Assembly (NCBI GenBank): GCA_023150835.1
Contig: JAKLKB010000010.1
Location: forward strand, 17,036 to 81,035
Direction of reading: 5' to 3'
DNA: 64,000 bases
Source of the DNA: Myxococcota bacterium
GTDB lineage: Bacteria; Myxococcota_C; UBA6777
Shown: positions 1 through 64,000 of the stretch, piece by piece
Numbering within the stretch: the first letter of the stretch is position 1
Layout: each line of letters starts with the position of its first letter
The notes under the pieces: model-generated
Database searches by the model: none
Told to the model about the DNA's origin: nothing
The model's input: the letters and a program-made list of their open reading frames with translations, nothing else
Program-made: the position numbers and the translations under genes

Positions 1-1233
1 GTTGATCTGGACGAGGATGATATCGCGTAGTCCTTGGGCTTTGAGGAGTTTTTTGAGGAAGGCTTCGGTTTCGCGTCCACCCGTCCCGTTGCCGACGGCG
101 ATGGCATAGGGCGGATACTTGGTGAGGAAGGAAAGGAAGTCTCGGGCAGCGCGAGTTTCGTCGCCAGTAGCGAGATAAAATGTGGTGTTGTCGAGGAATT
201 TGCCGGTTTGATCGACGGCAACGCATTTACAGCCTGTGCGTTGACCGGGGTCGATGCCGATGACGTTTTTTTCGCCGAGGGGAGAGGCGAGCAAGAGGTT
301 GCGGAGGTTGTTGGCAAAGATATCGACGGCGTCGCGATCGGAGCGCATCTTGAGTTCGACGCGGACGTCGGTTTCGACGCTTGGGGCGAGTAGGCGCTTG
401 TAGGCGTCTTTGATGGCGAGGGCGAGTTGTTCGGCGAAGGGGGAGGAGGGGTTGTATTGGGCCTTGTATTGGAGATCGTGGAGCAGGGTTTCGGTGTCGA
501 GTTCGAGGGAGGCGCGGAGAGCGCCTTCTTTTTCGCCGCGTTGGATGGCGAGGAAGCGGTGGGAGGGGATGGTTTTGAGGGGTTCTTTGAAGTCGTAGTA
601 TTGTTGGAACTTGCTGGTTTGTTCTTTGAATTCGGCGGTGGCTTCGGTGGCGAGGATGCCGTCGTTGAGGAAGCGTTCGCGGACAAGGGCGCGGATATCG
701 GCGTCTTCGGAGAGGTTTTCGGCGACGATATCGCGAGCGCCGAGCAGGGCTTTGTCGGTGGAGGGGACCTCTTTGGCGGGATCGACAAAGGCGGCGGCTT
801 CGGCTTCGGGGTCGCCTTGGTTGGGTTGTGCGAGGATGCGTTCGGCGAGGGGGGCGAGTCCGCGTTCGCGGGCGATGATCGCACGGGTGCGGCGTTTGGG
901 TTTGAAGGGGAGGTAGAGATCTTCGAGTTCAGCTTTGTTGTGGACAGCGAGCAAACGGGCGCGGAGTTCGTCGGTGAGTTTGCCTTGTTCGGAGATGGAG
1001 GAGAGGATGGTTTGTCGGCGCTGTTCGAGTTCGACGAGATAGGCGTGGCGTTCTTGGATGGTGCGGATCTGGACTTCATCGAGGGATTGGGTGACTTCTT
1101 TGCGGTAGCGTGCGATGAAAGGGACGGTGTTTCCGTCTTCAAGGAGGCGGAGGGTGGCGAGGATGCTTGGGGCGGGGAGTTGAGTTTCGGCGACAAGAAG
1201 AGGAACGGGATCAAAAGCGTTGCGCTCAGTCAT
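1..1233 (-). CDS. tex: Tex-family transcription accessory protein, N-terminal part (cut by window edge)
   Basis: Tex is a cytoplasmic nucleic-acid-binding protein with an N-terminal helical region, a YqgF/RNase H-like fold, helix-hairpin-helix units and a C-terminal S1 domain. The frame runs from ATG at 1233 to the window edge, giving the first 411 residues of a protein that is usually about 720-800 long, so the HhH and S1 parts are missing only because the window ends. Visible family motifs are FIARYRKE near residue 38, LYLPFKPKRRTRA near residue 100, IGIDPGQRTGCKCVA near residue 326 and AVGNGTGGRETEAF near residue 378; the last two belong to the YqgF-like core. The start lies after a weak purine-rich stretch and 179 bp of spacer separates it from the next gene. 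Identity is secure; its role in this organism is not known. Confidence 0.93.
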   Translation of the reverse strand, partial: MTERNAFDPVPLLVAETQLPAPSILATLRLLEDGNTVPFIARYRKEVTQSLDEVQIRTIQERHAYLVELEQRRQTILSSISEQGKLTDELRARLLAVHNKAELEDLYLPFKPKRRTRAIIARERGLAPLAERILAQPNQGDPEAEAAAFVDPAKEVPSTDKALLGARDIVAENLSEDADIRALVRERFLNDGILATEATAEFKEQTSKFQQYYDFKEPLKTIPSHRFLAIQRGEKEGALRASLELDTETLLHDLQYKAQYNPSSPFAEQLALAIKDAYKRLLAPSVETDVRVELKMRSDRDAVDIFANNLRNLLLASPLGEKNVIGIDPGQRTGCKCVAVDQTGKFLDNTTFYLATGDETRAARDFLSFLTKYPPYAIAVGNGTGGRETEAFLKKLLKAQGLRDIILVQIN

Positions 1234-1412
1234 GCTCTTTGCTCTTTGTGTTGTGCTTGTTTCGATGCTTGTCCGCCCCGAAGGACGGACGCTACAGTAG
1301 GGTATGCGGAAATTTCCATGCTCTTTCAGCCAGAAGGGAAGACATGATAAGGATCGAGGTGGTTTGAGCCGATAATTCGGGGGGACGGAGGTGCAATTGG
1401 AGGCGTGGGGGA

Positions 1413-2540
1413 CTAACGTCGTTTTTTGCGGCGCGGTTTTTTCTTGGCTTCGAGTTCTTTAGCGAGTTCTTTTTCTTTGAGTTCGGTGAGGTTTCGGATC
1501 TTCATGCGGACGTCCATCTTCATGCCCTCGTCGCCGATCTTGCGTTGGATAAAGTCTTTGAAGGTGTCAAGGGCCTTTTCGCGTTTTTCGGCGGCGTCAC
1601 GTTCAAGAGAGGCTTTTTGGGCCTTGTCTTTTTCGGTGATGGCCTGAACGCGGCTTTTTTCATACCAAAGGTCGTAGGCGAGACCTTGGTGAAAGAGTGC
1701 GCCGGCATCGTTGGGTTTGTTGGCGAGGATCTTTTGGGTGGTGTTGACGGCTTGTTCGAACTGGTGCTGTTTGATGAAAAGAAGCGCGAGCAGGTTGTAA
1801 CTTTGTTCGTTGGCGGCTTGATTTTGGATGGCGGAGAGGAGGGCGGCTTCGGCCTTTGAGTAAAAGGGTTTGGCGGCTTCGGCGACGGGGACAAGGATGG
1901 TGCGAGGGGGTTCGGGTTCGCCTTTTTTCTTTTTCTTTTTTTTCTTTTTGTCGTCGTCCTCGGGGGGAGGGGTGGGATCGGGTGGAGGGGGTTCGTGTTC
2001 AGCGGCTTGATCGAGGTGGACGGAAGCGAGGCCGTTGTAGGCTTCGGTGTATTTGGGGTTGAGTTGAATGGCCTTTTGCATGGCTTCGGCGGCTTTGGGG
2101 AATTGGCGTGCGGATTGGTAGGTGAGGGCGAGTTCGTAGGCGTAGTTGGCGTCTTTTGGATTGAGTTCAAAGGCTTTTTCGTAGTGGGGGATGGCTTTTT
2201 GAAACTCTTTGTTTTTGACGTAGATCTTGGCGAGGTTGAGGTGAGCGCTTTTGTTGTTGGCTTCGAGGGAGATGCACTTGAGGTAGGATTGGATGGCTTC
2301 GGGCCACTCTTCGCTGGCTTGCTGTGCGCGCCCGAGCAGGTAGTGAGTGTGGGGATCGTAGGCGTAGAGTCGGACGGCTTGTTGGAGGAGGGTTTTGGCG
2401 TTGGTGTATTGCCCAGCGTTAATGCTTTCGACGGCTTCGTTGGCGATCCGTCGGGCGCGCCGTTGGTCCACTTTTTCGCAGCCGAGGCTGAGCCAAACGC
2501 TGCAAAGTAAGAGGAAAAGGGTGAGGCTTTTCGCGTACAT
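1413..2540 (-). CDS. TPR-repeat lipoprotein at the end of the gliding cluster (GltE-type family)
   Basis: This 375-residue protein begins MYAKSLTLFL and has a signal peptide ending in the lipobox LSLGC, so the mature N-terminus would be lipidated Cys21 and the protein anchored in the envelope. An upstream ATG in the same frame exists at 2570, but the one at 2540 sits 6-10 bases after GGAAAG and starts a proper signal peptide. Most of the mature chain is tetratricopeptide repeats (A..LL..A..L.P..A..HYLLG patterns), interrupted near residues 185-210 by a Pro/Asp segment and a run of lysines, and it ends in an Arg/Lys-rich tail. It is the last gene of the leftward gliding-type cluster. It resembles the TPR lipoprotein GltE, but a better GltE candidate lies at 7194-8549, so this one may be a paralogue or a second scaffold. 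Confidence 0.8.
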   Translation of the reverse strand: MYAKSLTLFLLLCSVWLSLGCEKVDQRRARRIANEAVESINAGQYTNAKTLLQQAVRLYAYDPHTHYLLGRAQQASEEWPEAIQSYLKCISLEANNKSAHLNLAKIYVKNKEFQKAIPHYEKAFELNPKDANYAYELALTYQSARQFPKAAEAMQKAIQLNPKYTEAYNGLASVHLDQAAEHEPPPPDPTPPPEDDDKKKKKKKKKGEPEPPRTILVPVAEAAKPFYSKAEAALLSAIQNQAANEQSYNLLALLFIKQHQFEQAVNTTQKILANKPNDAGALFHQGLAYDLWYEKSRVQAITEKDKAQKASLERDAAEKREKALDTFKDFIQRKIGDEGMKMDVRMKIRNLTELKEKELAKELEAKKKPRRKKRR

Positions 2541-2625
2541 GGTATCTTTCCTTTGGAATGGATAAAACAAGGACGCGGAGATATCCGCGAGATATCGGGT
2601 TATCGGTGTGGTTGATGGGGTGGAA

Positions 2626-3240
2626 TCAGAAGTTGTAGGTTAGTGTGGGCATGAGGCCGATCCCAAGGCTAAGAACGCTGTCCGTGCCGGAGCTTTGGCC
2701 GAAGGTGATGGGGCGTAAGAGGCCGATGGCTTCGATGCCGACGGAGAGATGGCGTGCGCGAGTGTAGTAGCGCAAGCCAAGGCCGAGGTGAACGATCAAG
2801 CCGAGGTTGTTTTTGGTGTCGGGGAGGGAGAGGGAGACGCCTGCGCCGAGTTTGGCGTAGATGTAAAGTTGATCGAGGCGAACGAAGTGGATGGTTGCGC
2901 CGAGTTGAAAGAGAGAATCGCCGTTACCACCGCCTGCTTGGGGCTCTCCCGAGACGGCGGGTGCAAGGAAAGAGAGTTGGAGAGAAAAGATATCAGCGAT
3001 ATCGAATCCGATCTCGATACCACCGAGGGTTCCGACGAGGTTGGCTTGGGCTCCATTTTCGCGAGCGAGAGCAGAGGGTCGGAGAGCGAAGATATAAAGG
3101 CCGTAAGAGGCCGACATGAAGAAACCTTTTCGGACGTATGATTTGGGATCTTCTTCGAGGAATTGCGCGTTGGCGCGAGGGGTGAAGAGAGCGAAAAAGA
3201 CGGAAAAGGCAAAGAGACCGAAGAGTATGCGCCGCAACAT
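2626..3240 (-). CDS. Small outer-membrane beta-barrel protein (gliding-cluster OMP)
   Basis: The chosen start gives a 204-residue protein with a signal peptide (MLRRILFGLFAFSVFFALF, cleavage near RANAQ) followed by alternating amphipathic strands and an aromatic C-terminus ending TYNF, as expected for an outer-membrane beta-barrel. An earlier in-frame ATG at 3273 would spoil the signal peptide; the start at 3240 follows GGAG. There is no recognisable catalytic motif. It sits between GltG and the TPR lipoprotein, in the same direction. In Myxococcus several small barrels (GltA, GltB, GltH, CglE) form the outer-membrane part of the gliding machine, and this protein is a good candidate for one of them, although which one cannot be decided from the sequence alone. 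Confidence 0.72.
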   Translation of the reverse strand: MLRRILFGLFAFSVFFALFTPRANAQFLEEDPKSYVRKGFFMSASYGLYIFALRPSALARENGAQANLVGTLGGIEIGFDIADIFSLQLSFLAPAVSGEPQAGGGNGDSLFQLGATIHFVRLDQLYIYAKLGAGVSLSLPDTKNNLGLIVHLGLGLRYYTRARHLSVGIEAIGLLRPITFGQSSGTDSVLSLGIGLMPTLTYNF

Positions 3241-3392
3241 GATCTGTTCAGCTCCACGGATGTTCGGGGTCATCACAAAAGGCTGGTAGAAGCTAACACG
3301 AATCCTTGGTGTGTGCAATCTTCTTTTGCAGGTCGATGGGTCAGAGAGGAGAAAAGGTGAAGGCAAGAAAGAGGGCGCAAGATCGGGGGGGA

Positions 3393-5972
3393 TTAGGAGG
3401 GTTTAAAGAAGAAGGGATAGTTGACTTGGACGATACCGCCACCTTTGGGGGCAGGGAAGCGCATATTTTTGACGCGCTGTGCGAGACATTCTTCGACGCG
3501 TTCGTTGTTCATGGTGGTTTCCTTGACGCTGGAGGTGGAGACCATCCCGTTGCCTTCGATTTGGAAGAAGACTTTGATCTTGCCTTGGAGTTTGGGGTAT
3601 TTGTTGAGTTCTTTTTCGTAGCAGTATTTGATACGGCTGCGGTTGTTGTTGATTACGCGACGGATGATCTCTTTGTCGAGCGAACCGAAGATAAGGGGCG
3701 GACCCGTCGAGACATCGACGCTTTGTTTACGCTTGCCTTTGAGGCGGCCTTGGCCCCAACCGCGTCCACCTTTACCGCCGCCACGTCCGTAGGTTCCGAG
3801 GTTTCCGACGCCTACGCCCAGTCCGCTTAAACCGCCACCGCCCATGCCACCGCCGCTTCGGACGCCGAGGCCGCCGTCACCCGAGGCATTACCGACTTTT
3901 CCACCGAGGAAGTTTCCGATCGCATCGGCATCATCGCCCCCAAAGCCTTTTGCGGAGAGGATCGCTCCATAAGAACTTTGGCCGCCGCCAAGAAGCCCGA
4001 GCATACCTTTTTGGCCGACTTTGTCGAGCAATTCTTTTTCGACTTGTTGCATATTGATCGGAGCTGTACCATCGGGGTTTTTCTCGATCTGGCCGGCTTT
4101 CTTTTGGATATTTTTGGGGATCTCGGTGGTTTTTTTGCCCATTTTGCCTTCGGTGTCTTTGGCACGGGCGCCACCGCTTTCTTGTTTCTTTTTCTTTTCT
4201 TCTTCTTCTGGGGGTCGCACGATCAATTGGGCGAAGCGGTTGGGTTGTTTGAAGAAGCTGTCATCGAGGCCACGAGGAGCTTCGTCGGAAAGCAACATAA
4301 AGAGGACGGCAAGGCCGTGGAGCAAGAAGGATGCGCCCATCGCGCGGGCAAGAGCGAGATCGAGTTGGCTAAAGAGGCCGGGGACGATGCGTTTGGGGGC
4401 GGGAACAAAGCTGATCACGAAGTCAAGCTGCCCGAGGGTGAGGTTGACTTGGGATTGAGCAGGCAGGGCAAACTGGTGGCCGAAGTCGGTACGTTCGACT
4501 TTCGAGCTTTGTTTGATCTGCTCAAGCGTGAAGAGTTGATCCTTGATTTGGACCGTGCCTTCCATTTGGGGGGTAAAGTTGACCATCAAGCGGTCACCTT
4601 TGGCCTCGATCAAGGTGAACGAGGTCATCTCGGCAGGAAGGGCGTCTGTGCTGAGCGAGAAGGTATTTTTGCGAGATTCGCCGATGGTGATCTTTTTGGG
4701 GCTGTAGAAGTGAGCATGATCAAGGATGCGATCACCCCACATCACGCGAACTTCGAGGGCTTCTTGGGTATCGGCGTATTGGGCGTCCATGACGACGGGT
4801 TGTTGGGGGGCAGGGGCCGCGATGGAGGGTTGTGCAGCGATCGGAGCAAAGCCGCCCGTCGATTGGGGAGGATAGGGCGATTGTTGTGGAAAACCGCTCA
4901 TGGGTTGGGCTTGTTGTGCATAGCCGCCGTAGGCTTGTGCGTTGGGGTCGTAGCCTTGGGGAGCGCCGTAGCCTTGGGGAGCGCCGTAGCCTTGGGGAGC
5001 GCCGTAGCCTTGGGGAGCGCCGTAGCCTTGGGGGGCTGAAAAGGCCTGTGCGTTGGGGTCGTAGCCTTGGGGAGCCGCGACTTGTGGGATTTGGCCATAG
5101 CTGGGTTGTTGTGAGGCGTAGGCTTGTGCGTTGGGATCGTAGCCTTGAGGAGCGCCGTAGCCTTGGGGAGCGCCGTAGCCTTGAGGTTCTTGGGTGTAGG
5201 CGACTTGGGGCTGTGCAGGTTCTTGGTACTGCATCGGGGCAGGGGCTTGGTAAGCGTGCGCTTGTTGTTCGGAAACTGCGGGAGATTGGGCCGTTGCTTC
5301 TTGGTATGCAGCTTCGCGCACCGCATAAGCAGCCGCAGCGTTGTGTTGGGATGTATCGGGTTCAGCGGTCTCTTGGGAGAGATCGGCCTCAAGGAGGGGA
5401 TTGCGTGTGACGGAAGTGGACTCGAAGTTGGGTTCACCGCCAAGTCCAGCGAGAGGATTGTGGTGGTGTCCGAAATCGATGCCAGATGCCCCGACGTCTA
5501 CACCAACGCTGCCGGTCATACCTGATGCGTCAGGTGTAAAGCCAACGTCTGCACCGAGGCTTGCGGGAGAGAACGCGGCTTCTGCGATAGGAGCGGGGGC
5601 TTCTGCTGCGGGGGCCGCACCTTTGACGTTGTAATTGCCGAGACGTGCTTGGCCGACGGCTTCTTCGCCGATGAAGATCTTGATGTTGGTATCGCCAAGG
5701 ATCATCTCGTCGCCCGAGACGACTTTGGTTTTGTGGATGCGCTTGCCATTGACGCGGGTTCCTTTGGACGAACCCATGTCGATGACTTGGGCTTCGTCGT
5801 TGTCGAGGATCTCGATCACGGCGTGGATACGGTTGATGTGGGGGTCATCAAGGCGGAGGTTGACAGAGGCCAGCTTGCCGATCTTCACGATGCTTTCGTT
5901 GAATTCCTCGGTTCGCGGAGCTTGTCCTTCGCGTTCGATCAGGAGGAAAATTGGGGTTATGGGCTTTGCCAT
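3393..5972 (-). CDS. gltG: GltG-like FHA / AgmX-PglI C-terminal domain inner-membrane protein
   Basis: This 859-residue protein has the GltG (PglI) layout. An FHA phosphothreonine-binding domain covers residues 1-105 (GSSKGTRVNGKRI at 67-79). A Pro/Gln/Tyr-rich linker at about 250-390 holds repeats of GYGAPQ and GYDPNAQA. A further beta-rich cytoplasmic region spans about 400-525, and one membrane helix lies at about 545-562. The periplasmic part is charged, then Gly-rich (690-740), and ends in the AgmX/PglI TonB-like domain at 765-859, with Cys784 and Cys829 placed like the Cys pair of that family. The start follows AAGGGAGATCC. GltG-type proteins link the cytoplasmic control layer to the periplasm in the Agl-Glt gliding motor. 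The low-complexity linker is encoded by near-identical 18-bp units at about 4955-5200, so its length may vary between strains. Function is inferred from architecture and neighbours. Confidence 0.85.
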   Translation of the reverse strand: MAKPITPIFLLIEREGQAPRTEEFNESIVKIGKLASVNLRLDDPHINRIHAVIEILDNDEAQVIDMGSSKGTRVNGKRIHKTKVVSGDEMILGDTNIKIFIGEEAVGQARLGNYNVKGAAPAAEAPAPIAEAAFSPASLGADVGFTPDASGMTGSVGVDVGASGIDFGHHHNPLAGLGGEPNFESTSVTRNPLLEADLSQETAEPDTSQHNAAAAYAVREAAYQEATAQSPAVSEQQAHAYQAPAPMQYQEPAQPQVAYTQEPQGYGAPQGYGAPQGYDPNAQAYASQQPSYGQIPQVAAPQGYDPNAQAFSAPQGYGAPQGYGAPQGYGAPQGYGAPQGYDPNAQAYGGYAQQAQPMSGFPQQSPYPPQSTGGFAPIAAQPSIAAPAPQQPVVMDAQYADTQEALEVRVMWGDRILDHAHFYSPKKITIGESRKNTFSLSTDALPAEMTSFTLIEAKGDRLMVNFTPQMEGTVQIKDQLFTLEQIKQSSKVERTDFGHQFALPAQSQVNLTLGQLDFVISFVPAPKRIVPGLFSQLDLALARAMGASFLLHGLAVLFMLLSDEAPRGLDDSFFKQPNRFAQLIVRPPEEEEKKKKQESGGARAKDTEGKMGKKTTEIPKNIQKKAGQIEKNPDGTAPINMQQVEKELLDKVGQKGMLGLLGGGQSSYGAILSAKGFGGDDADAIGNFLGGKVGNASGDGGLGVRSGGGMGGGGLSGLGVGVGNLGTYGRGGGKGGRGWGQGRLKGKRKQSVDVSTGPPLIFGSLDKEIIRRVINNNRSRIKYCYEKELNKYPKLQGKIKVFFQIEGNGMVSTSSVKETTMNNERVEECLAQRVKNMRFPAPKGGGIVQVNYPFFFKPS

Positions 5973-6029
5973 CTGGGATCTCCCTTGGCTGTGTAGGAGA
6001 GGAGCGGAGGCGCTCGCAAGTGCGTTTGT

Positions 6030-6090
6030 GTTGTATTGCGTTTGTGTCGCGTTGTATCGCGTTGTATCGCGTTGTATCGCGTTGTATCGG
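6030..6090. repeat. 10-bp tandem repeat in the gltG/cglF spacer
   Basis: Four adjacent copies of GTTGTATCG(C/G) fill 6051-6090, preceded by two degenerate copies. The tract lies in the 120-bp spacer between the CglF-like gene (stop at 6093) and the start of gltG, upstream of the gltG ribosome-binding site. Two copies of a similar unit occur at about 45600 inside a coding region. It could be a variable tract that alters translation or mRNA structure, but nothing in the sequence proves a function. Confidence 0.8.
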
Positions 6091-6092
6091 GG

Positions 6093-6368
6093 TTATAGGT
6101 CGTTCACGGATTGGATGATCCGTTCACGAAAGTTTTGTCGGAGTTGGATCAAACGTTGAAACTTCACGTTTTTTCGGGCTTCGATGTATTCGCCGTCAGG
6201 TTTGGTCAAGTCGCCCGAGATGGTGTCGCTGCTGAAGTCGTACACGGTCTTCTTTTGGTAGAAGCGACCGCCGACTTTGACAGAACTGTCTTGGGCTTGT
6301 GGAGAGGTGGGGAGCGTCAAAGTGCTGAGTGCTGCGCAGGAAAGCCCAATCAAAAGCCAACGTTTCAT
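6093..6368 (-). CDS. Small exported protein, CglF-like
   Basis: This 91-residue protein starts MKRWLLIGLSCAALSTLTL and has a signal peptide with cleavage near SPQAQ, leaving a mature periplasmic or surface protein of about 65 residues. The mature part carries a KKTVYDF segment, then DLTKPDGEY and an RKNVKFQRLIQLR stretch. No catalytic site is visible. From memory of the family, the small Myxococcus motility protein CglF has a similar short KK.T.IDF...GELTKP.GSY pattern, and the position inside a Glt-type cluster fits, but this cannot be checked here. It follows the frameshifted gene by 9 bp and precedes gltG, so all three are probably co-transcribed. Confidence 0.6.
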   Translation of the reverse strand: MKRWLLIGLSCAALSTLTLPTSPQAQDSSVKVGGRFYQKKTVYDFSSDTISGDLTKPDGEYIEARKNVKFQRLIQLRQNFRERIIQSVNDL

Positions 6369-6377
6369 CGAAAACTC

Positions 6378-6844
6378 CTACTCCATCGGATGCCTCGAAG
6401 GAGGCCCTGTTGTCTGCATCTTCAAACTATCGTTGAGGATGGTTTGTGTGCGCGGGCTGGCGAAAAGATCCAAGGCGGTGCGCGGGGTGCGCGAGTAGAG
6501 AGAAGAGATTCGCACGGTCGCTGTTGGATCAAAGAATCCCTGACGCCAGCAAGGCGTACCTGCGCGATAGTAAACGATCTGATCGTCGATGTGGAGACTT
6601 TTTTTGTGGGGAAGCAGGGAAGTGGTTGAGAAGATCGCTCGATCTCCTCGATACAAGGGGCGATCGCGGTGGTTTGTTCGTCTGTGTTTGAGTCGGTCGT
6701 GGGGGTTGTCCACCAAGGCAAGGCACGAAAAACAAAGGCACGGGCAGTTTGGAGCTTTGAATGAACAAAAGCACGCCATTGCACGCCGTCGAGCGAAAAG
6801 CTCCAAAGCCACCAAAGGGGCGAGATGTGCAAGGTGGTGTTCAT
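6378..6844 (-). CDS. Hypothetical operon gene split by a -1 frameshift at an A7 run
   Basis: No single frame covers this stretch, but two frames join well. From ATG at 6844 (after AGGA, 9 bases away) the first frame codes about 82 residues beginning MNTTLHISPLWWLW, with genome-like codon use up to ...CFPTKK. From there the -1 frame continues SLHIDDQIVYYRAGTPCW and ends at 6378 with typical codons, only 9 bp before the CglF-like gene. The junction lies on seven A residues (minus strand, at 6599-6605), which read A AAA AAA in the first frame and form a classic slippery heptamer. The joined product would be about 155 residues, Trp-rich, without a signal peptide or known domain. Read-through by -1 slippage, a real disabling mutation and a sequencing error are all possible. 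I recognise no family; its place suggests a gliding-cluster role. Confidence 0.5.
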
Positions 6845-7012
6845 GTTGCGCGTTCCTGTGCGTTTGAAGATGGCCTGTGTGTCTAAGGTATTGAGATGGA
6901 GAAGCCCGCCGCGAAGCGTGCCAAATCGTTGAACTGGTGGGCTTAGACAAAGGGGGATCAGGGAAGTTCCCAAGCAAATCGTTTTTTGTTCGGCGAGGGC
7001 AAATGCAAGAGG

Positions 7013-7138
7013 TTCGGTTGGATGGATGGGAGATTCAGCTCGGTAGACAGGATGTTGGTTTGGATGGACAGGAGATCCGAGCGAATTGACGCGAGGTTCA
7101 GTCGGATAGACAGAGGATTCGGTCGAATGGATGGGCAG
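7013..7138. repeat. Six degenerate 21-bp units in the spacer after gltE
   Basis: Six consecutive 21-bp units (7013, 7034, 7055, 7076, 7097, 7118) share a TTCGGT(C/T)GGATGGACAGG-type pattern. On the plus strand they would translate to heptads such as FSRIDRG and SERIDAR, but there is no start codon or ribosome-binding site in front and a stop follows directly. On the minus strand they translate to SPIHPTE-type heptads. The whole 349-bp gap 6845-7193 lies between the GltE-like stop and the frameshifted gene, and I see no convincing gene in it. It may be the remnant of a heptad-repeat coding region. Confidence 0.6.
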
Positions 7139-7193
7139 ATCTGAGGGGATATCGGGGCGAGAATCGTGTGGCGGGATCGGGAGTGGGTGGGGG

Positions 7194-8549
7194 TTAGCTT
7201 CTTGGGGCAGGCTTTGCGCCTTCGGGGTTTTTATCTTCGGGCTTGTCGTCTGATTTTTTATCGTCGGGCTTATCGGGATCGCCTTTGTCAGGTTCCAGCT
7301 TGTCGGTCGAAAGATCTTTGGGAACGTTTTTGTCGATGTTGTCTTTTGCGTCGGTTTTTCGTGGCGCTGGTTTTTGTTGTTTGGCGAGTTTTTCTTTTTC
7401 TTCGGCTTCTTGCATTTTGAGGCGATCTTGCGACTCTTTGAGGAGTTGATACGCAGCGTGTTTCTCGCCGATACGCGAGCCTTGTTCGCCGATGTAGCGT
7501 CGAAGGCTGGTCTCTGCAAGCTTTGGTTTGTTCATGAAGCGGAGGTGAAGAACGGCGAGGTTGAAAACGCTGGAGGCATGGCCGGGATAGTATTTGAGCA
7601 GTTGTTCTTGGTAGACTTTTTCGGCTTCTTCAAACTTGCGATTGGCGCGTAGCGCGAGGGCATAGCCAAGGAGTGCTTCTTGGCTTCTTGGGCGGAGTTT
7701 CACGGCTTGTTGGAGGGTTGTGAGGGCGCGGGAGTAGTCGTGATAACGCAGCGCGAGCAAGCCGAGGTTCATTTGTGCGGAAAACAGGTTGGGATCTTCT
7801 TTGGCGGCTTCTCCAAAGAAGTACATTGCTTCGGGCATTTTTTGCTCGTTCATAAACGCGAGCCCTCGGATATTAAAGAGGCGCGCATCTTTTTTCTTGG
7901 TTTTCTCGGCCAGTTGGTACACCAAATGAACGATCTTGTACTTCTTTTGCTTGAGGTAGACGCCAGCGATTACGCGGTAGGCTTCGACGTTTTCGGGGTC
8001 AAGAGCAAGAATGCCTTGCGCCGTTTTGAGGGCATCTTCGTATTGGTTGTTGGCGACTTGCAGCGAAGCGAGGTTGATCTGCATCTCTGCTTTTTTGGCG
8101 TTTTGTGGATCGAGCCGAAGGTAGCGGTAATAGGTGCGCAGGGCGTTGTCGTGTTGCTTTTGTCGGACATAGAGTTGGACAAGCCGATAGGTTGCTTCGG
8201 GGTTTTTCTCGTCATTTTGTAAGGCTTGGCCAAGTTGACGTGTGGCGCGGTTATATTGTCCTGTCTCTTCGTAGAGAGCGGCCAGATTGAAGTGCGCCGC
8301 AGCGAGAGAAGGTTTTTTCTCGATGGCTTGGCGGTAGAGTTTTTCGACTTGTGCGTGGTCAATACTTCCTGAGCGTTTGCCTTCTTTGTGGATACCGACA
8401 GCTTCTTGGTAGATCTCTTCTGCTGTCTTTTCGACCACGACATCACGTTGAGGAGGCGGGTCATTTTTGACGACTTTGGTGGTGCAGCCGATCGATAGAA
8501 GCCATGCACAACCCAAGGGAAGCAAGAGGTGCTTTCGCATCGCGTTCAC
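7194..8549 (-). CDS. gltE: GltE-like TPR lipoprotein
   Basis: This 451-residue protein has a signal peptide (MRKHLLLPLGCAWLLSIGC) with lipobox LSIGC, so it should be a lipidated envelope protein. The mature chain is a ladder of tetratricopeptide repeats (AAHFNLAALYEETGQYNRA and later copies) over about residues 45-390, ending in a disordered Asp/Lys/Pro tail. The start is GTG at 8549, six bases after GGAAGG and overlapping the upstream stop (GTGA), which points to translational coupling with the large TPR gene; an ATG at 8540 is less well placed. Known GltE (AglT) is a TPR lipoprotein of the Agl-Glt complex. The family match rests on architecture and gene order. Confidence 0.75.
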   Translation of the reverse strand: MNAMRKHLLLPLGCAWLLSIGCTTKVVKNDPPPQRDVVVEKTAEEIYQEAVGIHKEGKRSGSIDHAQVEKLYRQAIEKKPSLAAAHFNLAALYEETGQYNRATRQLGQALQNDEKNPEATYRLVQLYVRQKQHDNALRTYYRYLRLDPQNAKKAEMQINLASLQVANNQYEDALKTAQGILALDPENVEAYRVIAGVYLKQKKYKIVHLVYQLAEKTKKKDARLFNIRGLAFMNEQKMPEAMYFFGEAAKEDPNLFSAQMNLGLLALRYHDYSRALTTLQQAVKLRPRSQEALLGYALALRANRKFEEAEKVYQEQLLKYYPGHASSVFNLAVLHLRFMNKPKLAETSLRRYIGEQGSRIGEKHAAYQLLKESQDRLKMQEAEEKEKLAKQQKPAPRKTDAKDNIDKNVPKDLSTDKLEPDKGDPDKPDDKKSDDKPEDKNPEGAKPAPRS

Positions 8550-11500
8550 GGTCCACCTTCCTTCGTGCGCAAAGCAGCGTCATCCGCGACTTTTTTTCCT
8601 TTGGAGGGGGGCTCGCTCGGCGTTGGCGCTTGTTCCATCAGGGTGGAACTATAACGGAAGCCGCTGTCGGCCACCCCCGCAGAGGGGCGCTCTTCGATAA
8701 ACTTGTGGTAGTCTTTGGGGCGGAGTTCTTGGAGGCGTCCGAGGGACTTAAAGGTCCATTCGTTGTAGACACTGGCATTGTGGGAGACCCGCAAGCTGCG
8801 CTGGTAGAATGTGACGGCTTGGGCTTCGTAAGGCGCGGATTGTTTGAGAAGTCCTTCTTCGTACTGCATCTTCAGTTTTTCAAGAAGGTTGGACATCAAC
8901 TGTTTGCCTTGTGGGCCCCGAAGGAATCGTTTGGCAAGGGGGCGTCGGAACTTCCACGGAACTCCCCGAGATTTAAGGACTTCGATCAGTTTTTCCATGA
9001 CGTTCTTTTCGGCTTCTTTGCGAAAATCGGGCGCGGCAGCACTGCCGATGAAGCGAGAATAGTCAAGGAAAAGCTCGCCGACCCGAAAGTAAGAGGCGAT
9101 CCGCCAAGCGGGGTGCTTGTATTTTGCGACGACCTCGAACTTTTTGCTGGTTTTTTCCAAGGCTTTGAGTTTTTGTTGGAGAGTTTTCTTCATGGCATCT
9201 TGCGAGATGCCCGCTTTGAGTTGGATCTTGCGGTACTCAGCGAAGTCTTTTTCGGCATCCATAAAGCGGACATTGGCGGCAGCATCGATGGCATCGATGT
9301 TTTCTTTGTCTTTGTCAGGCAGGTTGTTGAAACGTCGAGGGATCAGCTCAAACTCTTTTTTGGCTTTGCTGACCAAGCGCTGGCGGTCATACACACGAGC
9401 GACTTCCATTTTGGCGTGAAGTCGTTGCCCAGCAGAGCCGTAGCCTTGTTTGGCGAATTCTTCCATCATGTTGCGATAGCGGGAAAACTCGCCGTTGTCT
9501 TTGTGGTGTTGTGCGATCTTGAGGTAGATGGCGACAAAGGTCTTATCGTCTTTGCTTTTTTTGCGCTTTTTGATCAAAGTGATGCCAGTACGCATCAAGC
9601 GTGTGTAATGTGCCATCGCAGCGGCGTTATCACCCATGGCCTCGCGAAAGATTGCGGCTTGGATGATGATGTCGTCGATCTTGGGATCTTTGGAATATTT
9701 GTTGGCGTATCGTTCGTAAAATGCGGCTGCACGGCTAAAATCTGCGCGACTCGCGTAGAGATCCGCAAGGCCAAGTACGGTATCTTTTTCAAATCGAGAA
9801 CCCGGATATTTCTCCAACATCTCAAGGCGAAGGTTCAGCGCTCTTTCGGGTTCTTTGGCGTTGCCGTAGTGGATCGATGCGTTGAAGAGAGCCGTGGGAC
9901 CGAGATTTTTGTTGTCAGGAAATTCACGAGCGATCTTCAAGAAACATTCTGCTGCGGGTGTGTACTGTTTTTGCCGCACGATACTTTCGCAGATCTTCAT
10001 CCCCGATCCGATGATCAAGTTACGCATCTCACCTTTGAATTTCCGATCGCCAAGATCGGGGACTTTGTAGAACTTCCATGCGGACTTGTTCAGTTTGTCC
10101 CATTCTTGTTGAAGCTGGTAGGTGTCGAGGATGAAGTGCGCGGAGAAGATCGCGTACTCGTGTTTGGGGTGTTTTTCGACAAGGAAGTAGAATTGGGGGA
10201 GGGCTTTGTCGAAGTGGTTGAAGTAGTAGTAAAGCAGCGCAGCTTTGTAGGAAACTTCGAGCGCACGGTCGCCTTTGGCGTAGTATTTGATGTGATCTTC
10301 ACAAGCATCAAGGAAGCTTTTGGCGATATCGGGCAGAGGTTTTTTCTCTTGAGCGCCTTTTTTCTCGGTGAGGTTTTCAGGATTGATCCGCTCTCGTTTC
10401 ATCAATAAGTCGTACGCAAGGATGGTGTTGTATGAAGCATCAAAAGAGTATTTACCTTTTGGATTGCTTCGGTATACGAGGATGTAATTGTCTGCGGCTT
10501 CTTTGAATTGACGGGATTTGTACTGGATCTCGGCCAACCAAAAGCGCATCTCGTAGGCGTTGTCGTCTGTTGGGAAGACATCGAGGTAGATCTTGTAAAA
10601 CTCACGGGCTTCGTCGAAAAAGTCCTGACGAAGGGTCTTTTGGGCTTCGTAGTGGCGATAACGAGCGTATTCGTTGAGTTGGGTTTTGACTTCGGAAACC
10701 GCTTCTTTGTATTGCTCGTCGTTGGCTTTGGTTTGGCTGAAAGACTTGACAAGACCGCCGAGTTTGGTGGCTTCGCGGATCGTGTCTGTTTTGGAGCGAT
10801 CGGCGTCGACGGCGCGTGTGATGTAGAGCTGGTATTTGACGGTGATTGGATCGTCAGGTTGAAGGCGCATGAGTGTGTTGTAGATCGTGAGGATGGCGGC
10901 TGTTTTTCCTTGCGATCGATAGATACCACCAAGGTTTTGAAGCATACGAAGATAACTATCTTCGCCGCCGATCTCGCGGAATCGGCGCTCGGCGTCGGCA
11001 GCTTCGCCGACTTGGCTGTAGGCCAGTACCATGTCGCGGAGGGCTTCTTTGAGCAGGGCGAGGCGGCGACTGTTGCTACCTTTAAAGTTCTCGGCATCAC
11101 GGGCATAGTTGATGACGGCGACGAACTTGTTGAGGGCGTCTTGGTAGCGGATCATGTTGTAATCGCACCACGCCACTTTATAGAGCGCAAAGCCGTAAAT
11201 GCTGGTGTCGCGGAAGCGCAAGACCATCTCGTACTGTTGTTTGGCGTTTTTCACCTGCCCTTTTTCAAAGTAGTACTCTGCAAACGCGAGGTAGGCATTT
11301 GGAATAAAGGGACATTTGGGATAAGTTCGCGCAAATTTTTGGAGGAAGGGGCGGTAGACTCCCAAACCTTTTTGGGTTTCGTTCATCTCGATCAGGTTTT
11401 TACCGAGGAAGAAGTAGGCCTCGCAAAGGCGTGGATAATCGGGATAATTGTTGATAATCTTGAAGTATTCGGTGGCGGCTTTTTTACGCGCCTCGTTGGC

Positions 11501-11956
11501 GCGAGCCCACGCTTGTGTTTGGAGGCGCTTTTTTTCGGGCCAATCCGGGCGGCCTTGAAAGTCATCATAACGATGGCCGATAAAGTCGTAGTACTTGCTG
11601 CTTTCCCAGTAGTGTTCGGCGAGACGGAAGTAGAGGTCGGCGCGTTGGTCTTTGGGGGTGGTTTCGATGATCTCGATCAGGGACTTGATCTGTTCGTCTG
11701 TGATCTGGCGCTGGCGCTCTTGGTTAAAGCGCTCAAAGGCTTGGAGCTTCATCGGGCCGCGTTTTTTGGTGTCCTCGACGGGAGCGACCTTCATTTTTTT
11801 GATTTCTTGGATCTCGTATGAGCGCTTCTTACTTTTGAGGCTCATGCCCTTTTTTTTGCGCAGTTCGCGATAAGACTTTGCGTCCACCGACTGCGGTACA
11901 AAAAGGGCCGTCCCCAAGAGAAGCGTAAAGATAGCACGGGAATACGCTCTCATCAC
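8546..11956 (-). CDS. Large periplasmic TPR protein, GltD (AgmU)-like
   Basis: This protein of about 1136 residues has a signal peptide (AYSRAIFTLLLGTALFVP, cleavage near VDAKS) without a lipobox, so it is probably a soluble periplasmic scaffold. Nearly the whole mature chain is tetratricopeptide and related helical repeats (DLYFRLAEHYWESSKYYDF, AYFFLGKNLIEM and about fifteen more), with Lys-rich stretches at the N-terminus and a Pro-rich tail. A GTG at 11956 and an ATG at 11953 both follow AGAGGAG; the ATG has better spacing. It overlaps the next gene by four bases and follows the GltC-like gene by 21 bp. The position between GltC and GltE homologues suggests GltD/AgmU. AgmK (GltI) is another TPR protein of the system but is far longer. 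Confidence 0.75.
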   Translation of the reverse strand: MMRAYSRAIFTLLLGTALFVPQSVDAKSYRELRKKKGMSLKSKKRSYEIQEIKKMKVAPVEDTKKRGPMKLQAFERFNQERQRQITDEQIKSLIEIIETTPKDQRADLYFRLAEHYWESSKYYDFIGHRYDDFQGRPDWPEKKRLQTQAWARANEARKKAATEYFKIINNYPDYPRLCEAYFFLGKNLIEMNETQKGLGVYRPFLQKFARTYPKCPFIPNAYLAFAEYYFEKGQVKNAKQQYEMVLRFRDTSIYGFALYKVAWCDYNMIRYQDALNKFVAVINYARDAENFKGSNSRRLALLKEALRDMVLAYSQVGEAADAERRFREIGGEDSYLRMLQNLGGIYRSQGKTAAILTIYNTLMRLQPDDPITVKYQLYITRAVDADRSKTDTIREATKLGGLVKSFSQTKANDEQYKEAVSEVKTQLNEYARYRHYEAQKTLRQDFFDEAREFYKIYLDVFPTDDNAYEMRFWLAEIQYKSRQFKEAADNYILVYRSNPKGKYSFDASYNTILAYDLLMKRERINPENLTEKKGAQEKKPLPDIAKSFLDACEDHIKYYAKGDRALEVSYKAALLYYYFNHFDKALPQFYFLVEKHPKHEYAIFSAHFILDTYQLQQEWDKLNKSAWKFYKVPDLGDRKFKGEMRNLIIGSGMKICESIVRQKQYTPAAECFLKIAREFPDNKNLGPTALFNASIHYGNAKEPERALNLRLEMLEKYPGSRFEKDTVLGLADLYASRADFSRAAAFYERYANKYSKDPKIDDIIIQAAIFREAMGDNAAAMAHYTRLMRTGITLIKKRKKSKDDKTFVAIYLKIAQHHKDNGEFSRYRNMMEEFAKQGYGSAGQRLHAKMEVARVYDRQRLVSKAKKEFELIPRRFNNLPDKDKENIDAIDAAANVRFMDAEKDFAEYRKIQLKAGISQDAMKKTLQQKLKALEKTSKKFEVVAKYKHPAWRIASYFRVGELFLDYSRFIGSAAAPDFRKEAEKNVMEKLIEVLKSRGVPWKFRRPLAKRFLRGPQGKQLMSNLLEKLKMQYEEGLLKQSAPYEAQAVTFYQRSLRVSHNASVYNEWTFKSLGRLQELRPKDYHKFIEERPSAGVADSGFRYSSTLMEQAPTPSEPPSKGKKVADDAALRTKEGGP

Positions 11957-11977
11957 ATATTTCTCCTCTGGTGAGTT

Positions 11978-13675
11978 TTAGCGGTGACACTCACCTTTGA
12001 TGCGATAACGGTAATAGCCGAGTTCATCGATCCAATATTCGTTTTGGAAAGGCCAGAAGGTGTAATCGTCAGCGACAGAGACGGAGATCAGCTTGCGGTC
12101 TTCGTTTTTTTTGCCTTTGACGCGCATGGTGAAGCCGCCCGATTCGTTGGCGGCTTTGTTGATACGTTCTTTTTGGGCGCTGAGGGTTTCGTATTGGATC
12201 TTGAGGGCCTGTCCGATGAGTCCTTGGAGTTCGGTTTGGGCTTTGAGGATGCGTTCGCGAGCGCGAGCGCCGGCTTCTTTGATCTTCTTTATACGTTCTT
12301 CACGGAGGCGTTTTGCCATCTCAAGGCCGATGGCGGATTGTTGCCATGCTTGGCTGCTTTGTTGGATGATGGCGAGTTCGCTTTCAAGTTCTTTGATATA
12401 AGAGAACAAGACTTGTAGCGGTTTGTCTTGGAAGGTGAGGTTGAGGATGCGCTGGAACATCTGCTCGCTTGGATCGTCCTCGAGTCCTGCGACTTTGGTC
12501 TTTTCTTCTTGTTGATTGCGCAGTTCACTGAGGGCCTTGTACATCGCTTCGTCGTTGGGGTTGCGTTGAAGGAAGCTGTTGAGCGAAGCAACCAGCGGGC
12601 GGTACTGGGAAAGATAATCTTGAACGATCTTTTTGACTTCTGTATAGCGGCAACGCTCGAAAAAGCTGACGGCTTGGAGGATGCCGACTTCGGGGTAGTA
12701 TTCGTTTTTGAAGTAGGGGGAACGAAGAGTATGGATGATCCCAAGGGTTTCTTCGTACTTGCCGCGTCGCAAAAAGGCCCAAGACATCTCAAAGAGTGCA
12801 TCCAGCCAACGGGGGCTATTGCGGGGGATGGCTTGGTACCAGTAGGTGGCCCCGCCGAAGTGTTTTGCGCTGTAGTGGATGCGTGCGATGCCCATGATCC
12901 CGAGTTCAAAGACGCGTTGGCGCATCTCTTTGTCTTGGATGCGCATGGCGGCGCGTGCAGCGCGTTTGAAGGCTTGAGCCGATTTTCCCGCGAGTTCTTT
13001 TCGGTCGGAGGTGTCATAGATCGCGCCGAGGATGTATTGTGCGCGGGCGTAGAATTCGGGTTTTTGAGAACGAACGCGATTTAGCAAGCGTTGCGCGAGG
13101 GGGAGGCGTTTTTCGAGCGAGAGGTCTTCGCGCAAGTAGTAGTATTTACCGAGAAGATAAAGCAATTCGTCGCGGTATTGATTGGGGAAGTCACTTACGT
13201 TAAAGCTGCGCAGTTTTCCGAGGAACATCGACTCGTTTTGAAGTTTTCGACTGACCGTGATGGAGTAGGTGAGGGCGCGTTTGAAGTAGCGGTGGCTGGC
13301 CCCTGCGCGGATGATATCGGTGAAGTAGTCGAGTGCGGCGTGAAACAAGCCCATCCGATAGAGAGAGAGGGCCAGTTGGAACTGTGCGGCTTGGAAATAA
13401 CGGGAACCAGCGGCGTCTTTAACGACACGGTAAAACATGAGGCTTGCTGCGGCGTAGTTTTTGTCTGCGTAGAAGGTGTTTCCACGTGCCATCTCGCGGC
13501 TACCGGCTTGTTTGTTGAGTTTGATCGGGCCGAACGTGAATCCCCTCCGCCCGGGGGGTTCTTGGTTGTTGTTTTCAAAGATATCAAGTTGGGCTTGGGC
13601 AGGGAAAGTGAAGCCCAAGCCCATGAGCGCGCCACAAAACAGCGCCAATCGTTTCCAAAGCGGACGTGCCATCAT
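11978..13675 (-). CDS. gltC: GltC-like periplasmic TPR protein
   Basis: Starting at ATG 13675, seven bases after AAGGA, this is a 565-residue protein with a signal peptide (MMARPLWKRLALFCGALMG, cleavage near FPAQAQ). Tetratricopeptide-like helices fill about residues 55-400 (YFQAAQFQLALSLYRMGLF and others), followed by a long charged helix around 440-490 and a short C-terminal domain rich in aromatics (DDYTFWPFQNEYWIDELGYY). It lies between the beta-barrel gene and the large TPR gene, with short spacers on both sides. In Myxococcus, GltC is a periplasmic TPR protein encoded directly after the barrels GltA and GltB; the same barrel-TPR order is found here, which is the main support for the name. 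Confidence 0.72.
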   Translation of the reverse strand: MMARPLWKRLALFCGALMGLGFTFPAQAQLDIFENNNQEPPGRRGFTFGPIKLNKQAGSREMARGNTFYADKNYAAASLMFYRVVKDAAGSRYFQAAQFQLALSLYRMGLFHAALDYFTDIIRAGASHRYFKRALTYSITVSRKLQNESMFLGKLRSFNVSDFPNQYRDELLYLLGKYYYLREDLSLEKRLPLAQRLLNRVRSQKPEFYARAQYILGAIYDTSDRKELAGKSAQAFKRAARAAMRIQDKEMRQRVFELGIMGIARIHYSAKHFGGATYWYQAIPRNSPRWLDALFEMSWAFLRRGKYEETLGIIHTLRSPYFKNEYYPEVGILQAVSFFERCRYTEVKKIVQDYLSQYRPLVASLNSFLQRNPNDEAMYKALSELRNQQEEKTKVAGLEDDPSEQMFQRILNLTFQDKPLQVLFSYIKELESELAIIQQSSQAWQQSAIGLEMAKRLREERIKKIKEAGARARERILKAQTELQGLIGQALKIQYETLSAQKERINKAANESGGFTMRVKGKKNEDRKLISVSVADDYTFWPFQNEYWIDELGYYRYRIKGECHR

Positions 13676-13779
13676 GTTTTTTTCCTTACATAGGCAAGAA
13701 GGACTCGGGGACAAGGCCGACGCCACGGACGGGGTTGAGTAGGCAGGCGAGCGTGTTTTTGGTGCATGGTGTGTGTGGA

Positions 13780-14475
13780 TTAGCTGGTATAGAGCGACGT
13801 GACGGGAAGCACAAAGCCAACACCAAAGGTTGCGACGAGGTTGTGGTTGAGCACACTCACGCTGCCGCCAAGTAGGTTCTGACTAAAGATGTAGTCACGG
13901 ATGTCCATGCGCACAAAAAACCAGCTTGCGAGCATCCATCGCATACCGAGGCCAAAACTTACACCAAAGAGATCACTTCGGTTGGTGCGGATATACCCAG
14001 CACCCGCCGTAATGTAGGCGTCGATATCAACGATGGCGTTGCCGGCCTGAAACTTTCCGGGAAAAGGCGTCCAAACAAAGCTGCCAAATGCCATGATCTG
14101 AGGCCGCGCAAAGTCAGGGTTGATCTTGAGTGTCGTTCCATCGGGAGCAGGGGTGGTTCCTTCGCCTGCGCGCAAGCGATCAACGATGGTGGTATTGAAG
14201 CCTGTGCCAAACAGGCCCATCAGTTCGAATCCAAAGGATTCGGTTGCGTGGAAGGTGTAGCTTCCGCCGCCCATGATCACCTGCATAAAGCCGTCGTTGA
14301 TGGAACCTGCGAAGATCCCACTGATCTCGTGGCGTCGCTTCTTTGTGATGGACTTGAGTTGAAAGACGTCCACGCGATCTTCGGTGAGTGGGGCTGCGAC
14401 GGCAGATGTCGGCAGTCCGAACCACAACAGGCATAGCGAGAGGAGTACGGAAGAGATCAAGCGTTCTGTGCGCAA
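13780..14475 (-). CDS. Outer-membrane beta-barrel protein (OMP_myx_plus type; GltB/CglE-like)
   Basis: This 231-residue protein has a signal peptide (LISSVLLSLCLLWFGLP, cleavage near AVAAP) and a mature part made of about eight amphipathic strands. The pattern ITKKRRHEISGIFAGSINDGF, a DRLR segment, then PQIMAFGSFVWTPFPGKF and IDAYITAGAGYIRT is typical of the small myxobacterial outer-membrane barrel family. The start is TTG at 14475, seven bases after GAGG; no ATG fits. It follows the CglB-like gene and precedes the GltC-like gene, the place a GltA, GltB or CglE homologue would have. Which of these it is cannot be settled by eye. Confidence 0.75.
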   Translation of the reverse strand: MRTERLISSVLLSLCLLWFGLPTSAVAAPLTEDRVDVFQLKSITKKRRHEISGIFAGSINDGFMQVIMGGGSYTFHATESFGFELMGLFGTGFNTTIVDRLRAGEGTTPAPDGTTLKINPDFARPQIMAFGSFVWTPFPGKFQAGNAIVDIDAYITAGAGYIRTNRSDLFGVSFGLGMRWMLASWFFVRMDIRDYIFSQNLLGGSVSVLNHNLVATFGVGFVLPVTSLYTS

Positions 14476-14604
14476 TGCAATACCTCACTCGAACAAGATT
14501 CGGAGGAGCCAACCAGCGCGATCGGGGGTTTGTTGCTCTCTCGGGGTCTATGACAACGTATCATGGCGAACGATCGGGTTTATTCGTAGAAGATCCAATG
14601 TGTT

Positions 14605-16029
14605 TCAATTGCCGGGTTTTGCGAGGTATACGACTTTGATCTTGGCCCCGGGCTGGGGTTGTTGTTTGGCGGCACCGCTGAGTTTGATGATGTGTTGGTT
14701 GCTGCCCGCTGCGGGGGGGATGTACAACCAACCATCTCCATAACATTTGTTGGCGGGTCCGCATTCTTGGGAACCGACGCAAGCTCCGTTGGCATTGCAA
14801 TCGCCGACAATTGGGGCTTTTGCGATCTCTTCGACGCTACCGTTGGGTTGTGTCACGCGAACGATCAACCCGTTCGGATTTTCTGGTTTTTTCGAGAGTA
14901 CGATGTTTTTGAGGCGATCAATGATGGCTCCTGCGAAACGCAAAAGAGCTTCACGGAATCCGTTGTCATCCCCGCAGATCGGGAACCAGCGTTCGTTGGG
15001 ATCGCCTGTACTTGTCTGCGATATGAAGTCAAACAGACGGAAACCTCCTGCAGCATCGGCATCTGGGGATTTACAGCCGCCGCATTTTCTTGACACAGGA
15101 ACAGGAGTTAAATATTCGCATTTTCCGCCACCTGTGCCACATTCGCTATTTTGTGTGCAACCACCTTGCGGATCGATCGGGGTTTGTGTTCCGGGCTTGT
15201 TGACAAAGGGATTGCCAATCAAGCCAGACACGATCACTTCGCGTTTGAGGCTTTTGATGAAGTCGATGTATTTGCTCACGCTGACGAGCTTGTCCATCTG
15301 CCCTTTTTCGGGTTGGCCGTCAGGGCCGATCAAAGGGTTGCCTTTGTCGTCCGTCAACGTCACGCTTGGGGGGATAAAGCAGGTGTCAGGTGTGCGCTTT
15401 TCGTCGAGCTTGCCTTCGTGCGAGCAATCGTCTTCGTCGGAGATGATAATGATGGCAAGCAAGGAACCTTCGCGTAAAAAGCCCTTGTTGTCGATATCCG
15501 CGAAACCTCCGTTGGCGCTGTTGCTGAGCGCGGCTTTGATGGCTTCAAGGTGGCGTTCAAAGTTGGAGCCTTTGGTGCCGACGGCTGCGTTTTTGGTGAA
15601 GGCTTCGACGATTTGTTTGGTGGTAAAGCTGGAGGTGATGATCTTGGGGGTGCCGGGATCGGCTTGAACGAGACGTCCCCAGCCCTTGGGGTTAAAGACT
15701 GTGTCCATGTCTGTGGTCAAGATGCCGATTTGGAAGTCTTTGACATCTTTGTTGAGCAATTCTTGGATGAAGCGCTCGAAGTTGTTGCGAAGTTTGGTTT
15801 GTTCTTCGGCCATCGATCCCGAACTATCGATAAGAAAGAGGATGTCAACGCCTTTGTCGGCACCTTGGCTGCCGACGTCTTCGGGGACGATGTAAGTGTT
15901 GTTGGGGAGAGATTGTAGCGGATAAGAGTTGCAGCCCACCACAACAGGAGCGAAAAGCAGGCCAATCAGCCCGACAATCCGAAAGAACGAGGGCCATTTT
16001 TGAGAGCGACGAGCGGCTTGGAGTCTCAT
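14605..16029 (-). CDS. cglB: VWA-domain lipoprotein, CglB-like surface adhesin
   Basis: The start at 16029 gives a 474-residue lipoprotein with lipobox VVVGC (Cys33). A von Willebrand A domain follows at about 60-260 and its MIDAS metal site is intact: DSSGS with Asp68, Ser70 and Ser72. A long Cys-rich part follows (CGTGGGKCEYLTP, CGGCKSPDAD, CNANGACVGSQEC), then a short beta-rich end. Myxococcus CglB is a VWA lipoprotein adhesin exposed by the gliding machine at focal adhesions, and size, lipobox, MIDAS and cysteine content all agree. It heads the leftward cluster and diverges from the CglC-like and GltJ genes. An upstream in-frame ATG at 16083 would add 18 residues without a better signal peptide. 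VWA lipoproteins occur outside motility too, so the name depends on the neighbourhood. Confidence 0.72.
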   Translation of the reverse strand: MRLQAARRSQKWPSFFRIVGLIGLLFAPVVVGCNSYPLQSLPNNTYIVPEDVGSQGADKGVDILFLIDSSGSMAEEQTKLRNNFERFIQELLNKDVKDFQIGILTTDMDTVFNPKGWGRLVQADPGTPKIITSSFTTKQIVEAFTKNAAVGTKGSNFERHLEAIKAALSNSANGGFADIDNKGFLREGSLLAIIIISDEDDCSHEGKLDEKRTPDTCFIPPSVTLTDDKGNPLIGPDGQPEKGQMDKLVSVSKYIDFIKSLKREVIVSGLIGNPFVNKPGTQTPIDPQGGCTQNSECGTGGGKCEYLTPVPVSRKCGGCKSPDADAAGGFRLFDFISQTSTGDPNERWFPICGDDNGFREALLRFAGAIIDRLKNIVLSKKPENPNGLIVRVTQPNGSVEEIAKAPIVGDCNANGACVGSQECGPANKCYGDGWLYIPPAAGSNQHIIKLSGAAKQQPQPGAKIKVVYLAKPGN

Positions 16030-16518
16030 GGTTTCTTGGCTCCATCCCAATGAAGGACAGTCAAACGTAAAGCGCCGAAACACAAAGCGAATGAAATCGT
16101 CGATACAAAAACAAGTGTTGATTCAAGCAGATACGACGAAGGCGCAAAAAGCATCCACATCATAAACCATTCAAACCACCTTGGCAAGAGCGTTGATATT
16201 TCGCTTTCTGGGTGTCTCTTGTGGAGGGGCGTGTGTGGAGGGGCGTGTGCGGTTGGGGTGGTTCGAGAAGGGGGGACAGGCTGTCGTTGTGAATATCTAC
16301 TTTGAAAACAGCCGTTTAAGTGAATAGAGAAGGGGGGGTGATGTATTTCGTGCTTGGATTGCAATCGCTGTTTGTGTTATCTTCTGGCGGTATGTGGTTA
16401 GACCTTCCTTTAGGCAGGCCAAATCAACTCGTGGGCGTAGATCGTTTTGCTCGGGTCTGCGTATGGATGTTCCAAACGCCCCAAAGCAGGGTTGATTGGG
16501 CAAGGAGAAGAAAAAAGG
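16030..16518. other. Divergent intergenic control region between cglB-like and cglC-like genes
   Basis: This 489-bp gap separates the leftward and rightward arms of the gliding-type cluster and must hold promoters for both. I see no gene in it. It is richer in A/T near 16080-16170 and contains short direct repeats (GTGTGTGGAGGGGC twice near 16220-16245). A possible rightward promoter is listed separately; no leftward promoter could be chosen with confidence. Confidence 0.6.
16354..16382 (+). promoter_or_regulatory. Possible sigma70-like promoter for cglC-like/gltJ
   Basis: TTGGAT and TTATCT stand 17 bases apart, about 137 bp before the CglC-like start. Both hexamers are only partial matches, so this is a weak candidate. 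Confidence 0.3.
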
Positions 16519-16923
16519 ATGCAGGGCTTTCGGTGGTTTCTTCTGGTGATGCTGATGGGCGTTGGTGTGTATGGAGCGGGTTGTGGTGGTTCAGAAGTCG
16601 GAAAGCGTTGTAGTCTCAACGAAGAAAACATCAAAGAGCTTCAGAGATTAAGTGCTTCGCCGAACAACGCTGCGGTGTTGTTGGAACCGTCTTTTGAGTG
16701 TGAGACCGGACTTAATTTTTGCATTGGTTCTGGTTACGACGAACAAAAGAAAGCCAACCTCGGCTATTGTTCCAAAGTGTGCGCAGTGACAGAGGACTGT
16801 CCAAAAGACTTTTCGTGCTCAGACTTTTTCCCCGTTCCTTCGCAAAGTTTGCCTGCATCCGTTCCGCAATCGATCAAGGATCTTTCAGGAAAAAAGCTCT
16901 GTGTGCGCAATAGCATTCCGTAA
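16519..16923 (+). CDS. cglC: Small Cys-rich lipoprotein, CglC-like
   Basis: The 134-residue product starts MQGFRWFLLVMLMGVGVYGAG. Lipobox GAGC gives a lipidated N-terminal Cys, followed by an EVGKRCSL segment and a compact domain with paired cysteines (FECETGLNFC, GYCSKVCAVTEDCPKDFSC). The ATG at 16519 sits just after GGAGAAGAAAAAAGG. From memory of the family, Myxococcus CglC also opens with a .LGKPC.L segment and carries a GYCS.AC motif. The gene faces away from the CglB-like gene and is followed by gltJ, which supports a motility role. Being so short, it could also be a general surface lipoprotein. Confidence 0.6.
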   Translation: MQGFRWFLLVMLMGVGVYGAGCGGSEVGKRCSLNEENIKELQRLSASPNNAAVLLEPSFECETGLNFCIGSGYDEQKKANLGYCSKVCAVTEDCPKDFSCSDFFPVPSQSLPASVPQSIKDLSGKKLCVRNSIP

Positions 16924-16925
16924 AC

Positions 16926-17002
16926 TCAACCCCAAAGCCATCAATGGGGTTTGAGACTTGTGTGGCTCGATCTTTGTGGAATGCTGGCCTTTTTGAAGGC
17001 CA
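16926..17002 (+). promoter_or_regulatory. Two hairpins between cglC-like and gltJ
   Basis: TCAACCCCA and TGGGGTTTGA (16926-16954) pair with one bulge, and TGGCCTT pairs with AAGGCCA (16985-17002). No T-run follows the first one directly, so neither is a textbook intrinsic terminator. They may set mRNA stability or partial termination before gltJ. Confidence 0.5.
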
Positions 17003-17056
17003 CACCGATCCAAGGCAGGACGATCACAGAGACTCGAACGAAGGAGAGGCGCGAGA

Positions 17057-19492
17057 ATGAAGATTCGCTGTGAAAGTTGTGGGGCGAAGTATTCCATCGC
17101 TGACAACTTGCTCAAAAAAACGGTCACCAAATTTCGCTGTAAAAAGTGTGGCCATGTGATGTCTGTGCAGACTCCCGATGGGGAGGGTGGAGATCACGAT
17201 GACCTCGCAAACCTTCCCGATGCTCCGAGTTCGGCGATTGACTTTCCTGAGGAAAGCACACAAATCGGCCAAGTGTCGTCGCAGGGTTGGGCTCCCGCAG
17301 GCGCGCATGATCATGCGCACGCTTATCACGGCGGTTATGATGAAAATATGACCGCCGCGCAAGCCTACGAAGAGGCCGCAGATGCGGCGTATGGCGATCC
17401 TGCTGCGCAAGACTACTACGCACAGCAAGCCAACCAAGCGGCTGGCTACCAAGACTACGAAAGCGCGGCAGGGGCGTATCCTCAAGACGATATGTACGGT
17501 GCCACCGGTCTTTTCTCTGCGGACAATGCCGACTGGCAAAATGTGATCAACGAAGCACAAGCCGCACAAGAAGAGGATATCTACGCAGGCATGGACACCA
17601 ACGTGTCGCGGGCTGCTCACGAAGAAAGTTACAGCGAAAGCGACGAAGCGGTCGATGATGAGTTTGATCGCGCCTTGCAAGAGCGCGAAGAAGAGTTGAT
17701 GCCACGTAAGCCGATCCGTCAGGATTATAGCGACATCGCTCCAAACCATCAGGAACAAGGTATCGTGCCGCTGAGCATGGCACGCCAAGAAGTCCAAGAA
17801 GCCGGCAAAGAAGAAGTCAGCACCAAGGTCTTCAACATCAACGCCCTTGAAACCTTGCGATCGGAACGCGAAGCTGCACGCAAAGAACGCGAACAGCGCA
17901 CCAAAGGCAAACAACCTGATCGCAAAAAAGCTCCTGCTCCCGCTTCTGTCGGGATCGCCGAAACCAAAGAACCCCCCGAATGGTATGTGATCGAAAATGA
18001 AGAACAGGTGGGGCCTTTGAGCAAAGCCGAGATCCGTGATCGCCTCAAACGCGGTGCTCTTGACGCCGAACATTACATCTGGAAAGAGGGCCTCCCCGAG
18101 TGGAAGCCCATCCAAGAAGTCGCTGCCCTTGCTGAAGTTCTCAAACAAGTCGAAGACGAAAAAGTCGGCAAGCCCAACGGTTTGTCTGTTGCTTCAAGCA
18201 TCCCTGCCCCGTCCAGCGGTAATCTTGGGGCCATCTCTTTTGCTCCACCCGGAGCCAAGCCTGCTGCCTCGATCGCGGAACCACCCAAAAACAACGATCT
18301 TCGGGCATTGGCCGGTGGAATCGCCGAAAACAAGCCTTCTACGCCCAAGCGTCCGACCTCGATGGCGGCTGCTTTGCTGCAAGAAGAGCCTCCTCCTCCG
18401 CTTGCTCCCTCGGGTGGGTTTGGCGTTCTTGGTCCTGCTGTTCCTGATATCGCTGCCCCTGCTGGAACGATGACAGGCGGATTTCAAGGCTTCGGATCTC
18501 CCCAACCTACGGGGGCTTTTGCTTCTTCTCCTGTTGGATTTGCTAGTCCTGCTCCTGCGCCTTTTACAGGTTCGCCATTCGACAAAGAAAAAAAGAGCAA
18601 TCTTGGTCTGATTGTTGGTTTGTCGATCGGTGGAACTTTGCTGCTTGGTGTGGCGATCTTTCTCGGGATCTATTTTGTGATGAGCGGACCCAAAAATGAT
18701 CCCACCGTCGCCCAGCTACAGCCCGGCATGAACCAAAATATCCCATCCCAACAAGTTCCCTCGCTTCCTGTTCAACAGCCGCCTCCTCCCCCTGTTCCCG
18801 GACCTTCCGCCCCTCTTGCACAAAATACTCCCGCACCTTCCGCGACTCGCACCCAACCCGAAAAGCGCAGCGAGCCCGAAGAACGCAGCGAGCCCGAAGA
18901 ACGCAGCGAACCGACCGCTCGCCGCAAAACCCGTCGTGCTGTTCGGCGTAGAACCCGCGCTCCACGACGACGCACAGCCTCCGAACCCCGCGAACGCGAA
19001 GCGACCGAACCTCGTGAAGAACCCGCAGCACGGCGTCCCAGCGGCGATGATCCACCCCCTCCACCCCCCCCGCCCTCGGGGGATGATCCACCCCCCCCTC
19101 CACCCCCCGCTGCGACGGGGAATAGCAAAACAGGACTCGATAGCGGTCTTGGAAACTTGCTTGGTGGCGGAGGAACTGATCCCGCACCTCGTCGTGCAGA
19201 GCCGCCTCCCCGTCGTGCGAGCGTCCCCGAACAACTCACGAAGTCTCAAGTTGCCCGTGTAATTCAAAACAACGCAGAGCAGATCAGCGGTTGCCAAGAT
19301 CGCTACGGAAAAAGTGTTCGCAGTATCCGCGTAAGCTGGACCATTAAACCCAGCGGTATGCCCACAGGGATCTCGGTCGACGGAGCCTCTGGATCGTTTG
19401 AGAACTGCGTCAAAGGCAAGATCCGAAACTGGCGTTTCCCCCGCTTCTCTGGATCTCCGATGGAGATCGGTGGCGTCCCCTTCCAATTCTAA
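17057..19492 (+). CDS. gltJ: GltJ (AgmX)-like zinc-ribbon/GYF/TonB-type inner-membrane protein
   Basis: This 811-residue protein has the full GltJ order. An MJ0042-type zinc ribbon covers residues 1-36 (Cys5, Cys8, Cys28, Cys31). A long acidic, Ala/Tyr-rich linker follows. A GYF_2 domain spans about 307-370 (EWYVIENEEQVGPLSKAEI). A single membrane helix lies at about 517-540 (LIVGLSIGGTLLLGVAIFLG). A Pro/Arg-rich periplasmic arm runs from 560 to 720, and an AgmX TonB-like domain fills 727-811 with the paired Cys746 and Cys784. In Myxococcus, GltJ is the inner-membrane switch component, whose cytoplasmic zinc ribbon and GYF domain have been reported to contact MglA and MglB. The start is ATG 17057 after AGGAGAGGCGCGAGA. 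The next gene, ftsY, is convergent with a 48-bp gap. The architecture is so specific that I regard the identification as firm. Confidence 0.88.
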   Translation: MKIRCESCGAKYSIADNLLKKTVTKFRCKKCGHVMSVQTPDGEGGDHDDLANLPDAPSSAIDFPEESTQIGQVSSQGWAPAGAHDHAHAYHGGYDENMTAAQAYEEAADAAYGDPAAQDYYAQQANQAAGYQDYESAAGAYPQDDMYGATGLFSADNADWQNVINEAQAAQEEDIYAGMDTNVSRAAHEESYSESDEAVDDEFDRALQEREEELMPRKPIRQDYSDIAPNHQEQGIVPLSMARQEVQEAGKEEVSTKVFNINALETLRSEREAARKEREQRTKGKQPDRKKAPAPASVGIAETKEPPEWYVIENEEQVGPLSKAEIRDRLKRGALDAEHYIWKEGLPEWKPIQEVAALAEVLKQVEDEKVGKPNGLSVASSIPAPSSGNLGAISFAPPGAKPAASIAEPPKNNDLRALAGGIAENKPSTPKRPTSMAAALLQEEPPPPLAPSGGFGVLGPAVPDIAAPAGTMTGGFQGFGSPQPTGAFASSPVGFASPAPAPFTGSPFDKEKKSNLGLIVGLSIGGTLLLGVAIFLGIYFVMSGPKNDPTVAQLQPGMNQNIPSQQVPSLPVQQPPPPPVPGPSAPLAQNTPAPSATRTQPEKRSEPEERSEPEERSEPTARRKTRRAVRRRTRAPRRRTASEPREREATEPREEPAARRPSGDDPPPPPPPPSGDDPPPPPPPAATGNSKTGLDSGLGNLLGGGGTDPAPRRAEPPPRRASVPEQLTKSQVARVIQNNAEQISGCQDRYGKSVRSIRVSWTIKPSGMPTGISVDGASGSFENCVKGKIRNWRFPRFSGSPMEIGGVPFQF

Positions 19493-19540
19493 ATCCCCTC
19501 CTCTCTCAGAAAAACGGGGGTGGGTGATATCTCGGAAGGA

Positions 19541-21109
19541 TCAGGAGAATAAGGCTTCGACGAATTCGCTTGGATCAAAGATCTTCAATTCGTCGATGTG
19601 TTCGCCTACACCGACATAACGGACAGGGATCTTGAGTTCGTTGGTGATCGCGATGATGATCCCGCCCTTTGCGGTCCCGTCCAACTTGGTCAACGCGATC
19701 CCTGTTAAGCCCAAAGCATCGTTGAATTCTTTGGCTTGGTTTACCGCGTTTTGTCCGATGGTTGCGTCGAGTACCAAAAGGATCTCGTGGGGGGTTCCTT
19801 CGTGGGCTTTTTCCATGGTGCGACGTACTTTTTTGAGCTCTTCCATCAAGTTTTGTTGCGTGTGCAATCGTCCCGCTGTATCCGCAAGGATCACATCAAC
19901 ATCACGCGCCACACCTGATTTGACTGCATCAAAGATCACCGAGGAAGGATCTTGCCCGGGTTGGCCGCGTACCAACATCGCGTCCGATCGCTTGGACCAG
20001 ACCTCGAGTTGTTCGTCTGCTGCAGCTCGGAAAGTGTCGCCCGCAGCAAGCATCACTTTTTTGCCTTTTTGGTTCAGTCGTGCCGCGATCTTGCCGATGG
20101 TTGTAGTCTTTCCAACGCCGTTCACTCCGACGATCATGATCACGCAAGGCTTGTGTTTTTCATATTTGTACTCCGATTCCCCAAGATTGATCATCTTGTA
20201 GATCTCATCTTTTAACGCTTCTCTCACCGTATCGTTGTCTTTCAACTCCGAACGTCCGAGCTTTTCTTCGATCACACGAAGCAATGCTTGCGTCGTTTTC
20301 GTCCCAACATCCGCACTAAACAAGATCGTCTCAAGCTCTTCCAAGATATCTTTGCTCAAGGTTTTTTTGCCCAACAATAGGTTGTTGAGTTTGCTCAACC
20401 AACCTTGGCGCGTCTTTTCCAAACCTTCTCGCAACGTTCGTGGTTTGTGTATTTCGTCAGGCTTGACTTCCATCTCCGACACATGCACCTCGCGTTTGCT
20501 GCGCATACGATCGGTGCGTTCTCTTCGTCTACGGCGCTTCTCGTCTTCTTCGTCTTCCGTTTCGCTTGGCGGTTCGACCTTGGATTCGGGCTTTTCGACC
20601 TTGGATTCGGGCTTTTCGACCTTGGATTCGGGTTTTTCGACCTTGGATTCGGGCTTTTCGACCTTGGATTCGGGCTTTTCGACCTTGGATTCGGGTTTTT
20701 TTTCCTTGGATTCGGGCTTTTCGACCTTGGATTCGGGCTTTTCGACCTTGGATTCGGGCTTTTCGACCTTGGATTCGGGCTTTTCGACCTTGGATTCGGG
20801 CTTTTTGACCTTGGATTCGGGCTTTTCGGCCTTGGCTTCGGGCTTTTCGACCTTGGGTTCGGGCTTTTCGACCTTGAATTCGGGCTTTTGATGTTTGGGG
20901 GTAGGTTTTTCGACCTTGGCTTCGGGCTTTTCTTTTTGGGGGGTAGGCTCGGTGGGGGTGGGCGGGGCAAGCCATCGCTCGACGCTTGGGCGGAAAAGGT
21001 TGGTGAGCAAAAAGAGGACTGCGACGATCACGAACAAAACAAGGACGGGATAATCCTTGAGCGCATCGACAAGCAGGGCGTTTTTGCTTGCGAGAAAAAA
21101 GATCGGCAT
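19541..21109 (-). CDS. ftsY: Signal recognition particle receptor FtsY with membrane anchor and long heptad linker
   Basis: FtsY is the SRP receptor GTPase that delivers ribosome-nascent chain complexes to the translocon. This 522-residue version begins with a hydrophobic segment at about 20-40 (VLVLFVIVAVLFLLTNLF), so it should be membrane-anchored. A charged linker of 17 heptads of the KPESKVE type follows, then the N domain. The G domain has GVNGVGKTTT (P-loop), DTFRAAADEQLEVW, DTAGRLHTQ and TKLDGTAKGG, and the protein ends with YVGVGEHIDEL. All catalytic motifs are intact. The ATG at 21109 follows AAGGAGTCGCTT. The linker replaces the acidic A domain of E. coli FtsY. The gene converges on gltJ and is followed upstream by smc on the same strand. 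Confidence 0.96.
   Translation of the reverse strand: MPIFFLASKNALLVDALKDYPVLVLFVIVAVLFLLTNLFRPSVERWLAPPTPTEPTPQKEKPEAKVEKPTPKHQKPEFKVEKPEPKVEKPEAKAEKPESKVKKPESKVEKPESKVEKPESKVEKPESKVEKPESKEKKPESKVEKPESKVEKPESKVEKPESKVEKPESKVEKPESKVEPPSETEDEEDEKRRRRRERTDRMRSKREVHVSEMEVKPDEIHKPRTLREGLEKTRQGWLSKLNNLLLGKKTLSKDILEELETILFSADVGTKTTQALLRVIEEKLGRSELKDNDTVREALKDEIYKMINLGESEYKYEKHKPCVIMIVGVNGVGKTTTIGKIAARLNQKGKKVMLAAGDTFRAAADEQLEVWSKRSDAMLVRGQPGQDPSSVIFDAVKSGVARDVDVILADTAGRLHTQQNLMEELKKVRRTMEKAHEGTPHEILLVLDATIGQNAVNQAKEFNDALGLTGIALTKLDGTAKGGIIIAITNELKIPVRYVGVGEHIDELKIFDPSEFVEALFS
20574..20930. repeat. 21-bp coding tandem repeat inside ftsY
   Basis: About seventeen 21-bp units, twelve of them nearly identical (GGGCTTTTCGACCTTGGATTC on the plus strand), encode the Pro-Glu-Ser-Lys heptads of the FtsY linker. 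Such near-perfect units can expand and contract by slippage, so the linker length probably differs between relatives and may be misassembled from short reads. Confidence 0.9.
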
Positions 21110-21238
21110 AAGCGACTCCTTGTGGTCGGTTAAAAGGGCAAGTTGGTACGATTGGGGATGAAGAAACGCACAGAAGAGGCGTTTTATGGGTGAGAAGAGA
21201 TAGCGACAAAGCGGCGGCTTGTCAATTCGCGGCGAATG

Positions 21239-21350
21239 GGGTCGAGATCAGCGAACGCGGGGACGAAGAGTTGCTGTTCTCTTTGGACTCCGGCAGCCCC
21301 CCAGAGGCTTTGGGTCGAGATCAGCGAACGCGGGGACGAAGAGTTGCTGT
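21239..21350. repeat. 39-bp direct repeat downstream of smc
   Basis: A 39-bp sequence starting GGGTCGAGATCAGCGAACGC occurs at 21239-21277 and again at 21312-21350, with 34 bp between. Both copies lie in the 262-bp gap between the smc stop (21372) and the ftsY start. A shortened third version of the core CGAGATCAGC appears at the smc 3' end (21367-21376). No gene is visible in this gap. Confidence 0.8.
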
Positions 21351-21371
21351 GAGGAGGCTGCCGAGGCGAGA

Positions 21372-24300
21372 TCAGCCGACATAGGCGCGGGGAAAGGATT
21401 CGGCTTGGCTGCGTGCTTCGAGGCGAACGGCGACGACGGTGGATACGCCGGGTTCTTGCATGGTGACGCCATACAGATGGTCGGTCATTTCCATCGTGCG
21501 CTTGTTGTGGGTAATGACGATGAATTGGGTGAGTTGAGAGAGTTCGCGTAGGACATGGTTGTAGCGATCGATGTTGACGTCATCAAGGGGCGCATCCACT
21601 TCGTCGAGGACGCAGAAAGGAGAGGGCTTGTAGAGGAAAAAGGCGAACAATAGGGCGATGGTGGTCATCGCTTTTTCACCGCCCGAAAGCAAGGCGACGG
21701 TTTGGCGGCGTTTTCCCGGGGGTCGAACCATGATCTCGACGCCCGTTTCGAGAAGATTTTTGGGATCTGTGAGCAAAAGCTCGGCACTTCCGCCCTCAAA
21801 GATCTTGGGGAAGAGGGTTGCAAAGTGTCCTCGTATGGCTTCGTAAGTTGCGAAGAATTCTTCGCGGATCTGTTGATCTAATTTGCGCAGGGTGTTTTTG
21901 ATTGAGGAAGCGGCTTTTTCGAGATCTGCGACTTGTTCTTTCAAGAAGTTATAGCGTTCGTCGATCTCATCGTACTCTTTTTCTGCGAGGGGGTTGACGT
22001 CGCCAAGTCGTGCGAGTTCTTGTTGAAGCTCTTTGAGGCGCTTGGGTTCTTGTTCGGTGGGACGGGGAGAACAGTGGTGTTTGGGCAGGGTTTCCCCGAT
22101 GGAAAGCCTGTAGCGTTGGCGGATATCATCGTTGAGAGCTTTGAGATTGACGTCGACTTCGCGCAGCGTAAGCAGGTGCTGTGTGCGTTGTTCGCGGTTT
22201 TTCTCGATCTGGATGCGGAGGCTCTCGGTGTCTTTTCGGGTTTTTTGATGTTGTGCTTCGAGTGCAAGAAAGCCCTTGTGTTGGGTTTGAATGCGCGCCT
22301 CGTCGGTTTGGATCGTTTGGCGTAGAGCGGTGATCTCGGCCTTGAGTTCTTCGTGACCTTGGCGTTTTTCGTTGAGTTTTTCGTGGATGAGTTCTCGTTC
22401 GGCGTCGATCTCGATGCTGCGGCGCTTGAGGTAGTCTTGGCGACTTGCGAGGCTTTTGTGTTGTTGTTGGAGGGCTTCGAGGCGTTCGCGTTGGGCTGCG
22501 ATGCGTACTTTGAGATCGGTGCATTGGCGCGACAAGATCGCTTGACGTTGGCGGTCGGCTTCGATCTGCATCCTTGCGTCTTGTAGGCGCTTTTCGTGTT
22601 GCTTGCGCAGGTCTTCATAGATCGAAAGGCTTTTTTGGGCCTCAGCTTGGGCTTCTTGGAGGTTGGTCTGTTCTTGTTGAAGCTGGCGCATCTCGATTTG
22701 GAGCCGATGGACACGATCTTTGTGTCGAGCGACTTCTTGTTCGAGGCGCTCTTGATCGGCCAACAGCTTGGTTTGTCGCAGAGCAATTTGTTGCAATTGC
22801 TCGCGGTACTGGGCCAATTGAAGGGTTAGTTGTTCGTGTTCGTATTCTTGATCTGCAAGAAGATCTTCAAAGCGAAGGGCTTGTTCATCGAGTTGTTCGA
22901 CTTCTTCGGTTAGTTCGCGGATCTGGCGTTTTCGCTGGATCATCCCGAGTCCTGCGCTGCGCTGGACCCCGCCAACGATCGCACCGTCTGCGTGGACGAG
23001 TTCTCCTTTTTCTGTGACGAGCGTCAGGTGCAGCGGAAGCTGCGGACGCAGGCGCAAAGCGTCGTCTAGATCACCCACCAACACAAAGGGACGCAGCAGA
23101 TGTGTCAAAAAGGCGGTGGGAGCGTCGTCTCGCACAAGATGTAACAGGCTTCCTCGGATCGAAGGGTCACGCGGCAGGCTTTCATCAAACGTTGCAGGCT
23201 GTTTGGGATTGGCGAAAAAGCCCGTGCGTCCGAGTTGTTTCTGTTCGAGATAGTCGATGGCGATCCGCGCATCTTCGGGGCGATCGATCACCAAGTATTG
23301 CAGACGATCGCCTAGGGCGGAAGCGATGGGGCCTTCGTAGGACTGAGGCACATCGATCAAGTCGGCCACAAGTCCGAGTAGTTGGGCGTTATCGAGTGGC
23401 CCGTCGGTGTCTCGTGATAGTAAAAGTGCGCGTGCAGCTTCGTTGAGATCTTGGTATTGGGATTGGATCTCTTCGAGGGATTCCAGTTTTGCCCGTCGTT
23501 CGGCAAGGATCTGTCGGCTTTGTTGGAGGCGTGTGCGTGATTGTTCGACTTGTTCTTTGAGGGCTTCTTTGCGGGCGCTGACGTCTTCTTGGGCGTGGAG
23601 GATGGTTTCTTGATCTTCGCGGTTGCGCTCGATCTCTTCGATGTTTTTGTGCTGTTGGGCACGAGCCATCGCTTCTTGGGCGGTGGCTTCGTCGAGCTCG
23701 GTGCGTTGGCGCTCTTGGCGTTGTTGAAGTTCTTGTTGGCGGCGACCGAGTTCTTGCGTGTGGTTGCGGGCCGTTGTTTCTTTGGTAACGGCTTCGATCA
23801 CGTCGCCTTTGATCGCCTCGATGAGTCGGTCGGCTTCGGTGAGTCGTTCGTTGAGTTCCTCTAGTTCACCGCTGATCTGTTCGAGCGATTCGTGAGCATC
23901 GCCGCCTTCTTGCTGGAGTTGTTCGATCTGGCCCGTGATGACTTGCCCTTGGTGGGCGGCTTGTTTTTGTTGTTCGGTGGTGCGCTGCTGTTCTTCTGAT
24001 AGCTGATCTTGCCGTGTTTTGAGGCCGCCCGCATCGCTTTGGAGGTGTTCTGCGGATTGTTCCAAGAGGGCGACACGCGCTTGGGTTTTTTGGAGTTTTT
24101 CGCGTTCTTCTTGGATGTGTCCTGCTTCTTGTTTGAGCTTTTGCTCGTTTTCTTCGAGGGCTTGTTCTTGTTGTTGGATGGCTTCGCGCAACGCTTGTTC
24201 TGCGCTGCTGAGATCCTCAAGGATCAGCTTGAGTTGGCGTTCTTTTGCCCAATTTTCGAGAAAGCGGTGGGCCGCGAGATACAGATCAAGATGTTCGATC

Positions 24301-24977
24301 TCTTCGCGTAAAAGGCGATGGCGTCGGGCTTTGCTGGCTTGTCTTTGAAGATTTTTTCGCTGTTGTCCGAGTTCTCGCAAGATATCGTTGAGGCGTTCAA
24401 GGTTGCCTTCGGTGCTGGTGAGGTTGCTTTCGGTTTGTTTGCGGTGTTCTTTGTAGCGCGTAATACCTGCGGCTTCTTCGATCCAAAGCCGCCGCTGTTC
24501 GGGCGTTGACTGAATGAACGCACTCACGCGGCCTTGTTCGAGAAGTGCGTAGCTGTTTTTGTTGCCAAGTCCCGTCCCAAGGAAAAGCATTCGGATATCG
24601 CGCAGGCGACAAGGTTCACCGTTGGCGAGATATTCGGTGTTTCCGTTGCGTTTGAGGACCCGCGAGATCGCGATCTCGGAGTGATCTTGGAGTCCTTCTG
24701 GGCGGTATTCTGGCGCGACGTCTGAAAGGGTCAGCGTCACACGCGCTTGGGGGGCTGGATTGCGCTTTTCACTGCCCGCAAAGATCACGTCTAACCGCTC
24801 TTTTCCTCGCAAGTTTTTGACGCTGCGTTCGCCCATCACCCAACGGATCGCGTCAAGGACGTTGCTTTTCCCACATCCATTGGGGCCAACGACGCCCACG
24901 ATGCTGTGATCAAATGCGATCGTCACAGGGTCACAGAATGATTTGAAGCCTTCGAGGTCGATGCGCTTGAGTCTCAC
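21372..24977 (-). CDS. smc: Chromosome segregation ATPase SMC
   Basis: The 1201-residue product is a full-length bacterial SMC. The N-terminal half of the ABC ATPase has FKSFCDPVTI and the Walker A GPNGCGKSN at 31-39, and the R/Q region follows. Two long coiled coils (about 170-500 and 660-1000) flank a hinge at about 510-650. The C-terminal ATPase half has LLSGGEKAMT and the Walker B FCVLDEVDAPLDD. It entraps and organises DNA around the origin, normally with ScpA and ScpB, neither of which is in this window. The start is GTG at 24977, eight bases after AGGA, because no ATG precedes the conserved MRLKRIDLEGFKS opening. It lies upstream of ftsY on the same strand, a neighbourhood seen in several bacteria. 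No oddities were noticed. Confidence 0.96.
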   Translation of the reverse strand: MRLKRIDLEGFKSFCDPVTIAFDHSIVGVVGPNGCGKSNVLDAIRWVMGERSVKNLRGKERLDVIFAGSEKRNPAPQARVTLTLSDVAPEYRPEGLQDHSEIAISRVLKRNGNTEYLANGEPCRLRDIRMLFLGTGLGNKNSYALLEQGRVSAFIQSTPEQRRLWIEEAAGITRYKEHRKQTESNLTSTEGNLERLNDILRELGQQRKNLQRQASKARRHRLLREEIEHLDLYLAAHRFLENWAKERQLKLILEDLSSAEQALREAIQQQEQALEENEQKLKQEAGHIQEEREKLQKTQARVALLEQSAEHLQSDAGGLKTRQDQLSEEQQRTTEQQKQAAHQGQVITGQIEQLQQEGGDAHESLEQISGELEELNERLTEADRLIEAIKGDVIEAVTKETTARNHTQELGRRQQELQQRQERQRTELDEATAQEAMARAQQHKNIEEIERNREDQETILHAQEDVSARKEALKEQVEQSRTRLQQSRQILAERRAKLESLEEIQSQYQDLNEAARALLLSRDTDGPLDNAQLLGLVADLIDVPQSYEGPIASALGDRLQYLVIDRPEDARIAIDYLEQKQLGRTGFFANPKQPATFDESLPRDPSIRGSLLHLVRDDAPTAFLTHLLRPFVLVGDLDDALRLRPQLPLHLTLVTEKGELVHADGAIVGGVQRSAGLGMIQRKRQIRELTEEVEQLDEQALRFEDLLADQEYEHEQLTLQLAQYREQLQQIALRQTKLLADQERLEQEVARHKDRVHRLQIEMRQLQQEQTNLQEAQAEAQKSLSIYEDLRKQHEKRLQDARMQIEADRQRQAILSRQCTDLKVRIAAQRERLEALQQQHKSLASRQDYLKRRSIEIDAERELIHEKLNEKRQGHEELKAEITALRQTIQTDEARIQTQHKGFLALEAQHQKTRKDTESLRIQIEKNREQRTQHLLTLREVDVNLKALNDDIRQRYRLSIGETLPKHHCSPRPTEQEPKRLKELQQELARLGDVNPLAEKEYDEIDERYNFLKEQVADLEKAASSIKNTLRKLDQQIREEFFATYEAIRGHFATLFPKIFEGGSAELLLTDPKNLLETGVEIMVRPPGKRRQTVALLSGGEKAMTTIALLFAFFLYKPSPFCVLDEVDAPLDDVNIDRYNHVLRELSQLTQFIVITHNKRTMEMTDHLYGVTMQEPGVSTVVAVRLEARSQAESFPRAYVG

Positions 24978-25044
24978 GATCTTCGTCCTTTGTTTGTCTT
25001 CGGAGGTTCGCCGTTTTTACTTGAATAGGACTTACGCATTTGGG

Positions 25045-25177
25045 CTTATTTTGTGGGGTGTCACCCCACGCCCCACAAGGGAGCTTTGCCCCCTTGACCC
25101 CGTATTGGCGAACAGAGCATCGTTGTTTACACCAACGGCTTTGTCGCTTGAAAGTCCACGAACACAGGGGGTTTGCC
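25045..25177 (+). repeat. Dispersed repeat family A, copy 1
   Basis: This copy begins with the short palindrome TGTGGGGTGTCACCCCACG, continues CCCCACAAGGGAGC...CCTTGACCCCGTATTGGCG, and ends about 130 bp on with CGCTTGAAAGTCCACGAACACAGGGG. It lies in the 565-bp gap between smc and the Cys-rich lipoprotein gene and is followed 50 bp later by a family B copy. Related copies are at 28677, 31903, 33407, 47150, 56024 and 57931. Apart from A, B and the palindromes at 25404-25443, the gap is A/T-rich with no gene. Confidence 0.88.
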
Positions 25178-25227
25178 AACCGCGTCACTCCTCTCTACGC
25201 TTGGATGGAGGACAAATACACAGCTTT

Positions 25228-25341
25228 ATACGATATCCGTGTGATGTGTGATCGAAGGGTCGTGCGTAGACACCCGATTGTTGGGCAGCCACACCTGTCT
25301 GCCCCTACGTTTTGCGATCACACGCCCTGCGGATATCGTAT
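25228..25341 (+). repeat. Dispersed repeat family B, copy 1, with perfect terminal inverted repeats
   Basis: The 114-bp element begins ATACGATATCCG (25228-25239) and ends CGGATATCGTAT (25330-25341), a perfect 12-bp inverted repeat. The middle holds GGGCAGCC...CTGCCCCTACG, the hairpin typical of this family, and CGATCACAC near the right end. CAAATACACA occurs just before it and again just after it, which might be a duplicated target, but the copies are not adjacent to the ends. Confidence 0.88.
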
Positions 25342-25403
25342 TACAAATCAAATACACAACGTTACGTATCAAATACACAGTTTTTGGACGAAGAATGCCT
25401 ATA

Positions 25404-25443
25404 CATTTGTACCATAGTACAAATGTTGGGCTACCATAGGTAG
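25404..25443. promoter_or_regulatory. Two short perfect palindromes in the gap before the Cys-rich gene
   Basis: CATTTGTAC and GTACAAATG around CATA (25404-25425) form a perfect 22-bp inverted repeat, and CTACC-ATA-GGTAG follows at 25431-25443. They stand 100-140 bp beyond the stop of the Cys-rich lipoprotein gene in an A/T-rich stretch. They could be an operator or part of a transcription end; no T-run follows on the minus strand. Confidence 0.55.
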
Positions 25444-25542
25444 CGAAGGCTGTCAATTTTTTCTCAAAAAAACAGTTATCTATTTAAAAAGGAAATGTTT
25501 TTTATGAAGTAGGAGTTGCGAGAGAAGGTGGGTGGCAGACCG

Positions 25543-27120
25543 CTAAGGGGTTTGGTAGTCTTGGGGGGTACAAAATCCGGCTTCGGGTGTGACGGGATGG
25601 CATTTGAAAGGAGCGGGGCAGGGGGTCCCATCGCCGCAAGGCTGCGAACAAAAGGTGCGGCTTTGGAGAGCGTCGGTGATGCAGACGTTGCTCGAACAAT
25701 CGCCTGCACCGTTTGGACAGGGATCACCGACGTTGCCTTGTTGTGTGGTTTGAGGCATACAAAACCGACCATGCCCGTAAGATTGGCAAGTATAGTCGGT
25801 GGGGCATTGGGCGTCTTGCTGGCAACTTTGAGTGCAAAAGCGCTTGCCAGCGGCATTTGTGACACAGTTCCCAAGGAAACAATCTTCGGTTTGTTGGCAA
25901 GGATCGCCGATCTGCCCGTTGCCTGTATCGGGGAGGCAAAGCTGACGGTCCGTTGCGCACTTCCAGCCCGTTGGGCAGGGCTTTTGTGCATCGCAGACTT
26001 GGCTACAGATGCGATTGATCGCGCCTTGCTGGGGGGAGATACAAAGGCCGCTTGCACAAGCCGCATCGCCATTTTTGTTGCAGATCGTACCGAGTCCACC
26101 GACTTGAGCGCGTTCGCAAAGATACCGATACAGGTTCCCGAACAACCGACACGAAAAGCCACTCGGGCAATCGTCTTGGCTTGGGTTGCAGCGTTGAGAG
26201 CAAAAAGCCTCGGAGCTGTTGCGATCAGGGCGCGCACAATAACCGGAACGACAAGAGCGGTAGCCTTCTTTCGAGCAGTCCTCGCCGATATCTTTCGTTC
26301 CTCGCGGGATGCAAAGGAAAGGGTCGTCGATGCGCGGGGATTCGCAGACAAAACGTGCAGGGCAGCTATCGCTTTGATAAGGATTGCAGCGTTGCGAGCA
26401 GTAGGCGTCGGGATCGCTGTCGTATTGGCTGTAGCAAAAGAGATCTTGTTTGCACTCTGCTTTTCCGTAGTTTGTGCAGTTTCCTCCGAGGTCTTGCCGA
26501 GAAAACGCCTCTTTTACACAAAGAAAACGACCCGTCACATCTGGCGAACAGAAGAAGCCCGTTTTGCAGGCTTGCGGATCTTTGGGATCGCAGGACTTGA
26601 CGCAGATCGCCTGTGGATCTTTGGGGCCGCTCGATAGGCAGAAATAACCGTCCTCAAGGGCGCAATCGGTATGTCCATTTTCGCTGCAAGAGCCGCCGTC
26701 TTTTTTGCATCGGCATCCTTCGGTTGTGCTGGTGGAACCTCGCAAGCAGGCTTTGCTGTTTCCGAAGGTCTCGCAAAGATAGCCTTTGAGGCAATCGGAT
26801 CGGAGGGCGCATTCTCGTGTGCAATAACTCTCTGCGGTCCGTCCTTCGGGGGTGTAGCAAAAGAGGTCGGACTGACAACGATCCGAACGTCCCTCGCATA
26901 CGCCCCCGACATTCGAGCCTTCGCGGATCTGCACACACACGAAGTTTGCTTTGCTGCTGCCGCTCAGTTTGACTTGCCTACATTGTGCGCCGTCAGGACA
27001 GACACCCAAGGCGTCACCGCCACAAACGCCCGTGGGAGTAGGCGTCTTTCCTCCACACGCCACCGTGCCAAACCACAACAAGCCAACACATCCCAACCAG
27101 CCACACAAACGAAACCACAT
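25543..27120 (-). CDS. Cys-rich multi-module lipoprotein
   Basis: Starting at ATG 27120, after TTGGAGG, this 525-residue protein begins MWFRLCGWLGCVGLLWFG and has lipobox TVAC, so it should sit on the cell envelope as a lipoprotein. The mature chain is made of many short disulfide-rich modules of the form C....GFFC or C....LFCY..., then CS..CNP....CP.GF.C (for example AFCSQRCNPSQDDCPSGFSC). That pattern recurs at least eight times, like the small Cys-rich repeats found in many myxobacterial surface proteins. No enzymatic motif is visible. A spacer of 56 bp separates it from the copper-monooxygenase-like gene upstream on the same strand, so the two may be co-expressed. It may be a surface or adhesion protein; function unknown. 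Confidence 0.82.
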   Translation of the reverse strand: MWFRLCGWLGCVGLLWFGTVACGGKTPTPTGVCGGDALGVCPDGAQCRQVKLSGSSKANFVCVQIREGSNVGGVCEGRSDRCQSDLFCYTPEGRTAESYCTRECALRSDCLKGYLCETFGNSKACLRGSTSTTEGCRCKKDGGSCSENGHTDCALEDGYFCLSSGPKDPQAICVKSCDPKDPQACKTGFFCSPDVTGRFLCVKEAFSRQDLGGNCTNYGKAECKQDLFCYSQYDSDPDAYCSQRCNPYQSDSCPARFVCESPRIDDPFLCIPRGTKDIGEDCSKEGYRSCRSGYCARPDRNSSEAFCSQRCNPSQDDCPSGFSCRLFGNLYRYLCERAQVGGLGTICNKNGDAACASGLCISPQQGAINRICSQVCDAQKPCPTGWKCATDRQLCLPDTGNGQIGDPCQQTEDCFLGNCVTNAAGKRFCTQSCQQDAQCPTDYTCQSYGHGRFCMPQTTQQGNVGDPCPNGAGDCSSNVCITDALQSRTFCSQPCGDGTPCPAPFKCHPVTPEAGFCTPQDYQTP

Positions 27121-27176
27121 CACAAACCTCCAATACTTCCGATCCACCGAGGCAAACGCCTTTTGCGCGTTTGAGG

Positions 27177-28502
27177 CTAAGGCGTCGTGTTGTACGTAAG
27201 GTAGACAACACCAAGGCACATCTCATCTCGGGTTCCATCGCCCCAGTATACGTTTTGGGGGATGGCGCGTTTTCCGTCGATGATCGGCTGATTTTCGGGG
27301 GAGTTATCCCAGCGACACACGATCCCCAATTCGTCCCCAACTTTGAGAGTTATCGGCGTTTTGAGATCGTACATATACTGCCAATTGAAGTCCCACTTGG
27401 GGATATCGAGCACACAATCTTCTTTGGCGTTCGAGCGTTTGACGTATAATTGGGCCGATTTACCGAGCAGATGGAGATGCAGTGTGACGCTGTGGATGGT
27501 GATCGATTCGAGTTTTGGGGCAGAGCGGGCTTTCAACAAAGAAACGATATCCGCCTTGAACTCGTGTTTGACATCGGATTGGCCTGCGGGGATCTCCATC
27601 CCTTTTCCGTTCCAACCGCCGAGTATGTTGGAATAAGGAACGAGCAGCCCTTCTTTTTCTACTTTGTCTGCAAGCTGAAACTCGATCTTGCTTTGATCGG
27701 GTTCAGGATTGCTTTGAAGGACGTTGTAGTGCATCTGCAAGACGATCTTGGAACCCGGTTCGATCTTGATCCCTGTTCCTTTGGGGTACAATTGCGCCCC
27801 GCCACCCGGAGCCCAAGCGCCCACCCATCCTGCGTTGACTTTGGGGCCACCAAAGCAAGTGTAGCCCGGGCCTTCTTCTTTGCTGTCGAGGTCAAGCAGT
27901 TTGGGAACCTCCTTGGGAGCGACCACATAAGCGATCAGATGGTGCGCGATCTTTCGGTTGCCTGCTTTGACGTGGTAGCCCGTGATGTAGGTGGTGCTTG
28001 TTTGCGGCCAATCCACCACAAAGCAGCGATAGTCGTCGGGGGTTTTGGTCGGGACATACGCAACAGGAAGCGTCAGCGTCAGATCGGCTTTTTCGAGTCC
28101 GCTGCTTTTGGTTTGGGTCGGTGGTGTGTCCTTGGGGTCGCCTTGTGGGGAGCCGATCTCTATCCAACGAAGGAGCTTTTGGCGTTCTTCTGCCGTGAGT
28201 GCGATGTTGTTGGTGTACTCGTTACACTGATCGTTGCCTTTCCACGGAGGCATCTTGTTTTGCTCGATCTGAAGTTTCGAGAAGTCGCGGAACTTGTGCG
28301 CCATCTCGTAGTTGTTGAGTGGCATCGGGCCGATGTTGTCTTGTGTGTGGCAATTGGCGCACTTCGCATCCATGATCGGCTTAATATCCCGATAATAGGT
28401 CAGCTCAGCGGTTTGTTGTTTTGGGGGGTCTGTTGCAGGGCCGCAGCCCAGCCACGAACCCACCCACACGAGCGTCAAAAACGTCCATGCAGTAGCTCTC
28501 AT
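27177..28502 (-). CDS. Haem- and copper-type monooxygenase-like lipoprotein (PHM/DBM superfamily)
   Basis: This 441-residue lipoprotein (lipobox SWLGC, Cys20) combines two redox modules. Near the N-terminus a c-type haem motif CANCH (48-52) sits in a domain like those of haem-containing hypothetical proteins (YYRDIKPIMDAKCANCH, with IGPMPL and NKMPPWKG). From about 150 on, the chain follows copper type II, ascorbate-dependent monooxygenases: IAHHLIAYVV and LQMHYN supply the first histidines, TLHLHLLGKSAQL the HxH pair, and DEMCLGVVYL the methionine ligand. Enzymes of this superfamily hydroxylate C-H bonds; the substrate is unknown. The start at 28502 follows AAGGAGTCC. The protein probably faces the periplasm or the outer surface. 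The combination suggests that the haem domain feeds electrons to the copper site, which is an inference. Confidence 0.85.
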   Translation of the reverse strand: MRATAWTFLTLVWVGSWLGCGPATDPPKQQTAELTYYRDIKPIMDAKCANCHTQDNIGPMPLNNYEMAHKFRDFSKLQIEQNKMPPWKGNDQCNEYTNNIALTAEERQKLLRWIEIGSPQGDPKDTPPTQTKSSGLEKADLTLTLPVAYVPTKTPDDYRCFVVDWPQTSTTYITGYHVKAGNRKIAHHLIAYVVAPKEVPKLLDLDSKEEGPGYTCFGGPKVNAGWVGAWAPGGGAQLYPKGTGIKIEPGSKIVLQMHYNVLQSNPEPDQSKIEFQLADKVEKEGLLVPYSNILGGWNGKGMEIPAGQSDVKHEFKADIVSLLKARSAPKLESITIHSVTLHLHLLGKSAQLYVKRSNAKEDCVLDIPKWDFNWQYMYDLKTPITLKVGDELGIVCRWDNSPENQPIIDGKRAIPQNVYWGDGTRDEMCLGVVYLTYNTTP

Positions 28503-28676
28503 CTTCTTTAGGACTCCTTGGTGCGGGGCGATCCATCTTTTGGATCGCGTGGGGTGAAAACCGATTCGTCCGATCTTCTGGGTGCGTTGAATATCGGCGT
28601 CTCGGTGCGTTCAAAAAGTCTCGAACATCGGTGCTTTCGGATTGAATCGCTTTGTGTATAGGGCCTATGCCGTTGG

Positions 28677-28807
28677 ATGTTTTGGGCGGGGTTTCACCCC
28701 ACGCCCCACAAGGGAGCGCGGCTCTATGGACCCCGTATCAGCGAAGAGATCGATTGCTTTTCAAACCAACGCTCAGTCGCTTGGAGGGGGGCGAACACGG
28801 GTTTTTT
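28677..28807 (+). repeat. Dispersed repeat family A, copy 2
   Basis: This copy reads GGGCGGGGTTTCACCCCACG, then CCCCACAAGGGAGCGC...GGACCCCGTATCAGCG and ends near GGCGAACACGGG. It fills the middle of the 345-bp gap between the copper-monooxygenase-like gene and the TatT-like gene. No family B copy is next to it, and nothing else was seen in the gap. Confidence 0.82.
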
Positions 28808-28847
28808 ATCGGGGAACTCCTGTGTCGATTCGACGCTGTTTTGGGGG

Positions 28848-29603
28848 TCAGCGGCGTTCTTGGAGGCGTTTTTGACAAGTGCGCGGTGTGGCTTGGGGCT
28901 CCATATCGTTTTGCCAGAGGGCAGCACAGCCTTGGTAAAGGCTGCGTGCTTCGGTTTTTTTTCCAAGATCCCACAGCGTGTCGGCAAGGAAAAGTAGGGC
29001 TGCTGGGTTCTTGGGTGCAAGGCGATACGAAGTTTGAAGATATCCGAGCGATTTTTGAAGATTGCGCATCGGCCACGGGAGTTTGTAGTAAAAACGGCCA
29101 AGGATGCGTTGTGCGCCGCCGTGATAGAGCGAAGGACTGCGTTTGATCGACTCTTGCGCCATCTTCTCGATCTTTCCGGCCAATCCTTGTGTCATCGCCA
29201 CCCAGACGCCACCACCGCGTGCATACTGGCCGATATTGATCGCCGACCAAAAGTAGCCTTCGGCGCGATCGGGCCATCGGCTGATCAGCATCTTGGCGTG
29301 TTCCCAACCTTTTTTGGCCCAACGTTGGATCTCTTTGTTGTCGCTTGCTTCAAAGGCCAGCTGGTTGGTTGCACGACACACGCCCACCAAGGTCTCAAAG
29401 CGGATCGGTGCGCTTTCGTACGCTTTGAGAAGCATATACGCCCCGCGTATCCGCGTCATCTTCTGGTTGGCTTGTGTCAGGCGATGGCCCTCTTTGAGCA
29501 TCTTCTGTATGGCCGAAGGCAAGGGCGCTTCTGCCTGTACGCGAGAACCGCTTCCGACAAACAGCGCCGCTCCACATACCCAATACAGCACATACCAACG
29601 CAT
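28848..29603 (-). CDS. TatT-like helical repeat exported protein
   Basis: The start at ATG 29603, after AGAGGAAGAG, gives a 251-residue protein with a signal peptide (MRWYVLYWVCGAALFVGSG, cleavage near VQAEA). The mature part is all-helical with TPR-like pairs, and contains RWPDRAEGYFWSAINIGQYA, SPSLYHGGAQRILGRFYYKL and a final NPAALLFLADTLWDLGK repeat. This arrangement resembles the TatT family, the periplasmic TPR component associated with some TRAP transporters, but no TRAP permease or binding protein is nearby. An earlier in-frame start at 29705 would hide the signal peptide. Function is unknown beyond a likely protein-binding role in the periplasm. Confidence 0.75.
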   Translation of the reverse strand: MRWYVLYWVCGAALFVGSGSRVQAEAPLPSAIQKMLKEGHRLTQANQKMTRIRGAYMLLKAYESAPIRFETLVGVCRATNQLAFEASDNKEIQRWAKKGWEHAKMLISRWPDRAEGYFWSAINIGQYARGGGVWVAMTQGLAGKIEKMAQESIKRSPSLYHGGAQRILGRFYYKLPWPMRNLQKSLGYLQTSYRLAPKNPAALLFLADTLWDLGKKTEARSLYQGCAALWQNDMEPQATPRTCQKRLQERR

Positions 29604-29751
29604 CGATCTCTTCCTCTCTTGGTCGTTGCCGCTCGGCTTGAGCCGCTCGGCTTGTTTCTTCGCCCTCGCGTCTTTTCTTGTACGCACTTGTGGGCAAAAA
29701 GACAACCGACCGATTTTTTGCCGCGACCTTACGTTGGCTGCGAGATTTTGC

Positions 29752-29780
29752 TTGACAGGCCAGAACAGATCGAGTATTCA
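29752..29780 (+). promoter_or_regulatory. Sigma70-type promoter of the tRNA gene
   Basis: A perfect -35 hexamer TTGACA (29752-29757) and TATTCA (29775-29780) are 17 bases apart, and the tRNA begins 14 bases downstream. The position and spacing are right for transcription of the tRNA. Confidence 0.6.
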
Positions 29781-29793
29781 ACTCCTCACTTTT

Positions 29794-29867
29794 GGCGGTA
29801 TAGCTCAGCTGGTGAGAGCATACGGCTCATAACCGTAGGGTCCGGGGTTCAAATCCCTGTACCGCCA
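29794..29867 (+). tRNA. tRNA with CAU anticodon (elongator Met, possibly Ile2)
   Basis: The 74-nt sequence folds as a standard cloverleaf. The 7-bp acceptor stem GGCGGTA/TACCGCC has discriminator A; the D arm is GCTC...GAGC; the anticodon stem TACGG/CCGTA encloses CTCATAA; and the T arm is CGGGG-TTCAAAT-CCCTG. The first pair is a normal G:C, so this is not the initiator tRNA. A CAU anticodon can belong to elongator tRNA-Met or to a lysidine-modified tRNA-Ile, and I cannot choose between them by eye. The CCA end is not encoded. It stands alone, just before the HEAT gene. Confidence 0.95.
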
Positions 29868-29927
29868 CTTTGTCTCCTTACTTGTTCCTTTCGTCCTCAC
29901 AGCCTTCAAGCCAGATCACGGCAAACC

Positions 29928-31892
29928 TTGAATCTCTCCCTACAATCTGCGCAAAATCAAACGCCAGCCGCTTTTCACCTCAAAGAGCTCTGGCTTTCTG
30001 CGTCTTCGCGTATCCCGCCCATTCTTGCCCATCCCTGTTTTGCCGAGCGCTTCTCCTTTTTGCGTGCCCTCGGCGAAACCCTGACAGCCGCTTGTCAACA
30101 AGCAGCCAAAGAGTCTTCCGCTGCTGTTGTTTCTGCCGTTGCATCCGCCCCTGCGAAGCCTCTCCAACCACCGAAGCCAAAGAAACCACCCACCGAACGC
30201 GGTTGGCTGTGGCGCTTTTTGATCGGTTCTCCTGATGACGCGCCATCGCCCAAACCAAGCGCGAAAAGTCCCGTCCTCTCGTTTGCACCGTTGTCTCTTG
30301 CGCCTTTGTGGGAAGCATCCGTTGCTGTCGATGCGGCGGAGCTTTTGGAGCATTTGACTTCTTTTGCTCGCGCCCTTGCTACGGAGACCTTGCCACCGCG
30401 CTATGCGTTTGCGCCGATGGTTCGGGCGGGAACACCGATGCCGACTTTTTCCAGAAAGCGCCTCAAGACGGGGATGTTGGAAGCTGCGTTTGATCGTTGT
30501 TTGATCAATCGAAACTGGGATGGGATCGATCGTTTTGAAGATCTGACGGCACGTTCGGAGATCGAAGATTTGACGGGGGTGTATCGCGTTCTCGCGCAGC
30601 CGTTGCGTGTGCTGCTGGAGCCTGAGATCTTGGCGTGGATGGGATTTTTGCGACGGCATCAACACGAAAAGATCGTACAAATGACAGTGACGCGCTACGA
30701 TGGAGAGGCGGATACTTTGGCTGTACAAGTCTTGGAACGTGCGGAACGATGGAGGGCTTTGTTTCAGCTTTCTGATTATCTGCCAGAACGTTTGGAAAAG
30801 GCCGAATCACGATTTCTTACGCTGCTGTCCAAAGCCGAACCGCACGACGAGATCCCCAAAGAGATCACCCAAGAATGGACGGATATCGGAGCCTACTTGG
30901 GCGAGGTGTTGCGTGCAAATCTCGGCGGGGAATATGCCCGACTATCGGCTTCTTGTGGTGCGCTTGGAGAGCCTGCGGTGGGATTGTTGCTCCCTTTTCG
31001 TGCCGAAGCGTTCCCGATCGAAAAACTGATGCGTGCTGCCAAACAAAAGCGAAAGATATCTTTGCGGCTCCAAGCGGATGTTCAGATGGCGCATCGCCGT
31101 CAGGCCGGATTGTTGGAGCGTTTGGGAGCCTTTTTGGACGATGACGAGCGGCTGCGAAGGCGGGGCGCAGTACGTATCCTATCGGATATCGCGGATACTC
31201 GGGTGGATCATGCTTTTGTCGAGCGGCTGTTTGTCGAAAAAGACGCAGACTTGTTGGTGCGGTTGTTGGAGCGTTTGCGTTGTGCGCCTTTTCCTGTTGA
31301 AGCGGGGGCTTTGCGGCCCTTGGTTTCGCACGCCGAGGATGGCGTTTCATCCCGAGCCATCGCGATCTTGGGCCAACAGCAAGATCCTGCGCTTCCCGAA
31401 CAATTGCAGTTTTTGCTTGCGGGGGGAGAGCGTATCCCGTTGCGCCCATTGGTTCGGCAGATCCTCGAAGCGTACACAGGACCACACGCCAAGCGTATCC
31501 TCAAAAGTCTCGGTCCGATCCCTTCTCTCCAAGCGGGAGCCTTGTTGTTTTTGCCCGTCCCTCCGCCTTCTTTGGGATGCCCGCTTTTGGCAGAGATCCT
31601 TGAAAACTCTGACAACCCCGCACAACAAGAATCCGCGTTGCAGATCCTTTGCGCGTTTCCAGACGATGAGGAAGAAGAAGCCTTGCGACGAGCGATCGCT
31701 GATCCCCAACGCTCCCTTCGGATCGGAGCGATCACGTTGTTGGCGACTTCGGATCGACCGTTTCCCCGCCAACTGCTCAAAGGTCGGCGGATGTTTGAAG
31801 ATGATCCCTTGGTGCGTTCTGTCTTGCTCGAAGCGATCGCCGCTTTTCCTGACGACGGCGCTCGGGTGGTGATCGCGCCCCATCTACGGTGA
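29928..31892 (+). CDS. HEAT-repeat protein of unknown function
   Basis: A long frame downstream of the tRNA encodes about 654 residues if it starts at TTG 29928. There is no clear ribosome-binding site and no ATG in the first part, so the start is a guess; later TTG codons (30060) are also possible. The N-terminal third is Ala/Pro-rich, the middle is charged and helical, and from about residue 390 the chain consists of HEAT-like helix pairs (RRRGAVRILSDIADTRVDH, ALQILCAFPDDEEEEALRRA, SVLLEAIAAFPDDGARV), which form protein-interaction solenoids. No signal peptide is evident, so it is probably cytoplasmic. The gene ends 303 bp before the oppositely oriented HEAT lipoprotein. Confidence 0.7.
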   Translation: MNLSLQSAQNQTPAAFHLKELWLSASSRIPPILAHPCFAERFSFLRALGETLTAACQQAAKESSAAVVSAVASAPAKPLQPPKPKKPPTERGWLWRFLIGSPDDAPSPKPSAKSPVLSFAPLSLAPLWEASVAVDAAELLEHLTSFARALATETLPPRYAFAPMVRAGTPMPTFSRKRLKTGMLEAAFDRCLINRNWDGIDRFEDLTARSEIEDLTGVYRVLAQPLRVLLEPEILAWMGFLRRHQHEKIVQMTVTRYDGEADTLAVQVLERAERWRALFQLSDYLPERLEKAESRFLTLLSKAEPHDEIPKEITQEWTDIGAYLGEVLRANLGGEYARLSASCGALGEPAVGLLLPFRAEAFPIEKLMRAAKQKRKISLRLQADVQMAHRRQAGLLERLGAFLDDDERLRRRGAVRILSDIADTRVDHAFVERLFVEKDADLLVRLLERLRCAPFPVEAGALRPLVSHAEDGVSSRAIAILGQQQDPALPEQLQFLLAGGERIPLRPLVRQILEAYTGPHAKRILKSLGPIPSLQAGALLFLPVPPPSLGCPLLAEILENSDNPAQQESALQILCAFPDDEEEEALRRAIADPQRSLRIGAITLLATSDRPFPRQLLKGRRMFEDDPLVRSVLLEAIAAFPDDGARVVIAPHLR

Positions 31893-31902
31893 CACCGCTC
31901 GC

Positions 31903-32034
31903 CGATTTTGTGGGGCATTGCCCCACGCCCCACAAGGGAGCGCGGCTCCCTTGACCCCGTATTGGCGGAGTGAACGCAGGTTTTTACACAAACAGCGCTG
32001 CCGCTTGAAATGTCGAGAACACGGGGGTTTTTGT
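31903..32034 (+). repeat. Dispersed repeat family A, copy 3
   Basis: It begins TTTTGTGGGGCATTGCCCCA, continues CGCCCCACAAGGGAGC...CTTGACCCCGTATTGGCGG and ends CGAGAACACGGGGG. It follows the HEAT gene stop by 10 bp and, with family B copy 2, fills the 303-bp convergent gap 31893-32195. The A-then-B order repeats that seen at 25045-25341. Confidence 0.88.
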
Positions 32035-32082
32035 CCGATGCGCCGATCCGATGGTGGTTTGCGGGGCTGGGAGAGGGTTGTT

Positions 32083-32196
32083 GTACGGTATCCGAGAGAT
32101 GTGTGGTTGAAGAGTTGTGCGTAGGCGCCCTGTTCTTGGGCAGCCACAGGGGGCTGCCCCTACGTTTTGCGATCACACAATGAGCGGATTTCGTAT
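32083..32196 (+). repeat. Dispersed repeat family B, copy 2, ending in a stop codon
   Basis: The 114-bp element runs from GTACGGTATCCG to CGGATTTCGTAT and carries GGGCAGCCACAGGGGGCTGC, a strong hairpin (GGGCAGCC pairs with GGCTGCCC). Its last base belongs to the TAA stop of the convergent HEAT lipoprotein gene. The hairpin could act at the 3' ends of both convergent transcripts. Confidence 0.88.
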
Positions 32197-33323
32197 TATT
32201 CGGGGATCTGGGAGAGGGCTTGTTGTGCGGCGGTGCGGACTTGGGGGTGAGGGTCGTTATGGAGGGCTTGGAGGTCAGCACGAGCGAGGGAAGCACGAGG
32301 CCCCATCAGCGGGAGTATCCGAGCGGTGTGCATCCGCACTTGCCAGTGTGGATCGCGCAACAAGCCTTGCAGTAGCGGTACGTTGGAGGAGGCCAACATC
32401 CCGAGTTTTGCGAGGCTTGCGATCGTGGTTAAACGAGCGATCCAATGGGGATCTTTGAGTCCGCGCACAAGCTGATCATTGACCTCGTCCGTATAAGGTC
32501 GCAAAGACGCCATCGCGATCAGCCCGATCAGTCGGACTTGTAGGTGCTGGTCAGTGATCCCTTGCGCGATGATCGTACGGTTGTCGGCATCGGTGGGATC
32601 GATCTTCCATAATGCCCGTAGGATCGCGGCTCGTACTTCGTGGTGTGAGCTTCGGGCGAAGAGTGCGCGCAACAGGGGTTGAGTCGACGAGGCGGAGAGG
32701 CCCATGTGGCCGAATGTATCGGCGACAACGGCTTGGATGAGGGGCTGCTGGCTTTTTTGCATCTGCCGAAGCAACAAAGGTAGGGCGGGAGCCGCGTGGG
32801 CTTGCAGTTCACCCACCAGACGGATCGCAGCCCAACGCTCTTCCCACTTTGGGGCATCGCCGATCTGGCTCATCAACAACGGAAGTGCAGCTTTGGTGGG
32901 CCAACGGACGCGGATGCGTCCACGCAGTTCTTGCCCTTGTTCTCGGGCTTTTTGAACGCCTCGGGCCGCAAGATACCGCAGCACCACCATGCGCGTTGCT
33001 GCGTAATAGTGCGTCAACCGCTGATTGATATCAGGACTCGCGGAAGCCGATGTCTGCGATGTCTGCGATGCCTGCGATGTCTGCGATGTCTGCGATGTCT
33101 GCGATGTCTGCGATGTCTGCGATGTCTGCGATGAATCGGTTGATGGCGCTTTTTGATCCGTGGGCGGATGATCTGTGTGAGGCGCTTCCATTTTATTTGG
33201 GGTGGTCTGGGCGGGTGTATCGGAGCGCTGGGAAGACTGTTGCGTCACACACCCGAAACAGCCGTAGATCAACGCTCCAAAATATGCGGCGATGCGAAAA
33301 GATCGCAACCGTTGACGCGACAC
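32196..33323 (-). CDS. HEAT-repeat lipoprotein with Ser-Gln-Thr repeat linker
   Basis: The frame is open upstream into a family A repeat, but translation most likely starts at GTG 33323, which gives the signal peptide MSRQRLRSFRIAAYFGALIY and a lipobox at Cys22 or Cys25 (375 residues). A linker rich in Thr, Pro and Gln, including nine Ser-Gln-Thr type triplets, carries the domain away from the membrane. From about residue 115 the chain consists of HEAT or Armadillo-like repeats (WAAIRLVGELQAHAAPALPL, VRAAILRALWKIDPTDADN, VRLIGLIAMASLRPYTDEV, VRMHTARILPLMGPRASLA). It should be a protein-binding solenoid facing the periplasm. The ribosome-binding site is weak. It converges on the other HEAT gene. 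Confidence 0.78.
   Translation of the reverse strand: MSRQRLRSFRIAAYFGALIYGCFGCVTQQSSQRSDTPAQTTPNKMEAPHTDHPPTDQKAPSTDSSQTSQTSQTSQTSQTSQTSQASQTSQTSASASPDINQRLTHYYAATRMVVLRYLAARGVQKAREQGQELRGRIRVRWPTKAALPLLMSQIGDAPKWEERWAAIRLVGELQAHAAPALPLLLRQMQKSQQPLIQAVVADTFGHMGLSASSTQPLLRALFARSSHHEVRAAILRALWKIDPTDADNRTIIAQGITDQHLQVRLIGLIAMASLRPYTDEVNDQLVRGLKDPHWIARLTTIASLAKLGMLASSNVPLLQGLLRDPHWQVRMHTARILPLMGPRASLARADLQALHNDPHPQVRTAAQQALSQIPE
33048..33128. repeat. 9-bp coding tandem repeat in the HEAT lipoprotein gene
   Basis: Nine 9-bp units of CGATGTCTG (one has a C for T change) run from 33048 to 33128 and encode the Ser-Gln-Thr linker. The purity suggests slippage; linker length may vary. Confidence 0.85.
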
Positions 33324-33406
33324 GTTATCTATTTCAAGGCCAAAAGTCGAAGCGCGCAAGTGTCGGATCCTTTCCTTGGTGTCTCTTGACTTAAGTGAAT
33401 TTGGGG

Positions 33407-33533
33407 CAAAAAACCCGTGTTCGCGTCCTCTCAAGCGACAGAGTCGTCCGTTTGAAAAACGATGCTGCTTTCGCCTGCGTGGGGTCAAGGGGGCGAAGCT
33501 CCCTTGTGGGGTGTGGGGTGACACCCCACAAAT
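33407..33533 (-). repeat. Dispersed repeat family A, copy 4 (inverted)
   Basis: Read on the minus strand it has the family order: ATTTGTGGGGTGTCACCCCA, CACAAGGGAGCTTCGCCCCC, a CGCTTGAGAGG segment and CGAACACGGG. It lies in the 276-bp divergent gap between the HEAT lipoprotein and the TspO-like gene and lengthens the open frame of the former by about 67 unlikely codons. Confidence 0.86.
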
Positions 33534-33599
33534 GCAAGTTTAACCATGCCGCTTTGATAACATTTCGAGGGCAAATCAACAGAGAGAAGGGTTTGAAAG

Positions 33600-34367
33600 A
33601 TGACAGGAGCTGCGTTTCGAGGAGTGTGGGTGTTTGTTGCGACGGTGGGGATGTTGGTGGCGAATGGGTTTCCGGGTGCGTTGGGATTTCGCGGAGAGAC
33701 GGTGGGATCGATCTCGGACAAGATCCCCAGTTTGATGACGCCCGCAGGATACGCCTTTTCGATCTGGTCGGTGATCTACACGGGGTTATTGGGATTTGCC
33801 ATCTTTCAATGGCTACCCGCACAACGCGAAGATCAGACGATCAAGAAGATCGCAGGTTGGTATGTGTTGAGTTGTGTCTTCAACAGCGTGTGGATCTTCG
33901 TTTGGCTGAGCAAAGCGTTTTGGCTTTCGTGGGTTGTGATCGTGGCGTTGTTGGCAAGCTTGGTGCGGATTTATCTGATCTTGGATGCGGATCGTTCGCA
34001 AAGACGGGGCGGAGCGTATGGGTGGGTGGCGTGGCCGTTTAGTTTGTACACAGCGTGGGTGACGGTGGCGACCGTGATCAATACGGTGATTGCGTTGAAA
34101 GCATCGGGTTGGCAATGTGGTGGGATCTCGCCCGAAGTGTGGTCGATGCTGCTGATCGCGATCGCTGCGGGGATTTTTTCATGGATCGCGATCCCGCGTC
34201 GTGATGCGACGTATCTTGGTGTGCTTGTGTGGGCCTTAACCGCGATAGGCGTTGCGAATGCGCAGCGTGCGCCTTCGGTGGCGTATGTTGCTTGGGCGGT
34301 GGCGGCTGCGATGTTTTTGTTGGCGTTGTGGCTTGTTTTTCAGACAAAAAAAACGCCAGCGTTCTAG
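33600..34367 (+). CDS. TspO/MBR-related membrane protein
   Basis: This 255-residue protein has about six to seven hydrophobic helices and hardly any soluble domain. The segment TPAGYAFSIWSVIYTGLLGF with later FNSVWIFVWLSKAFWLS and WPFSLYTAWVTVATVIN resembles tryptophan-rich TspO/MBR proteins and the related heliorhodopsin-size permease-like family often annotated as tryptophan-rich sensory protein. Canonical TspO has five helices and about 160 residues, so this is a longer relative. TspO binds porphyrins and other hydrophobic ligands; the ligand here is unknown. It begins at ATG 33600 shortly after GAGAAGGG and is a single-gene unit. Confidence 0.7.
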   Translation: MTGAAFRGVWVFVATVGMLVANGFPGALGFRGETVGSISDKIPSLMTPAGYAFSIWSVIYTGLLGFAIFQWLPAQREDQTIKKIAGWYVLSCVFNSVWIFVWLSKAFWLSWVVIVALLASLVRIYLILDADRSQRRGGAYGWVAWPFSLYTAWVTVATVINTVIALKASGWQCGGISPEVWSMLLIAIAAGIFSWIAIPRRDATYLGVLVWALTAIGVANAQRAPSVAYVAWAVAAAMFLLALWLVFQTKKTPAF

Positions 34368-34531
34368 GAGTTTTACTTCCCAACACATAGCCTTCTTCCC
34401 TAGACTTTTTGGAGGCACCCGTTGTAGCTTGGGGTATGTTGTTTTGGGTTTTGGCTTGGTGGATAAAGAAAGCCAAGCACTTTCACCTGCGGGGATAAAA
34501 GTGACGAATCCATCTACCGATTACGTACCTT

Positions 34532-35000
34532 ATGACTGCCGAAGAACAAATAGCGAAACAGAGGACGATCGCAAGCCTCTTGCGAATTGCGGCAGAAGAT
34601 CTTGAAGGTATTGCAAGGCAATCGGAACGCTCCTTCTCTCCTTTCTCAAGCCGCTGAAAAGATCATCAAAGCAATTCTAACTTCCGAAGGCATCCATGGA
34701 GGCAGAGAACACCAACTGGATCTTTTGGTTGACAAAGTTCCCGAGGAAAACCCACTCAAACCCCAACTCCAAGATATTGAAGATCTGGGTTATTTTTCAA
34801 CAGCTTTTCGTTATCCGACTCCGAGCAGTAGAATTAAACCTAGTCTACCACGCGAAGAACTCGACGATCTGGTAAACAAAGTTGAAGCAGCTTTGCTCTG
34901 CGCGTCGCAAGGGTTCGGCGTAGATCTCGCATCGGATGAGCCCGCGAGAAGCGGTGAACCACTTCGGGCAGGGCGAGAAAACGGGCAAGAGGGCGTCTAA
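34532..35000 (+). pseudogene. HEPN-domain gene interrupted by a frameshift
   Basis: A HEPN-like domain is visible in two frames. From ATG 34532 the first frame gives MTAEEQIAKQRTIASLLRIA followed by AEDLEGIA, then runs to an early stop. The +1 frame takes over at about 34615 with GNRNAPSLLSQAAEKIIKAI and continues through LGYFSTAFRYPTPS and LPREELDDLVNKVEAAL to 35000. Together they read like one HEPN protein (AEDLE...QAAEK..KA core). One extra A near AAGGCAATCGG would explain the break. HEPN proteins are often RNase toxins or partners of small nucleotidyltransferases, but no such partner lies next to it. The base use is more A/T-rich than that of its neighbours, which hints at acquisition. 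The gap 34368-34531 shows nothing else. Confidence 0.6.
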
Positions 35001-35039
35001 AAAAATGTTTGTTATGGAGAGAAAAGACCGAGATATCGG

Positions 35040-38000
35040 TCACTTCGGTGTTTCGCTGTGGATATGAAGGTGTTTGGATAGCGGTGCAAGCCCCCAAGCA
35101 TCGGCGTCTTTGGGGATTCCGATGGGGAAGATAACGTCGATGGGGATGGTGTGGAAAGAAGCGAAAGCTTCGCGCCATGCCAAGATCGCTTGGCGGATGC
35201 GTTGTGACTTCTTTTGCGTGGGTTCGGGCATCTTGTAGTCATCGTAGGGAGGGGACCACGCGAGCGGTTTGAGTTTTTCGACACCCAACAAAACAAGGCA
35301 CAATGGACCCAGATCTCCCACGCGCATCGCATCAAAGAGATCTTCGCGGATCTTGCGCGCTACATGGCCTCTTGCGCCATAGTCGATCTCTTCCAAGACA
35401 AGGACGTGATGATATGTGCGCTCCGAAAACGTCGATGAATCGGACTTTTTGCTATTTTCTTCGATGTCCCAACAAGCCGCAAACACTTCGATCGGTTGAG
35501 CCTGTGCTTCGATCGACAAAAGATGCTTGGGGTTGCGTTGGTTGGTGTCGATGGTTTGGATGGGGGTTTGTTGGAAAAAGGCGCGCAAGAAATCCCCGAA
35601 TACATGGGGATCTCGACTGAGTAAAAGCAGCCGTTTGACTGGAGCGGTCGTGATCTTTGTGATGGGCGGAGTTTGGGGGACAGAAGGTTGTGTTGTCTTC
35701 TCGGATGATTTGGTTTCGAGAAGTGCAAGAGGCTCGGTCTTCTCGGATGATTTGGTTTCGAGAAGTGCAAGAGGCTCGGTCTTCTCGGATGATTTGGTTT
35801 CGAGAAGTGCAAGAGGCTCGATTTTCTCGGACGATTTGGTTTCGAGCTGTGCAAGAGGCTCGATTTTCTCGGATGATTTGGTTTCGAGAAGTGCAAGAGG
35901 CTCGGTAGATAGGGATTTTGTGGTGGATGTTTGCTCGGCGGTTGTGGAGTCTGATGAGGAAGAGCTTGTTGTGACGAGAGGTGCGGCATCGGACTCAGCG
36001 GGGTGATCCGATCGCGAGCCGATCGGAAGGGGGCGTTGATCCGCAGGAGAGAGAGAGGCGGTGTCAGGCTCAACGAGAGCCTCTACGACGGATTCTTCGT
36101 TGGCAGAAGCCATTTCGGTCGTCGTGCGGGGATGCGGTGTAGGAACGAAGGTCGAAGCAGGAAAGCGCGCCCCATAGATATCGACGAGTCGAACGACGAG
36201 ATCATGGCGAAACATCCGCAACAGCCGCTCGTGGCCTTCTTTGATCGCGAGATCTTTGGCGACTCCACCGACCGCACGACCCGCTGTTTTGATCCCTTTC
36301 CACACACTGCCCCAAAAGGACGGGGATTGTGGGGCGCTTTCTTTGGTGGAAGGCAGGTCTGTTTGGCTCGATGGGATCGAGAGATCGGTGGGTGGGTTGT
36401 TTGTGGTTTCGCTGCTTGGGTCGGTGTGCGTTCCCTGTGTGGAAGTCGCGGCTGCCTCGGCTTTTTTCTGATTGCGTGCCTCGATGTATCGGTAAAGCAA
36501 GCCCAGATCCCAGCCGAAGTTTTCCATGAGACGCAAAGATTGCGTGACCAAAGTATCGCTTTTGTACCAACGGCGGAGATCGTGAGCGAGGGCTTCGATA
36601 CCTGCGAAGCCTTGGGGGAGATAGAAGGCGCGTGTTGCGCGCAGAGGCGAGGGATCGTTGGGATCGGCGTAGGCGGAGAAGCAGGCTTGCCAAAGATCCC
36701 ACAGGATGCGCGCATAGTGTGCGGGGAGTTCGCGGGTATCTTCCATCTCTTTGACCGAAGGAATCGGGGCTTTTTTGAGTAAGACAAGATCGGCTTGATC
36801 AAACGCCCGATTGTCTTTGGCGGTGAGCGCGGGCGTTTCGTCGGGCCATCGGGGGCGAAGTGCATCCCAAAATCTGCGCCAGCGTTTGGGGGAGCGCAGT
36901 TGCCATCCGCTGTAGCCCAACATCCCGAGCATCGGGAGGCTGAGCCATACAAATGGCAATCCAAAAAAGGCGGTTGCGCTCGCGAATTGGAGCAACAGAT
37001 ACAGGCCGCTACCAAACAAAGTGAGAAAGGCCAAGGTTCCGAGCTTTTGGTTGCGTGCTTCGCGCTCTTGTTCGGTTTCTGTTTTTTGGATTAAGGCTTC
37101 GAGATCCTCGATTGGCGGGGGTTTGCGTCCGCTGTAGATCAAGGTCATGTGATAGCCCAAGCGCTCGCTGTAGTTGGCATAAACCCACGCTTCAAGGTCG
37201 CGCAAGACGTGTTCCCAAGGCGACCGTGCTTTGAGCAAGAGCAACAAGACACGCAAGAGATTTCCCGGGTTGACGACCGACAGGATAAGCAAGAGAAAAA
37301 GGTAAAGGCGTTTTCCTTCTTTGGTGGCTTCTTGGATCTCTTTTTCAAACTCTGCGAGTGTGAGGCGATCGGCGAGCGGAAGGTGGTTGCAAAGGATCTT
37401 CATATCCGCAGCGGTGCGTTCGATGCCTTGGAGCAAGGCTTCCGTTCGGACCGAAAGGATATTGGGTTTTTTGTAGATCTTCGCCAGTTCTTCGGCTGTT
37501 TGAAGCACGATCAGGCCGAAGCGTTCGCCGCGAAAAGCAGGCGGATTGAGCTTCGTTTGGCGCACACGGTCTTGGACCCATACACGAGCAAGGCGATCTT
37601 GCTCGTTTTCGTAGTGGGGCCACTGGACGCCCGGCAGCGGTAGGAGATCAAAGAGGTTTCCAGAAGCTCCGCTCTTGGGCCAGAATTTCCACGCAAGCAA
37701 GGAGAACAGCGTGAGGGTTGCGATCGAAAGTGTGGCAAAAAGGATCATCGAGATCTGCGCGCCCGCGATCAGCCCTGCTGCGGTGATCCACGTCGCGCCA
37801 ACACTTAGCAAGATCAGCGGGGTGCGAAATTGCAAAAAGGCTTCACGAAACAAGATGTAAAAAGGGTTGTTTCCTCGGATATTACGGCGTGACCAAAACA
37901 ACCACACCGCGACCGCCCAAACCAAGAAAAAGACCAAAGCCACGGACCAAGCGGCGATCTGCCAGCCTCGGCCTTGGAGCCAGTGAGCGGACAACGCTTG

Positions 38001-38057
38001 CGTTGTCGGAGAGGTCGTTGGGGCCGCAAAGAAGAAAGGAGCCAACAGATCGAACAT
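35040..38057 (-). CDS. Large membrane protein with C-terminal pseudo-GTPase-like domain
   Basis: Starting at ATG 38057 (after AAGGAAG) this is a 1005-residue protein. Several membrane helices lie at about 35-60, 80-140, 265-290 and 340-385, with a helical cytoplasmic region between. Around 535-800 is a low-complexity stretch that includes five copies of a 14-residue unit (LALLETKSSEKTEP). The last 210 residues have the alternating beta/alpha pattern of a small GTPase: KRLLLLSRDPHVFGDF in the P-loop place, a CWDIEEN segment in the DxxG place, HHVLVLEEIDYGARG, and LCLVLLGVEKLKPL in the NKxD place. None of the catalytic residues is kept, so it looks like a pseudo-GTPase. It follows the true GTPase gene by 115 bp in the same direction; the two probably work together. 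The family is unknown to me. Confidence 0.7.
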   Translation of the reverse strand: MFDLLAPFFFAAPTTSPTTQALSAHWLQGRGWQIAAWSVALVFFLVWAVAVWLFWSRRNIRGNNPFYILFREAFLQFRTPLILLSVGATWITAAGLIAGAQISMILFATLSIATLTLFSLLAWKFWPKSGASGNLFDLLPLPGVQWPHYENEQDRLARVWVQDRVRQTKLNPPAFRGERFGLIVLQTAEELAKIYKKPNILSVRTEALLQGIERTAADMKILCNHLPLADRLTLAEFEKEIQEATKEGKRLYLFLLLILSVVNPGNLLRVLLLLLKARSPWEHVLRDLEAWVYANYSERLGYHMTLIYSGRKPPPIEDLEALIQKTETEQEREARNQKLGTLAFLTLFGSGLYLLLQFASATAFFGLPFVWLSLPMLGMLGYSGWQLRSPKRWRRFWDALRPRWPDETPALTAKDNRAFDQADLVLLKKAPIPSVKEMEDTRELPAHYARILWDLWQACFSAYADPNDPSPLRATRAFYLPQGFAGIEALAHDLRRWYKSDTLVTQSLRLMENFGWDLGLLYRYIEARNQKKAEAAATSTQGTHTDPSSETTNNPPTDLSIPSSQTDLPSTKESAPQSPSFWGSVWKGIKTAGRAVGGVAKDLAIKEGHERLLRMFRHDLVVRLVDIYGARFPASTFVPTPHPRTTTEMASANEESVVEALVEPDTASLSPADQRPLPIGSRSDHPAESDAAPLVTTSSSSSDSTTAEQTSTTKSLSTEPLALLETKSSEKIEPLAQLETKSSEKIEPLALLETKSSEKTEPLALLETKSSEKTEPLALLETKSSEKTTQPSVPQTPPITKITTAPVKRLLLLSRDPHVFGDFLRAFFQQTPIQTIDTNQRNPKHLLSIEAQAQPIEVFAACWDIEENSKKSDSSTFSERTYHHVLVLEEIDYGARGHVARKIREDLFDAMRVGDLGPLCLVLLGVEKLKPLAWSPPYDDYKMPEPTQKKSQRIRQAILAWREAFASFHTIPIDVIFPIGIPKDADAWGLAPLSKHLHIHSETPK
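35700..35909. repeat. 42-bp coding tandem repeat (five copies)
   Basis: Five 42-bp units begin at 35700, 35742, 35784, 35826 and 35868, each starting CTCGGATGATTTGGTTTCGA with few changes. They encode 14-residue units in the linker of the large membrane protein and are probably prone to copy-number change. Confidence 0.93.
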
Positions 38058-38172
38058 ACACACTTCCTTCGCTTGGTTTGGTAGAAGAACACGAGAGTGT
38101 CTGTCGAACACTCGCGCTTTTTTCGCTTGGTTTGGACAGGGCCTTAATTTTTCGCTTGGTTTGGACAGGGCC

Positions 38173-39468
38173 TCAAGAAGCGCTGGCTGGGGGATCTTTG
38201 GGCTTGGAGAGCAGATCGGCAAGCCATTGACGGGCTTGTTCGGTGGCTTGGGCTTGGGCCTCTTGCCAATGGGTTCGGATCTCTTCGGTGTGTGGCTCGT
38301 GCCCTTCGTTGAGGCGGCTATAATACCAAGACATCAACTGCCCGATGCTGTAGGTCAAAGAGAACGCACCTGCCGCACCGATAGGAGCCATCAACACAGG
38401 GATCGGCAGACGTCGCACAAGATAACGCAAGATCAACCACAACAGCGCCGAACTACCGAGGCTCCACAAGAGATCCAAAAATCCACGCCAATCCCATGTT
38501 TGTTTGTGGTGCTTGGCAAGCTGCTGAAGCATGGTCAGCGTGATACCCAACGTTCCGATATCGCCGATGGGTGGGGGGAGTGCGCCTGTGGCGGCTGCGG
38601 CGATCGCGTAGTGGAGGATGATCGGAGAGGCTTCTTGGCGATAGGCGTCTGCGACGGCCTGTCGGTGGGCGCGCAGCAAGCGCACGGATATCTCGGGCAG
38701 TTTTTCCGCAACGGCTTCAAATAGAGCCATCGCGCCGTACGTCGGATCCCCGACTTCATCGTCTGGGTCGGTGAGGTCTACCGCCACAAAACGAGCTTGG
38801 GGGAGCATCTCTCGGATCTTGGCGCGTTGGCCTTCGATCGCTGCACGCGCATCCGAGGGCAGATCGGAGGGGAGAGCTTCGCCCTTTTCTCCAAAGGGAT
38901 AAGGCATCGGATGAGGGTAAAGCACGCGGTGAAGGCAAGTTTGAACGATCAACACAGGCAAGGGATCCTGTGCTCGACCCCACAGGGGTTGCAGGCGTTT
39001 TAGGCTGGAAAGGATCGCCATGTTGCGATCATCGACGCGCACACACACAAGGATCAGGTGGGGTTGCGGGATCGGCTCGCCTTCTTGAGGCGAAGCCTTG
39101 CCTGTGAGCGTCTGCAACAACAAGCGATCTTGTTCGATGCTATCGGCGTGATCGTGCGCGCCAAGCCCGGGGGTGTCGAGAAAAGACCACAGCGGCATCT
39201 CGCTGTGTGGGGGAAAGTGGTACAGCGCAAGAGCGTCGGTGACGGGACAACCGTCGCCTTGGCCGATGCGCGCCTCGGGATCTTGTGTAAGGCTCCGAAC
39301 GACGCTGCTTTTGCCGACCTGCGGTTCACCCAACAGCAGCAGGCAAGGCGTCGGCATCTCTTGGCGAACTTTTGCCATGATCTCGTCGATCTTGTCTTGT
39401 GGATGTTTCGGAACAAAAAGATCAAGGAGTTGCTTTCCTTTTTGAAGAAGCCAGTTCTCTTGGGTCAT
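38173..39468 (-). CDS. Membrane-associated P-loop GTPase (Era/dynamin-like, DUF697-type C-terminus)
   Basis: This 431-residue protein has a GTPase domain with P-loop GEPQVGKS (47-54), a switch I threonine around Thr77 and DTPGLG (98-103). The usual NKxD is replaced by a TCLH stretch after VLIVQ, so nucleotide specificity may be relaxed. The C-terminal third holds hydrophobic segments (AIAAAATGALPPPIGDIGTL and LLWLILRYLVRRLPIPVL) in the pattern of DUF697 domains, which link GTPases to membranes. The ATG at 39468 follows AGGGAGAAT. It is upstream of the large membrane protein with the degenerate GTPase domain, and the two are likely one functional unit, perhaps in membrane remodelling or stress. 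The exact process is unknown. Confidence 0.82.
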   Translation of the reverse strand: MTQENWLLQKGKQLLDLFVPKHPQDKIDEIMAKVRQEMPTPCLLLLGEPQVGKSSVVRSLTQDPEARIGQGDGCPVTDALALYHFPPHSEMPLWSFLDTPGLGAHDHADSIEQDRLLLQTLTGKASPQEGEPIPQPHLILVCVRVDDRNMAILSSLKRLQPLWGRAQDPLPVLIVQTCLHRVLYPHPMPYPFGEKGEALPSDLPSDARAAIEGQRAKIREMLPQARFVAVDLTDPDDEVGDPTYGAMALFEAVAEKLPEISVRLLRAHRQAVADAYRQEASPIILHYAIAAAATGALPPPIGDIGTLGITLTMLQQLAKHHKQTWDWRGFLDLLWSLGSSALLWLILRYLVRRLPIPVLMAPIGAAGAFSLTYSIGQLMSWYYSRLNEGHEPHTEEIRTHWQEAQAQATEQARQWLADLLSKPKDPPASAS

Positions 39469-39519
39469 GAAAAATTCTCCCTTGATGGGGATGTGCAGAG
39501 ATCAGTCGGCGGTGGAATG

Positions 39520-39641
39520 ATACGATATCCGAGACACGCGCACACGAAGGGTCGGTGCGATCCGCTGTAGACGCCCTGTTTTTGGGCAGCCACAGGGGAC
39601 TGCCCCTACATCGTTCGATCACACTACGGCGGATTTCGTAT
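39520..39641 (+). repeat. Dispersed repeat family B, copy 3
   Basis: The 122-bp element begins ATACGATATCCG and ends CGGATTTCGTAT, with the hairpin GGGCAGCCACAGGGGACTGC inside. It lies in the 239-bp gap between the psd stop and the GTPase start. Confidence 0.9.
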
Positions 39642-39707
39642 GACGATTCTATATGGTGGCTTTCGGAACGATAGCAAGAAAATTCTGTGTGGACTTGTGC
39701 GTCTCGG

Positions 39708-40619
39708 TCAGTCTGCGGGGTTCCACCCCACGCATCGCGTCTCGCTGTTGGTGGCATCGCGTGGAGCATCATAATTGAAGAGGGTTTGCCCCATCAACAA
39801 GGGCTGCCCTATGGGCAGAGGTTGCGTGATCTTCTCGGTGGGAAGGGCTTCTTGGAAAGCAGGAGGTAGCAATAAAACAACCGTCGATCCAAACGAAAAA
39901 TGCGCGATCTCGTCGCCTTTTTTTCTGGTTTGTTGGGGGAGATAAGGTTTTGCGTGCCTCCATTGTGCGGTGTCGTGGTCGGTGAGATGGATGGAACCGA
40001 TGAGACTGGCCCCGACAAGCGTCATCAAAAACGGGCTGCCTTGGGGAGTTCGGCAACACAGCGTGGCGCGTTCGTTTCGCTCGTATATCCGAGGGATATG
40101 GTGGATCGCGTCTGGATTTTGTGGAAAAAAACGCCCGGGCAACCACAAGACGCGTTCGAGGATCGCGTCGTATGGCAGGTGGATACGGTGGTATCCGTTG
40201 GGCGTAAGAAAGATCGTGTAGTAGACGCCGCCTGCGTACTCTTGCAAAGCTTCGTCGTATCGGGAGCCATTGACCATCTGCTTGATTGAGATCGGCGAGC
40301 CTTTGACTTGAAGTATCGTATCGGCTTCGATCTTGCCGTGTGCAAGGAGGATTCCATCGACGGGCGACAAAAAGCCTTCGCGAAAGGGCCTTGCTTCGGG
40401 CTTGATACGGCGCAAGAAAAAATCTTCGATAGAGGAGTACGTTGTCTCTTCAAATTCTTGCATGGGGATGGCGGCTCGTTTGATCCAGAGGCGGATCAGG
40501 CGTTGGATCAGCCATCGGGGGCGTCGGGCTTGCATCAAGTACCGCGCACAATGGTTGAGGAATGTGTGTGGAAAAAATCGATACGCTGAAAAGAAAAAAG
40601 GGCGGCGAAACAGGCTCAT
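39708..40619 (-). CDS. psd: Phosphatidylserine decarboxylase
   Basis: Psd turns phosphatidylserine into phosphatidylethanolamine on the inner membrane. The 303-residue proenzyme has the family landmarks SSIEDFFLRRIKPEARPF, FLSPVDGILL, GGVYYTIFLTPNGYHRIHLP and the self-cleavage site F-G-S-T with Ser245, which becomes the pyruvoyl group. Most bacterial enzymes have LGST, but FGST is a known variant. The ATG at 40619 overlaps the TGA of the desaturase gene (ATGA) and follows GAGG, so translation is coupled. The last residues (CVGWNPAD) come from a repeat A fragment and are unlikely to matter. It is the last gene of the four-gene membrane operon. Confidence 0.93.
   Translation of the reverse strand: MSLFRRPFFFSAYRFFPHTFLNHCARYLMQARRPRWLIQRLIRLWIKRAAIPMQEFEETTYSSIEDFFLRRIKPEARPFREGFLSPVDGILLAHGKIEADTILQVKGSPISIKQMVNGSRYDEALQEYAGGVYYTIFLTPNGYHRIHLPYDAILERVLWLPGRFFPQNPDAIHHIPRIYERNERATLCCRTPQGSPFLMTLVGASLIGSIHLTDHDTAQWRHAKPYLPQQTRKKGDEIAHFSFGSTVVLLLPPAFQEALPTEKITQPLPIGQPLLMGQTLFNYDAPRDATNSETRCVGWNPAD
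39714..39733 (+). repeat. Fragment of repeat family A at the end of psd
   Basis: GCGGGGTTCCACCCCACGC matches the palindromic head of family A (compare copy 2). It overlaps the last codons of psd, which therefore end in a repeat-derived CVGWNPAD tail. This is a short match and could be chance. Confidence 0.5.
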
Positions 40620-41875
40620 GAAGAAGATGCCTCGACAAGGTTCAAGCGTTTGAGCAACCACCAAGAGATACTGGCGCTTTTGGGGGTTTTGCGTTGCCAG
40701 ATCCAATCGTGGATGAAGGCGTAAGGGGTGGGGATTTGTTGGTAAAGAGCGGCGCGATCACCGACAAAAGCCAGAGGCAAGATCAAGATGTCGGCGTGAT
40801 GGGCATGTTCGAGCATGAAATCCGCTTGGACAAAAGACACACGGCCAAGGGCGTTGGAATGGGTTTGTAATATGCTCTGGGCTTGTTGGATGTGAGTGGT
40901 TTCTTTTTCGATGATCGTAAAGGCCGTCTGTGGAAGAAGATCGAGCAAGGCCAACAAGGTACGCGGAAACAGTCCGCCGCCAACGATCACGACGTGTTGT
41001 CGGCGAGTTTCGGGGATCTCCAGTAAAAGTGCGGAAAAAGCCCGTTGATGGACAGATACCAACCAGCGCTGGAGGCGGCGGGAGCGCAAGGCGATCCGTT
41101 CAAAGTGGCCGAGGCCACGACTTTGCAAGCGATTCAACAAGAGAGGGAGGTCAGCAAGCCACCGCAAGAGGGGCGGAAAAGCGCTGATGGACTGTTGTTC
41201 TTTGGAGAGCGGCTGGCGGGAGATCTCGCTCCAATGGCAACGCGGGAACAAGTGATGTTCGGTGTGATAGCCGTCATTGAACCAGAAGAAGTTGTAGCAT
41301 TGATTGTAGTAGCTAACGCCCATCCCGCGTGTTGTTTCGCGGATGTGTTCATAACGCCCTTGGAGAGAGCAAAGCCCCAAGCCGAGCAGATACCCCGGTA
41401 GATAGAGCCAAAAGAAAAACGCAGGGAGCCACCACGCCATGCCAGCCCACCACGCCAAGATCGCGAGACCTTGTAAGCCTTTTTGAGACCACCATCGGCG
41501 ATAGCGCCATTGTGCGGGTTCACCTGCGTGATGCCAGAGATGGCGTTCTTTCCAAAGGACTTGAGGGATGCCAAGCAAAAGGGAGAGGTAGAGATCGAAG
41601 GCGCGGTTGAGTGCGCGGGTGCGCCAGAGAGGGTTGTGCAGGTGGTTATGCGCGATGGTGTTGGCATTCCAACAAAGACCAAGCGCGAAGCCGAAGATCA
41701 CCAAAATCGCTGGAAAGGCCGAGTGGTAGGCGATCAGCAGCGCGAAGACCGCGCCATGCAACGCTGCGGCAAAAAGCAGCCAAGCGTCCCAAGGAGAGTG
41801 ACGCAGCCAAGAACTCCGATGCAGCGGGGGTTGTGGGGGAGGCTGCTCGGTTCCAAGAGAAGAGGTCGGTTCCAT
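40616..41875 (-). CDS. Fatty-acid desaturase fused to a SAM-type Rossmann domain
   Basis: The 419-residue product has two parts. Residues 25-250 form a membrane desaturase with the three histidine boxes HNHLH (76-80), HLWHH (112-116) and HTEHH (204-208), which bind the di-iron centre, set among four or more membrane helices. Residues 290-400 look like a class I methyltransferase or Rossmann domain: HVVIVGGGLFPRTLLALLDL with an acidic residue after TIIEK. Oxygen-dependent desaturases act on acyl lipids. The second domain could methylate the same lipid or only bind SAM-like ligands. The ATG at 41875 follows AGAGG. The gene lies 52 bp after the phosphotransferase gene and overlaps psd. Confidence 0.85.
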   Translation of the reverse strand: MEPTSSLGTEQPPPQPPLHRSSWLRHSPWDAWLLFAAALHGAVFALLIAYHSAFPAILVIFGFALGLCWNANTIAHNHLHNPLWRTRALNRAFDLYLSLLLGIPQVLWKERHLWHHAGEPAQWRYRRWWSQKGLQGLAILAWWAGMAWWLPAFFFWLYLPGYLLGLGLCSLQGRYEHIRETTRGMGVSYYNQCYNFFWFNDGYHTEHHLFPRCHWSEISRQPLSKEQQSISAFPPLLRWLADLPLLLNRLQSRGLGHFERIALRSRRLQRWLVSVHQRAFSALLLEIPETRRQHVVIVGGGLFPRTLLALLDLLPQTAFTIIEKETTHIQQAQSILQTHSNALGRVSFVQADFMLEHAHHADILILPLAFVGDRAALYQQIPTPYAFIHDWIWQRKTPKSASISWWLLKRLNLVEASSS

Positions 41876-41927
41876 GAAAACCTCTGAGGGTGGGGTGAGC
41901 AAAGGCTGCTTGCGTGGCAAAAGATGT

Positions 41928-44786
41928 TTAGCGCACGATCTTTCGGGTGAGTACAAGCAAGCGACCTTTGGCGTCTTGTTTTACGCTGTCTTGTGGACCC
42001 GTCAAGGAAGGGAACGGTTGCCCATTTTTCCAGATCCCCGTGTAAAGGCGAAGCGTTGCACCCGCGAGTAGGGTGGGAGGGAGCGTATAACGCAGGCGCA
42101 GCGGGATGTATTGGCCCGTCTTCCATGCGGAAAGAGGCGGTGTGTCGGGGGAATAAGCGCGATCTGCGTTGAGGAAGATATGGGGATGCTGTTGTTCGAG
42201 GTGGAAGAAGAGTTGCCATCCTTGAGGGATGGAGCGATGGACGTAGTAGATCAGTGTGATGTCGAAGGTCTCGTTGCGCGAGGGGGCGGTGCTGTGGAGG
42301 TTATAGCCGACAAGATGAAGCCAGTCTCCAAAACGTGCGTCGAGTAAGAGTTGGACAGGGGGCCGCCCTGCACGCCAAGGAGCAGGTTTGGGGGTGATCG
42401 TGAGCATCGGAAAGCGGCGTTCTTTTTGGTCTTTGGGGGAGAGATGGAGGGCTTTGACGACGGCGCGCTGGTTGGTTTGTGCGGACCATAGGCCCACATA
42501 GAGCGTCAGAGGGGTGTGGGGGGGGATCTCGGCGGCAAGATAAAAGCGATAACGATCGAGGATATATTCGCCTTTTCTCCAAGAAGAAAGAGGATAACGG
42601 CCCGCCACAGGAGGGTGATCGAGATTAAAGAAGCGCTTGGGTTGTTGCCCTTCGAGATGAAAGAAGAGTTGCCATTCTGGAGGGATCGTTTGTTTGGCTT
42701 GGAAGACAAAGGTGATCTCAACGGCCTCGCCCGGGGCTGGATGGGGCGTGTGCATCTGGTAGCCGACGATCCGCACCCATTCTTCGAGGGTGGCTTCGGT
42801 GGAGCGATCCAACGAAGGGGCTTGTGGCAAGATCGCGTTGTGGAGTTGTGTGCGGGAAGGGTATTCAAAGGACCGATTGACCGAAGTTTTCCATGCGATG
42901 AGCTGGGCTTGGGCCTGTTGGAGCATCGGTTGAAGGGCGGGCTGCTTAGCGAGATCGCGTTTTTCGAGTGGGTCGTGTGCGAGATGGTAGGCCAAGAGTG
43001 GGCTTCGGTGGTAGTTGTAGATCACCTTGTGATCGCCTTGACGCAAGGCCATGCAGTGCTTTTCAAACCAACACGTCATCTTGATCGTGCGATCTTTTGG
43101 GACGGGTCGCAACAAGCTGTAGCCCGGCAGCCGTCCCCCATGCACCGAGACGCCGAGCAGATCGGCGACTGTAGGCAAGAGATCGATCTGTTGGCGGAGT
43201 CCTCGGATCTTGCGTGCTTTTGGAAAGAGCTTGCGGTTGTAGATCAGCGCGGGGATGTGGACGATCTCTTCCCACATCCCGTTTCCGTGTTGATATAAGC
43301 CGTGTTCACCGAAGGCTTCGCCATGATCGGACACAAACACAAACACGGTGTTCTCGATCAGACCGCGTTTTTCAAAGCCTGCAAAGACTTCTTTGATAAA
43401 TTCGTCCGTGTAGCGGAGGGATTGGAGATAATCGTCATACTCTGTGCCGCGCTTGGCTCCGAGAGGGCGTCGAGGATAGGTGGGCGGCGTGGTGTAGCCG
43501 TGATGAGAAGTCAGCGTATGATAGGCCAAAAAGAAAGGTTGTTTGTCTTTTTGGATCTGATCGAGCCACGCAAAGCTCGGTTTGAGCAAGATGCGATCTT
43601 CATAGCCAAAATAATTGGTGCGGAAAAAGCCGTCAGTCGGGAGATCTTCGAGGATGCGTATCGTCGAAAAGCCGATATTGCGGGCGAGTTGGTCGTAATT
43701 TTCAAATCGTGCGGTGGCGGGGTGAAAGATCGCGGTCTTGTATCCGAGCGGTTCGAGAAGAGAGGGGAGGCAGCGAGCGGGGATCCCGCCGACTTCGGAC
43801 TCGACGACGTGCATCGTGATCTTGGGATAGATCCCGCAAAAGATCGCGGCGACGGCTTTGGAAGTGTGCGGGACGACAGGGTACATTGATTCGACTTGCA
43901 AGCCTTGTTGGGCGAGAGAAGCGAGAAAGGGCATCGTTTGAAGGCGCGGATCGGCGAGCGGGGTAGAGCGTTGGCGAATGGACTCCAAGACCACGATCAC
44001 GATGTTGGGGCGGCGGGTTTGAGCGGTGGGCAAAAACCGCAGGTGTTGGGCATCAAAGAGCGGCGGTTCTTTTTGTTGGAGACGCGCCTTTTCGAGTGCT
44101 GCAAGTTTGCGATCTTGCAAGCCTTCGCGCAGCCATCGCAGAAAATAATTTTCTTGGATGGCGGCGAGTTGGCTGTTGTGAGCACGCGGAGTCCACGCTT
44201 GAGAGGCCAGCAGAAAAACGGCCAAAAGCAGCAATCCTACAGGCGAAAACAGAGAAAAGCCGGCGGCTTTTTTTTCGAGACGATCGCGGAGTCTGGGGTG
44301 CTGTTGCAGCCAACGTGGAAACCACAACAACCCAAGCGGCAACCCCAAAAGGAGTCCATGCCAAGGGGTGATCTGGCCCCACAAAAGCGAAGACAGCATC
44401 CAGATCTGTTGCGCTCCGTAAAGCATGATCTCCGCGCTGACCAAGGTTCGGGTGGTTCGGAAAAATTGGTGTTCGACAAGTGCGAGCAAGATCAGAGAAA
44501 GAACGAGCGTATCAAGGCAAAAGTAAGCAATACGCTTGACCCAAAGGTGATCGTTTTCCAGAACAAGCAGAAAAAAGATCGCCACCAAAAGCAAGAGCAA
44601 GAGATCGCGCAAAAAGGATATCCCCAAAATCAGAGGTTGTGCAAAGGCCGATGTATGGGTGAGGATGGAGATCTTTTCATATTTGAGAAACAGCAGCAAA
44701 AGCGCAAAAGCGCCAAGCAAAAAGAACACACGAAAGCTTTCTTTGCGAGAGAAAGGCTGGAACCAAAGAGAGAGAGGCTTTGTCAA
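41928..44786 (-). CDS. LTA synthase/sulfatase-type membrane phosphotransferase with two C-terminal beta domains
   Basis: The 952-residue protein opens with about five membrane helices (20-210), followed by an alkaline-phosphatase-superfamily catalytic domain facing the periplasm. Key parts are IVIVVLESIRQ (metal ligand Glu), VVPHTSKAVAAIFCGIYP with nucleophile Thr308, and VFVSDHGEAFGEHG with metal-binding Asp and His. This is the plan of LTA synthase, OpgB-like and EptA-like enzymes, which move phospholipid head groups to polymers. The tail holds two similar domains of about 100 residues (VGYQMHTPHPAPGEAV... and VGYNLHSTAPSRNETF...), each with PP.W.LFFHLE and a .YPLSSWR.GEYI-type segment. The start is TTG 44786, after AAGGTG and overlapping the upstream stop (TTGA). 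Donor and acceptor are unknown. Confidence 0.83.
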   Translation of the reverse strand: MTKPLSLWFQPFSRKESFRVFFLLGAFALLLLFLKYEKISILTHTSAFAQPLILGISFLRDLLLLLLVAIFFLLVLENDHLWVKRIAYFCLDTLVLSLILLALVEHQFFRTTRTLVSAEIMLYGAQQIWMLSSLLWGQITPWHGLLLGLPLGLLWFPRWLQQHPRLRDRLEKKAAGFSLFSPVGLLLLAVFLLASQAWTPRAHNSQLAAIQENYFLRWLREGLQDRKLAALEKARLQQKEPPLFDAQHLRFLPTAQTRRPNIVIVVLESIRQRSTPLADPRLQTMPFLASLAQQGLQVESMYPVVPHTSKAVAAIFCGIYPKITMHVVESEVGGIPARCLPSLLEPLGYKTAIFHPATARFENYDQLARNIGFSTIRILEDLPTDGFFRTNYFGYEDRILLKPSFAWLDQIQKDKQPFFLAYHTLTSHHGYTTPPTYPRRPLGAKRGTEYDDYLQSLRYTDEFIKEVFAGFEKRGLIENTVFVFVSDHGEAFGEHGLYQHGNGMWEEIVHIPALIYNRKLFPKARKIRGLRQQIDLLPTVADLLGVSVHGGRLPGYSLLRPVPKDRTIKMTCWFEKHCMALRQGDHKVIYNYHRSPLLAYHLAHDPLEKRDLAKQPALQPMLQQAQAQLIAWKTSVNRSFEYPSRTQLHNAILPQAPSLDRSTEATLEEWVRIVGYQMHTPHPAPGEAVEITFVFQAKQTIPPEWQLFFHLEGQQPKRFFNLDHPPVAGRYPLSSWRKGEYILDRYRFYLAAEIPPHTPLTLYVGLWSAQTNQRAVVKALHLSPKDQKERRFPMLTITPKPAPWRAGRPPVQLLLDARFGDWLHLVGYNLHSTAPSRNETFDITLIYYVHRSIPQGWQLFFHLEQQHPHIFLNADRAYSPDTPPLSAWKTGQYIPLRLRYTLPPTLLAGATLRLYTGIWKNGQPFPSLTGPQDSVKQDAKGRLLVLTRKIVR

Positions 44787-47107
44787 GGCTGCACCTTTTT
44801 GTGCGTAGGTTCGAGGGGGAGAGAAAACAGCAGAAAGCGCTGATCGGCGGTGATCTGCGTTTTGTCAGGACCGAGGACGGGTAAGCGGCCTTTTTGGGGC
44901 GACCACATCCCGATGTACATCTTGAGAGGCCGTCCGACGGGGAAATGCGCAGGGATCGAAAAGGTGTAGGTGTCGTGAAGATACATCCCGCGCTTCCATG
45001 CGTGAAGTGGCAAAAAGCCCTGCAAGGGCGGATGATCTGCGTTCCAAAAGGCTTTGGGGTGATCGGTTTCAAGGTGAAAAAACAGCCGCCATTCGGGAGG
45101 GATCGTTTGGAGGGTGTGGAAGTAGGTGGTAAGCGTGAGGCGAGTTTGTGGGCTGGGTCTTGTGGTGGAGAGCTGGTAGCCAAGGACGCGCAGATAAGGG
45201 CCGAACTGGGCTTGTTTGGGGAAAGCCACGATCGGAGGACGTTTGTGCATCATCTGGCCGATGCGTAAGAAACGGCGGGTTTCTTGGGTGAGCGTGTTGG
45301 AGATCTTCTGTGCGATGGGTGCAGAAAGAGGTGGCTTTTCGCGATCTTGTGGATCGGTGTGTTTGAATGGGCGAAAGTCTGTAAAAGCCCCGTGCATCCG
45401 CAGCCAGAGCTTTTTTTCTTGATCGATCCAAGCCATACGCCTGCGGTGTTGGGGAAAAGCGTACGAAGTGACAAGCAGATGCCGTTGGGGCGGAGGTGGG
45501 CGAAGAAGCGAGATGCCGTTGCTGTAGGTTTCGGGTGGAAGGGGTGTTTGTGGGGACAAAAGATCGATGACGGTGGGCCAGATATCGGGATGACCAGAGC
45601 GTTGTATCGGGCGTTGTATCGGGGTGGGAGCGCAAAGCAAAAAAGGAACTTGGGTGCGTGCGTTGATGAAGTTGGGCGCGCCGTGTCCGAGCAGTCCGTG
45701 ATCCCAGAATTCTTCGCCATGATCGCCCGTAAAGACGAGCAGGGTTTTTCGGCCTGTGCGTTGAAGCCTTGCGGCGATCTGTGCGACGAGATCATCGAGA
45801 AACAGCAGGCTGTTTTTGTAGCGGTTGAGGATCTTCTCTTTGAAGGGCAAGAGTTTGTGATCGACGAGAAAGTGGTTGTAGTTTTCGGGCATCACGGGAA
45901 GATGGCGCGCAAAGCTCGGAGGGTACAAGTAGTTGTGGTGTGTTGCGTTGAGAAAAAGGAACAAGAAAAAGGGTTCTTTGGGCGGAGTTTTTAGAAAAGA
46001 CTGGGCTTCTTGCAAGAGGCGCAGATCGTTTTGGTCGCTTCGTTGGTCGAAAAATTCTCTTTTTTGATCGAAGTGTCGAAGCAAGAGGCCCCCATGATCC
46101 CACCCTGTGAGCTTTGTAGAGACCATCGCAAGGGAGCGATAGCCATTTTTTTTGAGCAGTCGCAACGGATATGGGGCGATATCGTGCTTGTGAAAAAAAG
46201 TGAGGTGGTAGGCGTGCAAGCCGTACAGGAGAGAGAACAGCCCCCACGTTGTGCTGTGCCCGCCCGAATGGTGTTGTGAAGAGACGAGACATCCACGTTG
46301 TTGGGCGATCTGTGTGATCTGTGGCATCCACGCGGGTTGAAGCATATCGCCACGCAGAGATTCCCCTGCAATAAAGACGATATCAGGACGTTGTGCGAGC
46401 GTTGGGGGCTGTTGTGCAGCGATATGAGGATAACGAACGGTGACAAGGGAGGTGGGGAGTGCAGAGGCTTGGGAAAGGCGTTGAAAGAAAGGCAAGGCTT
46501 CTGCAAAAGCAGTCGAAGATCGGGCTTCTTGGTGAAGTTTCCACAAAAAGAAGGGGGCGGTTGCTCCAAAGCTGCTGAACCACAGGGCAAAGGTGGAGAT
46601 CCGTGTGTGGCTTGCGAGCGAGCGACACAGGCGCAAACAAAGGGCTTGAAGGCAGAGGAGCAAGACAAAGCCGCCCAAGATCGAGGCATAGGTGATCGCG
46701 CTGATCTGGGTTTCTCGCTGAAAACTCGGATTCGTAAGGGCTTTAAGCACATAGTCGCTTTCGAGGTGAAGCCCCAACTCGCGGTAGGTTTTGGCATCGA
46801 TCCACACATAAACCCAAACAGCGGAGAAAAACAGCGTCACCGCAGGCTCGAACAGCCATCGGGCCGAGCGAGTAGAACATCGAGCCGCAGCGGTACCCAA
46901 CAAGCCCACGAAAAGCGCCACCAACGAACAGACCGAAAGACACGCCGCCGACGCAATACACGGATGCAAGGAGGTTTGTGGGATCGCGGGAAGCGTGGAG
47001 CGAAGATGCTGCATCAAAAAGAGCGCAAGCAACAAGCTATTGAGCAGCACAAAACACAGCAGAGGCGCGCCATGCTTGCGCCAAACAGGAAAACCTTGTG
47101 ATGTCAT
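44783..47107 (-). CDS. Second LTA synthase/sulfatase-type membrane phosphotransferase
   Basis: Beginning at ATG 47107 this is a 774-residue protein with about five N-terminal membrane helices and a sulfatase-superfamily domain. IVFIAGESLRG gives the metal-binding Glu, GGHSTTWGLFSLLYGLH carries the likely nucleophile (Thr286 or Thr287), and LVFTGDHGEEFWDHG the metal-binding Asp and His. One copy of the C-terminal beta domain found in the neighbouring enzyme is present at about 640-750 (VLGYQLSTTRPSPQTRLTL, IPPEWRLFFHLE). An in-frame extension to 47425 runs through a family A repeat and is unlikely to be translated. The gene opens the four-gene operon, overlapping the next by four bases. The ribosome-binding site is weak. 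Confidence 0.82.
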   Translation of the reverse strand: MTSQGFPVWRKHGAPLLCFVLLNSLLLALFLMQHLRSTLPAIPQTSLHPCIASAACLSVCSLVALFVGLLGTAAARCSTRSARWLFEPAVTLFFSAVWVYVWIDAKTYRELGLHLESDYVLKALTNPSFQRETQISAITYASILGGFVLLLCLQALCLRLCRSLASHTRISTFALWFSSFGATAPFFLWKLHQEARSSTAFAEALPFFQRLSQASALPTSLVTVRYPHIAAQQPPTLAQRPDIVFIAGESLRGDMLQPAWMPQITQIAQQRGCLVSSQHHSGGHSTTWGLFSLLYGLHAYHLTFFHKHDIAPYPLRLLKKNGYRSLAMVSTKLTGWDHGGLLLRHFDQKREFFDQRSDQNDLRLLQEAQSFLKTPPKEPFFLFLFLNATHHNYLYPPSFARHLPVMPENYNHFLVDHKLLPFKEKILNRYKNSLLFLDDLVAQIAARLQRTGRKTLLVFTGDHGEEFWDHGLLGHGAPNFINARTQVPFLLCAPTPIQRPIQRSGHPDIWPTVIDLLSPQTPLPPETYSNGISLLRPPPPQRHLLVTSYAFPQHRRRMAWIDQEKKLWLRMHGAFTDFRPFKHTDPQDREKPPLSAPIAQKISNTLTQETRRFLRIGQMMHKRPPIVAFPKQAQFGPYLRVLGYQLSTTRPSPQTRLTLTTYFHTLQTIPPEWRLFFHLETDHPKAFWNADHPPLQGFLPLHAWKRGMYLHDTYTFSIPAHFPVGRPLKMYIGMWSPQKGRLPVLGPDKTQITADQRFLLFSLPLEPTHKKVQP

Positions 47108-47149
47108 TGAACTGTACCAACCATCGAACTCAACACAGGTGTCACGTAG

Positions 47150-47286
47150 TGGCCAAAAAAAGCCGTGCTCGCGAACGCCCAAGCGGAGAGAGTTGTTGTC
47201 TTGAAAGACCTGCGATCTCTTCGCCAATACGGGGTCCATAGAGCCGCGCCAAGGAAGTGGGGCATGGGGTGAAACCCCACAATATC
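47150..47286 (-). repeat. Dispersed repeat family A, copy 5 (inverted)
   Basis: On the minus strand it reads ATTGTGGGGTTTCACCCCAT, then GGACCCCGTATTGGCGAAGA and CGCTTGGGCGTTCGCGAGCA. It occupies the 330-bp divergent gap 47108-47437 between the phosphotransferase operon and the caspase-like gene; nothing else is evident there except the ribosome-binding site at 47428. Confidence 0.84.
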
Positions 47287-47437
47287 CGTCCAACTGCGTA
47301 AGTCCTGTCAACAAAAAAACGCGAGGATAGTCCCATCGTTGGCGCGAGGCAAGCCTCGGGTTTTTGTGCGGTGTTCTTCGGCGGAATAAAGGGCGGAAAG
47401 CACTCGTTTTGGCAAGTGAGAACAATGGAGGTGAGCG

Positions 47438-50293
47438 ATGGAAAAGCGGATATCGGGCGCTGCCCCCTCGGTGGGACGGCGTTTTTTGGGATTCTTCGTT
47501 GTGTTTCTTTTAGGTGGAATGGCGGGGGCTGCGTTGATCTTGGCCTATGGTTCGAGCGACCCGAACACGCGTTTGGCGGGATGGTTGATGAAAACACAAG
47601 GATCGCAAGATCCCTTGCGTTCGGCAAAAACACCGTCATTCGGCAGTCAAACGGGTGCGCCATCGGCGAGGCCCACGCAAATTTCGGAACCTTCCTCGGA
47701 TGCTGCGCAGGGTACGCAAGGTGCGTCTGCTCAAGGCAAGCCATCCTCGCGAGGAGAAGAACGTCAGGCATCGGCAAAACCCGAAGCCATCGACAACAAG
47801 AGCGCTGCTGCGCCCCTGCGTCCAGTCGATCTGCGAAGTTCTCCCGAAGACTTTTTGGACCCCGCGATATCGGCCAATATCGGAGCGGATATCGCTTTGA
47901 CCGACACCGTTTTGCTCAACGGCGGTGGTCAGCCCGAAAGCAACTATTTTTCGCACCATTTGTTTTTAGAGATGCTGCACGAGCTGTTGCCGCGCCGAGG
48001 GTTTGATCTGCGCCGACTGACCGTCTTTTCCACAGACGGCGAATCGCCCGAGGCCGATCGTTTGATCGTGAAGAATGTGGCGATGGATTGGCTGTATGAA
48101 GGTTTGAACGAGCATCAGATGGTTGTGACGTCTTTGATGGAAAACACCACGATGAAAGGGCAGAAGCTCCATCCTGCCAAGCGTTCGGCGTTAGCGCGTT
48201 GGTTTCGAGGCTATGCCCGCAAAGCGGAAGGCCGAACCAAGCCTTCGACGCTGTTTTTGTTTGTGACCGATCATGGGACCAAAGGCAAAGGGCCGCTCGG
48301 AAACAAGATCGAGTTGTGGAGAGAGAATGTCGATGTCCGACAACTGCGCACGATGATGGAGCCGTTGGGCAAAAGAAACCGCGTCGTCACGGTGATGTCG
48401 CAGTGTTATTCGGGCGGGTTTGCGAATGTGTTGTACGAGTCTCCCGGGAAAGTACACGGAAACCGTTGTGGCTTTTTCTCGACGATCGCCTCGCGTGAAG
48501 CCTACGGTTGTTTTCCAGAGACCGCCCGATCGAGCCGCACAGGCCATGCCTATCACATGATCCATGCGATGCAGACGGCTCAAACCTTTGCAGAAGCCCA
48601 TCGTCGGACCTTGTTGACGGACGATGCGCCCGATGTACCGCTTGCAACATCCGACGTGTACCTCGAAGATCGTTTGCGCAGTCGAGCGCGTGGAACAGGG
48701 CGGCGTTTGGCTGTTGAGGCGGATCGTTGGCTTGCTCAAGTCGATTGGAAACGACCTCGTTTGGCGCTTCGAGCGGATATTCGGCTGTTGCGGAGGTTGG
48801 AAAAGCGGTTTGGTGTGGATGTTCATACGCGAACCGCGCAGATCTGGGAAGCGATTCGGGCCAATCGAGCAGCACAAAAGCAATTACAAAAGTTAGAAGG
48901 ATTGTGGGAACAAGTCTTGGGAGAGATGCGACGCGGAGCGATGGTGCGCTTTTACCAAGCGGAGCCGACCCTTGCGGCGACGTTGGAAAAAGAGATGAAT
49001 CGGACCGGCTTGGATGAGCAGACGTTTGGGTTGGGCCGCCAACTCCACACGGCTTATCTGCGCCATCTCAAGGGCAAGCGCGACGAAGTGCTGCTCAAGC
49101 AGCTTTATCAGCGTCATGGCTTGGTCAGCAAAAAAGTGTTCCATCTGCACGTCAAAGAAGCCGCCTTGCTACGGGTTCATACGTTGCTGTTGCGGATCGC
49201 AGGCCGAACCTACCTCGCTTCTTCGGGGAGTGCAGCAGAACGAGGCGATCTACAGTCGTTGTTGCGTTGTGAGTCGACTTCGCTTGGTGGACGCAAGGTG
49301 ACAGGTGTTTTGCAAGCAGAAGGCCCCGATAAACGCGAAGATATCGATCCGCTGAAAGTGTCGATTGCGCGGGACGCCCCGAATACGCCTGTGCGTGATT
49401 TGATTCCCTCGCAGCTTGGGATCGCTTTTCAACCTACCGCAGAAGGCTGGCATCCGCGTTTTTCGCGGCTTGCGCCCGGGGCGGTGGTGGTGAACGAAGT
49501 GGCAGAAGCTTCACCAGCCGAGCAAGCAGGGTTGCGCGTGGGTGACACCATCGTCTCGCTTGGTGGGCAGATGCTTCAACTGAACGGAGAGATCCGTCTT
49601 CATGTGATGTTGGCGAAAGCAGGCCAAAAGATCTATTTTATGGTCCATCGTGCGGGTAAGTTTCTGACGATCCCTGTCGTTCTGCGTCCGATATCCAGCG
49701 GAGCCGAAGTGATCGCACAAGCACCCCCCGAAGACCGCTCTCAAGCCCAACCACCAACATTTCCCGAGGAACGATCTACGCCGCAGATCCCGTCTGTTCC
49801 TGAAGAGACAGAACCCGAGTTTGAAGAGGACACCCGTCCACAAAAAGTCGATCCCTATCGTCTTCCCCCGCGCCAACGGGGCCAACAACAGAGTGCTTTG
49901 CGTGATATGCGCGGAGCCGACTTGCCGATCCCTGCGAAGGGAGCCAAAGCGACGTTGTTGTTCTTTTGGGCGACGTGGTGCGAAGGCTGCAAAACGATGG
50001 TGCCGATGCTACGGGATCTGGAGAAGCGTTATGCAGCGCGGGGCTTGAAGATCTATGCTGTGACCAGCGATGAGATCTCGATGCTTCGGCCTTTTCTGAG
50101 GCAATGGGGAGCGCGCTTTCCTTTTCAAGTGGCCCTTGATGTCCAAGGCCGTCTGGCGCGCAAGTACAATATCTCTAGCATCCCGCAGTTGATTCTTTAC
50201 GATGCAACGGGCGCAAAAAAGCTGCATATCAGCCGACCTTCCGCAGGTTTCGAGCAGCGCCTTGCGCGTCAGATCGGTGCGTTGGTGCGTTAA
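47438..50293 (+). CDS. Membrane-anchored caspase/C13-like protease, PDZ and thioredoxin fusion
   Basis: This 951-residue protein joins three modules. A membrane helix at about 15-37 (FLGFFVVFLLGGMAGAALIL) is followed by a Ser/Ala-rich linker. Residues 145-425 form a clan CD-type peptidase core with TLFLFVTDHGTKG (His279) and VVTVMSQCYSGGF (Cys323), the usual His-Cys dyad of legumain and caspase-like enzymes. Around 660-760 is a PDZ domain (ASPAEQAGLRVGDTIVSLGG). Residues 828-951 form a TlpA-type thioredoxin with W-C-E-G-C (Cys848, Cys851) and cis-Pro segment SSIPQLILY. The orientation implies that everything after the helix is periplasmic. The start follows GGAGG, seven bases away. I know no characterised protein with this order. 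It may be a periplasmic protease controlled by thiol state, which is an inference. Confidence 0.85.
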   Translation: MEKRISGAAPSVGRRFLGFFVVFLLGGMAGAALILAYGSSDPNTRLAGWLMKTQGSQDPLRSAKTPSFGSQTGAPSARPTQISEPSSDAAQGTQGASAQGKPSSRGEERQASAKPEAIDNKSAAAPLRPVDLRSSPEDFLDPAISANIGADIALTDTVLLNGGGQPESNYFSHHLFLEMLHELLPRRGFDLRRLTVFSTDGESPEADRLIVKNVAMDWLYEGLNEHQMVVTSLMENTTMKGQKLHPAKRSALARWFRGYARKAEGRTKPSTLFLFVTDHGTKGKGPLGNKIELWRENVDVRQLRTMMEPLGKRNRVVTVMSQCYSGGFANVLYESPGKVHGNRCGFFSTIASREAYGCFPETARSSRTGHAYHMIHAMQTAQTFAEAHRRTLLTDDAPDVPLATSDVYLEDRLRSRARGTGRRLAVEADRWLAQVDWKRPRLALRADIRLLRRLEKRFGVDVHTRTAQIWEAIRANRAAQKQLQKLEGLWEQVLGEMRRGAMVRFYQAEPTLAATLEKEMNRTGLDEQTFGLGRQLHTAYLRHLKGKRDEVLLKQLYQRHGLVSKKVFHLHVKEAALLRVHTLLLRIAGRTYLASSGSAAERGDLQSLLRCESTSLGGRKVTGVLQAEGPDKREDIDPLKVSIARDAPNTPVRDLIPSQLGIAFQPTAEGWHPRFSRLAPGAVVVNEVAEASPAEQAGLRVGDTIVSLGGQMLQLNGEIRLHVMLAKAGQKIYFMVHRAGKFLTIPVVLRPISSGAEVIAQAPPEDRSQAQPPTFPEERSTPQIPSVPEETEPEFEEDTRPQKVDPYRLPPRQRGQQQSALRDMRGADLPIPAKGAKATLLFFWATWCEGCKTMVPMLRDLEKRYAARGLKIYAVTSDEISMLRPFLRQWGARFPFQVALDVQGRLARKYNISSIPQLILYDATGAKKLHISRPSAGFEQRLARQIGALVR

Positions 50294-51429
50294 GTTCGTG
50301 TGGGTGGGGTTGAGAGGTTGCCAAAAAGGCGGGCGGTTTCGTGGGCGATCATCCATTCTTCGCGGGTGTGGATCACGGCGATCTTGACGGTGGATGTGGG
50401 GGATTGGATGAATGCGATCTCGTCTTTTTGGATCTGGATGGAAGCATTGCGCACAGAGTCGATATGCAAGCCCAAGTATCCGAGAGGTTCGCAGATGGTT
50501 TCGCGCATCCACGCCGAGCCTTCGCCCACCCCCGCTGTAAAGACCAACACATCAAGACCACCCATATTGGCGGTGTATCCGCCGATATAGAGACGGACAC
50601 GGTGGGCGTAGCTTGCGAGGGCTTGCGAGGCACGTAGATCGCCTTTTTTTGCGGCGGCTTCGATCAGGCGCATATCGTGGCTGATGCCTGAAAGCTCCTT
50701 CATTCCGCTTTGATGGTAGAGAGCGTCTTCGATCTCTTGGATGGTGAGGTGTTGTTCGCGGTGTAAGAATCCAAAGATCCCGGGATCGATATCGCCACAG
50801 CGCGTTCCCATGATCAGGCCGGGGAGGGCTGTGAAACCCATTGAAGTGTCGATGGATCGGCCATCTTGGATGGCGCACAGGCTTGCGCCGTTTCCGAGAT
50901 GGCAATTGATCACGCGCAAAGGGCGTGGGAAAGGGAGTGCGGCTTGGATGCGTTCGGCGATGTATTGGTGGGAGATACCGTGAAAGCCGTAGCGTCGGAT
51001 GCCAATGTCGCGCCATGCCGCAGGGATCGCGTAGGTGGCGGCGTGTGAGGGGATGGTGCTGTGAAAAGCGGTATCAAACACGGCGACTTGGGGGATCTGG
51101 GGCCAGCGCTCAAGCGTGGCGTACAGGCCGCGTAAGTTCAGGGGATTATGGAGGGGGGCAAGAGGTGTACTGGCTTCGAGCAGGCGCAAGACATCCTGAT
51201 CGACAACCACCGAGGCCGTCAGATGGGGGCCACCATGCACGACACGGTGGCCGATGGCATCGGGGCTTTCGTAGCCTTGGGCGCGGATGGCTTGGGCCAG
51301 AGTCTCAAGGCCCTCGCTGAGATGTTCGGTGTCTTCGATATGGATGCGAAAGCACTCTCTTCCATCGGAAGTGTCGAACAGTCCGGCTTTGAGGGACGAG
51401 CTTCCCATATTGATGACGAGGACGATCAT
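50290..51429 (-). CDS. ackA: Acetate kinase
   Basis: AckA interconverts acetate plus ATP and acetyl phosphate plus ADP in the cytoplasm. The 379-residue product keeps the family signatures VINMGSSSLKAG (phosphate and acetate binding), HRVVHGG, YGFHGISHQYI and HLGNGASLCAI, and DVLVFTAGVGEGS near the end. Start ATG 51429 comes directly after AAGGAGAG; the frame stays open further upstream only as a shadow of the propeller gene. It overlaps the end of the caspase-like gene by four bases on the other strand. No pta gene is in the window, so whether it makes or uses acetyl phosphate is open. Confidence 0.97.
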   Translation of the reverse strand: MIVLVINMGSSSLKAGLFDTSDGRECFRIHIEDTEHLSEGLETLAQAIRAQGYESPDAIGHRVVHGGPHLTASVVVDQDVLRLLEASTPLAPLHNPLNLRGLYATLERWPQIPQVAVFDTAFHSTIPSHAATYAIPAAWRDIGIRRYGFHGISHQYIAERIQAALPFPRPLRVINCHLGNGASLCAIQDGRSIDTSMGFTALPGLIMGTRCGDIDPGIFGFLHREQHLTIQEIEDALYHQSGMKELSGISHDMRLIEAAAKKGDLRASQALASYAHRVRLYIGGYTANMGGLDVLVFTAGVGEGSAWMRETICEPLGYLGLHIDSVRNASIQIQKDEIAFIQSPTSTVKIAVIHTREEWMIAHETARLFGNLSTPPTRT

Positions 51430-51491
51430 CCGATGCTCTCCTTGGTTTTTCTTCTTCTGTGTGGCTTGTTGCGTGGTTTTTGTGGGGCAGT

Positions 51492-52574
51492 TCAGGGCGT
51501 GTAGCCGTGAAGTGTTCCGTCGTGGCTGCTGACGTAGAGGCGTTCGTCGAGCGCAAGAGGAGGGGCTGTTAGGCGTCCAAATGTCGGGTAGTTTGCGAGA
51601 ACGCTGCCGTCGTCGGGTTTGATCTGGTGGACTTTGCCGTCCCATGCGCTGAGAAACAGGCTGCCTTTGTGGAGCAAGGGCGAGGTGGAGAGGATGGCCC
51701 CGATTCGTGCGGTCCATCGGGCTTTCCCATCGGAAGCGTTGATCGCATAAAGGCTGCGATCCCACGAAGCCACGTACAAGACTTCGCCGTCGAGTACGGG
51801 GGCTGCGGTGATCTCGGCTTGGCTCGTAAAGCGCCAGCGGCTGTCTCCATTGGCTCGTTTGAGGGCGTGCAAGATCCCGCGATCGTCGCCGACATAGATG
51901 GTTTCTTCGGTGACAAGGGCCTGTGCAGAGATGCTTGCTCCGAGATCGACGCTCCATCGCAGCGCACCGTTCGAGAGATCGAGCGCGTAGAGTTTGTGAT
52001 CGCGTGCGCCGATGTACACCACGCCTTGAAAGACCACAGGCGAGGCCACAAAGGGCGCTTCGGCTTGAAAGCGCCATGCGATCGGGCCTTGGCTCTTTTC
52101 CCATGCGTAGAGAGTTCCCTCCAGATTGCTCGCCAAGACTTTGTCGCCGACCACAACGGCTGCGCTGATAAAGCCTTCTTGCATCTTGGTTTTCCAGATC
52201 TCTTTTCCTGTTGCAGCGTTGATCGCGTAAAATTGACCGTTTGTGTTGCCGATGTACAGGCGATCTTGGTCGAGGGTGGGCGGAGCTGTAAACCAATCTT
52301 GTCCGAGAAACTCCCAAACCTTGGTGGCATCGCTGCGTTGGATCGCATAGAGCTTTTTGTCTGCGCTGCCGACGTAAAAACGTTGTGCATCGAACGCGGG
52401 GGGGCCGTGTATGGCTCCTTCGGTGCGAAAAGTCCACTTTGTGCGGGTGTCTTGTTCGGGGGTGAACTCGATCACGCCGCCGTCACCGATGAATTCGTTG
52501 GTGGTGGCTGGACAGCCGGGAAGTGTCCAAAACAGAAGGCAGAGCAGGCACAAAAAGAAGAAAGAAAAACGCAT
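51492..52574 (-). CDS. PQQ-type beta-propeller lipoprotein
   Basis: The 360-residue protein has a signal peptide (MRFSFFFLCLLCLLFWTLP) with lipobox TLPGC. The mature chain is seven or more repeats of the PQQ-propeller type (RFYVGSADKKLYAIQRSDAT, VVYIGARDHKLYALDLSNGA, VLYVASWDRSLYAINASDGK), each with an aromatic/Gly-Asp pattern. This fold is shared by BamB, which helps assemble outer-membrane proteins, and by quinoprotein domains; catalytic residues of quinoprotein dehydrogenases are not visible. It lies 62 bp upstream of ackA on the same strand. Given the many outer-membrane barrels here, a BamB-like or scaffolding role is possible, but unproven. Confidence 0.85.
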   Translation of the reverse strand: MRFSFFFLCLLCLLFWTLPGCPATTNEFIGDGGVIEFTPEQDTRTKWTFRTEGAIHGPPAFDAQRFYVGSADKKLYAIQRSDATKVWEFLGQDWFTAPPTLDQDRLYIGNTNGQFYAINAATGKEIWKTKMQEGFISAAVVVGDKVLASNLEGTLYAWEKSQGPIAWRFQAEAPFVASPVVFQGVVYIGARDHKLYALDLSNGALRWSVDLGASISAQALVTEETIYVGDDRGILHALKRANGDSRWRFTSQAEITAAPVLDGEVLYVASWDRSLYAINASDGKARWTARIGAILSTSPLLHKGSLFLSAWDGKVHQIKPDDGSVLANYPTFGRLTAPPLALDERLYVSSHDGTLHGYTP

Positions 52575-52755
52575 TGTCGTGATCGATCCAAAACAAAAAG
52601 GGGTGGCGTGTAAGATCGCTGCGGCTGATCGAGTTGCTTGTGAGCAAAGCGAATGGCGCGAACAGACCGCCTCCTTGTAGCGAGAACGAGGTGTTTTCGC
52701 AAGATCGGAGCGACGCCGTTGGCAAAAAAACCCGTATCTTCATTCATCGAAAAAG

Positions 52756-54516
52756 TTAAGGTGATACGCAATTGCCCTTGGTTCGGACATTTACGCCGGA
52801 AGATTCGGCGAGACAACTGTTGTTGTAGGTTTTTCCATCGCAACTACAGACTGGATCGAGCAAGTTGGTGCAGCTTTGGGGCTTGGTTTTGCATTGGCCT
52901 TGGCCGGTGCATACGCCGAAGGCAAGGGTGCAATACTCTGTTATTGAGCAATCTTTGTGAGCTGTGCAGGATTTGATGCAGCCGATCTTGGTGCATCCGA
53001 CCGCGCCGTTGTTGCAAGAGCAAGTATTGCAGCCATCGCCCGCAGGAAAAGAAGCGCCGTGTGCGTAGTCAACGCCGTTGTATTGGCAGGTAAGGGGAGT
53101 TTTACAAAAACCGTTGATGCAGATCTGTGTTTTGACGGTGCAGTCTGCGTTGCCGTTGCATTTTGTGCCGCAGCTTAGGGTTGTGCAGGCGACTGCGCCG
53201 TTGTTGCAGGAGCAAGTGTTACAACCATCGCCCGCAGGGAAAGAGGCTCCGTGTTCGTGTCTTGTGCCGTTGTAGAGGCACGTTGCGCCTGCTTGACAGG
53301 TTTCTTTTACGCAGACTTCACCTTTGGCGCAATCGATGTCTGTTTGGCACTTGCTGACGGTTTGGCAAGCCCCTTTGTATTTGACGGAAACGCTCGATGA
53401 TGCGGCGTTACAGGGGTTGTTGTAGGTTTTGTTGTCACAACCGCAGACAAGATCGATCTCACGCGAGCAGGCTTGGGGGATGGGCTCGCAGAAGCCGCCT
53501 TTGTCGGTGGCACCGCAGGTTGCGTCGAACTTGCAATACGAACCTGTGGGACAAAGAGGAAGTCCGCGACTTCCACAGATTCGAGCGCAGGCTCTGTCGG
53601 TACAAGCGACGCTGCCATTTTTGCAGAAGCATTGGTTGCAGCCATCTTTGTCGGTGAAAGCCTCGCCGTCTTTGTATTCTTTGCCTTCATAGAGGCAGGT
53701 CTTGGGAAGGGCCTTACAAGCGCCTTCGTATTTGACCGAGACACCGACAGCAGCGGCTTCGCAGGGATTGTTGTAGGTTTTGTCGTTGCAACCGCAGACG
53801 GGTTCGATGTGATCGGTGCAACCGCGTGGCGTGGGTTCGCAGATGCCGCCTTTGTCGGTAGAACCGCAGGTTGCGTCGAACTTACAGTACGAGCCTGTAG
53901 GGCAAGCAGGAAGGCCGCGACTTCCGCAGGTTTGGACGCAGGCCTTTTGGGTGCAAGCGATCTTTCCATCGCTGCAACTGCAGGTATTGCAGCCGTCTTT
54001 GTCGGGGAAGGACTCGCCATCTTTGTAGTCTTTGCCTTCGTAGGTGCAGCCTTTGGGGGGCGTTGGGCAAGCGCCTTTTGCTTTGACGGAGATCCCGGCT
54101 GTGTGGGCTGCACAAGCGTTCGAGTACGTTTTTTCATCGCAGCCACAAACAGGCGTGGCGTCGCCTGTGCAGGCTTGCGGTTTTTTCTGACAAAACAGCG
54201 GTGTTGTGCCAGACTTGCACAGACCTTCAGGAAAGAGGCAGAAGGAGCCAGCCTCGCAAACAGCGGGGTTGGCGGTGCAGTCTTTGGGTTGGTTTGGGTT
54301 GCAGTCGCGCAGGGTGCAAGCGACTTTGCTGCTGATGCAGGTGCAGGTGTTGCAGCCGTCGGAGGAAGGGAAGGAGGTTCCGCCTTGATGGGTCTTGCCT
54401 TCGTAGGTACACTCGGAAGAGTTGGCGTTGGAAGGGACGCCACAAGCGCTGTTTCCAACCAAGATCCCGAGAAGTAGGCTACAAACAAAGAATCGCGAGA
54501 AGATGTATCGTTGCAT
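52756..54516 (-). CDS. Lipoprotein of alternating pacifastin/VWC-like and Kazal-like modules
   Basis: From ATG 54516, after GAGG, this 586-residue lipoprotein (lipobox GNSAC) consists of disulfide-rich modules. Five begin C(T/L/Q)Y(E/N)G... and continue DGCNTC.C...G..ACT...C, as in pacifastin light-chain and VWC modules. Four have the Kazal pattern PVCGC..KTY.N.C.A...GVSV...G.C, some preceded by a CGS.GLPACPTGSYCKFDATCG block. In animals both module types are serine-protease inhibitors or matrix modules. Here it could shield the cell from proteases or serve as surface adhesin. It diverges from the pseudouridine synthase gene, and the gap 52575-52755 before the propeller gene holds no gene. 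Confidence 0.82.
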   Translation of the reverse strand: MQRYIFSRFFVCSLLLGILVGNSACGVPSNANSSECTYEGKTHQGGTSFPSSDGCNTCTCISSKVACTLRDCNPNQPKDCTANPAVCEAGSFCLFPEGLCKSGTTPLFCQKKPQACTGDATPVCGCDEKTYSNACAAHTAGISVKAKGACPTPPKGCTYEGKDYKDGESFPDKDGCNTCSCSDGKIACTQKACVQTCGSRGLPACPTGSYCKFDATCGSTDKGGICEPTPRGCTDHIEPVCGCNDKTYNNPCEAAAVGVSVKYEGACKALPKTCLYEGKEYKDGEAFTDKDGCNQCFCKNGSVACTDRACARICGSRGLPLCPTGSYCKFDATCGATDKGGFCEPIPQACSREIDLVCGCDNKTYNNPCNAASSSVSVKYKGACQTVSKCQTDIDCAKGEVCVKETCQAGATCLYNGTRHEHGASFPAGDGCNTCSCNNGAVACTTLSCGTKCNGNADCTVKTQICINGFCKTPLTCQYNGVDYAHGASFPAGDGCNTCSCNNGAVGCTKIGCIKSCTAHKDCSITEYCTLAFGVCTGQGQCKTKPQSCTNLLDPVCSCDGKTYNNSCLAESSGVNVRTKGNCVSP

Positions 54517-54709
54517 AACGGGCCTCGTGATGGGTGTTTGGCGTCTTTGTGCGGGGTTGTGGGAGAGCGCGGGAAAGACGTTTTGTATCACAGCGGTAGA
54601 CCATTTGTACAGAAGAAGGGTCTCGCCGATCTTGCGACAAGGCCGCAGCGGGGAGATGAGAAGCGCAACGGATCAGAAAGCGGTGGTTGGGTGGCGATGG
54701 AGTGTGTGG

Positions 54710-55735
54710 ATGCAGCCGAAAACAGGAGACGAAGAGCAAGAATTGTTTTTGCATGGTGTGTGTCGGGCGGGGGTGCGACAACAGCCGACGCGGTTGGATT
54801 GTTTTGTGGCCTCGCGTTTTGCGCGGTTTACAAGGGCGCGGGCGCGGCGTGCTTGCAAGATGGGAGCGATCCACGTCAACGGTGTACCCAAAAAGCCCGC
54901 ATATCGGGTGCGTTCTTTGGATGAGATCGCGTTGTGGTTGCCGCATCCGACGGTGATGTCGTTGACGCCGACGCCGATGGCGTTGGATATCGTGTACGAA
55001 GATGCGGATATCTTGGTGATCAACAAAGCAGCGGGTGTGGTGTGTCATCCAAGCCGAGGGCATTGGGAAGGGACCTTGTTGCATGGCTTGTTGCACCATC
55101 TTTGCCCAAATCTACAGGGGGATGCGCTGCAAGACAAAGTCTTTTTGGTGCATCGCTTGGATCGGGGGACGAGTGGTTTGTTGGTGGTGGCGCGGCATCT
55201 TGCGGCGGCGGTGCATTTTTTTGAGCAGATGCAAGCGGGGGAGATCCAACGGATCTACCATGCTTTTGTGTGGGGGAAGTTTCCTTACGACCAAACGACG
55301 GTCGATGCGCCGATCGCGATCGATCCATCTCGTCCGGGCGGGAGTTTTGTTCCAAAAGATCCGAAGGAGGGAAAAGAAGCGATCACACATATCGAGCGGA
55401 TCGCGGAAGGGGCTGACTTTTCGAGAGTTGCGTGCTGCCTTGAGACGGGGCGAACGCATCAGATCCGCGTGCATCTGCAACATCTCGGCTATCCGCTGTT
55501 AGGCGATCCCCACTATGGCGCAACATCCGCTTTTCTTGAGCGGATCGCGGAGGATGCCAAGCCAGAGGCCGAGGGAGGGATATGGTTAGACAAACTTCCG
55601 ACCCGTCAAGCTCTGCATGCAGCGTCGTTGCGTTTTTTGCATCCGACGACGGGCGCACAGATGCGTTTTTCTGCCGAACTACCGCCCGATCTGAAGGTGT
55701 TGTCGGACGTGTTGCAGGGAGCAGATGTGGAGTGA
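54710..55735 (+). CDS. RluA/RluD-family 23S rRNA pseudouridine synthase
   Basis: The 341-residue product starts at ATG 54710 after GGAG. An S4 RNA-binding domain comes first (RLDCFVASRFARFTRARARR, with GAIHVNGVPKK), followed by the RluA-type catalytic domain. HRLDRGTSGLL carries the catalytic Asp151, and IYHAFVWGK and LETGRTHQIRVHLQHLGYPL are the usual companions. It isomerises uridines in rRNA, as RluD does in helix 69, but the exact site cannot be told from sequence alone. Earlier in-frame starts exist; 54656 is the nearest. The stop TGA at 55733-55735 shares its last base with the first base of a family B repeat. Confidence 0.9.
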   Translation: MQPKTGDEEQELFLHGVCRAGVRQQPTRLDCFVASRFARFTRARARRACKMGAIHVNGVPKKPAYRVRSLDEIALWLPHPTVMSLTPTPMALDIVYEDADILVINKAAGVVCHPSRGHWEGTLLHGLLHHLCPNLQGDALQDKVFLVHRLDRGTSGLLVVARHLAAAVHFFEQMQAGEIQRIYHAFVWGKFPYDQTTVDAPIAIDPSRPGGSFVPKDPKEGKEAITHIERIAEGADFSRVACCLETGRTHQIRVHLQHLGYPLLGDPHYGATSAFLERIAEDAKPEAEGGIWLDKLPTRQALHAASLRFLHPTTGAQMRFSAELPPDLKVLSDVLQGADVE

Positions 55736-55920
55736 TACGAAATTCGTCTACGGTGTGATCGCAACATATCGTGGCAGCCCCGCGTTATGCGGGATCGCGC
55801 AACCTGTGCTGTCTTCGCGTGTGATCGCAATATGTCGGGGCCACAGGGGGCTGCCCAACCACAGGGCGTTATGCGGGATCGCACCTACCCTTCGAGTACA
55901 CTGTCTCTCGGGGATTGTAT
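55735..55920 (-). repeat. Dispersed repeat family B, copy 4 (inverted, enlarged)
   Basis: It begins ATACGAAATTCG at the stop codon of the pseudouridine synthase gene and ends CTCTCGGGGATTGTAT, so on the minus strand it has the family order. An internal duplication (GTGTGATCGCAA occurs twice) makes it 186 bp. The gap 55736-56245 also holds family A copy 6; I see no gene in it. Confidence 0.84.
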
Positions 55921-56023
55921 GAGCATCGTGAGCGTTGGAATGGGCGGTGAAAAGGGCGAATCGAGGAGACGATTGATCTTGGTGTGTTTCTCTGTTAGAG
56001 CAGCGGCGCGTTTTTGTGGGGTT

Positions 56024-56157
56024 TGTTTTGTGGGGTGCTACCCCACACCCCGCAAGGGAACTGCGTCCCCTTGACCCCGTGTTGGCGGGGTGAACAGAGG
56101 TTTTTCAAGCCGGCGATGGTCCCGCTTGAAGTGCCGCGAACACGGGGGTTTTGTCCT
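56024..56157 (+). repeat. Dispersed repeat family A, copy 6
   Basis: TTTTGTGGGGTGCTACCCCA, CCCGCAAGGGAACTGCGTCC, CTTGACCCCGTGTTGGCGGG and CCGCGAACACGGGGG mark the family order. It follows B copy 4 by about 100 bp and ends about 90 bp before malQ, adding open codons upstream of the real malQ start. Confidence 0.88.
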
Positions 56158-56245
56158 CGGCGTTGGTCTTGTGTGGGTTGGTTGTGATACAAAAGCACGT
56201 GTCCCAAAACGGGCGGGTGTTTGGGTTATTTTGGAGGGTTTTGCG

Positions 56246-57754
56246 ATGAAGATACCACGTTCTTCGGGTGTGTTGATGCACCCCACGTCTTTGCCGGGGC
56301 CGTATGGTGTGGGTGATTTGGGTGGAGCGGCGCGTTATTTTTTGGATCGTTTGCGTGATGCGCATCAGCGTTGGTGGCAGATCTTGCCGTTGAATCCGGC
56401 GGGATATGGTGGTTCGCCTTATTCGGCAACGTCGGCGTTTGCGGGCAATCCGATCTTGATCGATCTCGAAGATCTGGCTCATCACGGATGGCTCGAAGCC
56501 TCGGAGCTTTTGGAACTTCGGCAGCTTTGTGCGACCTTGCCAGAAGAAAAGTATGTGATGGAAGTGGTGCAACCTGCGCGTCTCAAGCTGTTGACAAAGG
56601 CATGGCAGCGTTGGCACGCAAAGGGCGGAAACCACGAAGCATCGTATCAGGCATTTTGCAAAAAGCATATTCATTGGCTCGAAGACTACGCGCTTTTCGC
56701 AACGCTCAAAGAAGTGTTTAACGACAAGGCGTGGACAGAGTGGGGCGACAAAGCGTTGATTGCGCGGCAACCAGCGGCGTTGGCGAAGGCCTACAAACAT
56801 CACGCGGATGCGGTGGAGCGACATCGTTTTTGGCAGTGGTTGTTTTTCCGTCAATGGCATGCTTTGCGCGACGAAGCGCGTAAGCGCGGCGTATCGTTGA
56901 TCGGGGATATCCCGATCTTCGTTGCGATGGATAGCGCCGATACATGGGCGAATCGCGAGATCTTTCGCGTGCATCAAGACGGCTCGTTCGACGTGGTGGC
57001 AGGGGTTCCACCCGATTATTTCAGCGAGACAGGGCAAAAGTGGGGCAATCCCCTGTATCGTTGGGATATCTTGGCGAAAACGGATTATCGTTGGTGGGTG
57101 CAACGCATCCACATGGCGATGGAAACGGTGGATCTGATCCGCATCGATCACTTCCGAGGTTTCGAGTCATATTGGGAAGTTCCTGCAAAAAATAAAACGG
57201 CGATCCAAGGCCGTTGGTTAAAGGGACCCGAGCAGCCCTTTTTTGATGCGATCCGCCGACAGCTTGGGGGCGTTCCGTTTATTGCCGAAGATCTGGGGAT
57301 GATCACCGAAGCGGTGTATACCTTGCGCGATCACAACCAGCTACCCGGGATGAAGATCGTGCAATTTGCCTTTGATGATGGAGATCCCAACCACATCTTT
57401 TTGCCGCACACCTATCCCGAAGGCTGCGTGGCTTACACAGGCACACACGACAACGACACCACCCAAGGTTGGTACGACAGTGCCACCGAAGAGATCCGCC
57501 ACCGCGTGCGCACATATTTTCAACACGGCGATTACGATATGGTGTGGCGTATCATTCAGGGATTGCTCGACTCACGGGCTTGTTTGACGGTGTTTCCTGT
57601 ACAAGATATCTATCCGCTCGGTACACGCGCCCGAATGAATGTCCCGGGTACAGACTCTGGAAACTGGCATTGGCGGATGACCGAATCGCTCTTGCAGATG
57701 CAAGGGGTGTGGACGCGCCTTGGACAACTGACCGCTAACGCCCACCGAGGCTAA
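56246..57754 (+). CDS. malQ: 4-alpha-glucanotransferase (amylomaltase)
   Basis: MalQ moves glucan chains between maltodextrins in the cytoplasm (GH77). The 502-residue protein starts at ATG 56246, after TTGGAGGG, with RSSGVLMHPTSLPGPYGVGD, the usual opening of the family. Catalytic residues are in place: nucleophile Asp301 in RIDHFRG, acid/base Glu348 in FIAEDLG and Asp402 in GTHDNDT. The length is normal for the bacterial short type without an N-terminal extension. It is a single gene here, flanked by repeats, and no other glycogen or maltodextrin gene is visible in the window. Confidence 0.96.
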   Translation: MKIPRSSGVLMHPTSLPGPYGVGDLGGAARYFLDRLRDAHQRWWQILPLNPAGYGGSPYSATSAFAGNPILIDLEDLAHHGWLEASELLELRQLCATLPEEKYVMEVVQPARLKLLTKAWQRWHAKGGNHEASYQAFCKKHIHWLEDYALFATLKEVFNDKAWTEWGDKALIARQPAALAKAYKHHADAVERHRFWQWLFFRQWHALRDEARKRGVSLIGDIPIFVAMDSADTWANREIFRVHQDGSFDVVAGVPPDYFSETGQKWGNPLYRWDILAKTDYRWWVQRIHMAMETVDLIRIDHFRGFESYWEVPAKNKTAIQGRWLKGPEQPFFDAIRRQLGGVPFIAEDLGMITEAVYTLRDHNQLPGMKIVQFAFDDGDPNHIFLPHTYPEGCVAYTGTHDNDTTQGWYDSATEEIRHRVRTYFQHGDYDMVWRIIQGLLDSRACLTVFPVQDIYPLGTRARMNVPGTDSGNWHWRMTESLLQMQGVWTRLGQLTANAHRG

Positions 57755-57898
57755 GGCGGTATCCAAGAGAGGCGCACACAAAGGCAGAGTATGTAGATGC
57801 CCTATGATTGGGCAGCCACAGGGGGCTGCCTCTACCTCTTTACGCCCACACAAGCTGCCCCTACCTCTTTACGCTCACACAACGGGCGGATTTCGTAT
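57755..57898 (+). repeat. Dispersed repeat family B, copy 5
   Basis: It begins GGCGGTATCC immediately after the malQ stop TAA and ends CGGATTTCGTAT at 57898. The hairpin GGGCAGCCACAGGGGGCTGC is present and the segment CTACCTCTTTACGC is duplicated. Together with inverted family A copy 7 it fills the 323-bp convergent gap 57755-58077. Confidence 0.87.
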
Positions 57899-57930
57899 AA
57901 AGCGATGCCGCAGACAAAGAAGCAGCTCTC

Positions 57931-58062
57931 GAAACCCCCCGTGTTCGGGCTGCTTCAAGCGACGGTGCTGTGGGATTGAAAAACGACGCTTGTCTCGCCG
58001 ATACGGGGTCAAGGGGCGTCAGTCTATGGCGGGGTATGGTACCTCGCCCCGCAAAATCTATC
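57931..58062 (-). repeat. Dispersed repeat family A, copy 7 (inverted)
   Basis: On the minus strand it has GGGGCGAGGTACCATACCCC, CTTGACCCCGTATCGGCGAG, CGCTTGAAGCAGCCCGAACA and CGGGGGGTTTC, the family order with a diverged head. It lies 15 bp from the stop of the flavoprotein gene. Confidence 0.83.
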
Positions 58063-58077
58063 CTGCAACCTGTCGTG

Positions 58078-59298
58078 TTAGCTGATACCACGCAACAGCA
58101 GATGCCAATGAAGTCGGGGGAGGAGATGGCGTTCGACGATCCAAGGGAGGAAGCCTTCTTTGGAGAGGTCGAGCAGGAAAGAGCGGCGGGGTTGGCTGTC
58201 TTCAAACTCGGCAAGAAGGGCGCGTTGGGGGGCGATCTCGATGGGGAGGTAGTGGTGGTTTTTATAGCGAGAGAACAGGGCGGGGCCGACGCCGCGCATG
58301 GCTTTGACGAGGTTGTCGGTGACGACGGGGATCTGTTTGCGCAGATGGAGTCCGGGCTTGGCTTCGGGTTCTGCAAGCATATCGCCTGCGGCAAAGACGT
58401 GTTTGTATTTGGGATGTTGGAGGGTGGTGGGGTCGATCTCGATCCAACCTTTGAGGGGCTTTTTGGCGGCGGTTTTGGCTTTGGTGATGTGTTTGGGGGG
58501 TGTGATCTCGGGCATGATGTGAAGCAGATCGTAGGAAAGCTCGACGGTGCTTTCTTTTTTGCCTTCTTCGTTCAAGATCTCGAAGTGAGCGAGTTGGTTG
58601 GCGGGATCGATCTTTTTGAGGCTGTGACGATGTTTGATCTCGATGCCCTTGCGTTGGAGGATATCGCCGATGGTTCCTTGGAGGGCGGGGATCTCAAAGA
58701 CCGAACCTTCGGTGGTGCAAAAGAAGATCTTGGTTTTTTCGCGCAAGCCTTTTTTGCGCAGCATCTCGTCGAACAGAAACATCACCCGATGCGCGTGCGC
58801 CCCCATCGCTCCCGCCATCTGGTGTGTAAAAATCGCTGTTCCTCCCGCAAAGATATCCAATTCTTTTTGGGCGACAGCCAGATGTTCTTGTCCAAAGATC
58901 GATGCCACACCATCCCCACCAAGGGCCTCTTCTGCACCCTTGATCCCGCTAAAATCAAATTCGGCTTCGGGCGCAAGCACGATGTACTCGAAGTTGTACT
59001 TGGCTTTGTCTTCCGTCTCGATCACGCGCTCCAAGACATCGAGCTTTTTGATCTCCGAACGCACCCACCGAATCCCTTCGGGCAGATAGTCCCGCAACAA
59101 ACGCACGGACTCTTCGGGCTTTGCATATCCTGCTCCCACCAACGGCCAAAGATCGCGGTACTCTAAGCTCATCGATGTCTCAAAAAGTGTCACATCCGGC
59201 CTTTTGAGCATTCGAAACAATCGAGCCGCAACCGCAACTCCTGCTGCGCCTCCACCCACAATAGCGACTTTTTTTCGATTCGGTGACAACAGCGTCAT
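58078..59298 (-). CDS. Sulfide:quinone oxidoreductase-like FAD flavoprotein
   Basis: Starting at ATG 59298 after AAAGGAATCC, the 406-residue protein has a dinucleotide-binding VAIVGGGAAGVAVAARLF at the N-terminus, IVLAPEAEFDFSG in the middle, and HVFAAGDMLAEPEAKPGLHL, the typical FAD-binding end motif of disulfide reductase and SQR/NDH-2 families. The C-terminal amphipathic segment (SKEGFLPWIVERHLLPRLHW) is like the membrane-contact tails of SQR proteins. A cysteine is seen in FFCTTEGSVFEI, but the full set of SQR active-site cysteines could not be confirmed. It may oxidise sulfide or another donor into the quinone pool. Confidence 0.82.
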   Translation of the reverse strand: MTLLSPNRKKVAIVGGGAAGVAVAARLFRMLKRPDVTLFETSMSLEYRDLWPLVGAGYAKPEESVRLLRDYLPEGIRWVRSEIKKLDVLERVIETEDKAKYNFEYIVLAPEAEFDFSGIKGAEEALGGDGVASIFGQEHLAVAQKELDIFAGGTAIFTHQMAGAMGAHAHRVMFLFDEMLRKKGLREKTKIFFCTTEGSVFEIPALQGTIGDILQRKGIEIKHRHSLKKIDPANQLAHFEILNEEGKKESTVELSYDLLHIMPEITPPKHITKAKTAAKKPLKGWIEIDPTTLQHPKYKHVFAAGDMLAEPEAKPGLHLRKQIPVVTDNLVKAMRGVGPALFSRYKNHHYLPIEIAPQRALLAEFEDSQPRRSFLLDLSKEGFLPWIVERHLLPRLHWHLLLRGIS

Positions 59299-59466
59299 CT
59301 CGGATTCCTTTCTGTGCGATATCTTTGCTCTGAAGCACGGTCCTGAGATCCATCCAGCCAAAAACACGCGCACTCTACCCGATATCTTTAAAAAGCAGAA
59401 GAGTCCACGCAAAGGCACGCAAAGGCACAGAAAGAAGCGGAACCTCGTGTTGGAAAGCACCGAATG

Positions 59467-59586
59467 GACGATATCCGCCGAGGGTGTGATCGCAAAACGT
59501 AAGGGCAGCCCCCGTGTCTGCCCAACCGTAGGGCATCTACGGTGGATAGCATCGACCCTCTGTGTACGCGTCTTTCGGAGATCGTC
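59467..59586 (-). repeat. Dispersed repeat family B, copy 6 (inverted)
   Basis: It starts GACGATATCCGCCGAGGGTG, contains GTGTGATCGCAAAACGTAAG and a weaker GGGCAGCC-type core, and ends TTTCGGAGATCGTC 21 bp from the recD2 stop. It lies in the 309-bp gap between the flavoprotein start and recD2; the rest shows no gene. Confidence 0.84.
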
Positions 59587-59607
59587 GAAGACCCGCGAGA
59601 TAGTGGG

Positions 59608-61866
59608 TTATAGAGCAGAGAGGGCGAAGTCATCATCTCGCCAAGGGAGGGGAGGAGGGGGAGTGCGTTGTTCGAGGCGCCAACCGAGGCGGCAGTAGCG
59701 TTTGCGGATCTGGTCGTTGCGGACGGCCAATTGGAGGGCGCGTTCATCACCGACGAGGATGACGAGGCGTTTTCCGCGTGTGAGGGCGGTGTAGAGGAGG
59801 TTTCGCTGGAGCATGACGTAGTGCTGTGTAAAGACAGGGATCACGACGGCGGCGTATTCGCTGCCTTGGCTTTTGTGTACGCTGACGGCGTAAGCGAGTG
59901 TGAGGGCATCGAGTTCGTGGCGTTCGTAGGTGATCTCGCGTTCTTCAAACATGGCGGTGATTTGGGCGTTTTCGGTATCGATATCGACGATGAATCCGAC
60001 GTCTCCGTTAAAGACTTCTTTGTTGTAGTCATTGCGGGTTTGGAGGATGCGATCACCCGGGTAGAAGCGGTTTCCTGAGAAGTCGATGTGCTTTTTTTGG
60101 TGTTTGCAAAAGTGTTCTTGGAGGAGGGTATTGAGGTTTTTGACGCCGACATCGCCTTTGTACATGGGGGAGATCACTTGGATATCTTTGAGGGGATCGA
60201 TGTGAAAGCGTTGAGGGATGCGTTGGGTGACGAGTTCGCGGATGGTTTGTGCGCCTTGGAGGGGGTCATCGCGTTGGATGAAGTAAAAGTCGAGGAGTTG
60301 GTCTGCGGAGGCTTTGGGGAGGATGGGAAGCTGGCCTTGATTGATCAGGTGGGCGTTTTCGACGATCAGGCCATTTTCTTTTTGTCGGAAGATCTGGTTG
60401 AGGCGCGTGACGGGGATCTCGCCGCATTGCAACAAATCGCGCAAGACATTGCCGGGTCCAACGGAGGGGAGTTGATCGACGTCGCCGACGAGCAAAAGCT
60501 GTGATCCCGGTTGTACGGCGCGAATCAGTGCATAGAAGAGATAGATATCGAGCATGGAGACTTCATCGACGATCACGATATCGCCTTCGAGAGGATTGTC
60601 ACGGTTGCGTTGGAAGGAGAACTCTTGGGGGGAGAATTCGAGGGTGCGGTGGAGGGTGCGGGCGCTTTGTCCTGTCGTTTCGGAGAGTCGTTTGGCGGCC
60701 CGCCCTGTGGGTGCGGTGAGAAGGACGGCGCGATCTTGTCGGCGGGCGAGTTCGCAGACAGCGCGGATGATGGTGGTTTTTCCTGTGCCGGGTCCGCCTG
60801 TGATGATGGAGACGGAGTGAGCGAGGGCCATTTTGATGGCGTCGATTTGGGCGGTGGCGAGGGTGATGTGGTTGTCTTTTTGGAATTGGGTGAGGACGGC
60901 ATCGACGCGGATGTGGCTAGAGGGAGGGGGGATATCGAGGACTTCGCGGAGTCGATGGACGGAACCGCGTTCGCAGGCGGCGAGGACGACGAGGTAGACG
61001 GCGGTGTCGTTGTCTTCAAGGGGTTCAAGGGAGATCTCGTCGTTGGCATCGAGATAAGCGATAGCTTGTTCGAGGGCGTCGTGTGGGATCTTGAAGTTTT
61101 GTTCGATGCTTTGGAGGAGTTCGCTGCGGGGGACGTAGACGTGGCCTTGATCGCTGTAAGATTTGAGTTGGAACAAGATGGCGGCGCGTGCGCGAAACGC
61201 GCTATCTGCGGGGATTCCGAGAGACTGGGCGATCTGGTCGGCGGTTAAGAAGCCGATGCCACGTACATCGGTGGCGAGGCGGTAGGGATTTTCGCGGACG
61301 GTTTGGATGGCTTGGTTGCCGTAGGTTCGGTGGATCATGTAGGCGTGGTGTTGTGAGACGCCATATCCTTGGAAGTAGACCATGACTTCTTTGAGGAGGC
61401 TGGCTTCTTCCCAACCGGCGCGGATGCGTTCGGCAGAAACGGGGCCGATGCCGGGGACTTCGGTGAGGCGCTGGGATTCGTACTGGATCACGCGCAGGGT
61501 GTCGATGCCAAAGTAGTTGACAAGAAGCTCCGCTTTTTTGGGGCCGATGCCCTTGACCATCGATCCGAGATAGCTGCGGATACCCTTGATGGTTTCGGGC
61601 AGGTTGCGTTCGTAGTGGGCGACTTGGAACTGTTTTCCGTAGCGGTTGTGATCGGTCCAATGGCCGTGACAGAGGACTTCTTCGCCAAGTTGGATCGCTG
61701 CAAACTTTCCGACGACCGTGACTGGATCGTTGTGCCCTTCGGCTTGAAGGGCCAAGACCGTATAGCCGTTTTCTTCGTTGTTGTAGACGATACGATGCAC
61801 AGAACCGCGCAGGCTTTGTTGGAGTTGCAACGACAGGGGATTTTGGGGCGGCGACGTTTCTAACAC
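59608..61866 (-). CDS. recD2: RecD2-type ATP-dependent DNA helicase
   Basis: The 752-residue protein is a superfamily 1B 5'-3' helicase of the RecD2 group, which works without RecB and RecC. It has an OB-like N-terminus (GSVHRIVYNNEENGYTVLAL), helix-hairpin-helix repeats (YLGSMVKGIGPKKAELLVNY, LTEVPGIGPVSAERIRAGW), the P-loop GGPGTGKTTIIRAV near residue 360, Walker B IVIVDEVSMLD, GDVDQLPSVGPGNVL, and motif VI VHKSQGSEYAAVVI. The start is GTG at 61866 after GAGGAAG; an open frame to 61959 adds no conserved sequence. It takes part in DNA repair. The 259-bp gap to the next gene shows nothing. Confidence 0.94.
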   Translation of the reverse strand: MLETSPPQNPLSLQLQQSLRGSVHRIVYNNEENGYTVLALQAEGHNDPVTVVGKFAAIQLGEEVLCHGHWTDHNRYGKQFQVAHYERNLPETIKGIRSYLGSMVKGIGPKKAELLVNYFGIDTLRVIQYESQRLTEVPGIGPVSAERIRAGWEEASLLKEVMVYFQGYGVSQHHAYMIHRTYGNQAIQTVRENPYRLATDVRGIGFLTADQIAQSLGIPADSAFRARAAILFQLKSYSDQGHVYVPRSELLQSIEQNFKIPHDALEQAIAYLDANDEISLEPLEDNDTAVYLVVLAACERGSVHRLREVLDIPPPSSHIRVDAVLTQFQKDNHITLATAQIDAIKMALAHSVSIITGGPGTGKTTIIRAVCELARRQDRAVLLTAPTGRAAKRLSETTGQSARTLHRTLEFSPQEFSFQRNRDNPLEGDIVIVDEVSMLDIYLFYALIRAVQPGSQLLLVGDVDQLPSVGPGNVLRDLLQCGEIPVTRLNQIFRQKENGLIVENAHLINQGQLPILPKASADQLLDFYFIQRDDPLQGAQTIRELVTQRIPQRFHIDPLKDIQVISPMYKGDVGVKNLNTLLQEHFCKHQKKHIDFSGNRFYPGDRILQTRNDYNKEVFNGDVGFIVDIDTENAQITAMFEEREITYERHELDALTLAYAVSVHKSQGSEYAAVVIPVFTQHYVMLQRNLLYTALTRGKRLVILVGDERALQLAVRNDQIRKRYCRLGWRLEQRTPPPPLPWRDDDFALSAL

Positions 61867-62125
61867 GGTTCTTCCTCGATCTGTTCTGAGAGGAAAGCAG
61901 GTTGGTTTGTGGGCGGTCTGTATCCTAACGCTTGCGTTGCGAAGTGGCAAACCCTGCAAGAAAAAGAAAAGGCCGACAGGTGGCTTTGTTTGCGTGGCGT
62001 GTCGGTGTTTCGGTGTGTTGGGAAAATGGAGGGTGTTGTGCGCAAGGTTTTGTGGACGAAGACAGTTCTGAGGAGCCTAGCCGTGACGTGTGACGCAACG
62101 TGGCTTGCTGCTCTTGGCTCTCGTC

Positions 62126-63553
62126 TTATCGGCGTTTTTTGCGGGGGACGATTTGATAGGGAGTCATCTGGGGGGAGTATTCTTTGAGTTCGATGGAGAA
62201 GTTGAGGGGGATCTCGGGGTGAAAGGAAGCGATGAGAGCGGGAGTGATCTCGACTTGGATATCGTAGCGCATGGGGCGGAGGGAGATGGGGCCTTGGTAG
62301 CCGAAGAAGCGGTCGAAAGTGGGGTGGAGGGGAAAGCTGGAGCGATATTTTCCGTAGGAGGATTGCCAGTACACAAAAGCGTTGAGTTGTCGGCTGGGCA
62401 TCAGGACGCCCGAGCGTTTGTCTTGGAGGAAAGCGACGATCTCGCCGTTGCTAGGGCGATAGAGGTGTCGTGGTTGGAGGTTTCCGAGATTCCATCGAAA
62501 GACCTGTTGCGGGGGGACAATGGCGAAGCCGAGGCGGTAAGGTCCGTTGTCTTGCCAACGTCCACCGACAGCGGCGAGGGCGTTGAGAAGGTCGATGCCG
62601 CCGCGCCAAGCGAGGGCAGGGGGAGCAGGGACAGCAGAAAACACCAGTGTTTCGTTTTGAAGGGTGGCGGGGAATTGAAAGACGGCCCCCGAACGAAGGT
62701 CGTTGTAGGTTTGTGAGGTGCGAGAGACAGGGAAAGGAGAGACGGTGACTTGGAGGATGAGGGGTTGGTTGTTGGGGAGGGCGAGGGGGAGAACGAACGC
62801 GGGGTAGCCATCCCAGATCGGGTGCATCTTGTAGCTCCAGCGTTGTTTTTTGGTTTTGGCGTCGAGGAGTTCGAGCGAGACGTCGGTGTTGCTGAGAAAG
62901 TCGCCTGTTTTGCTGTGGCGGAGGACAACGCGGATCATCTTGGTGGCGTTGAGCATATCGGGGATGCGCTTGATGCGGAAGTTTTGTCGGGGGGTTTGGA
63001 AGAGTTGGTAAAGAGCGCGGGGGGATTCGACGCTCAAGCCGGCGCGGAGATCGCCTTGAGCGGCTTCAGTGGAAAAGCGGGCTTGGACTTGTTCGGAGGT
63101 GCGGCGGTAAGCGTCGAGGATGTTGGGGACGACGGAAGGGTCGGCGAGATGGATATCACGGATCAGGTGATAGACTTCTTTTCCGAGCAGGGCGGGGTGA
63201 TCTTTGGCGGCGAGGTGTTGTTCGATGGCACCGATGCCTTGGCTGAGGCGTTGCGCGAGGGCGGGTTGTGCGATTTGAAAGGCTTTGTACGAAGCACTCA
63301 GGCGGATCTGGGCTTGTTTGAGGGATTGTGTTGCATTGTGGTACGCGGTCCAGCTACGGATCTGTCCGAGGTCATAAGCGCTATGGTAGGCGTCTTGGGT
63401 GGCTTGGGTGTGTTGGATCATCTGTTCGAGAAGAGCGCGTTGTTCGGTGGCTGCGAGGGGAGGGGCCTCTTGTGCAGCAGCGGGTCGCACAAACGCCCAC
63501 AGCAAGGCTGTGACAAGCAGAGGTATCCAAAAAAGGGTTAGTTTTTGTTGCAT
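62126..63553 (-). CDS. Exported protein of unknown function
   Basis: This 475-residue protein has a signal peptide (LTLFWIPLLVTALLWAFVRP, cleavage near AAAQEA). After a helical region (30-170) comes a beta-rich half with MIRVVLRHSKTGDFLSNTDVSLELLDAKT, FVLPLALPNNQPLILQVTVS and a C-terminal MRYDIQVEITPALI strand pair. The strand pattern and the short LQVTVSP segments recall periplasmic iron-transport P19/Tp34-like folds, but I cannot confirm the copper- or iron-binding residues. It is a single gene on the minus strand, headed by direct repeats in its upstream region. Start ATG 63553 follows GGAGCC. Confidence 0.7.
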   Translation of the reverse strand: MQQKLTLFWIPLLVTALLWAFVRPAAAQEAPPLAATEQRALLEQMIQHTQATQDAYHSAYDLGQIRSWTAYHNATQSLKQAQIRLSASYKAFQIAQPALAQRLSQGIGAIEQHLAAKDHPALLGKEVYHLIRDIHLADPSVVPNILDAYRRTSEQVQARFSTEAAQGDLRAGLSVESPRALYQLFQTPRQNFRIKRIPDMLNATKMIRVVLRHSKTGDFLSNTDVSLELLDAKTKKQRWSYKMHPIWDGYPAFVLPLALPNNQPLILQVTVSPFPVSRTSQTYNDLRSGAVFQFPATLQNETLVFSAVPAPPALAWRGGIDLLNALAAVGGRWQDNGPYRLGFAIVPPQQVFRWNLGNLQPRHLYRPSNGEIVAFLQDKRSGVLMPSRQLNAFVYWQSSYGKYRSSFPLHPTFDRFFGYQGPISLRPMRYDIQVEITPALIASFHPEIPLNFSIELKEYSPQMTPYQIVPRKKRR

Positions 63554-63577
63554 GATCGGCTCCTATGGGGTGAGGGG

Positions 63578-63686
63578 GTTGTCTGATCGAGTTGAGCGAG
63601 TACGATGCCTGCGACCCGCCCGTCTTGGGTTGTGGCGACACCGACGATGTTGTCTGATCGAGTTGAGCGAGTACGATGCCTGCGAC
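63578..63686. repeat. 38-bp direct repeat upstream of the exported protein gene
   Basis: The 38-bp sequence beginning GTTGTCTGATCGAGTTGAGC occurs at 63578-63615 and 63649-63686, 71 bp apart. On the minus strand each copy could encode VAGIVLAQLDQTT, but in different frames, so this looks like a duplicated gene fragment. The gap 63554-63758 has no complete gene. Confidence 0.85.
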
Positions 63687-63758
63687 GGCAAAGAACGTAC
63701 CATACTCAAAAGAGGCGTTGTTGGGTAGGGCGTTTTGTGCGAGGGATGGAGTAGAAAG

Positions 63759-64000
63759 ATGGCTTGGTGGGCGTTGGTTGCGGTGGCATCGGTGGGCTTG
63801 GCGTTGTTGGGGCTGTGGCGCGAGCGATCGCGTTGGCGTGTGTTGGAGAAGGCGTCCGAGAGTCATTTTTTCTCAACACGAGACGGATGGGAAGTCGCCT
63901 TGCATCGTTATCCTGCGAAGCGTCGTCGATCTTCGGTTCCCGTGATCTTGTTTCATGGGGTGGGATCGAATGAGCGGGTGTGGTCGTTGGGGGGGGAGGC
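63759..64000 (+). CDS. Alpha/beta hydrolase-like protein, N-terminal part (cut by window edge)
   Basis: The frame starts at ATG 63759, seven bases after GGAG, and runs past the window end, so only the first 80 residues are seen. It opens with a hydrophobic segment (MAWWALVAVASVGLALLGLW), probably a membrane anchor or signal. DGWEVALHRYPA and VPVILFHGVGSNERVW follow; the HGxGSN segment is the oxyanion-side motif of alpha/beta hydrolases. The catalytic Ser, Asp and His would lie beyond the edge. Substrate unknown. Confidence 0.8.
   Translation, partial: MAWWALVAVASVGLALLGLWRERSRWRVLEKASESHFFSTRDGWEVALHRYPAKRRRSSVPVILFHGVGSNERVWSLGGE

Follow-up and report, generated by a model that had tools for sequence, protein, structure and literature searches.

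Does a bacterium outside the Myxococcota carry the envelope machinery of Myxococcus gliding motility at one locus, and what would drive it? The question is raised by positions 1413–19492 of the window (the whole 64,000-nucleotide stretch of DNA that was analyzed), where a first-pass annotation had described about eleven genes resembling Agl-Glt parts. The host belongs to a small phylum that is kept apart from Myxococcota in GTDB 232. The genomes of this phylum that we used all come from uncultured members and are drafts; a motility phenotype is therefore not on record. The HMM search that the annotation had proposed matched the proteins of the locus to Glt/Cgl families, and the eleven genes, which lie exactly where the annotation had placed them, comprise GltC, GltD, GltE, GltF/CglF, GltG, GltH/CglE, GltJ and GltK/CglC, together with a GltA/B-type barrel, a VWA/MIDAS lipoprotein and a TPR lipoprotein:

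1413..2540, minus strand: TPR lipoprotein of 375 aa, not GltI (TPR matches and a lipobox; kept in genomes G001, G002 and G004)
2626..3273, minus strand: GltH/CglE-type outer-membrane beta-barrel (NF033755 CglE, 67.7 bits, cut-off 70)
3393..5972, minus strand: GltG (NF033760, 442 bits, E = 4e-132, cut-off 650; myxo_SS_tail, 110 bits; Pfam FHA)
6093..6368, minus strand: GltF/CglF small secreted protein, between gltE and gltG (NF033764 CglF, 89.5 bits, cut-off 90)
7194..8540, minus strand: GltE TPR lipoprotein (NF033758, 106 bits, E = 2e-30, cut-off 225)
8546..11956, minus strand: GltD, large periplasmic TPR protein of 1136 aa (profile match to the GltD of Myxococcota clusters)
11978..13675, minus strand: GltC (NF033756, 374 bits, E = 1e-111, cut-off 450; alignment A1)
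13780..14475, minus strand: single GltA/GltB-type outer-membrane beta-barrel (TIGR04565 OMP_myx_plus, 88.8 bits, cut-off 60)
14605..16029, minus strand: VWA/MIDAS surface lipoprotein, at the head of the operon (MIDAS family adhesin, 42 bits; CglD, 27 bits)
16519..16923, plus strand: GltK/CglC Cys-rich lipoprotein, divergent (NF033754 CglC, 23 bits, E = 6e-5, a weak match)
17057..19492, plus strand: GltJ (NF033761, 139 bits, E = 3e-40, cut-off 450; PF13717 zinc ribbon and PF14237 GYF_2)

Among the matches at the locus only OMP_myx_plus exceeds its NCBIfam equivalog cut-off, and the lower scores of the others are as expected for orthologs outside Myxococcaceae. No NCBIfam GltD model matched the 1136-residue protein, which we assigned to GltD by a profile that gives the GltD copy of the Myxococcus-like cluster a score of 1251 bits. 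GltK/CglC is upheld by its divergent position, which is shared with its counterparts in Myxococcota clusters, and by a Cys pattern that aligns with theirs. GltG consists of an FHA domain, a single membrane helix with a TonB-like SxxxH motif (SFLLH) and an AgmX/PglI (TonB-like) C-terminus. GltJ has a zinc ribbon, a GYF domain, a membrane helix and an AgmX/TonB-like C-terminus; the zinc ribbon and the GYF domain both match structures solved for AgmX/GltJ of M. xanthus (PDB 7z3c, 7zok). The earlier descriptions of GltG and GltJ were thus correct, as were those of the GltC-, GltD- and GltE-type proteins, the small CglC- and CglF-like proteins and the VWA lipoprotein with its intact MIDAS core; the two barrels that had been reported are one of the GltA/B type and one of the GltH/CglE type. 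A second GltA/GltB barrel was not found, and the operon head in each of G000, G002 and G004 has just one barrel. The 800-bp gap between gltE and cglF (6369–7193) has no similarity to the extra short GltG of G004, of which we had considered it a possible relic.

The gene order of the locus agrees gene for gene with that of Myxococcota Glt clusters, and gltH lies immediately downstream of gltG, as it does in the Myxococcus-like G1 locus and in nfs. In a tree of concatenated GltC, GltD and GltG, the window clusters are sister to all the sampled Myxococcota Glt clusters (FastTree support 0.999; SH-aLRT 99). A grouping of the window cluster with P2 is rejected (p-AU = 0.004). Judged from family matches, gene order and this tree, the locus supplies the half of an Agl-Glt-type machine that spans the envelope and is orthologous to the Glt system of Myxococcus, which places a Glt ortholog outside Myxococcota. 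Relatives of the host genome have the same Glt cluster and two paralogous clusters. This implies a split among the Glt, Nfs and core paralogs that predates the separation of the two phyla, contrary to the view from 2013 that a recent duplication gave rise to them (PMC3858216).

Membership of the core complex (AglRQS with GltC, GltD, GltE and GltG; PMC3169522) is ruled out, because the locus has no motor gene and the window cluster falls outside the core clade. The core complex and the C134 cluster have homologous GltC, GltD, GltE and GltG proteins and the SxxxH motif in GltG, but core clusters include an AglRQS of their own, and their GltG is short and lacks the FHA part, whereas the window cluster has an outer-membrane module and GltJ.

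The proposal of a compact version of the machine in another lineage stands as far as orthology and the separate lineage are concerned, but the compactness is not special, because most of the Myxococcota clusters that we examined (L107–L113) share this layout. Single-locus Glt clusters account for 7 of the 9 located in Myxococcota; of the genomes checked, only the Myxococcus-like ones have split glt genes. The one-locus layout was already noted in 2011 for Anaeromyxobacter, Nfs and non-delta core complexes (PMC3169522). The one-locus clusters (the Anaeromyxobacter-type L107 and L108–L113) share with the window the block CglC(divergent)-OMP-GltC-D-E-F-G-H, and one of them (L113, from genome G021) also has the order VWA-OMP-GltC. 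They differ from it in that most have two barrels, several have a large GltI-like TPR protein downstream, and most of their genomes have motility-type aglRQS elsewhere. Compared with the Agl-Glt system of M. xanthus (loci G1, G2 and M1; PMC3169522), the window shares GltC, D, E, F, G, H, J and K, a GltA/B-type barrel, the gene order within modules and the presence of MglA/MglB in the genome. It differs in having a single locus that contains only one GltA/B barrel (M. xanthus has two) and no GltI, gltJ divergent beside gltK (in M. xanthus it follows gltI), a VWA adhesin in the operon, the SxxxH motif in the GltG helix, and no motility-type AglR that we could find.

Could the cluster instead be an Nfs-like paralog of Glt, with surface polysaccharide as its cargo, that serves the assembly of a coat or capsule and not locomotion? 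Nfs is also a one-locus A–H set without GltI (nfsA–H; PMC3858216, PMC3169522), and its proteins and those of Glt have one architecture in common. However, the window cluster falls with Glt in the tree, and the AU test on GltC, GltD and GltG rejects its grouping with Nfs (p-AU = 8e-5) and so rules out membership of Nfs. In addition, the locus has GltJ and GltK/CglC, both of which Nfs lacks, and another cluster, C176 (OMP-GltC-D-E-CglF-GltG, with no GltJ nearby), is a better Nfs-like candidate. We therefore consider an Nfs-like role unlikely.

The locus contains no gene for AglR, AglQ or AglS, a point on which the first-pass annotation is silent. The machine is thus incomplete at this locus, where GltI is missing as well, and no motility-type AglR was found in the genome. 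Motility-type (M1) AglR was not found in five genomes, all incomplete drafts, in which every AglR-like protein is of the core type or is TolQ/ExbB-like. Two core-type AglRs are present in each of the five, one in a complete core operon and one as an orphan duplicate. In a tree of AglR the orphan is sister to the host phylum's own core AglR, and its grouping with the motility type is rejected (p-AU = 0.0014). The SxxxH motif occurs in the GltG of 4 of 4 window-type clusters, 4 of 4 C176-type clusters and 7 of 8 core clusters, but in 0 of 10 Myxococcota Glt and 0 of 3 Nfs clusters. Because the window GltG keeps this helix motif of core GltGs, sequence comparison suggests that the motor is most likely core-type, either the AglRQS of C134 or the orphan AglR (C21) with core-type AglQ/S, and the window machine is probably driven by an older type of motor than the usual gliding motor.

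A natural motor swap may have taken place, in which the Glt system of this phylum, having lost the motility-type AglRQS or never possessed it, uses a core-type motor, with a lineage-specific duplicate of AglR (the orphan) and SxxxH retained in GltG; we consider this possible but somewhat doubtful. If it is true, Glt and its paralogs are older than Myxococcota, and the specificity of AglR–GltG pairing can be read from sequence. The comparison of SxxxH in GltG with the AglR clade offers a sequence handle for matching a Tol/Exb-type motor to its force-transmitting partner.

A different reading of the missing motor is that a Glt-derived machine serves adhesion or surface contact, for example attachment to prey or particles, and lost movement when its dedicated motility motor was lost. 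The failure to find motility-type AglR in the five genomes fits this idea, as do the absence of GltI at the locus and the VWA adhesin at the operon head, but each of the five still has two core-type AglRs, GltG retains a motif of the TonB type for coupling to a motor, and neither GltJ nor MglA/MglB has been lost, which makes it improbable. It is scarcely credible that the locus encodes an envelope system of another kind, either Tol-Pal-like or for general TonB-like transport, whose likeness to Glt is limited to shared domains: TPR, FHA, TonB-like and VWA domains are common and the host genome has many proteins with AgmX tails, but the full-length GltC and GltG matches, the synteny of eleven genes, the gene-by-gene orthology and the clade with Glt rule it out.

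We favor, as rather probable, a Glt-type surface-transport or gliding complex with a core-type motor. In such a complex, a proton-driven AglRQS-type motor encoded elsewhere would sit in the inner membrane and push on the membrane helix of GltG. The TonB-like C-termini of GltG and GltJ would reach across the peptidoglycan, and GltC, GltD and GltE would transmit force over the periplasm to an outer-membrane platform of one GltA/B barrel, GltH, GltF and GltK. This platform would display the VWA/MIDAS lipoprotein, which would grip the substrate. MglA-GTP may toggle assembly on and off through the zinc ribbon and GYF domains of GltJ. Gliding or surface transport would be the most likely output. For the MglA/MglB polarity switch, the host genome has an MglA (359 bits) and an MglB (190 bits) that match the solved M. 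xanthus proteins, with mglA and mglB together on another contig. Several points count against this proposal. There is no motor gene at the locus, GltI is absent from it, and the paralogous C176 and C134 clusters could be competitors for the motors that it uses. Every core-type motor of the host phylum has Asn in AglQ where motility AglQ has the proton-carrying Asp, which makes proton conduction by such a motor less certain.

A lipobox is present in the VWA protein, whose MIDAS core (DSSGS, of the form DxSxS) is intact, and the gene also heads the operon in G001, G002, G004 and the Myxococcota genome G021. M. xanthus CglB is likewise a VWA lipoprotein with a MIDAS, but overall sequence similarity is weak, and a profile built without CglB reaches it at just 18.6 bits. 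The CglB candidate in the Myxococcus-like genome lies far from the glt loci, whereas the window gene heads a glt operon. After the lipobox, about 35 residues before the MIDAS, the window protein and this candidate have the motif C[QN]xYxF in common, and this short N-terminal motif suggests that the lipoprotein is possibly a CglB-type adhesin. An AlphaFold model from 4 sequences gave VWA/integrin-like structural matches, which are supportive only because its pLDDT is 51. A VWA adhesin may have been part of the outer-membrane module from an early stage.

GltI is needed for gliding in M. xanthus. In a comparison made at the level of the locus, it was not found in the window or in G004, and the 375-residue TPR lipoprotein (1413..2540) occupies the place that GltI has in Myxococcota clusters.

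The window (contig C115, positions 17036-81035) is part of a draft genome of 7.56 Mb with a completeness of 93%, and the eleven genes at positions 1413-19492 had been labeled in the first-pass annotation as parts of an assembly resembling Glt, the gliding complex of Myxococcus. NCBIfam and Pfam profile matches agree with these labels, although CglF (89.5 bits, against an equivalog cut-off of 90) and CglE (67.7 bits, against 70) fall slightly under their NCBIfam cut-offs. The locus and its flanks are:

1-1233, before the Glt locus: Tex-like coding sequence (named from the sequence)
1413-19492, minus strand, in order of transcription: VWA lipoprotein, OMP barrel, GltC, GltD, GltE, CglF, GltG, CglE, TPR lipoprotein; divergently, plus strand: CglC and GltJ
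19541-24977, after the Glt locus: FtsY and SMC (read from the sequence)

GltF is the same protein as CglF, and MXAN_2538, named gltK, is identical to cglC (PMC4488436). Since it comes immediately after gltG, the window's CglE is taken to be GltH. The stretch of about 825 bases that separates gltE from cglF (6369-7193) contains no convincing gene, and is approximately 88% identical in a genome of the same genus along most of its length.

The same genome holds two further clusters, on contigs C176 (OMP-GltC-GltD-GltE-CglF-GltG, with no motor; L025) and C134 (GltC-GltD-GltE-small-AglR-AglQ-AglS-GltG; L027), the latter being a core complex. In a tree of concatenated GltC, GltD and GltG from 34 clusters, whose root was not inferred, window-type clusters are sister to all Myxococcota Glt clusters (support 0.999), C134-type clusters fall inside the core clade (1.0), and C176-type clusters group weakly (0.70) with Nfs, the sporulation paralogue. 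A mixture-model tree also joins window-type clusters to Glt (support 99) and leaves the C176-type without a resolved placement. AU tests rejected grouping the window type with Nfs (p = 8e-5) or with the C176-type (p = 0.004). The locus is orthologous to Glt and represents the envelope half of a machine of the Agl-Glt type. If core is the outgroup of this tree, the Glt, Nfs and core paralogues would have split before the two phyla did, in conflict with the 'recent duplication' of PMC3858216. Alternatively, there may have been an early transfer between the two phyla.

The proposal that this machine belongs to another lineage holds in the taxonomy used: a phylum-level search from the window's genome returned five genomes at ≥85% completeness, and one from G008 returned 174, so the two phyla are separate. 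G008's phylum is Myxococcota including Myxococcaceae, with many genomes of 9-13 Mb and GltC scores >1000 bits. GltC homologues are present in 5/5 and 166/174 genomes, respectively (139 of the latter above the equivalog cut-off). Named records of the window's relatives are Myxococcota bacterium KLAP109 and Deltaproteobacteria bacterium M3003 and NP119.

The suggestion that a one-locus layout is a special compact form did not survive a synteny comparison. We searched clusters from 10 Myxococcota genomes with profiles built on the window genes and compared the nine genomes in which gltC and gltG were both located, leaving out G008 (GltC and GltG on different contigs). Seven of the nine (G035, G154, G037, G009, G170, G045 and G021; L107-L113) have a single locus, so this organization is the common state; it runs OMP, (OMP), GltC, GltD, GltE, CglF, GltG and usually CglE; a large GltI-like TPR protein is often present, and most of these loci have a divergent CglC. 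The cluster is split in G058 and in G131, whose G2 (L104) and G1 (L105) loci lie apart from each other and which also has a one-locus nfs set (L106). We take G131 to be Myxococcus-like from its GltC score and from a glt, nfs and agl locus order that is the one expected from the M. xanthus gene numbers. Compared with Myxococcota Glt clusters, the window's phylum has one barrel instead of two, a VWA lipoprotein heading the operon (as in Myxococcota G021), a TPR lipoprotein in place of GltI, and GltJ adjoining CglC. The arrangement in its relative G004 is the same (L119, L120). An earlier study had described one-locus organization in Anaeromyxobacter, in nfs and in non-delta core complexes (PMC3169522). 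The novelty here therefore lies not in the compactness but in the lineage, in the lack of a motility-type motor and in a coupling motif that is consistently of the core type.

There is no AglR, AglQ or AglS gene in the window's Glt locus. Among the genome's 11 MotA/ExbB and 11 ExbD proteins, the profiles used identify as Agl-like only those on C134 (AglR, AglQ and AglS), C21 (AglR) and C137 (AglQ). Three of these genes are placed as follows:

L029:2382-3116 (C21): orphan AglR duplicate, with counterparts in G001-G004
L027:8596-9123 (C134): AglQ with Asn for the membrane Asp, also in relatives
L049:2559-3086 (C137): AglQ with Asn for the membrane Asp

When 15 genomes were searched for matches to the C21 AglR and a tree was made, each of the five genomes of this phylum proved to have one core and one orphan AglR. 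The orphans form one clade adjoining the core AglRs of their own phylum, and no AglQ or AglS lies beside them in the regions read. Grouping orphan with motility-type AglR was rejected (p-AU = 0.0014). The membrane Asp is conserved in both AglQ and AglS of the motility type. In this phylum AglS has it too, but AglQ has Asn at that site, both in the core copy of each of the five genomes and in the one on C137. Some Myxococcota core motors likewise have a single Asp-bearing subunit.

The single membrane helix of the window's GltG (3393-5972, minus strand) contains SxxxH, the motif of TonB and TolA helices. SxxxH is present in GltG of the window type (4/4), C176-type (4/4) and core (7/8), and in none of the Myxococcota Glt (0/10) or Nfs (0/3) proteins; one Nfs-like cluster, in G021, has it. 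An extra short GltG between gltE and cglF within the G004 Glt operon (L119:17447-18910) also has SxxxH. In M. xanthus, GltG is bound by AglR (PMC3169522). The SxxxH pattern is consistent with GltG helices being matched to the clade of their motor but, because we spotted it after making the AglR tree and did not predict it, it is supporting evidence and not independent proof.

MglB and MglA are encoded together on contig C42, scoring 190 and 359 bits against the solved M. xanthus proteins. GltJ is reportedly an MglA-responsive switch, and the GYF and zinc ribbon of the window's GltJ match both solved AgmX domains. The VWA protein has a lipobox Cys followed by C[QN]xYxF and, ~35 residues further, a MIDAS. 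This pattern is shared with VWA lipoproteins of several Myxococcota and with a candidate in G131 (L215:4838-6172) that we presume to be CglB from its position and its MIDAS residue, and is absent from four other VWA lipoproteins compared. Because the comparison sequences were chosen partly by the start point of their matches, and the candidate's profile score is low (18.6 bits), orthology of the window protein to CglB is a lead from sequence comparison. The locus is very probably capable of linking a surface adhesin to a motor of the Tol/Exb type, and gliding would be the most likely output.

Elsewhere in the window, all on the minus strand, are a Cys-rich lipoprotein (25543-27219) that has no Pfam match and whose repeated modules are similar to CglC in the pattern of their Cys residues, two sulfatase-family membrane proteins in tandem (41928-47425), and a lipoprotein-like protein (52756-54591) containing modules of the Kazal, pacifastin and VWC families, which are more familiar from animals.
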